Shown: positions 1 through 40,199 of the stretch, piece after piece
Position numbering within the stretch: the stretch's first letter is position 1
Layout: the number at the start of each line of letters is the position of its first letter
Assembly: GCA_024274915.1 (NCBI GenBank)
Contig: JAJSAC010000062.1
Location: forward strand, 1-40,199
Direction of reading: 5' to 3'
Length of the DNA: 40,199 nucleotides
From: Thermodesulfobacteriota bacterium
GTDB taxonomy: Bacteria > Thermosulfidibacterota > Thermosulfidibacteria > Thermosulfidibacterales > B14-G1
Translations under genes and position numbers: made by a program
The notes under the pieces: model-generated
Told to the model about the DNA's origin: nothing
The model's input: only the letters and a program-made list of their open reading frames with translations
Databases searched by the model: none

Positions 1-151
1 AGTGAAAGGGCGGGGCATTCCTCCCTTGCCCATGGCTGATAGCTGATGGCTCATGGCTGATAGCAACTATGAGCTATGAACCATGAACTACGAGCTATGA
101 GCTATCATCTCTGCGGTCGGAACCTAAGGGTAAAACTGGGGGAAGTCCTGG
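1..151 (+). repeat. Inverted-repeat element, copy A (left part outside window)
   Basis: First of three copies of a non-coding element. The start lies outside the window. The inner arm GGGCGGGGC is at 8-16. The core at 31-108 consists of 7-bp units: five CATGGCT/GATAGCT-type units (31-65), then five CTATGAG-type units (67-101), which are roughly their reverse complement. The outer end GGGGAAGTCCTG reaches about 150. Compared with copies B and C it lacks 15 bp carrying the right inner arm GCCCCGCCC. It lies immediately upstream of the tetR promoter. Confidence 0.85.
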
Positions 152-163
152 TACAAGCCCCCA

Positions 164-206
164 TTGACAGGGCCCTTCATCCCTGTTACAAACCGACTGG
201 TCAGTC
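164..206 (+). promoter_or_regulatory. tetR-RND operon promoter with candidate TetR operator
   Basis: A TTGACA -35 (164-169) is followed after 17 bp by TACAAA (187-192), a fair sigma70-type -10. Directly downstream is GACTG-GT-CAGTC (195-206), a perfect 5-bp inverted repeat with a 2-bp spacer at the expected transcription start. This position and symmetry suit an autoregulatory operator for the TetR protein encoded 14 bp downstream. The ribosome site GGGGGGAAG precedes the ATG at 221. Confidence 0.6.
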
Positions 207-220
207 TATAAGGGGGGAAG

Positions 221-829
221 ATGAAGAGAAGCCCCGAAGAGAAGCGAAAGGCTATCCTGGACGCTGCCCTGGCCTGCCTCATCGAAAAGGGGTACCACGG
301 AGCCACCATGGACGAGATATGCGAAAGAGCCAAGGTCTCCAAGGGTGCTGCCTACTGGTATTTCAAGAGCAAGAAAGAGATCTTCCGAGACATCCTAGCC
401 CTCTACGCTCAGGAGCGTCTGAGTCTATTAGATGACCTCTTGAAGCAGAAGCCGGACCCCCAAAGGTTTCTCATAGCCCTCTTCGAAAAGGCCAGGGAGA
501 GGATGGAGAATTCGGAAAGGGTAGAAACCTACAGGGCCCTTTTGGAGTACTGGGCCTTTGCCGCCAGAGACCAGGAGGTGAAAGGGTGGATAGAAGAACT
601 ATACCAAAAGTACAAAGAGAAGCTCGCACCCCTTCTGGAGAGGGGCATGAAGGAAGGGGTGTTCAGAGTCCAAAGCCCAGACCAGGCCTTTTCCCTCATC
701 TCCCTGGTGCTCATCGGAGGAGGCGTAATCCCTCTGGTCAACGAGAACGTACTGGGCATCAGAAGAAACTGGGAAGAGATTGTAAAGGTCCTCATGAGGG
801 GACTGACAGGAATCGAAGGGGAACCATGA
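221..829 (+). CDS. TetR/AcrR-family transcriptional regulator
   Basis: 202-residue TetR-type repressor. The N-terminal DNA-binding domain is clear: the helix AILDAALACLIEKGYHGAT, then MDEICERAKVSKGAAYWYFKSK, with the recognition helix around residues 38-45. The remainder is an all-helical ligand-binding and dimerisation domain whose ligand cannot be predicted. It is the first gene of the efflux operon: its stop codon overlaps the ATG of the membrane fusion protein (ATGA, 826-829). It probably represses its own operon through the GACTGGTCAGTC site at 195-206 and is released by a pump substrate. The start at 221 has a strong purine-rich ribosome site. The family call is secure; target and ligand are inferred from position. 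Confidence 0.93.
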   Translation: MKRSPEEKRKAILDAALACLIEKGYHGATMDEICERAKVSKGAAYWYFKSKKEIFRDILALYAQERLSLLDDLLKQKPDPQRFLIALFEKARERMENSERVETYRALLEYWAFAARDQEVKGWIEELYQKYKEKLAPLLERGMKEGVFRVQSPDQAFSLISLVLIGGGVIPLVNENVLGIRRNWEEIVKVLMRGLTGIEGEP

Positions 830-1902
830 TGCATAAGAGCTTTCCACTGCTAATTCTGGCCTTGTTGCTTCTCCCTGGAACTGTCCTCGCCCAAAAGAAG
901 AAGGCGTCTTTTCCTCCTGCCCTGGTGATAACCGTCCCCGTCAGAATGGAGAAAGTGAGTCCTACTGCCCCTTACTCGGGTACGGTCCATTTCAAGGATG
1001 TCTCAGAAGTAGCAGCCGAAGTGACCGGCAAAGTGGACAGGGTCTTCTTCCAAGAAGGGCTTAAGGTGAAAAAGGGAGAACCCCTGGTGATCCTGGACTC
1101 CCAGATCCTACGAAAGGAGCTGGCCTCGGCCAAGGGTGCCTTGGAGGAAGCCCAAGTGGAGCTGGAAAAAGCCAGGATAGACTTGCAGAGAATTGAAGCC
1201 CTTTATAAGCGCCAGGGGGCTTCCCGCCAACTCTACGACAACTACCTGTACAAGGTGAAGGCTCTGGAAAAGAAGGTGGCTGCTCTGGAGGCCTCCCATG
1301 GCAAGCTCACAGTGATGCTGAAAAAGAAGACTATACGGGCCCCCTTTGACGGGGTGGTGATAAAGAGAAAGGTAGATGTGGGAGAGTGGATGACCGAAGG
1401 CTCGGTGTGCGCAGTGGTGGGGAGATTTTCTCCCGCAGAGGTGGTAGTCTCCGTACCATCCAAGTATTTGAAATATCTAAAATCCGGGGCCTCTATACCC
1501 CTCACCATCCCTTCTGTGTCCAAGGAAACCATCAGGGGCCAACTGTTCTCCATCATCCCCCTTGGAGACGTGGCTTCCAGGACATTTCCCGTGAAGATCC
1601 GGCTGGCCAACCATCAGGGACTCTACCTGGACGGTATGGAGGCCAGAGTTCAGATCCCCGTGGGCCCCAAGGGGAAAGCCCTTGTAGTGAGCAGAGACGC
1701 CATAGTCTCCTTCCAGGGAGGTACTTTTGTTTTCACCGTTGCCCAGGGCAGGGCCCAAATCCTCCACGTAAAGGTGAAAGGCTATTTTGGAGACCTGGCC
1801 CTGATAGAAGGCAGAAACTTGAAACCGGGTATACCCGTGGTCATAAGGGGAAACGAAAGATTGCGGCCAGGACAACCCGTCAAAGTAGCCAACAAGAGGT
1901 GA
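826..1902 (+). CDS. RND efflux membrane fusion protein (periplasmic adaptor)
   Basis: About 358 residues. It begins with a signal peptide (MMHKSFPLLILALLLLPG, cleavage near VLA-Q), so the mature protein is periplasmic. A biotinyl-lipoyl half-motif (EVAAEVTGKVDRVFFQEG, LKVKKGEPLV) precedes a helical hairpin (about residues 95-160). The second half-motif (KKTIRAPFDGVV) and the beta-barrel and membrane-proximal domains follow. This is the HlyD/AcrA adaptor that links an inner-membrane RND pump to TolC. The start is one of two adjacent ATGs (826 or 829); 826 overlaps the tetR stop and implies translational coupling. An open frame extends upstream inside tetR but is not coding. The pump gene starts 2 bp after its stop. 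Confidence 0.93.
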   Translation: MMHKSFPLLILALLLLPGTVLAQKKKASFPPALVITVPVRMEKVSPTAPYSGTVHFKDVSEVAAEVTGKVDRVFFQEGLKVKKGEPLVILDSQILRKELASAKGALEEAQVELEKARIDLQRIEALYKRQGASRQLYDNYLYKVKALEKKVAALEASHGKLTVMLKKKTIRAPFDGVVIKRKVDVGEWMTEGSVCAVVGRFSPAEVVVSVPSKYLKYLKSGASIPLTIPSVSKETIRGQLFSIIPLGDVASRTFPVKIRLANHQGLYLDGMEARVQIPVGPKGKALVVSRDAIVSFQGGTFVFTVAQGRAQILHVKVKGYFGDLALIEGRNLKPGIPVVIRGNERLRPGQPVKVANKR

Positions 1903-1903
1903 G

Positions 1904-4900
1904 ATGGATTTAATAGCCCTCTCCATTAGGAAGCCCGTCACTGTAGCGGTAGGAGTGATCCTGGTGGTTCTCTTCGGAATCATAGGGTTAAAATCCCTCC
2001 CCTATCAGCTCACCCCCGATGTCACAGCTCCCGAGATTACCGTCACCACCATATGGCCTGGAGCCACACCCTACGAAATAGAGCAGAACATCATCGAAAA
2101 ACAGGAAAACGCCCTAAAAGGCATCAGGGGGCTCACCCTCATGGAGAGCCACTGCTACAACGGACGGGGAGACATCACCCTCACCTTCAAAGTGGGCACT
2201 GACCTGGACGCTGCCCTCCTCAGGGTGTCCAACAAGCTGGACGAAGTACCCAAATATCCAGAAAACGTGGAAAAGCCCGTGATAAAGGCCACGGGAGCCA
2301 GCTCTTCCCCCGTCATCTGGCTCACCCTCAAAACCCTCCCCGGCAATAAAAAGGGCATCAACACTTACAAAACCTATTTCGAAGACGAAGTGCGACAGTA
2401 CCTAGAAAGGGTGGAAGGAGTGGGAGACCTCTTCGTCTTCGGTGGCAGGGAGACGGAGATTCACGTCAACGTGGACCCCGTGAAACTGGCGGCCCACCGC
2501 CTCACTATCTCTCGAGTGGCCGAAAGAATCAGGGAAGGGAACCAAAACATCTCAGCAGGCCTCATGGACGTGGGTAAGAAGAGCTTTCGGGTGAGGACCA
2601 CAGGGCAGTACAGGAAGCCCCAGGACCTCTACTCCTTGGTGCTGAAAGACACGGAGGACAAAAGGGTCTTCTTGAAAGACGTGGCCAAGGTCACCACGGG
2701 CTATGAGGTTCTCCACCAATCGGTGATGCAGAACGGTGCTACTGTCATTGCCATCGGGGTAAAGAGGGAGCCTGGTGCCAACGTCCTCACCCTCACCCAA
2801 GAGATGAAAAAGGTGGTAAAAAAGCTAAACAGGGGGAAGCTCAAAGAGAAAGGCCTCTATCTGGACTGGGTCTACGACCAAACCCCTTACATCCACAGTG
2901 CCATCGGCCTGGTGAAGAAAAACATTGTCATTGGAGGGCTGTTGGCCATAGTAGTACTCCTCCTCTTCCTCAGAAGCATCCCTCCCACCCTAGTGGTGGC
3001 CACGGCCATCCCCATTTCGGCCATAGGAACCTTCATCTTCATGTGGCTCCTGGGTAGGAACCTTAACGTGGTGAGTCTAGCGGGCATCTCTTTTGCCGTG
3101 GGCATGTTGGTAGACAACGCCATTGTGGTCCTGGAAAACATCGACCGACACCGGAAGATGGGCAAGTCCGCCTTCGAAGCCGCCTACCGCGGCACCACCG
3201 AGGTATGGGGAGCCGTCCTGGCCTCTACGGCCACCACCGTGGCAGTCTTCCTCCCTGTCATATTCATGAAGGAAGAAGCAGGCCAGCTCTTCAAGGACAT
3301 CGCCATCGCCGTCACCTTCTCCGTCACCCTCAGTCTCCTGGTCTCCGTCACCGTCATCCCCATGCTCAGCAACAAACTCTACTCTTGGGCCAGAGAGAAA
3401 GGACTACCCCCCATAAAAAGGGACCCCCTCTCCAAGCTTGGGGCTTGGGCCGTAAGCGCCATCATGAGAGCGGCCCGGTTCTCCACCAAAAACCCGAGAA
3501 CCAGGATAGCCACCGTAGCCTTTCTCACCCTCTTCTCCATCGTCTCATCGATACTCCTTCTTCCCAAGATGGAGTACCTGCCCAAAGGCAATAGAAACCT
3601 AGTTCTGGGAATTCTCATTCCACCCCCAGGCTACTCCTACCAGGAGAGGCGGAGGATGGGGGAATTCATCTTCAAAGTGTCCAAGCCCTACTTCCAGAAG
3701 GGGGGCAAAGACGGTGTGCCCCAGATCAGGAACATCTTTTTTGTGGCCTCGGAGAGGCTTACCCTTTTCGGGGCCGTGGCCCAGGACATGAGGAAGGTGA
3801 AGGGTATTCTGCCCCTGTGCCAGAGAATGATTCGCGGCATCCCCGGGGTTTTCGGCGTGGTGACCCAAATGGGCATCTTTGAAACCAGGTTGGGCCGGGG
3901 CCGGACGGTGGTAGTGAACGTGACGGGACAGCACCTAGACAGCCTAGTCACCGCCTCAAGAAACATATTCGGCACGATCTCCAAGAGAATCCCAGGTGCC
4001 CAGATCAGACCCGTTCCCTCCCTGGAAGTGGCCTATCCCGAGGCCAATTTCGTCCCAAACAGGGAGAGGCTGGCGGCAAACGGCCTCTCCGCCCAGGATC
4101 TGGGAATAGTCCTAGATGTCCTCATGGATGGCAGAAAAGTGGATGAATTCAAACGGCCAGGTCTCACATCCTTGGACCTCATCCTCACCGGGGTAGGGAA
4201 AGGGACCAGGACTCCCGAAGATCTGGCCAACACTCTCATCACCACACCCCGAGGGGAACTTATCCCCATAAACTCCCTGTCAAGGCTCGTCTACCGGCAA
4301 GGTCTCACTGAGATCTACCATGTAGAGAGGAAGAGGGCCTTCTCATTGGAGGTGACCCCACCCGAGAACCTACCGGTGCAGCAGGCCATGGAGATTATCA
4401 ACAGGGATGTCATATCCACCCTGAAAAAGGCGGGTAAACTCCATGGGGTAGACGTCTTTCTAGGGGGAGTGGCCGACAAGCTCACGCAGGCCAGGAAAGC
4501 CCTCCAAGGGAATTTCATCCTGGCAGCCATCATCGTCTATCTCCTCATGTCCGCCCTCTTCGAAAACTTCCTCTATCCATTCATTATCCTCTTTTCCGTG
4601 CCCCTAGCGGCGGCAGGAGGGTTTATAGGACTAAAACTGGAGAACATTTTCATTGCCTCCCAGCCCCTGGATATCCTCACCATGCTAGGATTTGTGATCC
4701 TCATTGGCGTGGTGGTGAACAACGCCATACTCATTGTCAATCAGGCCCTCAACAATGTGCGGTATGAGGGCTTAAAAGGGCAGGAAGCTATCATGGAATC
4801 GGTGAAAACCAGGATCAGGCCCATCTTTATGAGCGCTGCCACCAGCATCTTCGGCATGCTGCCCTTGGTGGTAGCCCCCGGCGCCGGCTCCGAGCTCTAT

Positions 4901-5032
4901 AGGGGCCTGGGGAGCGTGGTCCTGGGAGGCCTGGCCCTCTCCACTATCTTCACCCTCTTTGTCATACCCGCCCTCCTGGCCTTCTTTATAGAAAGAGAGA
5001 AACCCATAAGGAGGGAAAACGGTGAAGGTTAA
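1904..5032 (+). CDS. RND-family efflux pump permease (AcrB/MdtB superfamily)
   Basis: 1042 residues, the normal length for the family. The architecture is TM1 (about residues 12-30), a large periplasmic loop, a TM2-7 block (about 335-540), a second periplasmic loop, and TM8-12 (about 860-1030). The TM4 motif GMLVDNAIVVLENI places D404-N405 where AcrB has Asp-Asp. The TM10 motif GVVVNNAILIVNQ has Asn at the position of AcrB Lys940. This single-Asp, no-Lys relay occurs in many RND pumps outside the classical AcrB group. It is a proton-driven inner-membrane exporter of drugs, lipids or other amphiphiles; the substrate is unknown. It sits between its adaptor and its TolC partner, overlapping the TolC gene by 11 bp. 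Confidence 0.95.
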   Translation: MDLIALSIRKPVTVAVGVILVVLFGIIGLKSLPYQLTPDVTAPEITVTTIWPGATPYEIEQNIIEKQENALKGIRGLTLMESHCYNGRGDITLTFKVGTDLDAALLRVSNKLDEVPKYPENVEKPVIKATGASSSPVIWLTLKTLPGNKKGINTYKTYFEDEVRQYLERVEGVGDLFVFGGRETEIHVNVDPVKLAAHRLTISRVAERIREGNQNISAGLMDVGKKSFRVRTTGQYRKPQDLYSLVLKDTEDKRVFLKDVAKVTTGYEVLHQSVMQNGATVIAIGVKREPGANVLTLTQEMKKVVKKLNRGKLKEKGLYLDWVYDQTPYIHSAIGLVKKNIVIGGLLAIVVLLLFLRSIPPTLVVATAIPISAIGTFIFMWLLGRNLNVVSLAGISFAVGMLVDNAIVVLENIDRHRKMGKSAFEAAYRGTTEVWGAVLASTATTVAVFLPVIFMKEEAGQLFKDIAIAVTFSVTLSLLVSVTVIPMLSNKLYSWAREKGLPPIKRDPLSKLGAWAVSAIMRAARFSTKNPRTRIATVAFLTLFSIVSSILLLPKMEYLPKGNRNLVLGILIPPPGYSYQERRRMGEFIFKVSKPYFQKGGKDGVPQIRNIFFVASERLTLFGAVAQDMRKVKGILPLCQRMIRGIPGVFGVVTQMGIFETRLGRGRTVVVNVTGQHLDSLVTASRNIFGTISKRIPGAQIRPVPSLEVAYPEANFVPNRERLAANGLSAQDLGIVLDVLMDGRKVDEFKRPGLTSLDLILTGVGKGTRTPEDLANTLITTPRGELIPINSLSRLVYRQGLTEIYHVERKRAFSLEVTPPENLPVQQAMEIINRDVISTLKKAGKLHGVDVFLGGVADKLTQARKALQGNFILAAIIVYLLMSALFENFLYPFIILFSVPLAAAGGFIGLKLENIFIASQPLDILTMLGFVILIGVVVNNAILIVNQALNNVRYEGLKGQEAIMESVKTRIRPIFMSAATSIFGMLPLVVAPGAGSELYRGLGSVVLGGLALSTIFTLFVIPALLAFFIEREKPIRRENGEG

Positions 5033-6368
5033 AAGCAGGATTCTGACAGTCATCATCCTCTTGTGGATCCTTGCTCCCGTGACTCGAGGCTGGACTACCC
5101 CCCTAGAGAACTGCATAAAAACGGCCGTAGAAAAAAGGGCTTTGGTGAAACAGTACCAGTACCAGGTGAAGGCCTTTCGGGAAAAGGAGAGGGCCGCCAG
5201 GGCCGGCTTTCTCCCCAGCTTGGATCTCACCTATTCCATAGACTGGAGCCACGTGAAGGGTGCCTACCAATACGAGGGGGAAAGCACGGGAGCAGGGGGA
5301 GGCTACAGCCCTTCGGGAACCTATGGCTACAGCGAAACAGAGACCCGATCCACCTTCACTGCCACCCTATCCTACAACCTCTTCCGAGGCTTTGGAGATT
5401 ACCGGGCCCTCAAGGCCGCCAAATACAACACCCAGGCCCAGAGATACCTTTTATCTGCCCAAATAGCGGACATCACCTATCAAGTGAAAGAGGCTTACAT
5501 AGAGGCCTTGAGGGCCAAAAGCCACCTGAGGGTTTCCATGGACGCCGTGAAACTCCTGGACAAACAGTACGAGGACGCCCTCATAAAGTACCAAGTGGGG
5601 CTCATCACCAAAAGAGACCTCCTTAAAGTGGAAGTAGAGCTGGAATCGGCCAGACAGGACCTCCTTACGTCAAAGACCAACCTGAAAAAGGCCCTAGATA
5701 CCTTGAAGAGGACCATGGGAGTGCCCTTCAGCCAGGAGGTACTGGTGGAGGAAGTCTCCCTCCCCCCACTGGACGTGGAAGACTTCGAAGGGCTGAAAAG
5801 ACAGCTCTTCAGCAACAGAAGCGAGATCAGATACTACCAAAACCTGGTAGCCTCCCTGGAGGAGGAGAAGAGATCCAGGAGAGCCGCCTATTTCCCCAGC
5901 ATTGATCTCAGCCTCTCTTACGGGAAATGGGGAGACGACTACTTTCTAAAAAGCACCAACAACGGCCTGGATTACCAAACCAGGGCCATGGTGACCGTAA
6001 AGTGGAACCTGTTCAACGGATTGAGAGACTACGCCATGGTACGGGAGGCCCAATTCAAGAAGATGGCCGCGGCCAAGGAACTCCAGGAAGTGGAGAAAGA
6101 CTTGGCATTACAGCTAAGACACGCCATAGAAGACTACCTGGTGGCCAAGGACAGGCTGAAAGTGGCGGTCAAAGCCTTAGACGAAGCCAAGGAACACTAC
6201 AGGGTCACCCACGAGGCCTACCAGAACGGGCTGGCAGATACGACAGATCTCCTAGACGCCCGCTACCTCCTTACCAAAGCCAAAGACCGCTATGCCGATG
6301 CCCACTACGACATCCAGCTAGCCATCGCCACCATAGAAAGGATCCTGGAGATTAGGGACGAGCGCTGA
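5022..6368 (+). CDS. TolC-family outer membrane efflux protein
   Basis: 448 residues starting from GTG at 5022, inside the end of the pump gene. An N-terminal signal sequence (KSRILTVIILLWILAPVTRG) is followed by two homologous halves rich in long amphipathic helices. Both halves carry the characteristic outer membrane efflux repeat: SYNLFRGFGDYRALKAA (about residue 115) and KWNLFNGLRDYAMVREA (about residue 327). It forms the outer-membrane channel and periplasmic tunnel that completes the pump. It is the last gene of the operon and converges with the NIL-ferredoxin gene 85 bp away. I see no strong terminator between them, only a short AGAACT/AGTTCT stem near 6380. Confidence 0.94.
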   Translation: MKVKSRILTVIILLWILAPVTRGWTTPLENCIKTAVEKRALVKQYQYQVKAFREKERAARAGFLPSLDLTYSIDWSHVKGAYQYEGESTGAGGGYSPSGTYGYSETETRSTFTATLSYNLFRGFGDYRALKAAKYNTQAQRYLLSAQIADITYQVKEAYIEALRAKSHLRVSMDAVKLLDKQYEDALIKYQVGLITKRDLLKVEVELESARQDLLTSKTNLKKALDTLKRTMGVPFSQEVLVEEVSLPPLDVEDFEGLKRQLFSNRSEIRYYQNLVASLEEEKRSRRAAYFPSIDLSLSYGKWGDDYFLKSTNNGLDYQTRAMVTVKWNLFNGLRDYAMVREAQFKKMAAAKELQEVEKDLALQLRHAIEDYLVAKDRLKVAVKALDEAKEHYRVTHEAYQNGLADTTDLLDARYLLTKAKDRYADAHYDIQLAIATIERILEIRDER

Positions 6369-6453
6369 GCCTCTCCCAGAACTACTGAAGTTCTATGGCC
6401 TGGAAGCCTACCTTCCCAAACCTTTGGCCTTTAGCCTTTCACTTTCAGCCTTC

Positions 6454-6864
6454 TTAAAACTTGAGTTCTATGGCCCTGAAGGGGCAGACGGAGATGCAGA
6501 GTTCACAGCCTACGCACTTTTCTTTATCAAATACCACCTCCATGGTCTCCCTGTCTATGTGGAGGGCCTGGGTAGGGCAGATGGCGGTGCAGGCGCCGCA
6601 GTGGGTGCACCTCTCGTCATCTCGGGTGATATCAGCGGCCAGGTAGCGGACGCGAACCCCCAGATTTTTTAGGAACTCTATTCCCTTGTCGAAGTCTCCC
6701 TTCTCCCCGGAAAGCTCCAATATCATGATACCCTCCGACTTGGGGGTGACTTTGGCTTTCAAAATGTTGAACATAAGGTGGTGCCGGGAGTGGAGGGTAT
6801 AGATGACGGGTTGGTCCCAGGTATGCTTAGGGAACTCCAGGATCACCTTTTTGGACACTTTCAT
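6454..6864 (-). CDS. NIL domain plus 2[4Fe-4S] ferredoxin domain protein
   Basis: 136 residues. The N-terminal part (about 1-78) fits the small NIL substrate-binding-like fold also found in MetN transporters and in homocysteine/sulfur proteins of anaerobes. The C-terminal part is a bacterial-type ferredoxin with two complete clusters: Cys86-89-92-96 (CTHCGACTAICP) and Cys117-120-123-127 (CVGCELCISVCP). Such NIL-ferredoxins often accompany methionine or sulfur-insertion enzymes, but none is present here. It is the last gene of the U32 operon, 4 bp after the deacetylase-like gene. A role as electron donor to the U32 proteins is inference from linkage only. Confidence 0.9.
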   Translation of the reverse strand: MKVSKKVILEFPKHTWDQPVIYTLHSRHHLMFNILKAKVTPKSEGIMILELSGEKGDFDKGIEFLKNLGVRVRYLAADITRDDERCTHCGACTAICPTQALHIDRETMEVVFDKEKCVGCELCISVCPFRAIELKF

Positions 6865-6868
6865 GTCC

Positions 6869-7726
6869 CTAATCCTCTGTTAAGATGGCTATAACCCTAG
6901 GAATGATCCAGGTGGCCATCTCCCTCAATGCCCCTCCAGCCAAAACCACCTGGATCCTCTCCTGGCAAGCGGACCTGGCAGCCTCCTTGCAAGCCCTTCC
7001 TATCTCTAGAAAAACTCCCCTACTGAGGCCTAAGCTACCGTAATCCCCGAAGTAGGTGTCAAAACCAAAGTACCAGAAGAAAAGATCGGGTTTCCAGCTT
7101 ATAACCCTCTTCAAGGCCTTTTCCACGGTAGTGAGATAGACCCCGTCAGGATCACCCCCGTAGTAGACCTCCGTCACATCGTAGTCCACCTTGGTACCAT
7201 CGGCACTCTCCCACTCCCTATCGCAAAGACAGAGATGAAGTACGTCTGGATCGTCCATGAGCAGTTCCCGGGAACCGTCCCCATGATGGGCATCAGTATC
7301 CAGTATGGCGAAGCGCCGGGCCAATCCCTTCTCCCTCATGTTCACTATGGATATGACCACATCGTTGAAACAGCACGCGCCCCAAAAGTAGTTCTTCCCA
7401 GCATGGTGTCCTCCAGCCCCTATAAAGCAAAAGGCATTTGTAAACTCGCCCCTCATGATCCTCTCTGAAGCCTCCACCACCCCCCCTACCGAATGCCAGG
7501 CCGTGGAACAGAAGGGATCCCTCTTCACCATCTCTATCATCTCCGAAGTGTGGACTTTAAGAACAAGGGAGAGATCCACAGGTTTGCTTTCGAACACGAC
7601 CAGCTTTTCGCCTCTCTCTTGTAAGAGGGGATCTAAGGCCTCAGGGAAGTCGGCTAACCGGTTGCCCACCGTCATGTAACTCTTGCGACTAAAAGAAGGA
7701 TGGTAAAAGATGGCCGTTCTTTTCAA
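6869..7726 (-). CDS. Histone deacetylase-superfamily (AcuC-like) hydrolase
   Basis: 285 residues with the arginase/deacetylase fold. The active-site signatures GAGGHHAGKN (His107-His108) and ILDTDAHHGDG (zinc ligands Asp145 and His147) are present, and the third zinc ligand is Asp223 in GFDTYFGDYG. The C-terminal motif normally read EGGY is AGGALRE here, so the transition-state Tyr is replaced (Ala266), and the protein is shorter than typical AcuC. Bacterial relatives deacetylate acetyl-lysine, acetylpolyamines or other amides; the substrate here is unknown. It overlaps the thioesterase stop by 4 bp and is the fifth gene of the six-gene operon. It could be an amide or acyl hydrolase of the same pathway. 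The family call is firm, the activity uncertain. Confidence 0.88.
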   Translation of the reverse strand: MKRTAIFYHPSFSRKSYMTVGNRLADFPEALDPLLQERGEKLVVFESKPVDLSLVLKVHTSEMIEMVKRDPFCSTAWHSVGGVVEASERIMRGEFTNAFCFIGAGGHHAGKNYFWGACCFNDVVISIVNMREKGLARRFAILDTDAHHGDGSRELLMDDPDVLHLCLCDREWESADGTKVDYDVTEVYYGGDPDGVYLTTVEKALKRVISWKPDLFFWYFGFDTYFGDYGSLGLSRGVFLEIGRACKEAARSACQERIQVVLAGGALREMATWIIPRVIAILTED

Positions 7727-8124
7727 TCCTCCACCTCCAGGGCTTCCAGTTCCGGGGGTAGCCTCCTTGGTCTCCAGGCCCGGTCTATGGCTACCAGCAC
7801 CAGGTCTACACTACTTGAAAACTCCCCCATTTGCCAGAACTCCACCCTGAAGGTGATGGACGAATTACCTTTGGAAGCCAGGTGCACCCTGGCCTCCACT
7901 TCCATTCCATACTTTAAAGGCCTTCTGAACTCCCCTCCTGCCGCCACCACTGGAAGGCCCAGGTTCCTATCAGGATTCCTGAAAAGTTCTGAAGGCTCCA
8001 TTTCCTGGGCCCTAAAGAAGTCTTCCAAAGCCTGATGGGCGTATCTAAAGAGTGATACAAAATAGACCACTCCATAAGGATCCGTATCTCCAAACCTCAC
8101 CCAGAAAGAGGTCTTAAAAGGCAC
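7723..8124 (-). CDS. Acyl-CoA thioesterase, 4-hydroxybenzoyl-CoA thioesterase (hot-dog) family
   Basis: 133 residues, a single hot-dog domain. The N-terminal signature VRFGDTDPYGVVYFVSLFRY matches the 4HBT/YbgC group, with Asp15 as the likely catalytic residue. A central strand block (YGMEVEARVHLASKGNSSITF) completes the fold. Members hydrolyse aryl- or acyl-CoA. Its position between U32 genes and a deacetylase-like gene, opposite an aryl-CoA ligase, suggests release of a modified aromatic acid from CoA, but that is inference. It follows the upstream U32 gene by 3 bp and overlaps the next gene by 4 bp. Confidence 0.9.
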   Translation of the reverse strand: MPFKTSFWVRFGDTDPYGVVYFVSLFRYAHQALEDFFRAQEMEPSELFRNPDRNLGLPVVAAGGEFRRPLKYGMEVEARVHLASKGNSSITFRVEFWQMGEFSSSVDLVLVAIDRAWRPRRLPPELEALEVED

Positions 8125-8127
8125 GAA

Positions 8128-9087
8128 TCACACCCCTTGAGGGACCTCTTCTACCACTTCCTGGAGCACAGTGAAGGTCCTCCTGTTCCTTTGGGCGTCC
8201 CTCTTTCTGGATAGCTGGTGGAGCTGGGACAAGTAGGCGGTCATATCCACCTCCCTACCCCGGTGGAGCAGATCGTCCACCAGAGCCCTGTAGAAGGCCA
8301 CAATCTCTCCTATAAGACCCGGGGTGTACTCCCTTCCCTGGATCTTGAGGCAGTCTACCCCCGCCTCGAGGTAATAGGGAAGGTTGGAGAAAGCCAGGAA
8401 CATATCATTCCTAAGGTGGGCGTCCCTGCCGTCCTCCAGGTTCCAATGGGCCTTGCACACCCGGTGACAGTAACCGCCCCTGTTAGGAGAACCCCAGAAG
8501 TGGTTTTTCCCCTCGTCATCCCAGTACCACTGATACCGGAAGTAACTGGACATGAGGCACTTACCCAGATAGGTGAAACAGGTGTTGGAATGGAGAAATA
8601 CCTCTACACCCACGTCCACATGGCGCTTAATATCGGTGATCTCTTCCACGGTAAGGTTGCAAGGAGCCACCACCATCTCCACCCCTATCTCCTTATAAAA
8701 CTGAAGGTCCTCCACATTTATGGCGTTAGCACCTGCGCTGACGTGGACTTCCATCTGTGGATAGTGGCTTTTAACCAGATACATGGCTCCAGGATCGGTG
8801 AGGATAAGCCCCCTCACCCCCCAACTGGAGAAGCGCTCCATCTTCGCCAAGAACAGATCCATCTCCGCAGGAGAAAAATTGGTATTGAGGGCCACTCTCA
8901 CCTCTTTGCCCAAACTCTGAGCCAAGCAGTTTATCTCCCGTATCTCCCCATCAGAGAGCTCATACTGGGCTGTTCTTCTGCTCCAACCCCTAGCTCCCAC
9001 ATATACAGCATCCGCCCCAGCGGCGAATACGGCCTGGGCCATCTCCAAACTGCCGCCAGGGGCAAGGAGTGACACTCCTCTCTTCAT
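8128..9087 (-). CDS. U32-family protein, UbiU-like (third gene of U32 trio)
   Basis: 319 residues in a TIM-barrel U32 fold. It begins with the typical strand and helix (SLLAPGGSLEMAQAVFAAGADAVYVG). Four cysteines, C170-x6-C177 and C207-x3-C211 (in HSNTCFTYLGKC and RGGYCHRVC), match the [4Fe-4S] site of UbiU and the U32 'peptidases'. U32 proteins studied so far act in oxygen-independent hydroxylation: UbiU/UbiV on ubiquinone precursors, TrhP on tRNA, RlhA on rRNA. The last two depend on prephenate. Proteolysis is not supported by the sequence. The start overlaps the preceding U32 gene by 4 bp. The substrate is unknown; menaquinone organisms do not need ubiquinone hydroxylation. Confidence 0.9.
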   Translation of the reverse strand: MKRGVSLLAPGGSLEMAQAVFAAGADAVYVGARGWSRRTAQYELSDGEIREINCLAQSLGKEVRVALNTNFSPAEMDLFLAKMERFSSWGVRGLILTDPGAMYLVKSHYPQMEVHVSAGANAINVEDLQFYKEIGVEMVVAPCNLTVEEITDIKRHVDVGVEVFLHSNTCFTYLGKCLMSSYFRYQWYWDDEGKNHFWGSPNRGGYCHRVCKAHWNLEDGRDAHLRNDMFLAFSNLPYYLEAGVDCLKIQGREYTPGLIGEIVAFYRALVDDLLHRGREVDMTAYLSQLHQLSRKRDAQRNRRTFTVLQEVVEEVPQGV

Positions 9088-10037
9088 CTTTCCATACCCT
9101 CCTTCCCCACCTCCATAGGTGTGATCCTTTCACCTCCAAAGAGGCGACCAATGTACCGATGCCCCGACCGCCTGAAAAGATACCCATTACAAAACCCATG
9201 AGGAGAGAGAGCAGCCATAGACTCAAGATCGGAAGCCTCTAGATAATCGTCTATTCCCTGAGAAACCTTCTCCAGGACCCGCCTGTAAATATAGCCTATA
9301 GTCTGGATATATTCCAAAGACTCCCTGAGGGTCTGGATGTAAAAGACCCTGAAACCCCTCCAGTAAAGAGAACCCAGGTACTCAATGAGACATAAATCCT
9401 TCCCGCTGAGGGTAGCTCTGCCAATGTTCTTGAGCTTCCACTTTCCGGAGACCAACCAATAGTCCTCAAAACATACCTCTTGGCAACCCCTGTCCCCGTT
9501 GTACTCTAAAATAAAACAGTCCTCAGAAATTCCTAGGGGGATCTTTCCGTGAACCTGAAGGGTCACCCGGGTGGGAGCATGGGTCCTTATGTAGTCTATC
9601 TCTTCCAAGGACAACTCGGGATTGGGGAAGACCCTCGTCACCCCCATGGTATGAAGGAGCTTGGCCGTCTCGTGGGTGTAGAGATTTGCAAAAACTCCCA
9701 GATGAATGGGGAAAGAGAGCCCTAGCCGACGGACCATCCTCACCAACCCCAAGTTGTGGACCTCTATGCCATCCAAAGGGAGATGGGCCACATTCTCCAG
9801 CAAATTCTCCAGCCAAGGCAGATCTCTATTCCTGGGCTCGGCGTAGAGACTGAGATAGCATTTTTTACCCTCCTCTTTAGCCAGATCAAGGGCCTCTTTC
9901 ACCAATGCAGGATCGGAGGAGATGTTCCCCGGCACCATGGGACAAGTGGGATCCCCCAAATAGAGCGCATGATAAGGCGAAAGATCCAACTTCTCCAATA
10001 CATCCAAATTGGGCACGTGGGTAGAAAGCTCAAACAT
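9084..10037 (-). CDS. U32-family protein, UbiV-like (second gene of U32 trio)
   Basis: 317 residues. The architecture differs from its neighbours and resembles UbiV. There is an early Cys32 (GDPTCPM), then a cluster Cys174, Cys185, Cys189 (ISEDCFILEYNGDRGCQEVC), which parallels the Cys spacing known for the UbiV [4Fe-4S] site (one N-terminal Cys, three central). The C-terminal motif YLGSLYWRGFRVFYIQTLRE is conserved in this branch. In Escherichia coli UbiU and UbiV form a heterodimer, so pairing with one or both UbiU-like neighbours is expected. It overlaps both neighbouring genes (8 bp upstream, 4 bp downstream), indicating coupled translation. The family is clear; the substrate is unknown. 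Confidence 0.88.
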   Translation of the reverse strand: MFELSTHVPNLDVLEKLDLSPYHALYLGDPTCPMVPGNISSDPALVKEALDLAKEEGKKCYLSLYAEPRNRDLPWLENLLENVAHLPLDGIEVHNLGLVRMVRRLGLSFPIHLGVFANLYTHETAKLLHTMGVTRVFPNPELSLEEIDYIRTHAPTRVTLQVHGKIPLGISEDCFILEYNGDRGCQEVCFEDYWLVSGKWKLKNIGRATLSGKDLCLIEYLGSLYWRGFRVFYIQTLRESLEYIQTIGYIYRRVLEKVSQGIDDYLEASDLESMAALSPHGFCNGYLFRRSGHRYIGRLFGGERITPMEVGKEGMER

Positions 10038-10884
10038 AGCTCTCCTCTTCCCTTATCTTTTCTCTTATGGCCTTGACCAGAGTCCGCATCTTCTTCCATC
10101 CCATACCCCTTCCTCCTATTTTAAAAGCCCTTACCCCCCCTTGTAAAAGGGCTGGTAGCCTCTCCAGATCCCAGTAAAACTCCGGAGCCCACTGCCACTC
10201 CCTGCATCTCTGATCAAACCATTCCTGGGAACAAGTTCGGTAGCACACGCCGCTCCTCTTGGAGGAGCCTGACCATATTACCGTCCTCAAGCCAGAATTT
10301 TCCAGGTTCATATCAAAATAACTACTCATTCTGCAAAGGCCCAGCGTTGTAGCCTGACACCTTACGCCGAAGATCATCACCTCAGTCTCTACGCCCCTGG
10401 AAGACAGGGACAGGGTGATTTCTTCTATCTCTTGGACAGAGAGGTGGGGGGAGAGAATCACCCTGGAGGCACCCAGGTCTGCCCAGAAATGGGCATCTTC
10501 CAGGGAGAGGACAACGGCCCCCAAACTGGCATGGATCTCCACATGGGGATAATGCTCTTTGATTCTTATGGCCAGGAAGGGGTCGCTACAGATCACCTCA
10601 TTCACTCCCCTGAGGATAGCCTCTTTCACCACCCCCCATGCATGCTCGACCTCCATAGGGCTGGGCATCAGGTTGAAGCCGAGCAAAGCCCTTTTATCCC
10701 TCTCCTGAGCCTTTTCACAGAGTTCTTCCACGTGAAAGAGGGAAAACTCCTGGCTCCTATCAGACCTGCTCCAGCCTTTTATCCCAAAATAAAAGGCCTC
10801 TACGTCCATGCTTAGAATGCATGAAAGTACCTTAAAATCGCTACAAGGAACGATTATCTCACAACGTTTATCTGTTAGGGACAT
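10030..10884 (-). CDS. U32-family protein, divergent UbiU-like (first gene of U32 trio)
   Basis: 284 residues, a shorter and more divergent U32 protein. Candidate cluster cysteines are C176-x7-C184 (VRCQATTLGLCRMSSYF) and C214-x3-C218 (KRSGVCYRTC), the same layout as the UbiU-like gene two positions downstream, with one extra residue in the first pair. The barrel end KIGGRGM replaces the usual KIQGRE. It is the first gene of the minus-strand operon, with a strong ribosome site (AGGAGAGGGG) and a good promoter at 10914-10943. Having two UbiU-like subunits for one UbiV-like subunit suggests either two alternative heterodimers or a three-subunit complex. Confidence 0.87.
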   Translation of the reverse strand: MSLTDKRCEIIVPCSDFKVLSCILSMDVEAFYFGIKGWSRSDRSQEFSLFHVEELCEKAQERDKRALLGFNLMPSPMEVEHAWGVVKEAILRGVNEVICSDPFLAIRIKEHYPHVEIHASLGAVVLSLEDAHFWADLGASRVILSPHLSVQEIEEITLSLSSRGVETEVMIFGVRCQATTLGLCRMSSYFDMNLENSGLRTVIWSGSSKRSGVCYRTCSQEWFDQRCREWQWAPEFYWDLERLPALLQGGVRAFKIGGRGMGWKKMRTLVKAIREKIREEESYV

Positions 10885-10913
10885 CTACCCCTCTCCTATG
10901 GGAATCCATAACT

Positions 10914-10943
10914 TTTATACGGGCTTGCAATGGGCTTCGTCAA
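10914..10943 (-). promoter_or_regulatory. Promoter of the six-gene U32 operon
   Basis: On the minus strand, TTGACG (10938-10943) and TATAAA (10914-10919) are separated by 18 bp. This predicts a start near 10907 and a short leader before the ATG at 10884. A plus-strand TTGACA at 10956-10961, facing the CoA ligase gene, lacks a convincing -10. Confidence 0.6.
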
Positions 10944-11035
10944 GGGAGAGATACCTTGACACCACAAACACAATATGCTAACCCAAAACTCGGTTTGCAA
11001 CCCACAAATTTAGCAGGTCTTTTAGGAGGTGGAAC

Positions 11036-12712
11036 ATGGCCCAAATACCTGAGAACTACTTCCCGCCCAAAGAGTATTGGCCCAAGTATGTGATGCCGGA
11101 AGAGTTTGTGATGCCCGACAACACAAACTTGGCCTACTGCATGTTGGACAGACACATCGACGCAGGGAGAGGCAAGAGACCAGCGGTGATCTTTGGCGAT
11201 AGAGTCGTGAGCTACGCCGAACTCCAAGAGGCCTCATGCCGCATTGCCAGCAGCCTAGCAGATCTGGGTGTAGAGAATCAGGACAGGGTGGCCATCAGGA
11301 TGGTTAACTGCCCCGAGGCCCTGGCCGTCATCTTTGCCCTCATGAGACTGGGGGCCATCCCTGTACCCATGTCCCCCCTGTGGAGCAAAGACGAAATAGG
11401 TTTCACTCTCAACAACGCCGAGGCCAAATACATCTTTGTTTCTGCCCCCCTCATGGAAGAAGTAGAGAAGGCCAAAGACAAATTCCAATACACCCAAAAT
11501 GTTGCAGTGGTGGGCGGGAACCCCAAGGACTGGGAGGCCAAAGGATACCTCACCTATACTTCTCTGTTGGACAAAGGGGATGGCAAAGTCTTCACCGAAA
11601 AGGTGGGCATGGACGATATTGGCGTCATCCTCTATACCTCGGGAACCACAGGTCCTCCCAAGGGATGTATCCACTTTGTCAAAGAGCTCCTTTGTGAAAG
11701 TTATTTGGTAAACAAGTATGTTTGGAGATTGGTGGAAGGTGACATTCTGGGTGGCTCCGCCCCTGTCTCCTTCGCCGCCGGATTTGGCACCTTTGCCCTC
11801 ATCCCCTTCTACGCCGGTGCCACCGTGTGCCTCATAGGAAAGTTCGCTCCCGACGTCCTCCTGGAGACCGTGCAAAAACACAAGGTCACAGTCCTCACCG
11901 GCCTGCCCACGGCCTATAAAGCCCTGTTACGCTTCCCCGACTTCGACAAGTACGATATCAGCTCCCTGAGAATGGCCACCACGGGTGGCGATGCCCTGGG
12001 CGTGGAGACCTTCAATGCCTGGCATGAGAAAACGGGACAGTACATCTACGAAGGCCTGGGCGCCACGGAAATGGTCCACCTCATCACTTCTAATGCCGTG
12101 AACATGAAACCAAAGGCAGGATCCATCGGCGTGGCCATCCCCGGATTTGACATTAAGGTCCTCGACGAAAACGGCAATGAGGTCAAACCCGGCGAGGTAG
12201 GTAAGCTCACCGTGATCGGTCCTACGGGCCCCCTCTACTGGAAACCCTACGCCGACGACGAGAGACTTCTCAAGACCCAAAAGGAGTCCGTCACCGATGG
12301 AAGGGCCAAGCTGGGCGACGCCGTTTACATGGACGAGGATGGCTACATCTTTTTTGTCTCCCGGGAGTCCGACATGATCAAAAGCTCGGGTTACAGAATT
12401 GGGCCTGCCGAGGTGGAAGACGCCCTCAAGAAGCATCCTGCCGTGGCAGACGCAGGAGTCATCGGCTCCCCCGATCCCCTCAAGGGAGAGATCACTAAGG
12501 CCTACATCATCCTCAAAGAGGGTTACACCGCTTCTGAAGATCTGGCCCGGGAGTTGGTGGAATTTTGCAAAGAGTATATCGCCATATACAAGTTGCCCAG
12601 AGCAGTATCCTTCTGCGACCAGCTACCCGTTACCCCCACGGGCAAGCTCCTGCGCAGGGTCCTAAAGGAATGGGATAAGGGAGACAAGTACCCTACCATC
12701 AGGATCTCCTAA
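11036..12712 (+). CDS. Aryl-CoA ligase (benzoate/2-aminobenzoate-CoA ligase-like)
   Basis: 558-residue AMP-forming acyl-CoA synthetase of the ANL family. Visible motifs are the P-loop YTSGTTGPPKGC (about residue 200), the A5 motif GLGATEM, the A7/A8 hinge LGDAVYMDEDGYIFFVSRESD with KSSGYRIGP, and the catalytic C-terminal lysine in TPTGKLLRR. Length and the HFVKELL/NKYVWRL segment place it nearest benzoate- and 2-aminobenzoate-CoA ligases. It would activate an aromatic acid with ATP and CoA in the cytoplasm. It has a near-perfect ribosome site (AGGAGGTGG, 11023-11031) and its own terminator, so it is probably well expressed. It is divergent from the U32 operon, suggesting a shared pathway. A paralogue lies at 25320-26990. 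The exact substrate is not resolved. Confidence 0.88.
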   Translation: MAQIPENYFPPKEYWPKYVMPEEFVMPDNTNLAYCMLDRHIDAGRGKRPAVIFGDRVVSYAELQEASCRIASSLADLGVENQDRVAIRMVNCPEALAVIFALMRLGAIPVPMSPLWSKDEIGFTLNNAEAKYIFVSAPLMEEVEKAKDKFQYTQNVAVVGGNPKDWEAKGYLTYTSLLDKGDGKVFTEKVGMDDIGVILYTSGTTGPPKGCIHFVKELLCESYLVNKYVWRLVEGDILGGSAPVSFAAGFGTFALIPFYAGATVCLIGKFAPDVLLETVQKHKVTVLTGLPTAYKALLRFPDFDKYDISSLRMATTGGDALGVETFNAWHEKTGQYIYEGLGATEMVHLITSNAVNMKPKAGSIGVAIPGFDIKVLDENGNEVKPGEVGKLTVIGPTGPLYWKPYADDERLLKTQKESVTDGRAKLGDAVYMDEDGYIFFVSRESDMIKSSGYRIGPAEVEDALKKHPAVADAGVIGSPDPLKGEITKAYIILKEGYTASEDLARELVEFCKEYIAIYKLPRAVSFCDQLPVTPTGKLLRRVLKEWDKGDKYPTIRIS

Positions 12713-12734
12713 ACTTTCATCCCAAAAGAACTCG

Positions 12735-12761
12735 GGGCCTCCGATTTGGGGGCCCTTTTTT
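12735..12761 (+). terminator. Intrinsic terminator of the CoA ligase gene
   Basis: Stem GGGCCTCC/GGGGGCCC (8 bp, one G-U) with a GATTT loop, followed by six T residues, 22 bp after the stop codon. Confidence 0.88.
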
Positions 12762-12789
12762 CCGTGCCTTTGGCTCGGCCATTCGTGTC

Positions 12790-12818
12790 TTGATTTTGCC
12801 CCCTTTCCCCTGTATCTT
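12790..12818 (+). promoter_or_regulatory. Candidate promoter of tRNA-Ser(GCT)
   Basis: TTGATT (12790-12795), 17-bp spacer, TATCTT (12813-12818), about 15 bp before the mature tRNA end. It lies downstream of the ligase terminator, so the tRNA needs its own promoter. Confidence 0.45.
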
Positions 12819-12833
12819 TCCTAATGCCACGGA

Positions 12834-12924
<91 letters not shown>

Positions 12925-12933
12925 CTTTCCTGT

Positions 12934-13962
12934 TCAAAACTCCCTCAACACCCTGTAAAGGGTGTCCCTCTGGGCAGGCTGGAAGCCTGCGTCTCTGATG
13001 CAGCGGATAATCTCTTCCTTGCTCATGCGGAAAGTGGCCCCGGCGGCAGCCACCACGTTCTCTTCTATCATGGTAGAGCCAAAGTCATTGGCCCCAAAGT
13101 AGAGAGCGATCTGGGCAATTTTGGCACCCTGGGTGACCCATGACGCCTGGATGTTGGATACGTTGTCCAGGAAGATGCGGGAGATGGCAAGGACCTTGAG
13201 GTAATCGACGGCGGTGGCTTTCTCTAGATGGCCCAGCTCCGTGTTGAACGGCTGGAAGGTCCAGGGGATGAAGGCGGTGAAGCCCCCCGTCCTGTCCTGG
13301 AGATCCCGAATCCGGGTGAGGTGATCAACTATGTCCTGGGGCTCCTCTATGTGGCCGAACATCATGGTGGCCGTAGTCCTGAGACCCAGCCTGTGGGCCG
13401 TCTCCATCACCTCCAGCCACCCTTCTGTAGAAACCTTATTAGGGGAGAGCCCACGCCTCACTGGGGAACTGAGAATTTCGGCGCCACCACCGGGAATAGA
13501 ACCCAAACCCACCGCCATGAGCCTTTTTATAGTCCTTTCCAGGGTGAGACCCGAGTTCTGGGAGATGTGCCAAACCTCTGGGGGTGACAATCCATGGATA
13601 TGAATGGGATACCGTGTCTTGATGGACGAGAAGAGGTCTTCGAAGTAGGTGATGTCCAGGTCCGGATGGAGTCCCCCCTGGATGAGGATGGAGGTGCCTC
13701 CAAGCACCAACGTCTCTTCTATCTTCTTGAAAAGCTCTTCTTTAGGCAGGAGATAGGCCTCTGGATGGTTTTTATCACGCCAGAAGGCACAGAAAGCGCA
13801 CCTGCTGACACAGATATTGGTGTAGTTGATATTCCGGTCTATGCAGAAGGTAACTCGGTTCTCGGGATGTAAGCGCTGCCTAACCCCGTGGGCCATCTTG
13901 CCTAAAGTGAGGAGATCCTCATGGAAGAGCTCCCGGGCCTCCCGGGGACTGATGCGCCTCAT
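12934..13962 (-). CDS. mqnC: Cyclic dehypoxanthinyl futalosine synthase (radical SAM)
   Basis: 342-residue radical SAM enzyme. The cluster motif CVSRCAFCAF (CxxxCxxC) lies near residue 52, followed by the MqnC/MqnE-type segments GGLHPDL, GLSPPEV, PGGGAEILS and the C-terminal AGATFRMSKEEI. In the futalosine pathway to menaquinone, MqnC cyclises dehypoxanthine futalosine. The ATG at 13962 overlaps the mqnA stop (ATGA), so this start is preferred over the much longer open frame that runs back through mqnA. It is the last gene of the trp-mqn transcription unit and converges with tRNA-Ser. MqnC rather than MqnE is chosen by similarity of the sequence and because the other gene fits MqnE better. 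Confidence 0.9.
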   Translation of the reverse strand: MRRISPREARELFHEDLLTLGKMAHGVRQRLHPENRVTFCIDRNINYTNICVSRCAFCAFWRDKNHPEAYLLPKEELFKKIEETLVLGGTSILIQGGLHPDLDITYFEDLFSSIKTRYPIHIHGLSPPEVWHISQNSGLTLERTIKRLMAVGLGSIPGGGAEILSSPVRRGLSPNKVSTEGWLEVMETAHRLGLRTTATMMFGHIEEPQDIVDHLTRIRDLQDRTGGFTAFIPWTFQPFNTELGHLEKATAVDYLKVLAISRIFLDNVSNIQASWVTQGAKIAQIALYFGANDFGSTMIEENVVAAAGATFRMSKEEIIRCIRDAGFQPAQRDTLYRVLREF

Positions 13963-14798
13963 TTTCCACCCTCCAGGGGCGGGAAGAATTCCAGCCCGGG
14001 TTTCTCTGGAATGAGGCCCCGGTCCACCAGAAGGGAGAAGAAAAGCTCCATCCCCCGGATGTGGCCCAGGGTGAGCTCGAAGTCGAGACCCACCAGGTAG
14101 TCCTGACACTGTCCCGGGGATAAACCCGCCTGGCGGTGGAAGAGCCGGGCCACCTCCTCTAGATGGTGGGCGCTGTAGTCCCGGGACTCCAAGAGGGCCC
14201 GCCACACCCTCTTCACCTCCCGGGGTTCCCGCTCCACCGACTCCCTGCGAACGCACCAGAGGGCAAAGACAAAGGGAAGCCCTGTCTTGGTCTTCCAGTA
14301 GGCCCCCAGATCCAGGCAATAGGGAAACACCCCGCTCTCTCTCTTCTTCAGGGCCTCGTCTCCAATGAGGAGGATGGCCTCTGTGTGGTTGTTGAGAAAA
14401 ATCTCCTCCCCCAAAACAAACTCACTGTAGATGGGCCTCACCCCCCTCTCCTCCATGATCCACTTCACCAGGGTCTTGGAGGTGAGAGAGCTCTTAGTGA
14501 GCCACACCTCCCTCCCCGACAGCTCCTCCAGGGGACGTCTAGAGAAGAAGAGGACGCTCTTCACCTCCCCGTCGGCCCCGATGCAGAGGCGGGGCAGGAT
14601 GTAGTAGTCCCGCCAGTGGCGGGCGTACTCCACACAGGAGATCACGGAGATGTCCAGCTCCCCCCGAGCCAGCATCTCGTTGAGCTGGGAGGGGGTGCCC
14701 TCCACCATGATCCACTCCTCCCCAAGGGCCACAGCCCCCGTCTCCAGACCGTAATAGACAGGGCGGGTGTTCAGGTATCTGATCCTACCGATCCTCAA
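13959..14798 (-). CDS. mqnA: Chorismate dehydratase
   Basis: 279 residues with the periplasmic-binding-protein-like fold of MqnA. The start [19 protein letters not shown] and the segments [27 protein letters not shown] and LLIGDEALK are diagnostic. It dehydrates chorismate to 3-[(1-carboxyvinyl)oxy]benzoate, the entry step of futalosine-type menaquinone synthesis, so it competes with TrpE, encoded upstream on the same strand, for chorismate. It overlaps mqnE and mqnC by 4 bp each. Confidence 0.93.
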
Positions 14799-15892
14799 TG
14801 GTAAACCCTCAGCCTGTTGTACAGAGCATCCCTTTCTACGGGGATCTTGCCTGCTTTACGAATGAGCTCAATGAGACGTCTCTTTGACACAAACTGGGGT
14901 GAAGTGGCCCCCGCCATGTGGGTGATCTTCTCCTCTACCACGGTACCCTCCAAGTCATCTGCACCAAAAGCCAGGGCCACCTGAGCCGTCTTCTCGCCCA
15001 GCATCACCCAGTAAGCCTTTATATGGGGAATATTGTGGAGCATGAGGCGGGCCACGGCAATGGTCTTCAAGTCGTCCACACCCGTGGTGCCCTCAGCAGA
15101 GATGGGCGTGTTTCCGGGATGGAAGGCCAGAGGTATGAAGGCCTGGAAACCTGGTGCTTCGTCTTGGGCTTCCCTGAGCCTGATGAGGTGCTCCACCCTC
15201 TCCTGGAAGGTTTCCACATGACCGTAAAGAAGGGTACAGTTAGACTTTATGACCAGACGATGGGCCTTTTTGTGGATCTCCAGCCAACCCTCGCTGGAGG
15301 TCTTTTTGGGGCACAGAGCCTCCCGAATCCTGGGAGAGAAGACCTCGGCCCCTCCCCCGGGCATGGAGTCCAGACCCGCTTCCTTCAAACGGGAGAGGAC
15401 CTCTTCCACTTTTAGTCCCGATATACGAGCCATGTGCTCCACCTCCACAGCTGTGAAGGCCTTGATGTGAACTTGGGGAAAAGTGTCTTTCAGTTTCTTC
15501 ACCATCTCCAGATAATACTTATAGGGCCACTCAGGATGGAGACCCCCCACTATGTGAAGCTCCCGGGCCCCTTGCTCCACAGCCTCAGCAGCCCTGGTCA
15601 GAATCTCATCCAGAGTGAGTTGGTAGGCCCCCCTCTCCCCTTTCCTACGATAGAAGGCACAAAAGCGGCACTGGTTGACGCACAGGTTGGTGGGGTTGAT
15701 GTGGCGGTTTACCACGAAGAAGGCATATGGACCGTTAACCATCCGAGACATATGGTCAGCCACGTAGCCAAGAGCGAAAAGGTCCCTGGTCCGATAGAGG
15801 GCGAGGCCTTCCTCCAGGCAGAGGGGCTCACCGCGAGAGACCTTCTCGGCTATGGGTATGAGGGTCTTGTCCTCGAACCAGTCCAGGGTCAC
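14795..15892 (-). CDS. mqnE: Aminodeoxyfutalosine synthase (radical SAM)
   Basis: 365 residues. The radical SAM motif [10 protein letters not shown] lies near residue 71, followed by [26 protein letters not shown] and [14 protein letters not shown], typical of MqnE. It joins the MqnA product to S-adenosylmethionine to form 6-amino-6-deoxyfutalosine. It lies between the RNA methyltransferase gene and mqnA with 4-bp overlaps on both sides. MqnB and MqnD, needed to complete the pathway, are not in this window. The distinction from MqnC rests on N-terminal sequence and motif context. Confidence 0.92.
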
Positions 15893-16842
15893 TCCTCCTT
15901 CCGTATCCTGGCCACAAAAAAGCCCCCCACTTCGTTCCTGTGGGGGTAAATCCTTATAGCCCTTTCCACCTGGGGGTTATACACCTCTCCCTCCCAAGAG
16001 GAAAGGCCCGGGGCCCCGTTCAAGCCCGGGAGGGAGATCTCTTCCAGGTGGCAGGGATAATTATCCAGCAGGTGGGTAAGGACCCCCTCGTTCTCCTCGG
16101 GGGCAAAGGTACAGGTAGAATAGACTACAACACCCCCCGGTTCCGTGGCCTTGAAGGCAGATATCAGGAGGGCCTTCTGAGTCTCAGCCAGGCGCCGGTA
16201 AGACCCATGACGCCAGTTGTGCCAGGCCCGAAAGCTCTTCCTCACCGTTCCCTCGGCAGAGCAAGGAGCGTCCACCAGGACCACCTGGAAGAACCCGGGA
16301 AGAAGCCTGCCAAAGCGGCGGCCGTCCATGGTGGTTACCAGGCAGTTCACCACCCCCAGGCGATCCAGGTTGTAGGTGAGGGCCTTGATCCGATGAACGC
16401 TCACGTCGTTGGCCACTACGGCCCCAGTGTTCTCCATCCTCTGAGCAGCGTGGGTAGTCTTGGACCCCGGGGCGGCAGCTATGTCCAGAATCCTCATTCC
16501 AGGCTTTACATCGGCCACCTCTACGGGCACCATACTGGAGGCTTCCTGCACATAAAACTCCCCCAGAAAGTGCTCTAGATAGTTGCCCAAGGCCTCTTCC
16601 TCATCCAGATTCTCTATCCAGTACCCCCAGGGACACCAAGGCACAGGGGTGAGCTCCAGGCCCCTCTCTTCCAACCCGGCCCTTATCTCCTCGGGGTCTC
16701 CTTTGAGAGTGTTCAAGCGAAGGCTGGGCTTCAAGGGCCGCAGCAGAGCATCCAGAAAAGCCTCCACCTCCAATCCCAGAAGCTTCTCGTACCGTTCCCT
16801 CAAACCCTCAGGAATCTCCACCATGGACAGGGGAATTAGCAC
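15889..16842 (-). CDS. RsmB/RsmF-type (NOL1/NOP2/Sun family) RNA m5C methyltransferase
   Basis: 317 residues. An N-terminal recognition segment (about 1-75) precedes a Rossmann methyltransferase domain. The SAM-binding motif is [14 protein letters not shown] (about residue 117), and the two catalytic cysteines are in DAPCSAEGT and YSTCTF. It methylates cytosine C5 in rRNA or tRNA; which site cannot be told. A downstream RNA-binding domain found in full RsmF is absent. The start is ambiguous: GTG at 16842 or ATG at 16824, neither with a strong ribosome site. It is inserted between trpA (27 bp upstream) and mqnE (4-bp overlap). Confidence 0.9.
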
Positions 16843-16869
16843 AGGGAGAAGAGATGGCCAAGGGGCAAA

Positions 16870-17682
16870 TCAGGCTGTCTTCCCCCATTTGTTACCTTTC
16901 CCTTCTTCCAATGCTCCCATCAACTCCCCGAAAAGCCCCAAGAACCCTTTCATTCCTCCCTCGTCCAGAGCCTTCAGCAGGGCAGAACCCACGATTACGC
17001 CATCGCACCCCCGGGCCAGAAGAGCAGCTTCTAGGGCAGTGGAGATCCCAAACCCCACGCACACGGGAATATCCACAACATCCCTTATCCGAGCCACCCT
17101 CTGGGCCACCTCCTGGGCATCTTTTATGGCCGAACCCGTTACACCTTTGAGGGCCAGGTAATAGAGGAACCCCGTGGTCACCGAAGCTATGGTCTCCACC
17201 CTCTCTAACGGCGTATTGGGAGCCGCCAAGAAGACAGTATCCAAGTTTACTTCCAGGGCAACACTCACCCAATTTTGCCCCTCCTCAGGGGGGAGATCGG
17301 GTATGATCACTCCCGCCACTCCTGCCTCCCTGGCCCTTTGGGCAAAGACCTCCTCTCCCATGCGAAAGACAGGGTTGTAATAGGTCATGAGGATGATGGA
17401 AAGGGTAAGATCACCTTTTAGGAACTCCAAAGCCTTCAAGAGGGCTTCCGGAGTCACCCCTCCCTCCAGCGCCAATGAATGGGCCTTCTGAATGGTAGGA
17501 CCATCGGCCATGGGATCGGAAAAGGGTATGCCCACCTCCACAGCGGCAGCTCCCCTATCCTGGAGGGCAAGGAGAAGCTCCATGGACTCGTCCAAGGAGG
17601 GATACCCCGCCACCAAATAAGGGATAAGGGCCTTTCCTCCTCGGGCCTTCAGGCCCTCTAAAACCTCTCTAACCCCGCCCAT
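16870..17682 (-). CDS. trpA: Tryptophan synthase alpha chain
   Basis: 270 residues. The alpha-subunit motifs are present: [18 protein letters not shown] (with catalytic Glu in EVG and Asp in SDP), [11 protein letters not shown], the flexible loop segment LKGVTGS, and [15 protein letters not shown] for phosphate binding. It cleaves indoleglycerol phosphate to indole, which is channelled to TrpB. The ATG at 17682 is preferred to the adjacent GTG at 17685 because GGAGG lies at the correct distance; it overlaps trpB by 14 bp. It is the last trp gene of the operon. Confidence 0.96.
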
Positions 17683-18835
17683 CACCTTCCTCCAGGAGCC
17701 CCTTCACCAGGTTTACGTCCTTGTCCCCTCGGCCTGAAAGGGAAACCAACACCAGGGATGAGGGATCCAGATCCCCTCTATGGGCCAGGAGCCATCCTAT
17801 GGCATGAGCGCTCTCCAGGGCAGGGATGATGCCTTCTAATTGGGCCAAAGTGGCAAAACCCTCCAGGGCCTCTTGGGGAGAAACCCAGAAGTATCTGGCC
17901 CTGCCCGTCTCCCTATATTGGCTGTGCTGGGGCCCTACCCCTGGATAGTCCAGACCAGCGGCTATGGCGTCTGTGGGTATGATCTGGCCCCAGGGGTCCT
18001 GGATGAAGTGGGCCAGGAACCCATGGAGCACCCCCGGTTCGCCCCTGAGGGAAAGGGTCTCGGCTCCCTGGGCCTCCACCCCTATGAACTCCACGGGGTC
18101 ACTCTCCATGGGGTAGAAGAGCCCCAGGGCATTGGACCCCCCTCCTACACAGGCCACACAATGGGTGGGCAAACGGCCCTGGGCCTCCAGGAGTTGTTCC
18201 CTGGCCTCCCTCCCAATGACAGACTGGAAGTCCCTCACCATGGAAGGAAAGGGGTGGGGACCCACCACAGAACCTATGACGTAATGGGTGGTATCCACGT
18301 TAGCAGCCCAGTCCCGCAAGGCCTCGTTTATAGCGTCCTTAAGGGTTTGACTCCCCGACTCCACGGACACCACCCTGGCCCCCAAAAGCTCCATGCGAAA
18401 GACATTGAGAGCCTGGCGGCTCACGTCTTCGGCCCCCATGTAAACCACGCACTCCAGGCCCAAAAGAGCTGCCGCCGTGGCTGTGGCCACGCCGTGCTGG
18501 CCAGCCCCCGTCTCGGCAATGACCCTAGGCTTGCCCATCCTCCTGGCCAGAAGGCACTGCCCCAGAGTGTTGTTGATCTTGTGGGAACCCGTGTGACACA
18601 GGTCCTCCCGCTTGAGATACACTTTACAACCCACCTCTCGGCTCAAGCGCCCTGCGTAATAAAGAGGTGTAGGTCTGCCAGCGTAGGCCCTTAAGAGACC
18701 ATCCAGCTCCTCCAAAAAAGAAGCATCCTGATACAGACTCTCCCAGGCCTCCTCCAACTCCACCAAGGGAGTGTAGAGAGTTTCGGGCACGTACCGCCCA
18801 CCGAACTTCAAGTCCTTTACCATCTTCTCCCTCAT
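17669..18835 (-). CDS. trpB: Tryptophan synthase beta chain
   Basis: 388 residues from the ATG at 18835; a GTG at 18850 is possible but less likely. The PLP lysine is in [11 protein letters not shown], the glycine-rich phosphate loop is [10 protein letters not shown], and [17 protein letters not shown] lines the active site. It is a TrpB1-type subunit because it keeps the short N-terminus and is paired with trpA. It converts indole and serine to tryptophan in the alpha2beta2 complex. It lies a few bases after trpF and overlaps trpA. Confidence 0.96.
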
Positions 18836-18852
18836 CCTTTCACCCTTCACTT

Positions 18853-19497
18853 TTAACTTCTAACCCTTCGCTTTCTGCCTCCTGTTGCCCTTCCCACAAA
18901 AAGCCTCACCAGTTCATGGTCCTTTACCCCAGGCGCCTTTTCCACCCCCGAAGAGACATCCACCCCCCAGGGCTGGGCCCTTTCTATGGCCCGGACCACG
19001 TTGCCTGGGTTGAGGCCTCCTGCCAGAATGATGGGAACACCCTCCACCTTGGTCACCAGCTCCCACGGAAAGGTCCGGCCTGTGCCCCCGTATCGGCCAG
19101 GTACTTTGGTGTCCAGAAGAAAGGCAGAAACCGCTCCCCTATAGGCCTCCAGTCCTTCCAAATCCCTCTGGGAGGCCACCCTCACGGCCTTTATCACCCT
19201 GAACCCCTCCTCCCTGCACGCCCCACATTCCCGAGGCCCCTCATGGCCATGGAGCTGGATGGTATCCAAACCCACATCTTCAGCCACCCTCAGCACCTCA
19301 TCTACGGATCTGTCCACGAAGACCCCTACCCAGGAGACCAGAGGAGGAAGGGAAGCCACCATCTCCCTGGCCCTTTGGGGCTCCAGGTACCGGGGACTAA
19401 GAGGGTGAAAGACCAATCCCAGGGCGTGAGCCCCAGCCTCCATGGCTACCATGGCGTCCTCAGGTCTGGTAATTCCGCAAATTTTCACCCTAATCAC
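18853..19497 (-). CDS. trpF: Phosphoribosylanthranilate isomerase
   Basis: 214 residues with a TIM barrel. The start [12 protein letters not shown] contains the catalytic Cys. [25 protein letters not shown] (catalytic Asp) and [10 protein letters not shown], then GVDVSSGVE, form the phosphate site. It catalyses the Amadori rearrangement of phosphoribosylanthranilate. It starts at GTG, overlapping the trpC stop by 8 bp. The extreme C-terminus is basic (GGRKRRVRS), beyond the usual fold. Confidence 0.95.
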
Positions 19498-20269
19498 GGC
19501 CCATAAGCTCCCTCAATTTCGCCACCGGGTTTACCGCCCTCACCAGGGCCTCGCCTATAAGGAAGTTCTCCACCCCTGCAGCCATGAGCTTCTCGATATC
19601 AGCCCTGCTAGAAATGCCACTCTCCGCCACCACCACGAGGTCTTTAGGCACCAATGGGACCAGCTCCTCCACCACCTTCAAATCCACCTGGAAGGTGACC
19701 AAGTCTCGGCTATTGATACCCACAACCCGGGCAGGGGTCCCCAGGACCACTCCCACTTCCTCTTTGGTGTGGACCTCCACCAGGGGCTCCAGGCCCAGAT
19801 CCAGACTCTCTTTCACCAGAGACTCCAGTTCCTCAGGAGAGAGAATGGCCGCAATCAAGAGCACGGCCGAAGCCCCCCTAAGCCTGCTCTCCTCCAGTTG
19901 AACGGCATCAATGACAAAATCCTTGCGCAAAAGGGGGAGATCTACAGAGGCAGCCACCCTTTCCAGGTCTTCCAAGCTTCCTTGGAAGTGCTCATCGGTG
20001 AGGATGGAAACGGCCCTGGCCCCTCCCTCCTGGTAGAGCACGGCCTGCTGGACCGGGTCCAGGGCTGGGTTAAGGTCCCCCTTGCTTGGAGAGGCTCTCT
20101 TCACCTCGGCTATGATGCGGGGAGGCTGCTCCGAGACAAGAACCTCCAGGAAAGTGGGGTGGGAGGAAAACGCGTCCCCCATCCCATGCCTCCCACGGCC
20201 AACGCCTCTCTCCTTTAGCCTGGCCACCTCGGCCCTCTTTCTCTCCACTATCCTTTCCAGGAAACCCAC
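19490..20269 (-). CDS. trpC: Indole-3-glycerol phosphate synthase
   Basis: 259 residues. The motifs IIAEVKRASPSKG (catalytic Lys), SILTDEHFQGS, LLRKDFVID, VGINSRDL and AESGISSRAD follow the IGPS order. It closes the indole ring from CdRP. It is a separate monofunctional gene, not fused to trpF. It lies 17 bp after trpD and overlaps trpF. Confidence 0.96.
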   Translation of the reverse strand: MGFLERIVERKRAEVARLKERGVGRGRHGMGDAFSSHPTFLEVLVSEQPPRIIAEVKRASPSKGDLNPALDPVQQAVLYQEGGARAVSILTDEHFQGSLEDLERVAASVDLPLLRKDFVIDAVQLEESRLRGASAVLLIAAILSPEELESLVKESLDLGLEPLVEVHTKEEVGVVLGTPARVVGINSRDLVTFQVDLKVVEELVPLVPKDLVVVAESGISSRADIEKLMAAGVENFLIGEALVRAVNPVAKLRELMGRD

Positions 20270-20286
20270 CGCCCCTCCTTTAGTCC

Positions 20287-21306
20287 TCAGCCTCTCACCT
20301 TCTCCCCCGCCAACTCCACAGCCCTCTCCAGAACCCCCAGAGCCTTCCCTTTGTCCAAGGACTCCATGGCCAGATGGGCCCCCTCCAGGGGGGAGGACGC
20401 TTCCCCCACGGCATAAATGGCCAACCCCGCTTCCATGACCACCACGTAACGGGCAGGATCATCCTTGCCTTCTAGAAGGGTCTTGGCCCTGGCCACGGCC
20501 TCTTCCCTGCCAGACACCCTGATCTCGTCCAGGGAGACCTTCGGGAAGCCAAAAGAGCCAGGTGAAAGGGAAAACTCCTTGATACCCCGGGGAGTCACCT
20601 CCAAGACCAAGGTCTCTCCTTGGGGACTCACCTCGTCCAAGCCCTCCAAACCGTGAATCACCAGAACCCTTTTTCTACCCAGTAGCTGAGAAGCCTGGGC
20701 CATCATATAGGCCCCTCCTAAGGTAGGGGTTCCCACCACTTGGCCGTTCACCTCGGCAGGATTCACCAGGGGACCCAGCATGTTGAAGATGGTCCTCACC
20801 CCCAGCTCCCTCCTCACAGGGGCGGCATGGGCCATGGCAGGATGAAAATGGGGAGCAAAGATGAAACCAAAACCCACCTCGTCTATGGATCGGACCACCC
20901 CTTGGGGAGGCAGGTTCAAGTCCAAACCCAAACCCTCTAACACATCGGCACTACCGCACTTGCTGGAGACAGAGCGATTGCCGTGCTTGGCCACCCCCAC
21001 CCCGGCCCCTGCCCCCACCCAAGCCGCCAGGGTTGAGATATTCACCGTGGCCTGGTTGTCTCCTCCGGTGCCACAGGTATCCACCAGAGGTCTCCTTCGA
21101 GGCCTTACCTTCACCGCCCTGTCCATCATGACCCGAGCCAAGGCCGCCAGCTCCTGGGGTGTCTCGCCCCTGGCCCTCATGCCGGCAAGGAGGGCAGCCA
21201 TAACTGTAGGGCTCACTCGACCGTCCATCATGGCACCAAAGACGGCCCGGCCCTCTCCCTCCTCCAAAACCTGACCCGAAAGGACCCTGTCTAATACCTC
21301 CCTCAT
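20287..21306 (-). CDS. trpD: Anthranilate phosphoribosyltransferase
   Basis: 339 residues. The signature VDTCGTGGDNQATVNISTLAA, with KHGNRSVSSKCGSADVLE, is the PRPP/Mg site, and FIFAPHFHPAMAHAAPVRRELG with NMLGPLVNPA completes the family pattern. It transfers phosphoribose to anthranilate. It overlaps trpG by 4 bp. Confidence 0.96.
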   Translation of the reverse strand: MREVLDRVLSGQVLEEGEGRAVFGAMMDGRVSPTVMAALLAGMRARGETPQELAALARVMMDRAVKVRPRRRPLVDTCGTGGDNQATVNISTLAAWVGAGAGVGVAKHGNRSVSSKCGSADVLEGLGLDLNLPPQGVVRSIDEVGFGFIFAPHFHPAMAHAAPVRRELGVRTIFNMLGPLVNPAEVNGQVVGTPTLGGAYMMAQASQLLGRKRVLVIHGLEGLDEVSPQGETLVLEVTPRGIKEFSLSPGSFGFPKVSLDEIRVSGREEAVARAKTLLEGKDDPARYVVVMEAGLAIYAVGEASSPLEGAHLAMESLDKGKALGVLERAVELAGEKVRG

Positions 21307-21884
21307 TGCCGCACCTCCTCTGCTATCCTCAAAAAATTCCCCACAAGTTCCCTGCCCCCCTGGGTGATGTAGGCCTCGGGGTGAAACTGGACCCCAAAGA
21401 GAGGCAGAGAACGGTGAGCCACAGCCATGATCTCGCCGTCGTCGTCCCTAGCTACCACCTCCAGTTCCCGGGGCAGCCCCTCCTCCACAGCCACGAGAGA
21501 GTGGTAACGACAAGCCACAAAGGGCGAGGGAAGACCCTGAAATATCCCCTCTCCCCGGTGGAAAATAGGGGAAGTCTTGCCATGGAGGAGCCTCCTGGCT
21601 CTCCCTATGTCACCCCCCAAAGCAGCCACCAGGCACTGATGACCCAGACACACCCCCAGCACGGGTAGACGCTCCATTTCCCTCTCCAATACGGCCACAC
21701 TCTTGCCCGCCTCCCCGGGCGTACATGGCCCGGGACTCACCACCAAGGCCTGAAACCCTTCCAGGGAAGCGTCCAGTAAGGGGTGGTCGTTCCTCACCAC
21801 CTCCACACGGCCCCCCAGGGTGGCAATGAGGTGAACCAGGTTGTAAGTGAAAGAGTCGTAGTTATCTATCACCAGTACTCTCAT
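21303..21884 (-). CDS. trpG: Anthranilate synthase glutamine amidotransferase subunit
   Basis: 193 residues, a class I amidotransferase. The catalytic triad is visible as Cys in GVCLGHQ, and His and Glu in VQFHPEAY; the oxyanion segment is SPGPCTPGEAG. It supplies ammonia to TrpE and may also serve p-aminobenzoate synthesis, a common dual role that cannot be excluded. It lies 29 bp after trpE and is not fused to it. Confidence 0.95.
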   Translation of the reverse strand: MRVLVIDNYDSFTYNLVHLIATLGGRVEVVRNDHPLLDASLEGFQALVVSPGPCTPGEAGKSVAVLEREMERLPVLGVCLGHQCLVAALGGDIGRARRLLHGKTSPIFHRGEGIFQGLPSPFVACRYHSLVAVEEGLPRELEVVARDDDGEIMAVAHRSLPLFGVQFHPEAYITQGGRELVGNFLRIAEEVRQ

Positions 21885-21913
21885 CCTTTTTCTCTCCCTT
21901 CAGCCCTTAGCCT

Positions 21914-23272
21914 CTAGCCCACTCCCAATGCCGCCAGCATCCCCTTGGCCTTGCTCATGGTCTCGGCGTACTCCCTCTCGGGCACCGAATCGGCCACTAT
22001 GCCAGCCCCAGCCCCCAAGTAGAAAAGGCCGTCCCTATGAAAGAGGGAGCGAATAGCTATGCAGGTATCCATGTTACCCCCGTAGTCCAGGTAACCCACA
22101 GCCCCCCCATAAAAGCCCCTCCTCACGGGCTCCAGCTCGGAGATAATCTCCATGGCCCGAACCTTGGGAGCTCCTGAAAGGGTACCGGCAGGGAAAGTAG
22201 CCCTGAGGACATCCAGGGCATCCAGATCCTCTTTCAGGACCCCCTTAACATGGGAGACTATGTGGAAGACATGGGAGTAGGCCTCCACCTGGCGAAAGTC
22301 TGTCACCTCCACGCTACCCGTCACAGCCACCCGTCCTAGGTCGTTCCTGGCCAGATCTACCAGCATGATATGCTCCGCCGCCTCCTTCTCGTCGGCCATG
22401 AGTTCCCTCACCGCCTCCTGGTCCCTGGCTGGGTCTCCCGTCCTGGGTCTAGTTCCCGCTATGGGCCGGGTTTCCATGAGCCTGCCCGTCAGGCGTACCA
22501 TAACCTCAGGAGAAGAACCCACCAGCTGGTAATCCCCCATGTCCAGGAAGAACATGTAGGGAGAAGGGTTCACGTGTCTCAAGGCCCTGTACAGGGAGAA
22601 GGGATCCTTTTGGGAAGGAATGGTGAGGATCTGGGCCAGGACCACCTGGATCACGTCCCCGGCGTGGACATACTCCACAGCCCTCTCCACGGCGGTCATG
22701 TATCCACCGGGAGAAAAGGTGGAAGAGATCTTCCCAGAAATACCCCCATCATGGCCCTCGTCCCCCACAGGACCGGAGAGCCCCTCCTCCACCTCCCGAG
22801 CCCAGGCCTCACTCCCCTCTCCCCGGGCCACGAAACGGAGGGTGCCCTTAAGGTTGTCCAGAACCACCAGTCGGTCCGTCCTGAGAAAAGCCATCTGGGG
22901 CACATCCATGAGCCCCACGACAGGCAGGGCCACGGGCTCCAGGTGGGTCACGGCGTCGTAGGAGACATGGCCCGCCAATCCCCCCTGAAAGGGGGGCAAA
23001 CCGGGCACAGGGGCTGTCCCCTCTTCCTTGAGGAACCGCCTCACCTCCTCCCAGGCATCCTGGGTGGCCTCATGAAAAGAGAAACAGGGATCTCCAAAGG
23101 CGATAAAAGAGTAACGCCCCCAGTACCGCCCCTCCTGGGCACTCTCTAGCAGCACATTGGCCCCTATAGGACGCAGCTTCATGAAGATAGAGACGGGGGT
23201 CTCCAGATCGGCCATCCTCTCCCCCACCAAGAGAGGGCCTTGCTTCTTCAACAACGCTTTCTGTACCAGCAT
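21914..23272 (-). CDS. trpE: Anthranilate synthase component I
   Basis: 452 residues. The N-terminal domain carries the tryptophan feedback site LLESAQEGRYWGRYSF. The chorismate-binding domain shows SPEVMVRL, ETRPIAGTRPRT, HIMLVDLARNDLGRV, FPAGTLSGAPKVRAMEII and GAGIVADSVPEREY. It converts chorismate and glutamine (via TrpG) to anthranilate. The start at 23272 follows AGGAGGAG directly. The leader upstream holds a Trp-rich peptide and tandem attenuator hairpins, so the gene appears to be regulated both by attenuation and by feedback inhibition. Confidence 0.96.
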   Translation of the reverse strand: MLVQKALLKKQGPLLVGERMADLETPVSIFMKLRPIGANVLLESAQEGRYWGRYSFIAFGDPCFSFHEATQDAWEEVRRFLKEEGTAPVPGLPPFQGGLAGHVSYDAVTHLEPVALPVVGLMDVPQMAFLRTDRLVVLDNLKGTLRFVARGEGSEAWAREVEEGLSGPVGDEGHDGGISGKISSTFSPGGYMTAVERAVEYVHAGDVIQVVLAQILTIPSQKDPFSLYRALRHVNPSPYMFFLDMGDYQLVGSSPEVMVRLTGRLMETRPIAGTRPRTGDPARDQEAVRELMADEKEAAEHIMLVDLARNDLGRVAVTGSVEVTDFRQVEAYSHVFHIVSHVKGVLKEDLDALDVLRATFPAGTLSGAPKVRAMEIISELEPVRRGFYGGAVGYLDYGGNMDTCIAIRSLFHRDGLFYLGAGAGIVADSVPEREYAETMSKAKGMLAALGVG

Positions 23273-23283
23273 CTCCTCCTCCT

Positions 23284-23322
23284 AAAAGAAAAAGGGCCAT
23301 GAGCTTACTCGGCCCACGGCCC
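23284..23322 (-). terminator. Second attenuator terminator (hairpin 5:6) just before trpE
   Basis: On the minus strand, GGGCCGTG (23315-23322) pairs with CATGGCCC (23294-23301), 8 bp with one G-U, followed by TTTTTCTTTT (23284-23293) and then the trpE ribosome site. Its 5' arm region, GGCCGTGGG (23313-23321), repeats the 5' arm sequence of the first terminator and is perfectly complementary to the 3' arm of that terminator. Confidence 0.75.
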
Positions 23323-23333
23323 CCAATCCGGAC

Positions 23334-23424
23334 AAAGAAAAAGGCCGTGGGTGACTTGAGGTGCCACCCACGGCCCTAGGATTCAGCCTACACTACGGGG
23401 CAGGTGGCACCCCCTGGCGCCACC
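23334..23424 (-). promoter_or_regulatory. trp attenuator: hairpins 1:2, 2:3 and terminator 3:4
   Basis: Minus-strand RNA segments: 1 = GGTGGCGCC (23416-23424), 2 = GGTGCCACC (23403-23411), 3 = GGCCGTGGGTGGCACC (23360-23375), 4 = CACCCACGGCC (23343-23353), then the T-tract TTTTTCTTT (23334-23342). 1:2 pairs over 9 bp (one G-U). 2:3 pairs perfectly over 9 bp (23403-23411 with 23360-23368). 3:4 is an 11-bp perfect terminator stem (23365-23375 with 23343-23353). Segment 1 overlaps the Trp codons and segment 2 lies before the leader stop codon, the classical logic of ribosome-mediated attenuation. Confidence 0.9.
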
Positions 23425-23470
23425 ACCACCAGCAAGAAACAACGGATATGGTCTCGACCCTTTCCATCAT
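23393..23470 (-). CDS. trpL: trp operon leader peptide with four consecutive Trp codons
   Basis: A 25-codon reading frame beginning ATG-ATG and ending TAG. It has four consecutive TGG codons at 23420-23431 (residues 14-17, ...SCWWWWRQG...). Chance is unlikely given that it sits at the promoter and overlaps attenuator segment 1. Stalling at the Trp codons when charged tRNA-Trp is scarce would free segment 2 to form the antiterminator. There is no clear ribosome site; the predicted transcription start coincides with the first ATG, so it may be translated as a leaderless mRNA, or from the second ATG (23467). Confidence 0.88.
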   Translation of the reverse strand: MMERVETISVVSCWWWWRQGVPPAP

Positions 23471-23476
23471 GCTGGG

Positions 23477-23505
23477 CCCATAGCACGGAACAGTAAAACA
23501 GTCAA
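23477..23505 (-). promoter_or_regulatory. trp operon promoter
   Basis: On the minus strand, TTGACT (23500-23505), 17-bp spacer, TATGGG (23477-23482). The predicted start falls at or near 23470, the A of the leader ATG. The -35 lies 10 bp from the end of repeat copy B. Confidence 0.6.
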
Positions 23506-23515
23506 GGGAAAAATC

Positions 23516-23768
23516 CCAGGACTTCCCCCACTTTTACTCTTATGGGTCAGGGCGGGGCGTTCCGACGGCAGAGATGATAGCTCATAGCTCATAGTTCATA
23601 GCTCGTAGTTCATGGTTCATAGCTCATAGTTGCTATCAGCCATGAGCCATCAGCTATCAGCCATGGGCAAGGGAGGGATGCCCCGCCCTTTCACTTGTTG
23701 GAAAGAAAAAATCCAGGATTCTGAACATGATGCCTTTACCAGGAAGGGAATTTTGGGGGAAGTCCTGG
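23516..23768 (-). repeat. Inverted-repeat element, copy B (opposite orientation to A and C)
   Basis: A complete copy of about 253 bp. The outer arms CCAGGACTTCCCCC (from 23516) and GGGGGAAGTCCTGG (to 23768) are inverted. The inner arms GGGCGGGGC (23550-23558) and GCCCCGCCC (23680-23688) are also inverted. The heptad core is at 23574-23665, with seven CTATGAG-type units on one side and five CATGGCT/GATAGCT-type units on the other. It has no coding potential. It lies between the divergent trp and apgM promoters. Confidence 0.88.
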
Positions 23769-23776
23769 TTTAGGGT

Positions 23777-23870
23777 CAGGAGTTCCCCGCCTTTTCGCTT
23801 CCTCGCAACGAAACTCCTTGATGCTGAATGTGGCACCATTACCAGAAGACTGATTCTGGAGGAACTCCTG
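23777..23870. repeat. Degenerate partial relative of the inverted-repeat element
   Basis: Directly follows copy B. It is bounded by CAGGAGTTCC (23777-23786) and GGAACTCCTG (23861-23870), an inverted pair. The stretch from about 23822 to 23875 aligns with the last part of copy B (TTACCAG-A-G and CTCCTGGTTTAGG against TTACCAGGAAG and GTCCTGGTTTAGG), and the heptad core is missing. The remainder of the gap to 24024 holds only a TTGACA (23974-23979), a possible -35 for apgM with no good -10. Confidence 0.6.
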
Positions 23871-24024
23871 GTTTAGGATAGAGGGGAGTACAAATTGCCC
23901 ATGATCCGGGGGGATGGCACTTTTAGTGTCTGATTTTGCAATGTGGGAGGGGGCCTGTTCGGCCTAGCGGTCCTTGACAGGGGAGGGTTTTGGTGAAGAT
24001 TGTTAAGGATGGGAGGTGAAGCAC

Positions 24025-25245
24025 ATGGATAGGGAAGCCTTTTTTAAAGAGTTGGCGGAGGAGACAGAGAGCAAGATTCTTTTGGTGGTGCTGGATGGCT
24101 TGGGAGGGCTTCCAGGAGAAGGGGGTAAAACGGAACTGGAGGCTGCCTGGACCCCTAACATGAACCAGTTGGCTTCTAGGTCGGCCCTAGGGCTTACCCA
24201 CCCCATATCTTACGGGATTACCCCTGGTTCTGGCCCTTCTCATTTGGCCCTTTTTGGTTATGACCCCTTTCAGTATGAGATTGGTAGGGGGGTTCTGGAA
24301 AATCTTGGGCTGGAGGTAGAGCTCAAGAAGGGAGATGTGGCGGTTAGGGGCAACTTTTGCACCGTTGAGGATCAGAACGGTCACCTAGTGGTGGTGGACC
24401 GTAGGGCAGGGAGGATCCCTACGGAGAAAAATCGGGAGCTTTGCTCCCGGCTCCAGGAGGTCATAAAGGAGGTTCAGGGGGTGGAGGTCCTCTTCACACC
24501 TGGTATGGAGCACCGTTTTGCCTTGCGCCTCAGGGGCGACGGGCTTGCTGGTTGTTTAGAGGATACCGATCCTCAACACGAGGGCTTTGAACCCTTGCCC
24601 CTCAGGGCCACCTGTTCCCAGGGAGAAAAGACGGTGGCCGTGGTGGAGGAGCTTCTAAGAAGGGTGAGGGATGTCCTTAAGGGTGAAGAACGGGCCAACT
24701 ATGTTCTTCTTAGAGGGTTCTCCGAGGTGCCTCACATTCCTTCTATGTATGAACTCTTCAAACTCAAGGCTGCGGCTATAGCCACCTATCCCATGTATCG
24801 AGGATTGGCCCGGCTGGTGGGCATGGACCTTCTGCCATTGGAGGGCATGAAGCTGGAGCACGAACTGGAAACCCTAAAGAGACACTGGAAGGACTACACC
24901 TTCTTTTATTTGCATGTAAAGAAGACGGACTCCTATGGTGAGGATGGCAACTTCTGGGCCAAAGTGAAAGTGATCGAGGAATTCGATAGGCTTCTCCCCA
25001 AGATCATGGCCCTCAAACCCGAGGTGTTGGTCATTACAGGAGACCATTCTACTCCCAGCAAGCTCAAGGCCCACAGCTGGCACCCCAACCCCTTCCTTCT
25101 TTATTCGCCTTATGTGAGATGGGGAGGTGAGCAGCTTTTTTCTGAGAAGGCCTGTGCTTGGGGGACTCTAGGCCAGTTTCCGGCCGTGGAGGCTGTGCCC
25201 CTCATGATGGCCCATGCCCTGAAACTCAAAAAATTTGGGGCTTGA
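24025..25245 (+). CDS. apgM: Cofactor-independent phosphoglycerate mutase, archaeal type
   Basis: About 406 residues of the alkaline-phosphatase superfamily. The N-terminal metal-binding motif is [39 protein letters not shown] holds the catalytic Ser region, and the C-terminal motif [19 protein letters not shown] carries the remaining Asp/His metal ligands. It interconverts 3- and 2-phosphoglycerate in glycolysis and gluconeogenesis. The ATG at 24025 is chosen because GGGAGG lies 8 bp upstream; a GTG at 24016 overlaps that site. Third-position base use (G/T-rich) is unlike that of plus-strand genes left of 23.5 kb, consistent with inversion of this block. Confidence 0.94.
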
Positions 25246-25319
25246 TTTTTGCCTTTGAGAGGATGCAATAGAGGCTTCAACTTCGCGGAACCCGTTGTGA
25301 GGCTTATGAGGAGATAGAC

Positions 25320-26990
25320 ATGGAAAGGCTTATAGAAGAACATCACTTACCCCCTAAGGAGTTGTGGCCTCAATTTGTCTTTCCCGAGGAGATGATTTTC
25401 CCCTCCAACGCCAACCTGGCTTATTCCCTACTGGATCGTCATGTCATGGGTGGCATGGGGGACCAAATAGCAGCTTACTTCTTTGATAAGAAAGTGACCT
25501 ACAGAGAGTTGTACGATGGCTCTTTGAGAATAGCCAATGCCCTAGCGGAGCTTGGGATCAGAAAGGGGAGCCGGGTTGCCTTTATGCTTCTCAACTCCCC
25601 AGAGGCCTTAATGGTGAACTCGGCTATCTTGAGGATGGGGGCTATTCCTGTGCCCGCTTCGCCCTTTTGGTCTCCAGATAATATGGTTTTCATTCTCAAT
25701 AACGTGGAGGCCTGTTGCCTGGTAGTGAGCTACTCTTTTTATGGGAACGTGCGCAGGGTCAGAAACGGGTTGCACATGCTGGAACACCTCATATTGGTGA
25801 GGGCTCCTTCTCATGTGGTTAAGGAGGAGAGATGTTTCTCCTTGGAAGAGATCCTGGCCCAGGGGAGCGACGAATATTTCCTGGAGAATGTGGAGCTGGA
25901 CGACGTGGGCGTCATCCTTCACACCTCGGGAACCACAGGACGGCCTAAGGGTTGTGTCCACTTTGTTAAGAACATCCTCACCGAATGCTACCTGGTTAAT
26001 AAATACGTGTGGCGCCTCACCATTGGCGATGTAATAGGAGGCTCGGCTCCCGTCACTTTTGCTGCGGGATATGGAACCTTTTGCCTTATTCCGTTGTGGG
26101 CCGGAGCCTCCGTCTCCCTGGTTCCCAGATTTGTGCCCGAGGAGGTCTTGGACGCCATAGCTCGTCACCGGGTCACAGTACTTACAGGTCTCACCAACAC
26201 CTATCAGAAGCTTATGGAGTCTCCCGAGTTTGATGGCTACGACCTTTCTAGCCTAAGGCTTTGCACTACTGGGGGTAGCTCCTTGGAAGTGAGGGTCTAC
26301 CAGGAGTGGCTGAACAGGACGGGGCACTCCCTGATGGAAGGGTTGGGGGCTACGGAGTTGCTTCATCTGGTCACTTCCAACGCCGTGGGTATGAGGGTGA
26401 AACCGGGTTCCGTAGGCGTTCCCATACCTGGCTTTGAAATCAGGGTGGTGAATGAAGAGGGAAAAGATTGCAGGCCCGGGGAGATGGGTAGGATGCTGGT
26501 AAGAGGTCCTACGGGTGCTCTCTACTGGAAGCCTCATGCGGCTGATGGGCGCCTTCTTAGGGCTCAGAAACGAACGGTGATAGACGGCTACACCTTTCTG
26601 GGAGATATAGTTATCAGGAACAAGAACGGTTACTTCTACTATATCTCTCGGGAGGAAGATCTTCTCTTTAAAGAAGGCCACAAGATAGGTCCCATGGAGA
26701 TTGAAGAGGTTTTGAAGGATCATCCTTTGGTGGAGGATGCTGGGGTTGTGGAAACAGAAGGAGATGGGAGGGAGAAGATTTTGGCTTTCGTCTCCCTCCC
26801 TCCCCACATCGCGCCTTCTGAGGATTTGAAGGGGTTTCTGATGGACTTCTGCCGTAAGAAGTTGGTCTCCTACCAAGTCCCCGACGAGATCCACTTTGTG
26901 GATTTTATTCCCAGGACCCCTGCGGGGAAGCCTCTGCGGTGGATGCTGAGAAAGTGGGAGTTGAAAGAGCAGAAAGGGAAGAAGGCCTAA
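25320..26990 (+). CDS. Aryl-CoA ligase paralogue (benzoate/2-aminobenzoate-CoA ligase-like)
   Basis: 556 residues, clearly a paralogue of the ligase at 11036 over its entire length. The P-loop HTSGTTGRPKGC is near residue 201, followed by GLGATEL and the C-terminal lysine in TPAGKPLRW. The A8 hinge reads EEDLLFKEGHKIGP instead of the usual DMIKSSGYRIGP, losing the standard Lys and changing the loop, so kinetics or substrate may differ. It activates an aromatic or related acid with ATP and CoA. It is 74 bp after apgM with a GAGGAG ribosome site, probably co-transcribed with it, and its stop overlaps the convergent hemC stop by 4 bp. Confidence 0.87.
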   Translation: MERLIEEHHLPPKELWPQFVFPEEMIFPSNANLAYSLLDRHVMGGMGDQIAAYFFDKKVTYRELYDGSLRIANALAELGIRKGSRVAFMLLNSPEALMVNSAILRMGAIPVPASPFWSPDNMVFILNNVEACCLVVSYSFYGNVRRVRNGLHMLEHLILVRAPSHVVKEERCFSLEEILAQGSDEYFLENVELDDVGVILHTSGTTGRPKGCVHFVKNILTECYLVNKYVWRLTIGDVIGGSAPVTFAAGYGTFCLIPLWAGASVSLVPRFVPEEVLDAIARHRVTVLTGLTNTYQKLMESPEFDGYDLSSLRLCTTGGSSLEVRVYQEWLNRTGHSLMEGLGATELLHLVTSNAVGMRVKPGSVGVPIPGFEIRVVNEEGKDCRPGEMGRMLVRGPTGALYWKPHAADGRLLRAQKRTVIDGYTFLGDIVIRNKNGYFYYISREEDLLFKEGHKIGPMEIEEVLKDHPLVEDAGVVETEGDGREKILAFVSLPPHIAPSEDLKGFLMDFCRKKLVSYQVPDEIHFVDFIPRTPAGKPLRWMLRKWELKEQKGKKA

Positions 26991-27901
26991 CCCCCCAGAA
27001 TGGCCTCAATGATGCCTCTTCCCCCCTGATCCAGGAGGGTTTGGGCCAGTTCTGAGCCTATTATATGGGCTTGGGAAAGGGGGCCTTTCTGTTCACCCCT
27101 GTAAACCTTTTTCCCATCTGGAGAGGCGATAAGTCCTCGGAGAGTGAGTTCTTCCCCCTCTACCCCTCCTAGGGCAGCTACTGGAATTTGGCAAGACCCT
27201 CCGATGTGGGCCAGGAAGGCCCTTTCTGCCTTTATGGAGGCCTCGGTTTCGGGGTGGTGGAGGGTCTTCAGTATGTCCATCATTTCACCTTGCCTGACCT
27301 CCAAAGCCAGGGCACCTTGGCCAATGGCAGGTAGGCATTCTTGGGGTGATAGTACCTTCATGGGGAGAGAGTTTATGCCCAGTCGTTTCACCCCAGCCAG
27401 GGCTACCACTATGGCGTCCAGATCTGTCTCTCTCAACTTCCGGAAGCGGGTATCCAAGTTGCCCCTCAGGGGTTTGATATTCAGATCTGGTCTCCTGGCC
27501 AGGAGCTGGGCCTGACGCCGAAGGCTAGAGGTTCCTACTTTTGCTCCGCGGGGCAGGGAATCCAGGGAAGCCTCTTCCTTTGCCACTAGCAGATCCCAGG
27601 GCTCCTCTCTGGGAGGAATGGCGCCTATCACCAGACCGGGTGGCAGTTCGGTGGGCACGTCCTTCATGGAGTGGACGGCCATGTCCACCCTTTCTTCCAG
27701 AAGGGCTTCTTCGATTTCTTTGACGAAGAGTCCTTTCCCCCCGATCTTGGCCAGAGGGGCGTCAAGGATCTTGTCTCCTTTGGTCTTTATCACCACCAAC
27801 TCCACCTGAAGTCCAGGAGAAAGGGCTTCTATCATCTCCCTCACGTGGTTGGCTTGCCACAGGGCTAGTTTACTGCCTCTGGTCCCTATCTTTATGTTCA
27901 T
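26987..27901 (-). CDS. hemC: Hydroxymethylbilane synthase (porphobilinogen deaminase)
   Basis: 304 residues from ATG 27901 (MNIKIGTRGSKLALWQA), which has GGAGGAGG upstream; a longer open frame adds eight residues within hemA. Motifs: VVIKTKGDKILD, AVHSMKDVPTELP, GTSSLRRQAQLL, LRGNLDTRFRKL (catalytic Asp region) and the dipyrromethane cofactor Cys in AHIGGSCQIPVAA. It polymerises four porphobilinogens. It overlaps the end of hemA by 32 bp. Confidence 0.95.
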   Translation of the reverse strand: MNIKIGTRGSKLALWQANHVREMIEALSPGLQVELVVIKTKGDKILDAPLAKIGGKGLFVKEIEEALLEERVDMAVHSMKDVPTELPPGLVIGAIPPREEPWDLLVAKEEASLDSLPRGAKVGTSSLRRQAQLLARRPDLNIKPLRGNLDTRFRKLRETDLDAIVVALAGVKRLGINSLPMKVLSPQECLPAIGQGALALEVRQGEMMDILKTLHHPETEASIKAERAFLAHIGGSCQIPVAALGGVEGEELTLRGLIASPDGKKVYRGEQKGPLSQAHIIGSELAQTLLDQGGRGIIEAILGG

Positions 27902-29165
27902 CTTCCTTTTCCTCCTCCAGAGCAAAGAGTTCTTTCACCAGTTTAGCCACCTTCTCCCCTTCTCCTTTGGAAGCAGCTTCCTTCATATATGAAAGGGGAG
28001 GGTGGAGGATTTTGTTCACAATGGCCGATGTGAGGGCCTCTAGGGCCTTGGCCTCTTTGCCGTTGAGCCTCATGCGGTGGAGGGCCTTTTCCAGTTCCTT
28101 TTTACGAATATCATCGCACCAGTTCCGAAGGGAGACGATAACTGGCACCACCTCTTGGCTCCTGAGCCAGTGCAAAAAGTGTTCCACCTCTTCTTCCACG
28201 ATCTTTTCGGCTTTGACGGCCTCCTTTTCCCGCCTTTTTCGGTTTTCTTCCACCACTTGTTCCAGATCGTCTATGTCGTAGGCGTAAACGTTTTCTACCC
28301 GCTCCACTTGAGGGTCTACGTTTCTGGGAACGGCTATATCTATGAAGAACATGGATCTCATCTTCCTTTCCTTCATCACCTTCTGAACCATATCCTTGGT
28401 GATTAGATACTCCTGGGCCCCCGTAGAGGTAATGACGATGTCCGTGTCCACCAACTCCAGGGTTAGGTTTTCCATGGGAACTGCTTCTCCGTGGAGTTTT
28501 TCTGCCAGCTCCTGTGCCCTGGAGAAGGTGCGGTTCACCACCGTAAGTCGGGCTACCCCTTGATTCACGAGATGCTGGGCTGCTAGCTTTCCCATCTCTC
28601 CTGCACCCACCAGCATCGCCTTTTTCTTTTCCAGTTCTCCGAATATCTTCTTGGCCAACTCCACAGCGGCGTAACTTACAGATACGGCACTTTCACCCAC
28701 GCCAGTCTCTGCCCGTATCCTTTTGGAGACTGAGAGGGCCTTTTTCATGAGCTGGTTGAGGATGATCCCTGTGGCCTCGGAGGCCATGGCTTGTTCAAAG
28801 GCATCCTTCACTTGCCCCACGATTTGGGGCTCACCCAGAACCATGGAGTCGAGGCTGGAGGTCACCCGGAAGATATGCTTGATGGCTTCCCTGCCATGGT
28901 AAATGTAGGTGACGGGAAGGAGTTCTTCCTGGCTAACCCCTTTCAGTTCCTGGAGGGTGGACAGGATGTGTTTCTCTCCACCCTTGTAGGCCCAGGAGTA
29001 GACTTCTACCCGATTGCAGGTGGATAGGATCATCACTTCCCTGACCAACCTGTAGTCCAGGAACCTCTCGTAGGCATGGTAGGTTTCTGTCTGAGAGAAC
29101 GCCAACTTTTCCCTCAGTTCCACGGGACTTGTCCGATGGTTGAGGCCCACTACGAGGATGTCCAT
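27870..29165 (-). CDS. hemA: Glutamyl-tRNA reductase
   Basis: 431 residues. The catalytic cysteine is in MILSTCNRVEVYS (about residue 50). GEPQIVGQVKDAF and RIRAETGVGESAVSVSYAAVELA are family signatures, the NADPH-binding loop is LVGAGEMGKLAA, and a C-terminal helical dimerisation domain ends in a highly charged tail. It makes glutamate-1-semialdehyde from Glu-tRNA, the first committed step of C5-route heme synthesis. It lies 7 bp after the cytochrome assembly gene. Confidence 0.96.
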   Translation of the reverse strand: MDILVVGLNHRTSPVELREKLAFSQTETYHAYERFLDYRLVREVMILSTCNRVEVYSWAYKGGEKHILSTLQELKGVSQEELLPVTYIYHGREAIKHIFRVTSSLDSMVLGEPQIVGQVKDAFEQAMASEATGIILNQLMKKALSVSKRIRAETGVGESAVSVSYAAVELAKKIFGELEKKKAMLVGAGEMGKLAAQHLVNQGVARLTVVNRTFSRAQELAEKLHGEAVPMENLTLELVDTDIVITSTGAQEYLITKDMVQKVMKERKMRSMFFIDIAVPRNVDPQVERVENVYAYDIDDLEQVVEENRKRREKEAVKAEKIVEEEVEHFLHWLRSQEVVPVIVSLRNWCDDIRKKELEKALHRMRLNGKEAKALEALTSAIVNKILHPPLSYMKEAASKGEGEKVAKLVKELFALEEEKEDEHKDRDQRQ

Positions 29166-29172
29166 TTTCCCC

Positions 29173-29994
29173 TCACATGGAAGAGTAGCTGTGAAGTCCT
29201 GGTAGCAATAGATTTACCCCCAAGAAGGTGAATAGAACTGCCCCGAAGCCCACAACCGAAAGGATGGCTGCTCTCCTGCCTCTCCAGCCCACAGTCATCC
29301 GGCCGTGGAGGATGGCGGCATAAATAAACCAGGTGATGAGGGACCAAGTCTCTTTGGGATCCCAGCTCCAGTAGGCCCCCCAGGCGTACTGGGCCCAAAT
29401 AGCTCCCGTGACGATGCCCAGGGTGAGAAAGGGAAATCCCCAGGTGAGAAGCCTGTAGTTCAGCTCGTCCAGCTTGCCTAAGGAGGGGAGTTTTTGGAAA
29501 AGCCCTCCCAGTTTCTTCCTCCTGATGTGACGTTCTTGTATGAGGTAAACGGTGCTCACCACAAATGCCAAAGCGAAGGCCACCTCTCCTACGAAAGAAG
29601 TGGTTGCGTGGATGTAAAGCCATACGCTTTTGAGGGCAGGGGGAAGGGGGCGGACGGCCTGGGGGGTTAAAGCGGCTACCAGAACCCCTAGGAAGTTTAA
29701 CGGGGCCACGAAAGACCCCAAAATGGGCATCTTGTATCTCCATTCCAGAAGGAGATAGCCTCCCGCCACCATCCATGAGAAGAGGGATAAGGACTCGAAT
29801 AAGTTGGTGGCAGGCAGATGGCGGGCTACAAATGCCCGGGATACTAAAGCCACCGTGTGAATTACGAAGGCCACCATGAGCAGGATGTAGGCCTTTTGGG
29901 ATATGCCCTCCCTGGTGCGGTAGAGGTAGTAGACGTATAGCAGGGCCGAGGCTAGGTAAAAGAAAGCCGCTATTTTGAAAATCACGATGTCCAT
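29173..29994 (-). CDS. ccsA: CcsA/CcmC-family cytochrome c assembly membrane protein
   Basis: About 273 residues from ATG 29994; a TTG at 30015 would add seven. It has about eight hydrophobic membrane segments. The WWD heme-handling signature is clear: WGAYWSWDPKETWSLITW near residue 205, with conserved His in LYIHATTSFVGE and ILHGR. It belongs to the system II heme exporter/cytochrome c synthetase family or the closely related HemX group; linkage to hemA-hemC fits either. It is the first gene of the ccsA-hemA-hemC unit and is divergent from tRNA-Ser(TGA). Confidence 0.9.
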   Translation of the reverse strand: MDIVIFKIAAFFYLASALLYVYYLYRTREGISQKAYILLMVAFVIHTVALVSRAFVARHLPATNLFESLSLFSWMVAGGYLLLEWRYKMPILGSFVAPLNFLGVLVAALTPQAVRPLPPALKSVWLYIHATTSFVGEVAFALAFVVSTVYLIQERHIRRKKLGGLFQKLPSLGKLDELNYRLLTWGFPFLTLGIVTGAIWAQYAWGAYWSWDPKETWSLITWFIYAAILHGRMTVGWRGRRAAILSVVGFGAVLFTFLGVNLLLPGLHSYSSM

Positions 29995-30064
29995 CTGTTC
30001 AAGTTTGCCTCCCAAAGGTGCTTCGAGAGAATAACCCAGGCTATATCTTTATATCAAGTTTCCC

Positions 30065-30094
30065 TTGACTCTTCTACTGGCTAGGGGCCATTAT
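30065..30094 (+). promoter_or_regulatory. Candidate promoter of tRNA-Ser(TGA)
   Basis: TTGACT (30065-30070), 18-bp spacer, CATTAT (30089-30094), about 10 bp before the tRNA 5' end. Confidence 0.45.
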
Positions 30095-30103
30095 TTTCCC
30101 TGC

Positions 30104-30193
30104 GGAGGGGTGGCCGAGTGGACGAAGGCGGGTGACTTGAAATCACTTGTCCCTGCAAAGGGACCGGGGGTTCGAATCCCTCCCCCTCCGCCA
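30104..30193 (+). tRNA. tRNA-Ser (anticodon TGA)
   Basis: The acceptor stem GGAGGGG/CCCCTCC closes the molecule, with discriminator G and an encoded CCA. The anticodon arm GGTGA/TCACT has the loop CTTGAAA, giving TGA (30138-30140), which reads UCN serine codons. The long variable arm (TGTCCCTGCAAAGGGACC) is typical of class II serine tRNAs, and the T-loop is GTTCGAATC. Confidence 0.97.
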
Positions 30194-30214
30194 GTTTTTT
30201 GGGTTGAAGAGTTG

Positions 30215-30247
30215 AAAAACTGGAGATTTCCCCGGTTTTTTATTTCT
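30215..30247 (+). terminator. Intrinsic terminator after tRNA-Ser(TGA)
   Basis: Stem AAAAACTGG/CCGGTTTTT (9 bp, one G-U), loop AGATTTCC, then TATTT. It begins 22 bp after the tRNA. Between here and 30423 I see no gene; open frames crossing the tRNA are spurious. Confidence 0.65.
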
Positions 30248-30423
30248 GTTCCCCATCTCCATTTGCAGCCAACCAAGCCCCATTTGGGGAGAGACCTCGG
30301 GCTTTTCCCTTGGGCCGTTGAATGCCCGCTGTATAGCGGTTGCGGCATGAGTGCCACCAGGTGACCCACCCTTGTGGAAGAGAAGTCTGTCTTCCAGATT
30401 ATCTATAAAACACAAAAAGCCAT

Positions 30424-30452
30424 TTGAGAAAGCGGGCGAAATGGGCTAAAAA
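30424..30452 (+). promoter_or_regulatory. Candidate promoter of the sensor kinase gene
   Basis: TTGAGA (30424-30429), 17-bp spacer, TAAAAA (30447-30452), about 100 bp before the kinase ATG. A GGAGGTGAGG ribosome site precedes the ATG at 30550. Confidence 0.45.
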
Positions 30453-30549
30453 GGTCGTAATTGGGAATTTTAAGCGGCTCTTTTTAGGGTGTTGTGTGCC
30501 TTGGGATGGGTGATGGAAAGAAAACGGGGAGGGTGGAGGTGAGGTAAAG

Positions 30550-32013
30550 ATGCAGGGTGGATTCGAAGCTCAACACAGGTTGATAGTAAACAATGCAATA
30601 GTTGGAGTTTTTTTGTTCCAAGATGACAAGTTCTGGTACGTTAATCCTGCCTTGGCAAAAATCTTTGGATACCAACCAGAAGAGATCATGGAGAAGCTGG
30701 GTCCCCTGGATCTCACCCATCCCGACCATCGTAACCTGGTTACTAAACAGATTCAGCGACGACTTAGAGGTGAAGTGGAGCATGCGCGTTACACGTTTCG
30801 TGGATTGCGAAAAGACGGTTCTTCTGTATATTGCGAAGTCTTTGGTAGCCGCATCAACTATCGGGAAAGACCAGCTATTGTAGGTACTTTAGTTGACATT
30901 ACCAAACGCAGAAAGGCAGAAGAAGCTCTAAAAGAGTCGGAAGAGAGACACCGTTCATTGATGAATGATGTTATGGAAAGCTCCGATATGGGAATATTCA
31001 TTCTTGATGCTGATTTTAAGGTTGTATGGATAAACAAGGCCACGGAGCGCTTTTTTGGTCTCAGAAGAGAAGAGGTTATTGGCAAGGACAAAAGAGGGCT
31101 TGTCAAGGAAAGGATGAAGCACATCTTTGACAACCCTCGGCGGTTTGCAGACAAGGTTTTGGCCGCATATGAAGACAACACATACATCGAGAGCTTTGAG
31201 TGTCACGTGCTGCCAGGTCCCGGGAGGGAAGAGCGGTGGCTGGAGCACTGGAGCCAGCCTATTAGGACAGGTTTTTATGCCGGAGGACGCATTGAACATT
31301 ACTACGATGCCACCAACCGGAGGAAGGCTCAGGAAGCTTTGCAGGAAAGTGAGGAGCGGTACCACGACTTGGTGGAAAATATCGGGGATCTTATTCAGAG
31401 TGTTGCGCCGGATGGGCGTATTTTGTATGCGAACCGTGCTTGGAGAGAGACCCTTGGCTATGGAGAAGATGAGATTGGCACCCTTTCATTGTTTGACGTT
31501 ATTCACCCTGATAGCCAGGCCAATTGCGCAGAGGTGTTCCAGCGTGTGTTGTCTGGGGAGAGAGTTGATAGGATTGAAGCAGAGCTCATCACCAAGGATG
31601 GCAGGAAAGTTATTGTAGAGGGAAATGCAAGCTGCAAGTTTGTGGATGGGGAGCCTGTCCATACCCGTGCCATTTTCCGCGATGTCACCGAGCACAAGCG
31701 CTCAGAGAAGGCCTTGGAATCTTACGCGCATCATCAGCAAATATTGGCTGAACTGGGCCAAATGGCCCTCGCCGACATTGGTTTGGAGGCCCTTTTCGAT
31801 CTAACGGTCAACCTTGTGGCTCGAACCTTAAGGGTTGAATACTGCAAGATACTGGAACTCCTTCCTCAGGGGGATGCTATGCTATTGGTGGCTGGAGTGG
31901 GTTGGAAGAAGGGTCTAGTTGGTAAGGCCAAGGTGGGTTGTGGTAGGAATTCCCAGGCTGGCTATACCCTACTCTCCAGCGAACCTGTGATTGTGGATGA
32001 TCTGAGCACGTAG
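30550..32013 (+). CDS. N-terminal half of the split kinase: three PAS domains and half a GAF domain
   Basis: 487 residues if the TAG at 32011 terminates. It carries only sensory domains and no kinase core, so alone it would have no catalytic output. It retains the promoter and ribosome site of the original gene. Confidence 0.7.
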   Translation: MQGGFEAQHRLIVNNAIVGVFLFQDDKFWYVNPALAKIFGYQPEEIMEKLGPLDLTHPDHRNLVTKQIQRRLRGEVEHARYTFRGLRKDGSSVYCEVFGSRINYRERPAIVGTLVDITKRRKAEEALKESEERHRSLMNDVMESSDMGIFILDADFKVVWINKATERFFGLRREEVIGKDKRGLVKERMKHIFDNPRRFADKVLAAYEDNTYIESFECHVLPGPGREERWLEHWSQPIRTGFYAGGRIEHYYDATNRRKAQEALQESEERYHDLVENIGDLIQSVAPDGRILYANRAWRETLGYGEDEIGTLSLFDVIHPDSQANCAEVFQRVLSGERVDRIEAELITKDGRKVIVEGNASCKFVDGEPVHTRAIFRDVTEHKRSEKALESYAHHQQILAELGQMALADIGLEALFDLTVNLVARTLRVEYCKILELLPQGDAMLLVAGVGWKKGLVGKAKVGCGRNSQAGYTLLSSEPVIVDDLST

Positions 32014-32070
32014 AGGCGCTTTCGCGGTCCCTCACTGCTCTTTGATCATAAGGTTGCCAGCGGAATCAGC

Positions 32071-33744
32071 GTGATAGTTGGAAAACCGGAAAATCCCTTT
32101 GGTGTTTTGGGAGTGCACACCACTCTCCACAGGGAGTTTACACGGGGGGAGGTAAATTTCTTACAGTCTGTGGCCAATGTTCTGGCAGAGGCCATAGAAT
32201 TGAAGAAAGCAAAGGAAGCCCTGCAAGAATCGGAGGAAAAGTACAAAACCCTTACAGAAAGCTCCCTCACCGGTGTCTTTATCCAGCAGGATGGGAAGTA
32301 CGTTTTTGTTAATAAACAATTTGCCTACATGCACGGGTACGCACCTGAGGAGTTGATAGGGAAGGACTTCTTAGACCTAATCCACCCTGACGACAGAGAA
32401 GCTGCGAAGCAGCGGGCGCTAGAGAGGTTGAAGGGAGGGCCTGCTCCCCAACAGCATGAGATTCGGAGGATAACAAAGGATGGGAAAACCATCTGGTGTG
32501 AGATTATGGCTACCCGCATCGAATACGGAGGGAAGCCAGCCATCATGGGAAATGTGGTGGACATCACCGAGCGTAAGGACCTAGAGAGGCAGCTCATCCA
32601 GTCTCAGAAGATGGAGGCCATCGGAAGACTCACCGCGGGGATAGCCCATGATTTCAATAATCTAATTTCTACCGTTATGGGATTTGCTGAGTTGACGATG
32701 GCAAATTTGGACGAGGACGACTCGATCTATGCAAATCTGAAGCACATCTGGGACGCTTCAAACCGGGCTGCTGATCTGGTTCGTAAGCTCCTCCTTTTCA
32801 GCAGGAAGCAGCCTATGGAGATGTATCCCATTGATCTCAACACTCTTATTAAAGACCTCTGTAAGGTGATTCAGAGACTCATTGGGGAAGATATAGCTAT
32901 CAACTTGGAATTGAATTCTGCCCCCTGTGCCATCCGAGGTGATGCAGGAAGTGTGGAACAAGTGGTCATGAATCTGGTGGTCAACGCGAGGGACGCTATG
33001 CCTCAAGGGGGAGGGCTCACCATAAAAACGGAAAATGTCTTTGTAGATGAACGTTATAGTGAGGTTTATTCCTATGCTCGTCCCGGGGAGTTTGTCTGTT
33101 TGTCGGTTACGGATACAGGGATCGGTATGGACGAGGAGACCCTCCAGCGCGTATTTGACCCCTTCTTCACCACTAAAAAAGCCGAGGAGGGCTCTGGCCT
33201 TGGTTTGTCTGTTGTGTATGGTATTGTCAAGGAGCACGGGGGATGGATAAACGTTTACAGTGAGCCCGGTTTGGGTTCCACCTTCAGGGTTTACCTGCCA
33301 CTCTTATCTGCAGGAGGCACCGTTGAGATAAGGAAAGGGGTTTCCCTGCTGGATCTTGAAGGCGACGAATGGAGGATTTTATTGGTGGAAGACGATAAAT
33401 ACCTCCGGGAGTTTGCCAAAAGGGCCCTTGGTGAGAAAGGCTGTACAGTGTTTGAAGCTGCAAATGCCAGAGAAGCCGTGGATCTCTTCAACCGGGAGGG
33501 AGGAGATTTCCACCTGATATTCAGCGATGTGGTTTTGCCAGATAGAAGCGGTCTTCAGTTGGCTGAACATCTCCTTTCTCACAAACCAGGAATCCCAGTC
33601 CTTTTAAGTAGTGGCTACGTGGACCGGAAATCCCAGTGGCCTGCGATAGAGGAGAAAGGTTTCTTCTTTTTACAGAAGCCCTACACCATGGCGGGCCTCT
33701 TCGAAGCTGTTAGAGAAGCTGTCGAGTCGGGTGGTAAGGGATGA
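32071..33744 (+). CDS. C-terminal half of the split kinase: GAF end, PAS, HisKA, HATPase, receiver
   Basis: Up to 557 residues from a GTG at 32071, without a convincing ribosome site. It would keep the PAS domain, phosphoacceptor His (GIAHDFNN), ATPase motifs and receiver Asp (SDVVLPD), so if translated by reinitiation it could still be an active kinase lacking its upstream sensors. No partner response regulator is nearby. Confidence 0.7.
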   Translation: MIVGKPENPFGVLGVHTTLHREFTRGEVNFLQSVANVLAEAIELKKAKEALQESEEKYKTLTESSLTGVFIQQDGKYVFVNKQFAYMHGYAPEELIGKDFLDLIHPDDREAAKQRALERLKGGPAPQQHEIRRITKDGKTIWCEIMATRIEYGGKPAIMGNVVDITERKDLERQLIQSQKMEAIGRLTAGIAHDFNNLISTVMGFAELTMANLDEDDSIYANLKHIWDASNRAADLVRKLLLFSRKQPMEMYPIDLNTLIKDLCKVIQRLIGEDIAINLELNSAPCAIRGDAGSVEQVVMNLVVNARDAMPQGGGLTIKTENVFVDERYSEVYSYARPGEFVCLSVTDTGIGMDEETLQRVFDPFFTTKKAEEGSGLGLSVVYGIVKEHGGWINVYSEPGLGSTFRVYLPLLSAGGTVEIRKGVSLLDLEGDEWRILLVEDDKYLREFAKRALGEKGCTVFEAANAREAVDLFNREGGDFHLIFSDVVLPDRSGLQLAEHLLSHKPGIPVLLSSGYVDRKSQWPAIEEKGFFFLQKPYTMAGLFEAVREAVESGGKG

Positions 33745-33758
33745 CACCCGTCCTTTTT
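33728..33758 (+). terminator. Possible terminator at the end of the kinase gene
   Basis: CGGGTG (33728-33733) and CACCCG (33745-33750) form a 6-bp stem around an 11-nt loop spanning the stop codon, followed by TCCTTTTTATT. Confidence 0.5.
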
Positions 33759-33797
33759 ATTGGCGAATGGGGCAATGTCGGAAAACAACGGATTTTT

Positions 33798-34041
33798 CAG
33801 GACTTCCCCCAAAATTCCCTTCTTGGTGAAGATATAGCTTTCAGAATCCTAGACTTTACCTTTCAGACAAGTGAAAGGGCGAGGCATCCCTCCCTTGCCC
33901 ATGGCTGATAGCTGATGGCTCATGGCTGATAGCAACTATGAGCTATGAACCATGAACTACGAGTTATGAACTATGAGCTATCATCTCTGCGCTCGGAACG
34001 CCCCGCCCTTATCCCTAAGGGTAAAACTGTGGGAAGTCCTG
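33798..34041 (+). repeat. Inverted-repeat element, copy C
   Basis: Complete copy of 244 bp in the same orientation as copy A. Outer arms CAGGACTTCCCCC (33798-33810) and GGGAAGTCCTG (to 34041); inner arms GGGCGAGGC (33877-33885, one mismatch) and GCCCCGCCC (34000-34008). The heptad core is at 33900-33984 with five left units and six right units. Left flank (CAAAATTCCCTTC, TCAGAATCCT) and core match the reverse complement of copy B. Confidence 0.88.
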
Positions 34042-34092
34042 CTGACCCTAAACCGGTTGCCAATCCCCTCCGGGCTGTGAGAAATTAAGAAT

Positions 34093-34506
34093 ATGGAGAA
34101 TGGGATAGAGACACTGAAAGTCCGCATCGCTTCCAGCCCCCTGGTTCGTTTTTTGGGCATCAGGCTGGAAGACCTGAAAGAGGGTTACGCACGACTGGCC
34201 ATGGAGGTGGAGGAGAAACACCTGAATAGTCTGGGCACCCTTCACGGCGGGGTCATGGCCACTCTCAACGATGTGGCCTGTGGTGTGGCCATAAACACCG
34301 TACTGGTACCCCAAGCCACCATCCTCAGCCTGGACCTCCGGGTGGAGTTCATAGACACCCTCTCCTCGGGCACCGTCTATTGCGAGGGTTTTCTCACCCA
34401 AAAGAAGCACACCGTGGCCTTCGCCCACTCCCGCCTCACTGATGAAAAGGGGAGGCTCCTCTCCACGGCCTCGGCCACAGGTTTCATTAAAAGGTTGACA
34501 CCGTGA
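34093..34506 (+). CDS. PaaI-type hot-dog thioesterase
   Basis: 137 residues. The PaaI/HGG signature LNSLGTLHGGVMATLNDVACGVA is at about 48-70, where the HGG and Asp form the thioesterase site. DLRVEFIDTLSSG and the C-terminal strand pattern complete a single hot-dog domain. Relatives hydrolyse phenylacetyl-CoA or other acyl-CoAs; the substrate here is not known. It overlaps the downstream methyltransferase start by 4 bp (GTGA), so the two are translationally coupled. Its C-rich third positions return to the pattern seen left of 23.5 kb. Confidence 0.88.
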   Translation: MENGIETLKVRIASSPLVRFLGIRLEDLKEGYARLAMEVEEKHLNSLGTLHGGVMATLNDVACGVAINTVLVPQATILSLDLRVEFIDTLSSGTVYCEGFLTQKKHTVAFAHSRLTDEKGRLLSTASATGFIKRLTP

Positions 34507-35483
34507 ATGAAGAAATAGAGAAGGCGTTAAGGGAGTTCCACCGGTGGGGTTTTGCTTTTGCCCCCACAGCCATAACGGCAACGGCTGCTCAGCTGGACCT
34601 CTTTCTCCACCTGGAAAGCCCCATCACCCCCCAGGAGCTGGCCAAGAAAAAGGGGATACCTATCAGGGGCCTTCTCCGCATCCTCAGGGCCCTGGCCCGC
34701 CTGGACATCCTGGCAGAAGAGGGCAACACCTACCGCATCAACCCCACCCTGGCCCCCCTCTTCTCCCCTTCTTCGCCCTTCTATCTGGGCCCCTTCTTCC
34801 TCCACACCTGGAAACTCCAGGAGAGATGGCAGGAATTGCCCCAGGTGGTGACCACGGGCAAGCCCTTACCCCGGGGGGAAGATCCCGACTTTCCCGTCAC
34901 CCTGGCCCGGGGCCTCTTCGCCGTCCACTGGCTCCAGGCCCTGGAATTGGGAGAAAAGGTCTCCATACCCTCCGGCACCGTCCTGGATGTGGCCGGGGGC
35001 TCGGGGGTGTGGAGCGCAGGTATCCTCAAGAGCCATCCCCAGCTCAAAGGCACAGTCCTGGACTTGCCCCAGGTGGTAGAGAGGGGAGCCAAACCCATCC
35101 TGGAAGAGATGGACCTCCTCCAGCGCTACACCTTCATCCCCGGGGACATGTTCCAGGTGGACTGGGGCCAGGGTTACTCGGCGGCGATCCTGGGCCACAT
35201 CTGCCACGCCCTGGGGCGAGACGAAATTCTGTGGCTCATGGAGAAGGCCAGAACCGTTCTGACTCCCAGCGGCAAGCTCATAGTCATAGACTTCCTCACG
35301 GACCCCCAGGACCCCTTCTCCGCCATCTTCTCCATAAACATGCTGGTGGCCACGGAAAAGGGAGACGTCTACGCCCTGGAGGAGTATACCCAGTGGATGG
35401 AGGAGGTGGGGTTCTCCACCCCGAAGGTCATTCCCATGAAAGGTCCCTGGAAGAGCGCTGCTATAGTGGCCACCCCAGCCTAG
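34503..35483 (+). CDS. O-methyltransferase-like SAM-dependent methyltransferase
   Basis: 326 residues from GTG 34503. An N-terminal winged-helix dimerisation domain (about 1-95: ITATAAQLDLFLHL, ITPQELAKKKGIPIRGLLRILRALARLDIL) precedes a Rossmann SAM domain with VLDVAGGSGVW (about residue 162), VLDLPQVVE and PGDMFQVDWG. This is the plant-OMT/hydroxyneurosporene-methyltransferase architecture. Some relatives in anaerobes are not simple O-methyltransferases, so the acceptor is left open. It is coupled to the upstream thioesterase and overlaps the convergent archaemetzincin gene by 23 bp. Confidence 0.83.
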   Translation: MNEEIEKALREFHRWGFAFAPTAITATAAQLDLFLHLESPITPQELAKKKGIPIRGLLRILRALARLDILAEEGNTYRINPTLAPLFSPSSPFYLGPFFLHTWKLQERWQELPQVVTTGKPLPRGEDPDFPVTLARGLFAVHWLQALELGEKVSIPSGTVLDVAGGSGVWSAGILKSHPQLKGTVLDLPQVVERGAKPILEEMDLLQRYTFIPGDMFQVDWGQGYSAAILGHICHALGRDEILWLMEKARTVLTPSGKLIVIDFLTDPQDPFSAIFSINMLVATEKGDVYALEEYTQWMEEVGFSTPKVIPMKGPWKSAAIVATPA

Positions 35484-35964
35484 CCCTGCACCCGGTGCAA
35501 AATTCCCCGGGGGCCCTGTCCAGTTGATAAACGGAAGGGTACACCCCCATGGCGCACTCCCTGTCACAGTGGGAGAGCCCCAGGGCATGGCCCACCTCGT
35601 GGAGGGCCACCTTGTAGAGCCTCTCCAGAAGCAAATCAGGGGAAGGGGACCAGCCCTGGTGGGCGTAAAGGAGGCGGTAGAAGGAAACCACCCCCAAACC
35701 GTGGCCCACGGCCCCCTGGCCATAGACATAGAGCTTCCCCGGAGAACCCAGGTCCCGGCCCGTCACCCCCAAGACCACAGCGTCCTGGCCAGGGGGAAGC
35801 CTCTCTAAAAGGTCCCGGGCATCCCCCTGCCCTTTTCCCCACCAGATGATCCCCTCCACCACCTCCGCGGTGAGAGGAGTCCTTCGGGAAAAGAGAGAAG
35901 CCAGCTCCTCCAAGATCCCGGCAACCCCGGGACCCACGGGCACCAGGACCAGTCTATTCCACAA
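35461..35964 (-). CDS. Archaemetzincin-family zinc metalloprotease
   Basis: 167 residues. The zinc motif HEVGHALGLSHC (about 122-133) is followed by CAM and, 16 residues after the Met, CTGC. This is the extended His/Cys pattern of archaemetzincins, which bind a catalytic and a structural zinc. No signal peptide is seen, so it is cytoplasmic. Physiological substrates of the family are unknown. The start is probably TTG at 35964, inside the end of the nagA-like gene (11-bp overlap). It also overlaps the convergent methyltransferase gene by 23 bp, a very compact arrangement. Confidence 0.87.
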   Translation of the reverse strand: MWNRLVLVPVGPGVAGILEELASLFSRRTPLTAEVVEGIIWWGKGQGDARDLLERLPPGQDAVVLGVTGRDLGSPGKLYVYGQGAVGHGLGVVSFYRLLYAHQGWSPSPDLLLERLYKVALHEVGHALGLSHCDRECAMGVYPSVYQLDRAPGEFCTGCRARLGWPL

Positions 35965-37000
35965 TCTCCAAATCCCCTTTCTCTGTGAGAAGGTAGAGGG
36001 GTCCCCGGTACCCCTCCTCTACCATAGGAGGCTCCTCCCCCAGCAAACAGGCCACATTCCTCAGAAGGGCGGGAATGGACTCCCCCAGGGGCCAGATGTC
36101 GGAATCATCCAGGAATCTCAGTCCCTCCAGGAGGGAGATGGCCGAGCCAAAGATCCTCCCATCCCTCCTCACCACGGCCCCACCCTTTCTGGTCACCCGG
36201 GTTCCCATCCACTCCATCTCCCGGGGCCCTCCGGCAGCCAGGGGGGTGCCATCGGATACGGGTATGAGACCCCCAGGACCTTTGAGCCTCACTATGAATC
36301 TCTGGACCAGGGGATGGAGATGGCCCTCTTCGGGGATGAACTCCGCCTTGACTCTGTGATCCAGGAGACAGGCCAAAGCCCCTCCCGGAGCCCGGTGATG
36401 GAAAGGCCCCATAGCATTGAAAAGATGGGTCACAAGCCGGGCTCCCAGGGCAATGGCCCTCAGGGTCTCCTCCTCCCCCGCCTGGGTATGACCCACGGAA
36501 ACCACCACCCCCCTCTCCACCAGGGCCGGAATCACCTCTTGGGCCTCGGGGCGCTCGGGGGCCAGGGTCACCACCCTCACCAGGCCGGGGAACCTATCCA
36601 CCAGGGACAAAAAGGTCTCCACCGTCCATCCCTCCAGGGCCCCGGCGTCCATTCCCCCCACCTTTTGGGGATTGATGAAAGGCCCCTCCAGGTAGGCTCC
36701 CAGGACTCTGGCCTCACCGGGACGTGGGGTCCTTTTCACCCCATCCAGAGCCCCCAAGGCTTCCTCCAGGGTCCTCCTGGACATGGCAGGCAGGGTGGCT
36801 ACCAAGGCCGAAGTACCGTGGAAAAACTGGGCCCTCAAGGCCCTCCGGATCTCCTCATCACGGGAAGAGGCAAGGGAATAGCCTCCCCCACCGTGGACAT
36901 GGAAATCCCATACCCCTGGGAAGAGGAAACCCCCTCTCCAGGCCTCTTCTGACACTTCCCTCATCCCCCTGCCGTCCAGAAGCCTGGCAGAACCCTTCAC
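35954..37000 (-). CDS. nagA: N-acetylglucosamine-6-phosphate deacetylase-like amidohydrolase
   Basis: 348 residues. The amidohydrolase metal motif reads GVWDFHVHGGGG, followed by AYLEGPFINPQKVGGMD, VSVGHTQAGEEE, THLFNAMGPFHHRAPG and PVSDGTPLA, in the order of NagA. It deacetylates GlcNAc-6-P in amino-sugar or cell-wall recycling. It is slightly shorter than typical NagA (about 380), mainly at the N-terminus. The start is GTG 37000 with GGGAGAGGG upstream. No nagB or sugar transporter is adjacent, so the exact substrate is less certain than the family. Confidence 0.88.
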   Translation of the reverse strand: MKGSARLLDGRGMREVSEEAWRGGFLFPGVWDFHVHGGGGYSLASSRDEEIRRALRAQFFHGTSALVATLPAMSRRTLEEALGALDGVKRTPRPGEARVLGAYLEGPFINPQKVGGMDAGALEGWTVETFLSLVDRFPGLVRVVTLAPERPEAQEVIPALVERGVVVSVGHTQAGEEETLRAIALGARLVTHLFNAMGPFHHRAPGGALACLLDHRVKAEFIPEEGHLHPLVQRFIVRLKGPGGLIPVSDGTPLAAGGPREMEWMGTRVTRKGGAVVRRDGRIFGSAISLLEGLRFLDDSDIWPLGESIPALLRNVACLLGEEPPMVEEGYRGPLYLLTEKGDLEIVE

Positions 37001-37028
37001 TTACCCTCTCCCAACTTTACTATGACCA

Positions 37029-37034
37029 TTGACA
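37029..37034 (+). promoter_or_regulatory. Possible -35 of the cfa-like gene
   Basis: TTGACA lies 44 bp upstream of the ATG in the 77-bp divergent gap between nagA and cfa. The best -10 (CACAAT, 37049-37054) is too close at 14 bp, so this is weak. The ribosome site AAGAGGAGGTGG (37062-37073) is strong. Confidence 0.3.
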
Positions 37035-37077
37035 ATTGTTCTCATAGGCACAATTCATTCTCAAGAGGAGGTGGACC

Positions 37078-38379
37078 ATGCAAGAGAAAATGATAGAAGA
37101 AAACCTGGCGCTCCTCAAACAGGTCTTTTCCAACTATAAACCTGCTCATTTCAACTTCAGGCTCTGGAACGGCCAGGAGTGGTCTCCCCCGGGGCTGGAA
37201 GAGGCCAGGGCCACGGTGATCATCTATAACCCAGGGATCATGGCCCACATTCTATCATTTCCCACAGACGTGAGGCTGGGCGAGGCTTACATTTACGGAG
37301 ACATTGACATCGAAGGAGACATCTACGCCATCTTCCCCGCCGCCGAACATCTCAAGGAGGTCTCCCCCAAACTCATGGCCAACCCCATCTTCTGGAGGAG
37401 GGTCTTCAAGCTAAAAAAGGCTGTACGGAACTTCAACAGGCTCCAGGGTCGAAGCAAGGCCAACCTCCAGGGCAAACTCCACTCCATAGAGAGGGACCGC
37501 CAGGCCATCTCTTACCACTACGACCTCCCACCAGAGTTTTACACCCTCTACCTCGACCCCATGATGAACTACTCCTGCGCCTATTTCAGGAGCCCCCATG
37601 AGGACTTGGCCACGGCCCAGAGGAACAAGCTAGAGCTCATCTGCCGGAAACTCCGACTGAAACCCGGGGAGAGGGTCCTGGACATCGGCTGCGGCTGGGG
37701 GGGCTTCGTGGTCTATGCCGCCAAGAAGTACGGCGTCAAAGTGGTGGGCATCACCCTGGCCCAGAACCAGGCCCGCTATGCCCGAGAATGGATAGAGAGG
37801 GAGGGCCTCCAGGACCTGGCCGAGGTCCGACTCCAGGACTACCGGGAGGTCAACGATCCCGAGGGTTTCGACAAGCTGGTGAGCATAGGCATGTTCGAGC
37901 ACGTTGGGAAACCCCTCCTCAAGACCTATTTCCAGAAGGCCTGGGAGCTCCTGAAACCCGGGGGGTTCTTCCTGAACCACGGCATAGCCGCCGATTGGGG
38001 CCCCACCATGATACGCCGCTGGTCCTTCACCGAGCAGTATGTCTTCCCCGACGGTCACCTCCGGCCCATCAGCAAAACCATCACCGTAGCAGAAAACGTA
38101 GGCTTCGAAGTGCGGGACGTGGAATCCCTGAGGGAACACTACGCCCTCACCCTGCGCCACTGGGTGAAGAACCTGGAGGCCCACAGGGAAGAGGCCCTCA
38201 AGGTGGTGGACGAGGTGACCTATCGGGTGTGGCGCCTCTACATGGCCGGGGCCTCCTACGGGTTCTCCATCAACGAGCAGAGCGTCTTCCAGGCCCTTTT
38301 GGTGAAGAACAGGGACAAAGGGGAGAACGAGCTGCCCCTCACCCGGGAAGACATCTACCAGAAGTGGGAAACCCTGTGA
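37078..38379 (+). CDS. cfa: Cyclopropane-fatty-acyl-phospholipid synthase family methyltransferase
   Basis: 433 residues. An N-terminal lipid-binding domain (about 1-125: [21 protein letters not shown]) precedes the methyltransferase domain: [46 protein letters not shown] for SAM binding, SIGMFEHVG and [11 protein letters not shown]. It transfers a methylene from SAM to unsaturated acyl chains of membrane phospholipids; tuberculostearate-type or other methylated fatty acids are alternatives within the family. It is a single gene with a strong ribosome site, divergent from nagA. Confidence 0.92.
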
Positions 38380-38402
38380 AACCTCTGGTTCCCCCTTTAT
38401 AA

Positions 38403-38546
38403 GGTCTCACCGTTCTGGCAGGCACCGCCAGGGCCCTGCCCCGGATAGTGCAGACTTTGGAGAAGGAAGGCTACCGATTTGTGAAACTGGAAGACTTCAT
38501 CGGGAAGAGGCCAGCACCTCTTCTTCGGGGAAAGGAGAAGCCTTGA
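38403..38546 (+). pseudogene. C-terminal remnant of a polysaccharide deacetylase-like gene
   Basis: A 47-codon open stretch between in-frame stops contains TARALPRIVQTLEKEGYRF followed by VKLEDFIG, which reads like the final helix and strand of polysaccharide deacetylases (…ALPRIIEELKKRGYRFVTLEELL). It has no start codon and no upstream domain; cfa ends 23 bp before. Its last 50 bp overlap the convergent gene at 38497. Confidence 0.45.
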
Positions 38547-38940
38547 GGAACTCCTCCAGGTCCTCCAGGGTGGGGAAGATCCTGGTGGAGGTGATACGCA
38601 CCACCCAGTTCTCCAGCATGGGAGTCACCGTCCACACGGGAATCCCCTCCTTGTAAGCCTCCCACATCTCCACCGCCGTGCCCATGGAGGCCGAAGGAAG
38701 GTAGGCCACGATGAGGGAAGACCTCTTCACCAGGTCTATGTGGTACATGAAGGTCTCCCGGGCTTCTTCATCGGTGTACTCCACGCTCTCGGGATGGTTC
38801 TCCACGGGACAGTAGACCTCCCAGCCGGGAAAGGCCCGGGCCAGGAGCTCCTTGAGCCGGGAGCGGTAATCCTGGCTCCACACGTCCTTCCCCTGGCACG
38901 ATCCCTGGATGATACCCGCTATGAAGATCCGCTTCCCCAC
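38497..38940 (-). CDS. Nucleoside 2-deoxyribosyltransferase-like protein
   Basis: 147 residues. The N-terminal strand [13 protein letters not shown] and the motif [24 protein letters not shown] (about 85-108), followed by a strand IPVWTVTP, resemble the nucleoside-deoxyribosyltransferase fold, where the Glu in GTAxEM is nucleophilic or sugar-binding. Many short members have unknown substrates. The start is GTG 38940 with a poor ribosome site. It is isolated: convergent with a gene remnant and followed upstream by a 440-bp non-coding stretch. Confidence 0.65.
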
Positions 38941-39381
38941 GGGGAGAATCCATAACCCCCGGCCCCCCTGCTGTCAATGCCAGCCACCCCGTTGAAAACC
39001 AAAATCCAGGCCAGCGAGTATGCCAGCCCCATGTTCCCGGAAAAAACACTGGTAAAGTGTTACAGTCTGGCCGGACTGCTATTCACATTGCCAAGCCACC
39101 TGAAGCCACAGACTCCAGCACAACACTCTTCCCTCAAATGGCAGACCCATATCCTTTTGACGTGGCTTTTCCCAAAGACTGCTTAGGCTACTCCAATCCA
39201 ATTCTACCTTTCCGTCGCCGCAACCCAACATTGCCATCTTTAATATTATACTGCTGCAATGTAATATTAAGCCAAGTTTTTCAAGCGTTTTACTTCTGCC
39301 TCTCTCTTGACAAGGCTCACTAGAATATAGTAATTTTTTACTAATATTGCAGCAACATATGATATGTTAGCAGGTAAAAAA
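38941..39381. other. Non-coding stretch at the left edge of the integron cassette
   Basis: No convincing gene on either strand. GC falls progressively towards the right. It contains AACACT/AGTGTT (near 39045-39061), two TAATATTA motifs (39241-39248, 39262-39269), and TAATATTGCAGC (39342-39353), which is inverted relative to CTGCTGCAAT...AATATTA (39251-39269). A promoter-like pair is TTGACA (39307-39312), 16 bp, AGTAAT (39329-39334), pointing to the cassette gene. No integrase gene and no second attC are seen. Confidence 0.5.
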
Positions 39382-40101
39382 ATGAGTAGAAATGAACAAG
39401 AATTGATACATGATTTTCCCCGATATTATCAGGAATCGCTAAATGTACTAAAAGAATTTGGTGGGCCTTCAGTATATTTCCATGTCCAATGCGTGAAAGA
39501 GCAACAATCTAATTTCCTTTCTGAAAGGCATATAGAATTAATATATGCAACTTTGGCATCTTGGGGAATGCACCGTATGGGCGATCCTAGGACTACAAAA
39601 ACGAAACTTCATGAATATAATGATTTTAAAGATTCAATTTTAAAATATAAAGACAAGATGCAATCTTTTATAGAAAATAACTTTTCTGATATGGAACATT
39701 CTGATTACATGACTATAATAGAAAGCTTAAAAGAAATATACCAAGGTTTAAATGTCTCTATATCTAATTCAACTATTGTGGCTAACTCAAAAGCACTTGC
39801 GCATATTCTTCCAAATCTAATTCCCCCAATTGACAGACAATATACAATAAGATTTTTTACTCAAGATCGTGATGAATTTTTCTATAACAATGGTAAGTAT
39901 CGTCTTGTAAATCTACCAGGTGAATTAGAAAAACAGTTTGAATTATTTGTTGATGTTTGTGGAAAAATAAAAATTCTCTTTGACAATATAGACAGATCAA
40001 TCATCGAAATAAACAAAGAAACTTTTAACACTTCGTATCCTAAGGTAATGGATAATGTAATCATGGCTTATGTGAAAAGTATTCCAAAACCAACAAATTA
40101 G
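39382..40101 (+). CDS. Conserved hypothetical protein in an AT-rich integron gene cassette
   Basis: 239 residues from the ATG at 39382, preceded by AGG at a 7-bp spacing; the ATG at 39364 would add six residues. No known domain is recognised. It is soluble, with no signal peptide or membrane segments. Conspicuous stretches are FGGPSVYFHVQCV, LIYATLASWGMHRMGD, KTKLHEYNDF, STIVANSKALAHILPNL and PPIDRQYTIRFF. The sequence resembles an uncharacterised family I have seen in scattered bacteria, without a known function. Base composition is strikingly AT-rich, unlike all neighbours, and the stop codon is 1 bp before an attC-like site, so it is a horizontally acquired cassette gene. Confidence 0.85.
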   Translation: MSRNEQELIHDFPRYYQESLNVLKEFGGPSVYFHVQCVKEQQSNFLSERHIELIYATLASWGMHRMGDPRTTKTKLHEYNDFKDSILKYKDKMQSFIENNFSDMEHSDYMTIIESLKEIYQGLNVSISNSTIVANSKALAHILPNLIPPIDRQYTIRFFTQDRDEFFYNNGKYRLVNLPGELEKQFELFVDVCGKIKILFDNIDRSIIEINKETFNTSYPKVMDNVIMAYVKSIPKPTN

Positions 40102-40102
40102 C

Positions 40103-40175
40103 TGCTAACAAGGCGCTGCACCTGACCGCTATTCCGCTGGCGCTTCATAGCGGCAGGTGAGCTTTGTCGTTAGGC
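40103..40175 (+). other. attC recombination site of an integron cassette
   Basis: The left end CTGCTAACAAGGCG supplies the R'' box (…TAAC) and the right end TCGTTAGGC the consensus GTTRRRY box (40169-40175). Between them CACCTG-A-CCGCTAT and ATAGCGG-CAGGTG form an inverted repeat with one unpaired (extrahelical) base and a short loop, the structure recognised by IntI as folded single strand. The 24 bp after it would start the next cassette. Confidence 0.85.
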
Positions 40176-40199
40176 GTATCTGAATGGTCTCTTGTAGTG

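What the first reader, a model, noticed from the sequence alone, without database searches (positions are those of the whole stretch)
1..34041. Family of ~250-bp non-coding elements with nested inverted repeats and a heptad core
Three copies (1-151, 23516-23768, 33798-34041) share outer arms CAGGACTTCCCC/GGGGAAGTCCTG, inner arms GGGCGGGGC/GCCCCGCCC and a core of 7-bp units. The left half is always five CATGGCT/GATAGCT-type units. The right half is CTATGAG-type units, roughly the reverse complement, present five, seven or six times in A, B and C. The whole can fold into one long imperfect hairpin. Heptanucleotide tandem repeats are known from cyanobacteria (STRR), but this MITE-like framing with variable heptad number is not one I recognise.
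Basis: seen in the sequence. Interest (0 to 1): 0.72.

Follow-up and report, generated by a model that had tools for sequence, protein, structure and literature searches.

The report
Hairpin transposon carrying seven-base repeats
A short, gene-less mobile element is scattered through this bacterium's genome, mostly just upstream of promoters, and its central hairpin has been rebuilt from a seven-base repeat that also lengthens an arm of the organism's vitamin-B12 riboswitches.

Summary
The repeat family is real: 78 places among loci fetched from this 2.03-Mb draft genome. It is a MITE, with 14-bp terminal inverted repeats, 195-259 bp, and 8-11-bp target duplications at 24 of 39 complete copies. 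Its likely driver is an IS4-superfamily-like insertion sequence; only IS ends with the same termini survive, at contig ends. Insertion is directional: sigma70-like promoters start 12-15 nt outside the ends and point away (32 ends outward, 0 inward at score 9 or more, of 117).

The heptads are not what moves. Copies with a non-heptad core also have target duplications; that core is shared with a sister genus and has compensatory stem changes. The heptad hairpin replaced this stem; unit number changes in whole heptads. The same hairpins extend one arm of six cobalamin riboswitches in three related genomes; such heptads occur in many phyla.

In the window, copies B and C recombined and inverted 10 kb between them (swapped duplications, sister-genus gene order). 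Closest known: BrickBuilt MITE; Nostoc trnL intron P6b heptads.

The parts
1..150 (-). MITE copy A, cut by the contig start; one outer arm (137-150), heptad core, lacks about 15 nt with one inner arm
   Evidence: the other end is probably on contig C18 (flank match 10 bp with one mismatch)
164..192 (+). sigma70-like promoter (TTGACA, 17 nt, TACAAA) starting 14 nt outside copy A, reading towards a TetR-type regulator gene (221-829)
   Evidence: sequence; genome-wide pattern; TetR_N
23517..23767 (+). MITE copy B (251 nt), full length
23517..23530 (+). terminal inverted repeat, left end of B
23754..23767 (-). terminal inverted repeat, right end of B
23550..23558 (+). inner arm GGGCGGGGC of B
23680..23688 (+). 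inner arm GCCCCGCCC of B
23575..23631 (+). forward heptad array (SATRGYT units) of B
23632..23666 (-). opposed heptad array (ARCYATS units) of B
23477..23505 (-). sigma70-like promoter (TTGACT, 17 nt, TATGGG) pointing away from B towards the anthranilate-synthase-like gene 21914-23272
   Evidence: sequence
23777..23870 (+). 94-nt degenerate MITE derivative without heptads, its own ends CAGGAGTTCC and GGAACTCCTG, flanked by GTTTAGGGT (23768-23776) and GTTTAGGAT (23871-23879)
   Evidence: D4
33798..34041 (-). MITE copy C (244 nt), inverted relative to B
23768..33797 (.). 10-kb segment inverted by recombination between B and C; the flank repeats of the two copies are swapped (AAAAATCC; GTTTAGGGTCAG)
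   Evidence: ancestral gene order in sister genus

Best explanation
The elements are copies of a MITE, moved in trans by a transposase of an IS4-superfamily-like insertion sequence that recognises CAGGACTTCCCCC ends, makes staggered cuts of about 9-10 bp and prefers sites just upstream of sigma70 promoters. [Shown: ends, target duplications, copy number, matching IS ends, promoter adjacency and its orientation. Inferred: that this transposase moves the MITE, and that it chooses promoters.] The middle of the MITE is a hairpin. In the older form it is a stem with compensatory base changes. In most copies here an imperfect hairpin of heptanucleotide repeats has replaced that stem. [Shown: both core types, the stem changes, sharing of the older core with a sister genus. 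Inferred: direction of replacement.] Heptad units are gained and lost in whole sevens on either arm, most simply by strand slippage [inferred], so unit number is not fixed. The heptads therefore act as a replaceable stem filler, as in an arm of the cobalamin riboswitches of the same family of bacteria [inferred]. Inverted copies recombine; in this window that inverted 10 kb between B and C [shown by swapped duplications and gene order].
For: Copy number: 78 places in fetched loci, 68 matches of a 31-mer against 0 control. Ends and target duplications: 24 of 39 distinct complete copies have 8-11-bp direct repeats and 1 has 7 bp; in shuffled pairings at most about 1% reach that similarity at any one length. 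IS partner: contigs C54 and C64 end in CAGGACTTCCCCCAGTTTTCGGGG..., 83% similar to two places in congener G001; contig C73 ends in the opposite IS end with a transposase C-terminus. A related complete IS in G047 is 1487 bp with ends CAGGACCTTACCC/CAGGACTTTACCC and a 443-aa protein with weak DDE_Tnp_1 and IS4/IS701 matches. Promoters. Core swap. Stem covariation: 3 of 11 pairs changed on both sides, 92.4% of cells paired, 1 of 500 shuffles as good. Heptad steps: 51 of 56 heptad cores have a length of 1 modulo 7. Riboswitch arms. Inversion.
Against: No complete matching transposase is in this assembly: PF01609 finds nothing and the C-terminal fragment finds nothing in G000. 14 of 39 complete copies have no recognisable target duplication; recombination explains two of them (B, C), the rest are open. 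The transposase family assignment rests on a relative in another lineage, below every NCBIfam cut-off and just below Pfam's. The G047 IS itself shows no clear target duplication. No transcript or transposition data. Stem covariation rests on six sequences from two genera. Heptad arms in many copies are very unequal (for example 7 against 1 counted units), so perfect pairing is not strictly kept.
Confidence: 0.82

Rival explanations
1. The heptad hairpin is the working part: a regulatory RNA or protein-binding array that the MITE brings to promoters, kept because it is useful.
For: Ends lie next to promoters in a fixed orientation. MacGregor (PMC4679880, abstract and passages) proposes a regulator-binding role for TAACTGA heptads. 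Heptad hairpins are kept in riboswitch arms in three genomes.
Against: Non-heptad copies coexist with target duplications (C36, C66, C34). Unit number drifts widely, down to cores of 36 nt. In other phyla the arrays share no common flanks. The promoter lies outside the element, so adjacency follows from target choice alone.
Confidence: 0.12
2. Promoter adjacency reflects selection (only harmless insertions upstream of promoters survive), not target choice.
For: Insertions inside promoters or genes would be lost (general knowledge; not tested here).
Against: The peak is narrow and one-sided (22 of 117 ends at 13-16 nt, 7 at 9-12 nt, 0-3 in every 4-nt window from 17 nt out). Survival alone would not fix the distance to within a few bases.
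Confidence: 0.15
3. The family is a non-transposing repeat (REP/STRR-like hairpin) spread by recombination, with chance flank matches.
For: Heptad hairpins elsewhere are not in a MITE frame.
Against: Target duplications, precise ends and IS ends with the same termini.
Confidence: 0.02
4. The heptads arose independently in G000 and in sister genus G004 and were not inherited from one heptad MITE.
For: G004 copies C74 and C29 carry only short arrays in the left part of the core, unlike the double array of G000; heptads arise in other hairpins of the same genomes.
Against: Both genera have heptads in the same MITE and use the same consensus; a shared ancestor cannot be excluded with the few G004 copies seen.
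Confidence: 0.4

Closest known systems
BrickBuilt MITE of Porphyromonas gingivalis (PMC4596501; abstract and passages read)
   Same: A bacterial MITE that trapped a tandem repeat and spread it; 19 copies in one strain; intergenic; ends resemble those of resident IS elements
   Different: Its repeat is 23 nt, not 7; its authors find promoters inside the element, whereas here the promoters lie outside; I read no report of a replaced stem, riboswitch arms or an inversion in those passages
Heptanucleotide hairpin P6b of the Nostoc trnL group I intron (PMC3488679, PMC4476775; abstract and passages read)
   Same: Degenerate heptanucleotide repeats base-pair into the stem of a structured RNA; indels are repeat units, sometimes on one side only; two motif classes fill the same role
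   Different: Motifs TDNGATT and NNTGAGT, in an intron of cyanobacteria; not mobile
TAACTGA direct repeats of Beggiatoaceae, cyanobacteria and some Bacteroidetes (PMC4679880; abstract, passages and section 24 read)
   Same: Intergenic heptads in distant phyla; the rotation GATAACT fits SATRGYT at 6 of 7 positions
   Different: Direct arrays, a single motif, no transposon frame; the author states that no transfer mechanism is evident
STRR heptads of heterocystous cyanobacteria, including RNase P RNA (recalled, not read)
   Same: Heptads in structured RNAs
   Different: Other motifs
IS4 superfamily insertion sequences
   Same: DDE transposase with a C-terminal YREK-type motif (motif recalled; present in the G047 protein), target duplications of about 9-12 bp (recalled)
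   Different: The MITE has no gene; the partner transposase is known here only from ends and relatives

Membership tests
MITE (miniature inverted-repeat transposable element) | Short (50-1000 bp), no transposase gene | tested here: met
   Complete copies 195-259 nt (two rows of 179 and 200 nt lie at contig ends and are not complete); no open frame that fits in the sequence shown
MITE (miniature inverted-repeat transposable element) | Terminal inverted repeats | tested here: met
   CAGGACTTCCCCCA at both ends
MITE (miniature inverted-repeat transposable element) | Target site duplications | tested here: met
   24 of 39 distinct complete copies, 8-11 bp
MITE (miniature inverted-repeat transposable element) | Termini shared with an autonomous element of the genome | tested here: inconclusive
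   IS ends with the same termini at three contig ends, but no complete IS in the assembly
IS4 superfamily (as the driver) | DDE transposase of IS4 type | tested here: inconclusive
   Relative in G047: DDE_Tnp_1 20.7 bits (cut-off 23), IS4_3 39 bits (cut-off 160); own protein known only by its C-terminal end
Cyanobacterial-type heptanucleotide (STRR) repeats | Tandem degenerate heptads | tested here: met
Cyanobacterial-type heptanucleotide (STRR) repeats | Same motif as the described families | tested here: not met
   SATRGYT differs from TDNGATT and GGGGATT; closest single motif is TAACTGA, 6 of 7 after rotation
BrickBuilt MITE | 23-nt repeat unit and BrickBuilt termini | tested here: not met
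   7-nt unit, other termini (against passages of PMC4596501)
Rfam families | Match at gathering score within the MITE | tested here: not met
   No match in the MITE copies

The most novel reading that the evidence does not exclude
Heptad arrays of the SATRGYT kind are a pan-bacterial stem module: self-complementary seven-base repeats that repeatedly take over and lengthen hairpin tips in structured RNAs and mobile DNA (riboswitch arm, MITE core, group I intron, possibly RNase P RNA), growing by slippage while the other arm is kept matched by template switching. In this lineage a promoter-seeking MITE carries them, which would supply the spreading mechanism that was missing for such repeats.
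Probability: 0.25. Interest if true: 0.8.

Novelty: new variant of a known kind. Interest (0 to 1): 0.6.

Why it matters
It shows one way in which heptanucleotide repeats can spread through a genome: on a MITE whose stem they have replaced. It ties together two literatures, heptad arms of structured RNAs and bacterial MITEs. It describes an element that lands at a fixed distance upstream of promoters, which would be useful for finding promoters and for studying how a transposase recognises them. And it gives a worked case of MITE-driven inversion. The claim that heptads are interchangeable stem fillers is directly testable.

Tried and rejected
Transposase search by PF01609 in the own genome: nothing. 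Search of plasmid records with the transposase fragment and with the G047 transposase: nothing. Solved structures: nothing. Rfam for the non-heptad core: nothing. Pfam and NCBIfam on the 61-aa fragment: only meaningless weak matches.

The idea that the heptads are the transposase's binding sites was dropped, because heptad-free copies also have target duplications. The idea that heptads elsewhere are also MITE-borne was dropped for the six genomes compared, including own-family G001 and G004: outside the G004 MITE copies the places share essentially only heptads.

Control weakness: the reversed-pattern control is not clean, because reversed GATAGTT is a rotation of itself. The first array scan on reversed sequences (82 arrays) is uninformative for the same reason and was not used. 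A first alignment of non-heptad cores used one G004 copy in the wrong orientation and was redone. One cross-copy flank match joins two left ends (C37/C62, 10 bp with one mismatch); I take it for chance.
Full report
1. The observation. The three copies are in the window, with corrections: copy A is truncated by the contig start and lacks one inner arm, and 'five units on the left' is true only of these three. The window is contig C55 of a 2,026,761-base, 77-contig genome, G000. The first search scored 40 candidates and listed 43 matches: 40 copies at 84.9-100% identity and 3 weak heptad-only matches. A 31-mer from the right inner part gave 68 places with up to 3 mismatches and 0 for the reversed control. 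From 40 loci and 40 loci, plus the window, blastn gave 84 pieces. I dropped 2 pieces that are riboswitch heptads and counted 4 split copies once, which leaves 78 places. Seven pairs of contig-end halves share flank repeats and are probably single insertions, so there are at most 71 distinct insertions among them. At least seven more end matches near contig ends were not fetched, so the total is a lower bound. Many contigs begin or end inside a copy.

2. It is a MITE. Alignment of 41 copies shows sharp ends CAGGACTTCCCCCA...TGGGGGAAGTCCTG. Of 39 distinct complete copies, 24 have direct repeats of 8-11 bp (8: 6, 9: 9, 10: 7, 11: 2), one of 7 bp, and 14 have none (one mismatch allowed from 9 bp on). 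In shuffled pairings at most about 1% reach that similarity at any one length.

3. The driver. Contigs C54 and C64 end in 142 bases that begin with the same terminus and are not MITE. The only other matches of this stretch in 21 genomes are two places in congener G001 at 83%. Contig C73 ends in the opposite terminus; read backwards it gives the C-terminal end of a protein, YYAIADGIMALLTKHPGK.... In G001 a left IS end leads into ...FRYYAIADG. That 61-aa piece has matches in 5 of 117 genomes, G001 included, and none in G000. One relative, in G047, is a 443-aa protein inside a 1487-bp element with ends CAGGACCTTACCC and CAGGACTTTACCC. Its library matches are weak: DDE_Tnp_1 20.7 bits (cut-off 23); NCBIfam IS4_3 39 bits (cut-off 160) and IS701 25.8 bits (cut-off 150). 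It contains YLTRWRIEETIRFVK, which fits the IS4 Y-R-E-K signature as I recall it. That G047 element shows no clear target duplication. No matching transposase was found in the own genome, probably because a multicopy IS was not assembled or binned; this is inference.

4. Where it lands. For 117 distinct flanks read outward from the ends, sigma70-like promoters (TTGACA, 16-18 nt, TATAAT) scoring 9 or more of 12 start at 13-16 nt in 22 flanks and at 9-12 nt in 7; every other 4-nt window out to 92 nt has 0-3. Within the first 30 nt, 32 flanks have an outward promoter of that score, against 0 inward-pointing ones in a window of the same width. At score 8 and start positions 7-18 it is 59 of 117, against 13 and 8 in two control windows. 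With target duplications of 9-10 bp, the cut lies about 3-5 nt upstream of the -35 box. I take this for target choice; selection is the rival.

5. Two cores. Four good copies (C34, C36, C62, C66) and one degenerate copy (C64) have the same arms but a core without heptads, beginning CCATATTTGAG and ending CGATTATATGG. Three of them have target duplications of 9-10 bp. A search with such a copy finds four matches in G004, of a sister genus, and none in the other 19 relatives. In G004, copies C3 and C31 have the non-heptad core and C113 a variant of it, while C74 and C29 carry short heptad arrays inside the same core. Six aligned non-heptad cores keep an 11-pair stem with compensatory changes, for example GGCGC/GCGCC, GCCCC/GGGGC and GCCGC/GCGGC: 92.4% of cells paired, 6 cells changed on both sides, covariation score reached by 1 of 500 shuffles and far above all slid versions. 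The set is small. So the non-heptad stem looks older and structurally constrained, and the heptad hairpin looks like a replacement. Heptad copies also fold well.

6. Unit number. Of 84 pieces, 67 had both core anchors and 60 remained after removing repeats; 4 are non-heptad cores. Of the 56 heptad cores, 51 have lengths of 1 modulo 7 (36 to 99 nt), and 5 have single-base or irregular changes. Both arms vary, and often unequally.

7. The same heptads elsewhere. Rfam finds cobalamin riboswitches at two own places that carry heptads. In their alignments the extra sequence (95 and 74 nt against 5 in the model) sits in the loop of the CCACUG...GGGAAGG arm. A search of 10 genomes gives 21 matches. 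I could read the arm in 16: six have heptad hairpins of 78-116 nt (three in G000, two in G004, one in G002), nine have arms of 26-33 nt (G001, G002, two in G003, two in G005, two in G006, G009), and one in G008 has 46 nt without heptads. Five were not resolved. All six heptad arms have forward units 5' and opposed units 3', and fold with z from -2.75 to -6.92.

8. Across bacteria. In 386 genomes taken, (SATRGYT)x3 occurs in 28 (5 of 9 in the own order, 23 of 377 elsewhere); the reversed control occurs in 7 of 386 and is itself not clean. In 115 arrays outside the own genome, 43 have an inverted partner within 150 bp; 32 are convergent, as in the MITE, and 11 divergent, or about 26 to 11 when both arms of one hairpin are counted once. 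In the genomes compared the places share essentially only heptads, apart from the G004 MITE copies. So the arrays are real and widespread, but whether they share an origin is open.

9. The inversion. Copies B and C lack their own target duplications, but B's left flank matches C's right flank (AAAAATCC) and B's right matches C's left (GTTTAGGGTCAG). Shuffled flanks give 0.22 exact pairs of 8 bp or more per whole set. Exchange between the two inverted copies would have flipped 23768-33797. In sister-genus G004 the homologues of genes 34093-34506 and 24016-25245 are divergent neighbours 176 bp apart, which is the order that undoing the inversion gives.

10. Known work. MacGregor 2015 (PMC4679880; abstract, passages and one section read) describes TAACTGA heptads in three groups of bacteria and says no exchange mechanism is evident. 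Rehm 2015 (PMC4692102, passages) treats GGGNATC heptads and cites the idea that heptad abundance reflects polymerase slippage. PMC3488679 (2012, passages) and Kaasalainen 2015 (PMC4476775, passages) describe heptad stems in the Nostoc trnL intron, with unit indels on one or both sides. Klein 2015 (PMC4596501, abstract and passages) describes a MITE that trapped a 23-nt repeat. A Geobacter genome paper (PMC2700814, passages) lists other heptad elements. I found no paper on heptads inside a MITE or on heptads in a cobalamin riboswitch arm, in searches, which cover open-licence papers only.

11. Judgement. The MITE is a new family of a known kind; the heptad-for-stem replacement and the fixed promoter offset make it a new variant.

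Noticed in passing
L032:1787-2067, L025:1200-1440, L294 (G000), L282 and L291 (G004), L290 (G002): Cobalamin riboswitches whose CCACUG arm is lengthened by a heptad hairpin, while relatives have a short arm.
   Followed up: yes
window 23777-23870: 94-nt heptad-free derivative of the same MITE family directly beside copy B, with its own near-perfect 9-bp flanking repeat.
   Followed up: partly
contig ends of G000 (C54, C64, C73): Ends of an unassembled insertion sequence with the MITE's termini; in C64 it lies directly beside a degenerate non-heptad MITE copy.
   Followed up: partly
L208 (G001:C102): Apparent internal deletion derivative of that IS: left end about 186 bp from a transposase C-terminal segment.
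   Followed up: no
contig ends of G000 (pairs): Shared flank repeats allow seven pairs of contig ends to be joined, so the MITE could be used to scaffold this draft genome.
   Followed up: partly
L224 (G059): Heptad array roughly 200 bp from an RNase P RNA gene.
   Followed up: no
L274:1500-1660 (G004): A MITE-like core with a different inserted hairpin (GGTCTTGCCCC...GGGGCAAGACC) at the place where heptads sit in other copies.
   Followed up: no
G000 copies: 12 of 39 reconstructed empty sites lie in a stop-free stretch of 200 codons or more, so some insertions may be inside genes (for example C34).
   Followed up: no
window 221-6368: Copy A lies just upstream of a TetR-type regulator followed by an AcrB-type efflux pump gene (Pfam).
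   Followed up: no

Follow-up and report, generated by a model that had tools for sequence, protein, structure and literature searches.

A conserved link between three U32 proteins and a CoA ligase points to a possible O2-free modification of CoA-bound acids

We found that genes for three U32 proteins (U32A, U32B and U32C) and for an AMP-forming CoA ligase (LIG1) are strongly linked across three bacterial phyla, in differing local arrangements. The gene set, read in a window of 40,199 nucleotides (the whole stretch of DNA that was analyzed), points to an undescribed O2-free modification of CoA-bound acids, perhaps aromatic ones. In our preferred reading, to which we assign a probability of roughly 0.4, the U32 proteins would form a heteromeric [4Fe-4S] complex that modifies a CoA-activated acid together with LIG1, a ferredoxin and a thioesterase. 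The complex would probably act as an O2-independent hydroxylase on that acid; we infer both its substrate and its chemistry.

The operon and its products

Six ORFs on the minus strand within 6454-10943 encode the three U32 proteins, a hot-dog thioesterase, an HDAC-fold enzyme and a NIL-ferredoxin (Table 1). From U32A to the NIL-ferredoxin, the intergenic gaps are -8, -4, +3, -4 and +4 bp, and the Pfam scores of the operon proteins are all above the gathering cut-offs (22.4 bits for Peptidase_U32). The ORFs, scores and gaps bear out the initial annotation, which had described six tightly spaced or overlapping genes. Its claim of one good promoter ahead of them also held, and both promoter hexamers are present in genomes G001 and G002. 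The promoter was missing from the list produced by a consensus scan because the scan rule demands a T at the last -10 position. Linkage in relatives had been proposed as a test, and the six-gene operon is kept in eight of the nine genomes of the source order examined, with LIG1 adjacent in seven. Since the gene set is conserved at 44-95% identity among relatives, we conclude that it is not a chance assembly.

Table 1. Features of the operon and its divergent partner
Feature	Coordinates	Strand	Description and evidence
U32A	10030..10884	-	284 aa, UbiU-side U32 protein; PF01136 90.4 bits, A clade, Cys counts
U32B	9084..10037	-	317 aa, UbiV-side U32 protein; PF01136 105 bits, B clade
U32C	8128..9087	-	319 aa, UbiU-side U32 protein; PF01136 139 bits, C clade
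Hot-dog thioesterase (4HBT_2, YbgC-like)	7723..8124	-	PF13279 47 bits
HDAC-fold enzyme	6869..7726	-	PF00850 Hist_deacetyl 117 bits
NIL domain + 2[4Fe-4S]-type ferredoxin	6454..6864	-	PF09383 NIL 56.5 bits, Fer4 61 bits
Operon promoter	10914..10943	-	TTGACG 10943-10938, N18 spacer, TATAAA 10919-10914; read from sequence
LIG1, AMP-forming acyl/aryl-CoA ligase, divergent partner	11036..12712	+	PF00501 269 bits

The thioesterase scored 40.7 bits on TIGR02799, below the cut-off of 141; in genome G080, a hot-dog thioesterase gene is located after the U32 trio. Residues of the HDAC-like enzyme were assigned with an alignment to HDAC6, and a predicted model and PDB matches were also used. The Zn-ligand positions D145, H147 and D223 are kept, as are H107/H108 (6/6 homologues, including that of G080). 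The Tyr of the GGY motif is the catalytic residue in the histone deacetylase family; in all six homologues here, GG is followed by A or S and this Tyr is absent. The subfamily, at >300 bits, was found solely within the source order and G080.

Placement and cysteines of the U32 trio

In a midpoint-rooted FastTree phylogeny of 114 U32 proteins (including seven UbiU and seven UbiV, with local SH-like supports), A, B and C formed distinct clades, each containing proteins of three phyla. The B clade was sister to UbiV (local support 0.997), and A and C formed a separate clade near UbiU. UbiU and UbiV were each monophyletic and apart from the trio, and the TrhP and RlhA clades were likewise separate from it. 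On the NCBIfam models, A and C reached 70.7 and 131.9 bits for UbiU (cut-off 440), B reached 57 bits for UbiV (cut-off 275), and the trio scored 78.6 to 148.8 bits for TrhP (cut-off 534), all below threshold. Judged on sequence, the trio is not UbiUV, TrhP or RlhA; such a tree had been suggested as a check, and it placed the trio outside all of these clades.

This placement argues against the idea that the trio hydroxylates RNA (tRNA U34 or 23S rRNA) in place of TrhP/RlhA, with the neighboring genes incidental. Such a role would fit the finding that the trio are the sole U32 proteins detected in the source genome (93% complete), and a tandem U32 pair, YrrN/YrrO, is also reported from B. subtilis (PMC6599085). 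However, RNA hydroxylation would leave the recurring ligase and CoA-transferase links in other phyla unexplained, and we consider it quite improbable.

The sister relationship of B and UbiV could also be read as a sign that the operon helps to make a quinone, isoprenoid or otherwise (ubiquinone, methyl-plastoquinone or an unusual menaquinone), and further quinones may await discovery (PMC13386864). Against this, SCP2/UbiT was found in none of the nine genomes of the source order, and the futalosine genes MqnC and MqnE lie in the window, above the NCBIfam cut-offs. To our knowledge, CoA ligases and CoA-transferases are no steps of the known O2-independent ubiquinone route, and we give a quinone role little chance. 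A ubiquinone role was rejected on the separate clades and the SCP2/UbiT result, in agreement with the initial annotation. The futalosine-type menaquinone route that it had placed in the window was upheld for MqnC and MqnE but not for the putative MqnA (13959-14798), which had no NCBIfam match at 1e-10. A menaquinone link through the neighboring mqn genes was weakened, as mqnC lies beside LIG1 solely in the source genus among the stretches compared.

One UbiV-like and two UbiU-like Cys patterns had been annotated. The first was confirmed: U32B carries C32/C174/C185/C189, and all of the UbiV cysteines (C39, C180, C193, C197) are present in each of the 20 B proteins compared. A and C, in contrast, carry the general U32 set (C176-X7-C184-X29-C214-X3-C218 in U32A; C170-X6-C177-X29-C207-X3-C211, with E162 also present, in U32C) and not the UbiU pattern CX6CX16CX38C. 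The fourth UbiU ligand, C232, is absent from all A and C proteins (including 0/8 A and 0/8 C of the source and G080 lineages). Positions equivalent to E162, C170 and C177, shown to be essential in TrhP (PMC6599085), are retained in A and C of the source lineage (6/6 for C). All four cluster-type Cys are retained in its A, B and C (6/6 each), and an Fe-S cluster is predicted. In the homologous clusters designated type 2, Glu replaces the first Cys of A (9/9) and the third Cys of C is lost in 7/8, six of these to Asp, so the cluster chemistry may differ. In the predicted model of U32C, pLDDT was <50 across most of 168-229, and no cluster geometry could therefore be read from it. The top Foldseek match of U32C was the U32 protein 5d88; a PDB sequence search with a U32C profile gave no significant match, and neither did a comparison of U32C with viral contigs give a match.

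The type-2 Cys losses, the ferredoxin encoded within the operon and the comparison of U32 enzymes with IspH in a review (PMC11574389) would all suit a trio that performs non-hydroxylating redox chemistry on a CoA thioester, such as an IspH-like C-O cleavage in which an Fe-S cluster with an open site reductively removes a hydroxyl group and the NIL-ferredoxin donates the electrons. We regard this as unlikely, since those U32 enzymes that have been characterized in this part of the family are tied to hydroxylation (PMC11574389, PMC6747719, PMC6599085) and A and C of the source lineage retain their full Cys sets.

Linkage of ligase and trio across phyla

The source belongs to a little-known bacterial lineage, and the same gene set is found again in two further bacterial phyla. 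Among 386 genomes surveyed, 377 lay outside the source order; the U32B subfamily was present in four of these and a LIG1-type ligase in three, all among those four (3/4 carriers vs. 0/373 non-carriers). In G080, the ligase lies within about 11 kb of the trio. In the phylum of genome G361, probably Methylomirabilota, ligase and trio are physically adjacent, and the ligase was found in 18 of the 21 genomes that carry type-2 B vs. 13 of the 74 that lack it. There the gene set also adjoins two CoA-transferases, homologues of which form a second locus in the source genome. Co-occurrence and close placement in three phyla thus support the tie first proposed between the trio and the divergent ligase at 11036.

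Ligase and trio might instead be co-inherited neighbors in a few lineages without a common reaction: 13 genomes of that phylum have the ligase but no type-2 U32B, three show the reverse, no ligase was found near the seven type-1 clusters examined, and related genomes are not independent observations. Given that the link spans three phyla, that its local layout varies and that co-occurrence was exclusive in the survey, this explanation is very improbable.

LIG1 resembles the benzoate-CoA ligase family (TIGR02262, 299.4 bits), and both anthranilate-CoA ligase 4wv3 and benzoate-CoA ligases are among its PDB relatives, but it falls below the family cut-off of 375.25, and its best PDB score was to acetyl-CoA synthetase 9g79. 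Because of the sub-cut-off score, an aromatic substrate is a family-level guess. The BamA ring hydrolase (TIGR03200) was above cut-off in 0 of 19 genomes, and a role in Bam-type anaerobic benzoyl-CoA degradation thereby lost its support. Prephenate dehydratase was found in 16 of 19 carrier-group genomes (10/10 near-complete ones), which suggests that prephenate is available. Among open PubMed Central papers, none matched a full search for a U32-ligase cluster or one combining U32, CoA-transferase and Methylomirabilota.

Proposed reaction and comparison with known systems

In the preferred reading, LIG1 would convert a carboxylic acid, probably an aromatic one, into the CoA thioester. U32A, U32B and U32C would form a hetero-oligomer like UbiU-UbiV, with one Fe-S cluster each, and would alter the CoA-bound acid in an O2-independent reaction, most likely a hydroxylation for which prephenate supplies the oxygen. 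The NIL-ferredoxin would exchange electrons, the hot-dog thioesterase would free the product or remove wrong thioesters, and in other lineages the CoA-transferase pair could move CoA from product to new substrate; we infer a role for the HDAC-like enzyme as well. By formula arithmetic, prephenate acting as oxygen donor and yielding phenylpyruvate and CO2 would free two electrons, so the ferredoxin would accept them; electron flow may thus be the reverse of that in the initial annotation, where the ferredoxin was the supplier. In catabolism, prephenate would be a costly donor; IclR regulators nevertheless lie beside some U32 clusters, which counts against this reading.

More tentatively still, the trio may represent a new class of three-subunit U32 Fe-S O2-independent hydroxylases that oxidizes CoA-activated small acids with an organic oxygen donor. 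It would belong to an undescribed pathway, common to three phyla, in which a ligase, a paired CoA-transferase and two small protein families, both new, would also take part. If true, U32 chemistry would extend from ubiquinone precursors and RNA, the substrates known for this young class of O2-independent hydroxylases in the papers cited here, to CoA-bound metabolites. It would also provide a soluble system for assaying prephenate chemistry, a function for conserved genes of the probable Methylomirabilota and an anoxic counterpart of aryl-CoA oxygenases.

UbiU-UbiV is a [4Fe-4S] heterodimer (PMC6747719). The operon likewise encodes UbiU-side and UbiV-side proteins together, and B has all four UbiV Cys, but it differs in its separate clades, in having three proteins instead of two, in the lack of C232 in A and C, and in having CoA ligase, thioesterase and HDAC-like partners and no UbiT/SCP2. 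TrhP/YegQ and RlhA share PF01136 with the trio, and the TrhP positions E162, C170, C177, C193 and C197 are kept in A and C of the source lineage. TrhP-like proteins are, however, only ~30% identical to the trio and longer (453 aa, E. coli trhP being 1362 bp, vs. 284-319 aa); X15 separates the second and third Cys in TrhP/RlhA vs. X29 in A and C, and the gene company is different. PepU32#6 is an uncharacterized U32 group of Kimura et al. (reference D5MIQ1_9BACT), as cited in PMC6747719, the accessible sections of which describe its cysteines as partly conserved and assign it no function or operon. Partial Cys conservation is likewise a feature of our type-1 and type-2 clusters. The accession D5MIQ1 presumably belongs to Ca. 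Methylomirabilis oxyfera, and the trio's U32 group may match PepU32#6. Box and Paa are O2-dependent aryl-CoA pathways. With them the gene set would share a ligase, oxidation of a CoA thioester and a hot-dog thioesterase, by analogy and not homology; in place of their oxygenase, the operon has U32 Fe-S proteins.

The operon and its conservation in the order

In the window, U32A, U32B and U32C, three U32 proteins, open a run of six closely packed genes with intergenic gaps of -8, -4, +3, -4 and +4 bp. The operon is preceded by a promoter read from the sequence, both hexamers of which are identical in the relatives G001 and G002; our consensus scan constrains the final -10 base and for that reason overlooked it. 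The six-gene operon behind one promoter described in the initial annotation is thus borne out. The region between U32A and the divergent ligase LIG1 holds strongly conserved blocks (e.g., TGTGTTTGTGGTGTCAAGG in G000, the window's own genome, and in G001, G003 and G004), which are possibly an operator or paired promoters.

The phylum sample comprised nine genomes, all of one order: G000 and eight relatives. The trio, whole or interrupted by contig ends, was present in eight of them and was not found in the 71% complete genome G007. LIG1 was divergent from and adjoined U32A in seven of the eight trio-bearing genomes; in the eighth, G005, trio and LIG1 were on separate short contigs. The complete six-gene order was intact in G000, G003, G004 and G008 and interrupted by contig ends in G001, G002, G005 and G006. 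All three U32 matches in G000 (93% complete) came from this operon, and the U32 search found neither TrhP nor RlhA in that genome. A U32C scan of 84,980 species genomes, which relied on two short own-lineage motifs and is blind to distant versions, returned six loci (two "Aquificota bacterium", four "bacterium").

The HDAC-like enzyme model (pLDDT 76.8) matched HDAC structures (best 5ji5, TM 0.72) and also amidases such as propanil hydrolase; the enzyme retains the Zn ligands but lacks the customary catalytic Tyr motif. The U32C model (pLDDT 74.4, poor at the Cys loop) best matched 5d88. The apgM-LIG2 pair elsewhere in the window is also present in G004 and in G007, a genome in which neither LIG1 nor the trio was found; in G004 the PaaI-like thioesterase/methyltransferase pair adjoins it.

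Positions of features in the window and in two fetched loci
Source	Feature	Position	Strand or orientation
Window	Operon: U32A, U32B, U32C, 4HBT hot-dog thioesterase, HDAC-fold enzyme, NIL-domain ferredoxin	10884 to 6454	minus
Window	Operon promoter, TTGACG-18-TATAAA	10943-10914	
Window	U32A-LIG1 intergenic region	10885-11035	
Window	LIG1, AMP-forming CoA ligase	start 11036	divergent from operon
Window	apgM-type phosphoglycerate mutase, directly before LIG2	24016-25245	
Window	LIG2, second ligase, 47-48% identical to LIG1	25320-26990	
Window	PaaI-like hot-dog thioesterase, then methyltransferase distantly like BchU	34093-35483	
L167 (G080)	Small protein families, example genes	8454-8843; 9866-10279	
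L167 (G080)	Gene and neighbour beyond IclR/CoA-transferase cluster	14707-16679	
L179	Small protein families, example genes	511-900; 3317-3922	

Ligase and trio in other lineages

When a U32B profile was run across 386 genomes, those of the order scored 408-630 bits and four outside it (G361, G232, G080 and G350) scored 282-365 bits; the next match below this gap, at 129 bits, was a TrhP-like class of ~400 aa. LIG1 was found at E<=1e-120 in all nine genomes of the order, a paralogue in G007 included, and outside it only in G080 (55% identity), G232 and G361. The co-occurrence of trio and ligase that the initial annotation had proposed to look for was therefore found: outside the order the ligase occurs in 3/377 genomes, all among the 4/377 U32B carriers (Fisher p = 4.5e-7, an optimistic value since G232 and G361 share a genus, hence two independent lineages). 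An HDAC-like profile exceeded 300 bits in the same 386 genomes only in the order (six genomes) and G080, the next best match being 107 bits.

In the phylum of G080, two of three examined genomes carry U32B. Besides A-B-C, the first block on the G080 contig holds a hot-dog thioesterase from a different subfamily, which matched TIGR00369 at 76 bits and, more weakly, EntH, MenI and PaaI, together with a MoxR ATPase and an HDAC homologue (57% identity). LIG1 and the class III CoA-transferases CaiB1 and CaiB2 follow ~11 kb further, along with an IclR regulator and uncharacterised small proteins; beyond them is a gene that, by eye, may be LarC-like (L167, see table).

The phylum of G361, which we take to be Methylomirabilota, has U32B in 28/95 genomes, in two types. 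Type 1 (about 360-394 bits) clusters with two or three C-like proteins and, where contigs permit, an NMT1/SsuA-like protein and a PEP-synthase-like protein of 850-986 aa. The A-B-C arrangement is that of type 2 (about 255-290 bits). A HisC-like aminotransferase lies near type-1 clusters as far as contigs reach (L079, L121, L123-L126, L139). No LIG1 homologue was seen in the seven fetched type-1 loci. A ligase lay within about 12 kb in 10 of the 16 type-2 loci fetched for U32B (L080 with L169, L083, L127, L128, L130, L131, L132, L133, L137, L140), for instance in the order IclR, CaiB2, CaiB1, cysteine-rich protein, small protein, ligase, A, B, C (L133). Where it was missing, the trio was close to a contig end in five loci (L122, L129, L135, L136, L138), and L134 had no ligase in 6.5 kb. 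The ligase was present as well in two loci retrieved by way of CaiB1, L186 and L187. At E<=1e-180 it was present in 18 of 21 genomes with type-2 B vs. 13 of the 74 others, G411 (a partial U32B match) being counted as non-type-2 (Fisher p = 1.5e-8, treating related genomes as independent), and in none of the six type-1-only genomes of this 95-genome set. We consider linkage of ligase and trio highly probable.

CaiB1 was found at E<=1e-80 in seven of the nine genomes of the order (48-49% identity; not in G006 and G007). The search covered 35 hand-picked genomes and does not amount to a survey; among them, G361, G232 and G409 gave no match. Contig C69 of G000 carries CaiB1, CaiB2, homologues of the cysteine-rich and small proteins, and two metallo-beta-lactamase-fold proteins with TPR, an order that, within the limits of the contigs, is repeated in G002, G003, G004 and G008. 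With this second locus, the window's genome holds most of the gene set that is clustered elsewhere. Two small protein families (about 130 aa; 138-163 aa, cysteine-rich), neither with a Pfam/NCBIfam match, accompany the CoA-transferase pair in three phyla.

A possible reaction

We suggest, with a probability of about 0.42, that the trio is a CoA-thioester hydroxylase. According to PMC11574389, known U32 relatives act with prephenate, and oxygen from prephenate is incorporated into ubiquinone. A supply of prephenate is to be expected, since prephenate dehydratase is encoded in 16/19 genomes examined (10/10 near-complete ones). Going by the formulae, the balance would be RH + prephenate = ROH + phenylpyruvate + CO2 + 2[H]; if it holds, an electron acceptor is needed, a role that the NIL-domain ferredoxin could possibly fill. 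Since prephenate use is costly, such a hydroxylase would fit biosynthesis better than catabolism, while the IclR regulators adjoining some clusters point the other way, towards catabolism.

Relation to characterised U32 proteins

The initial annotation had called for a U32 tree. In our FastTree (114 proteins, 285 columns, midpoint root), A, B and C fell outside the UbiU and UbiV clades: the 20 U32B of all lineages formed one clade beside seven UbiV (support 0.997), and A and C together (44) formed another (0.999), near but outside seven UbiU. Within it, A of the own and G080 lineages (0.97) split apart from C (0.98); uniting all A, type 2 included, had a support of only 0.625, making the type-2 "A" assignment less certain. 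NCBIfam scores of the trio were well under the UbiU, UbiV and TrhP cut-offs. All 20 U32B keep the four UbiV cysteines, and A and C of the own and G080 lineages keep the TrhP four-Cys set with a longer spacer; in type 2, Glu replaces the first Cys of A in 9/9, and C has lost the third Cys in 7/8 (to Asp in six of these). D5MIQ1_9BACT is presumably an M. oxyfera accession. It is the reference of PepU32#6, a U32 group with partly conserved cysteines according to PMC6747719, and the U32 clade of the trio may be this group.

Follow-up and report, generated by a model that had tools for sequence, protein, structure and literature searches.

The enterobacterial his attenuator is a six-segment chain in which the pairings A:B, C:D, and E:F, the last of them the terminator, are replaced under starvation by B:C and D:E (PMC4046918, PMC10989985). 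Tandem terminators together with a possible antiterminator have been described in the rimP-leader, a 5' leader element of some Gammaproteobacteria (PMC2965389), and tandem attenuators with two short ORFs in Salmonella mgtCBR (PMC3641672). Here, we analyzed the leader of the trpE gene in a window of 40,199 nucleotides (the whole stretch of DNA under study) from the 2.03-Mb draft genome of a hydrothermal-vent bacterium. The organism belongs to a small phylum-level group, a candidate phylum of which nine genomes were sampled; three relatives (S016_37, S016_44, and B14_G1) carry the NCBI label "Aquificota bacterium".

We interpret this leader as probably a leader-peptide (ribosome-mediated) transcription attenuator, in which a six-segment relay makes both of two terminator hairpins conditional on one ribosome position. 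It appears to share with the his attenuator of Salmonella and E. coli (hisL) the six-segment chain, the relay logic, and the setting of all pairings by a single ribosome position. However, hisL reads His codons and has E:F as its only terminator, whereas in the trpE leader 3:4, the counterpart of C:D, carries its own U-tract, so that two candidate terminators lie in series. E. coli trpL resembles the leader in its tandem Trp codons, its 1:2/2:3/3:4 logic, and its position ahead of trpE, but has four segments and one terminator, with neither 5:6 nor 4:5. The rimP-leader likewise has two tandem terminators, although it is not described as a leader-peptide element and its stems bear inverse motifs instead of a shared one. 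Salmonella mgtCBR also places two attenuation steps in one leader, but with two ORFs, in contrast to the one ORF and one sensor found here. The original prediction knew of no described example. This holds for the serial terminators, since no case of serial or tandem terminators with a leader peptide was found in the open-access literature searched, and does not hold for the relay chain, for which the his attenuator is the precedent (PMC4046918, PMC10989985). We regard three things as new: terminators placed in series on a his-type chain, the deployment of this arrangement at trp, leu, and aro operons, and its distribution, phylum-wide and sporadic beyond.

Anatomy of the trpE leader

The leader precedes a complete trpE-G-D-C-F-B-A operon on the minus strand, running from 23272 to 16870 (Table 1). 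It shows the sequence features of an attenuator: consecutive codons for the amino acid that the operon makes, mutually exclusive 1:2, 2:3, and 3:4 pairings, a segment 1 lying over the regulatory codons, and predicted intrinsic terminators before trpE. The helix listing gave a 1:2 helix of 9 bp, a perfect 9-bp 2:3 helix (GGTGCCACC/GGTGGCACC) within 14 bp when G-U pairs are counted, a 3:4 helix of 11 Watson-Crick pairs within 15 bp, a perfect 9-bp 4:5 helix (CCCACGGCC/GGCCGTGGG; 12 bp counting G-U), and a 5:6 helix of 13 bp. An additional 3:6 pairing of 12 bp is possible. Both 3:4 and 5:6 were called as terminators by the pattern scan, which applies sequence criteria only, and both have U-rich tails. 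The leader frame with four consecutive Trp codons, the first three pairings, the second terminator behind the first, and the perfect match of segments 4 and 5 had all been predicted, and every predicted coordinate and length proved correct.

Table 1. Features of the trp leader and operon within the window.
Feature	Position	Strand	Basis or remark
Promoter-like element TTGACT-17-TATGGG, TGC preceding the -10	23477..23505	-	sequence
Leader peptide ORF, 25 codons, MMERVETISVVSCWWWWRQGVPPAP-stop	23393..23470	-	sequence; Trp-run ORFs also in relatives L002, L003, L004, L031
Four consecutive Trp codons (TGG x4)	23420..23431	-	sole such run in the window
Segment 1, GGTGGCGCC, overlapping the Trp codons	23416..23424	-	helix listing
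Segment 2, GGGGTGCCACCTGC, partner of 1 or 3	23400..23413	-	helix listing
Segment 3, partner of 2 or 4	23358..23377	-	helix listing
Segment 4, partner of 3 (terminator 1) or 5	23341..23355	-	helix listing and terminator pattern scan
U-tract of terminator 1, TTTTTCTTT	23334..23342	-	sequence and pattern scan
Segment 5, GGGGGCCGTGGGC, partner of 4 or 6	23312..23324	-	helix listing; covariation
Segment 6, partner of 5 (terminator 2)	23292..23304	-	helix listing and pattern scan
U-tract of terminator 2, TTTTTCTTTT	23284..23293	-	sequence and pattern scan
Shine-Dalgarno sequence of trpE, AGGAGGAGGAG	23273..23283	-	sequence
trpE, first controlled gene	21914..23272	-	TIGR00564 best match, E 1e-138
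trpG, trpD, trpC, trpF, trpB, trpA, remainder of operon	16870..21884	-	trpG, D, C, F by NCBIfam
trpB	17669-18850	-	recognized from sequence
trpA	16870-17685	-	recognized from sequence

The predicted folding energy of the leader is -101.5 kcal/mol, compared with -76.9 (sd 4.8) for shuffled sequences (z -5.1). The helix lister, applied as a control to E. coli hisL, recovered B:C, C:D, D:E, and E:F. Applied to hisL, trpL, leuL, thrL, ilvL, and pheL of E. coli K-12, it gave one U-tailed terminator for each of the six leaders and none with two in series. The Rfam model of the Trp leader gave no match to the trpE leader, and over the whole window the Rfam families at gathering score returned two tRNAs only, with no leader, riboswitch, or T-box family.

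The hexamer positions, the 17-nt spacing, and the TGC of the promoter-like element are identical across four family-1 trpE leaders, and the element scored no match in a simple promoter scan. In all four (the window, 23470-23482, and the trpE leaders L002, L003, and L004) the gap between the predicted -10 and the leader ATG is only about 4-8 nt; as read from the sequence, the trp leader-peptide mRNA may be leaderless, with its ATG at or adjoining +1. Upstream of the promoter, degenerate direct repeats of the type AGCTCATAGTTCATAGCTC recur with a period of about 14-21 nt (23572-23668), and two 67-nt direct repeats of 72% identity, separated by 103 nt, occupy 23708-23877 in the gap before a divergent gene at 24016.

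Proposed switching and staged folding

When Trp is plentiful, the ribosome would reach the leader stop codon and cover segment 2, allowing 3:4 to form as terminator 1, and a polymerase that passes it would meet 5:6 as terminator 2. A shortage of Trp-tRNA would make the ribosome stall on the TGG run and cover segment 1; 2:3 would then form before segment 4 exists and terminator 1 would be skipped, and segment 4, left free, would pair with segment 5, so that terminator 2 would be skipped as well. The expected gain is that the leakiness of the two terminators is multiplied without a cost to induction.

In staged equilibrium folding, a ribosome placed on the leader stop codon left 3:4 to form at every stage, followed by 5:6. 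With the ribosome at Trp codon 1, the probability of 2:3 was 1.00 before segment 4 was made, and once segment 4 had emerged but segment 5 had not, the 3:4 pairing was preferred by 8.7 kcal/mol (calculated at 37 °C, which may not be the temperature of the organism). The predicted induced state, 2:3 together with 4:5, appeared with a probability of 0.98 once segment 5 was out, but not at full length, where equilibrium favours 3:4 plus 5:6. With the ribosome at Trp codon 4 and the same footprint, 2:3 did not survive. Because the repressed state (3:4 plus 5:6) is the most stable at equilibrium, the induced state would depend on kinetics, with 2:3 kinetically trapped. A kinetically held induced state is usual for known attenuators.

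One ribosome position had been predicted to set two exclusive states and thereby switch both terminators. The 4:5 covariation and the relatives whose first hairpins lack a U-tract, both described below, support this view, which requires correction in one respect: terminator 1 is reached before segment 5 has been made, so 4:5 has no influence there and only 2:3 matters. The folding model suggests that 4:5 acts at terminator 2 and stabilizes 2:3 against late rearrangement.

Serial chains in relatives and covariation of segments 4 and 5

Within the candidate phylum, the serial chain, its 4:5 helix unbroken over 9-14 bp, was found before trpE in five genomes, before the gene for 2-amino-3,7-dideoxy-D-threo-hept-6-ulosonate (ADTH) synthase in eight, and before leuA in five. 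The trpE layout is shared by G001, G003, G004, and the more distant G007 (leader MYAKADINLTLNMWWWQVP-stop); the same-genus genome G002 gave no trpE match. ADTH synthase carries out the archaeal-type opening step in the synthesis of aromatic amino acids, and its leader peptides in the eight genomes are rich in Trp, Phe, and Tyr codons (for example, MMKRDLYRWFWFYFGR...). The leuA leaders encode a Leu-run peptide (for example, MKKIGLLLSLLLLKARPGAFREG-stop; L052, L054, L087, L088, and L089). In each of the 17 tabulated leaders, the 4:5 helix runs for 9-14 bp without a break, and 7-9 of its pairs are G-C. A 2:3 helix of 9-18 bp is present in 20/20 leaders examined, namely these 17 and the trpE leaders of G007, G051, and G038. 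Some loci in the phylum lack the chain: a single terminator precedes paaK and the ADTH synthase gene of G005.

Several side observations concern these leaders. Aromatic runs such as RWFWFYF and SWFWFYYWW accompany the same chain at ADTH synthase in L063 (1400-1600), L064, L065, L051, L078, L081, L083, and L084. In G005 (L082/L056 and L085), one ADTH synthase leader has a single terminator, and a second copy of the gene shows no sign of a leader. The phenylacetate-CoA ligase gene paaK is preceded by a Phe-run leader (for example, MARESMICGGGFFFFGRLGP-stop) with a single-terminator attenuator in L058, in L061, and in the source genome itself (contig C71, near 8587). A Phe-run attenuator before paaK suggests that phenylacetate is salvaged into Phe, not degraded.

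The U-tracts bear on whether both hairpins terminate. In the ADTH synthase leaders of G006-G008 and the leuA leader of G006, no U-tract follows 3:4 but one follows 5:6. As in the his attenuator, only the last hairpin of these leaders appears built to terminate; since the first U-tract is missing, ribosome position would be relayed through 4:5, and on sequence grounds 3:4 can only be a relay to the second terminator. A related alternative is that the leader has a single terminating hairpin: either 3:4 would be a pure relay, like C:D of his, with 5:6 as the terminator, or 5:6 would be a stabilizing or processing stem with 3:4 as the terminator. The first U-tract is indeed poor or missing in several ADTH synthase leaders as well as in leuA of G006, and one terminator suffices for the his attenuator (PMC4046918). 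At trpE, however, both hairpins are followed by a U-rich tail, not only in the window but in the other trpE leaders as well, and we consider a single terminating hairpin there unlikely.

A second alternative is that the second hairpin is a redundant tandem duplicate of terminator 1; segment 5 would then match segment 4 simply because it copies segment 3, and the 4:5 complementarity would play no part in switching. In the leaders of trpE and of family-1 ADTH synthase, segment 5 does repeat segment 3, and GGCCGTGGG-type stems recur among the terminators of these genomes. Segments 5 and 3 have nevertheless diverged: across the 17 leaders they differ in 16 core cells, and at core positions 1-8 pairing with segment 4 is kept in 11/11 of the differences, some of them as G-U wobbles, whereas at position 9, the helix edge, it is broken in 5/5. 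In four leaders, position 8 is U in segment 4, A in segment 5, and G in segment 3, giving A-U in 4:5 and G-U in 3:4; thus, segments 4 and 5 change together where segment 3 does not. Segment 5 of five family-1 ADTH synthase leaders contains a conserved U that has a partner in 4:5 but none in 5:6. The leuA segment 5, which differs from the trp version and relies in part on U-G wobbles to keep its own pairing with segment 4, pairs poorly (5-6 bp) with segment 4 of trpE from the same genome.

Permutation of segment 5 among the 17 leaders also showed that pairing is best within the own leader. The mean 4:5 duplex energy was -22.9 for own-leader pairs and -19.3 (sd 0.8) for permuted ones, and none of 20000 permutations reached the observed value. 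Among 12 less-related leaders, 103/108 core cells pair, compared with 95.3 (sd 1.6) in shuffles (0/5000). These counts are not true probabilities, as the sequences are related and represent about 7-8 independent change events by inspection, and part of the 4:5 similarity is common to all leaders, which use related stems throughout. A redundant terminator that could not be switched would, moreover, silence the operon even under starvation. If 5:6 were a terminator that always formed immediately ahead of trpE, the operon would be blocked; we therefore infer that 5:6 must be switchable, and segment 4 is the partner that 2:3 leaves free. Simple duplication is thus quite improbable.

The original prediction had staked the 4:5 pairing on covariation in relatives. 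Every leader with this layout retains the pairing, and both two-sided and wobble-preserving changes occur. The trpE leader chain is real and conserved, and very likely functions as proposed.

A possible action of the leader on translation, also or instead, through an effect of 5:6 on trpE ribosome binding or mRNA decay, fits the distance of only 9-10 nt between the end of 5:6 and the trpE Shine-Dalgarno sequence, but that sequence lies outside the hairpin and both hairpins bear terminator-type U-tracts, which makes such a role very improbable.

The chain was further compared with the genomic background. Neighbouring hairpin pairs were collected from the 2.03-Mb genome, scanned in stretches, under loose terminator criteria, and the longest cross-helix (segment 4 with 5) was taken for each pair. 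Cross-helices with at least 8 G-C pairs occurred only at trpE, ADTH synthase, and leuA among the 2548 pairs; the loose criteria yield thousands of chance matches in coding sequence genome-wide, so only G-C-rich cross-helices are informative. The pattern CCCAYGGCC-N8..38-GGCCRTGGG occurred 1-2 times per genome in 6/9 genomes, mostly at trpE or ADTH synthase leaders, and its reversed control gave 0 matches. Exact-stem matches had first suggested a generic, genome-wide terminator stem. Several of these matches proved to be leaders of the same kind (ADTH synthase and leuA) and others single-terminator leaders (paaK); this null was narrowed accordingly and then tested by the permutations above.

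Significance and occurrence outside the phylum

Serially conditional relay-chain terminators seem, on balance, to form an undescribed class of ribosome-mediated attenuators, one that would serve as the standard control of Trp, aromatic, and Leu synthesis in one candidate phylum and occur in at least two other phylum-level lineages. If this is true, the number of chained U-tract hairpins would tune leakiness with the sensor unchanged: attenuators lengthened by added segments would let one sensing event switch more than one terminator and multiply the basal leak down. The four-segment trp and six-segment his attenuators of the textbooks would then be points on a scale sampled by this phylum, whose first U-tracts are good, weak, or absent, and the evolution of tight shut-off in leaders needing quick induction would become testable.

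Upstream regions of 87 further trpE genes, from bacteria sampled outside the phylum, were also inspected; a few Trp-run ORFs in them are probably chance ORFs. Most of the Trp leaders found there have one terminator. The serial trp chain was present in two other phylum-level lineages, represented by genomes G051 (L020) and G038 (L013). Contig ends truncate the leader ORF of G051 and the entire leader of G060, a genome of the same phylum as G051, and no second genome from the class or phylum of G038 was found. Contamination of L020 from the phylum of the window was considered and rejected, as its TrpE shares 68% identity with the TrpE of G060 and 43% with that of the window. The stems of L013 and L020 differ in sequence (AAGCCATG and GGGCCGCGGG), and the serial trp chains of G038 and G051 are therefore possibly of independent origin.
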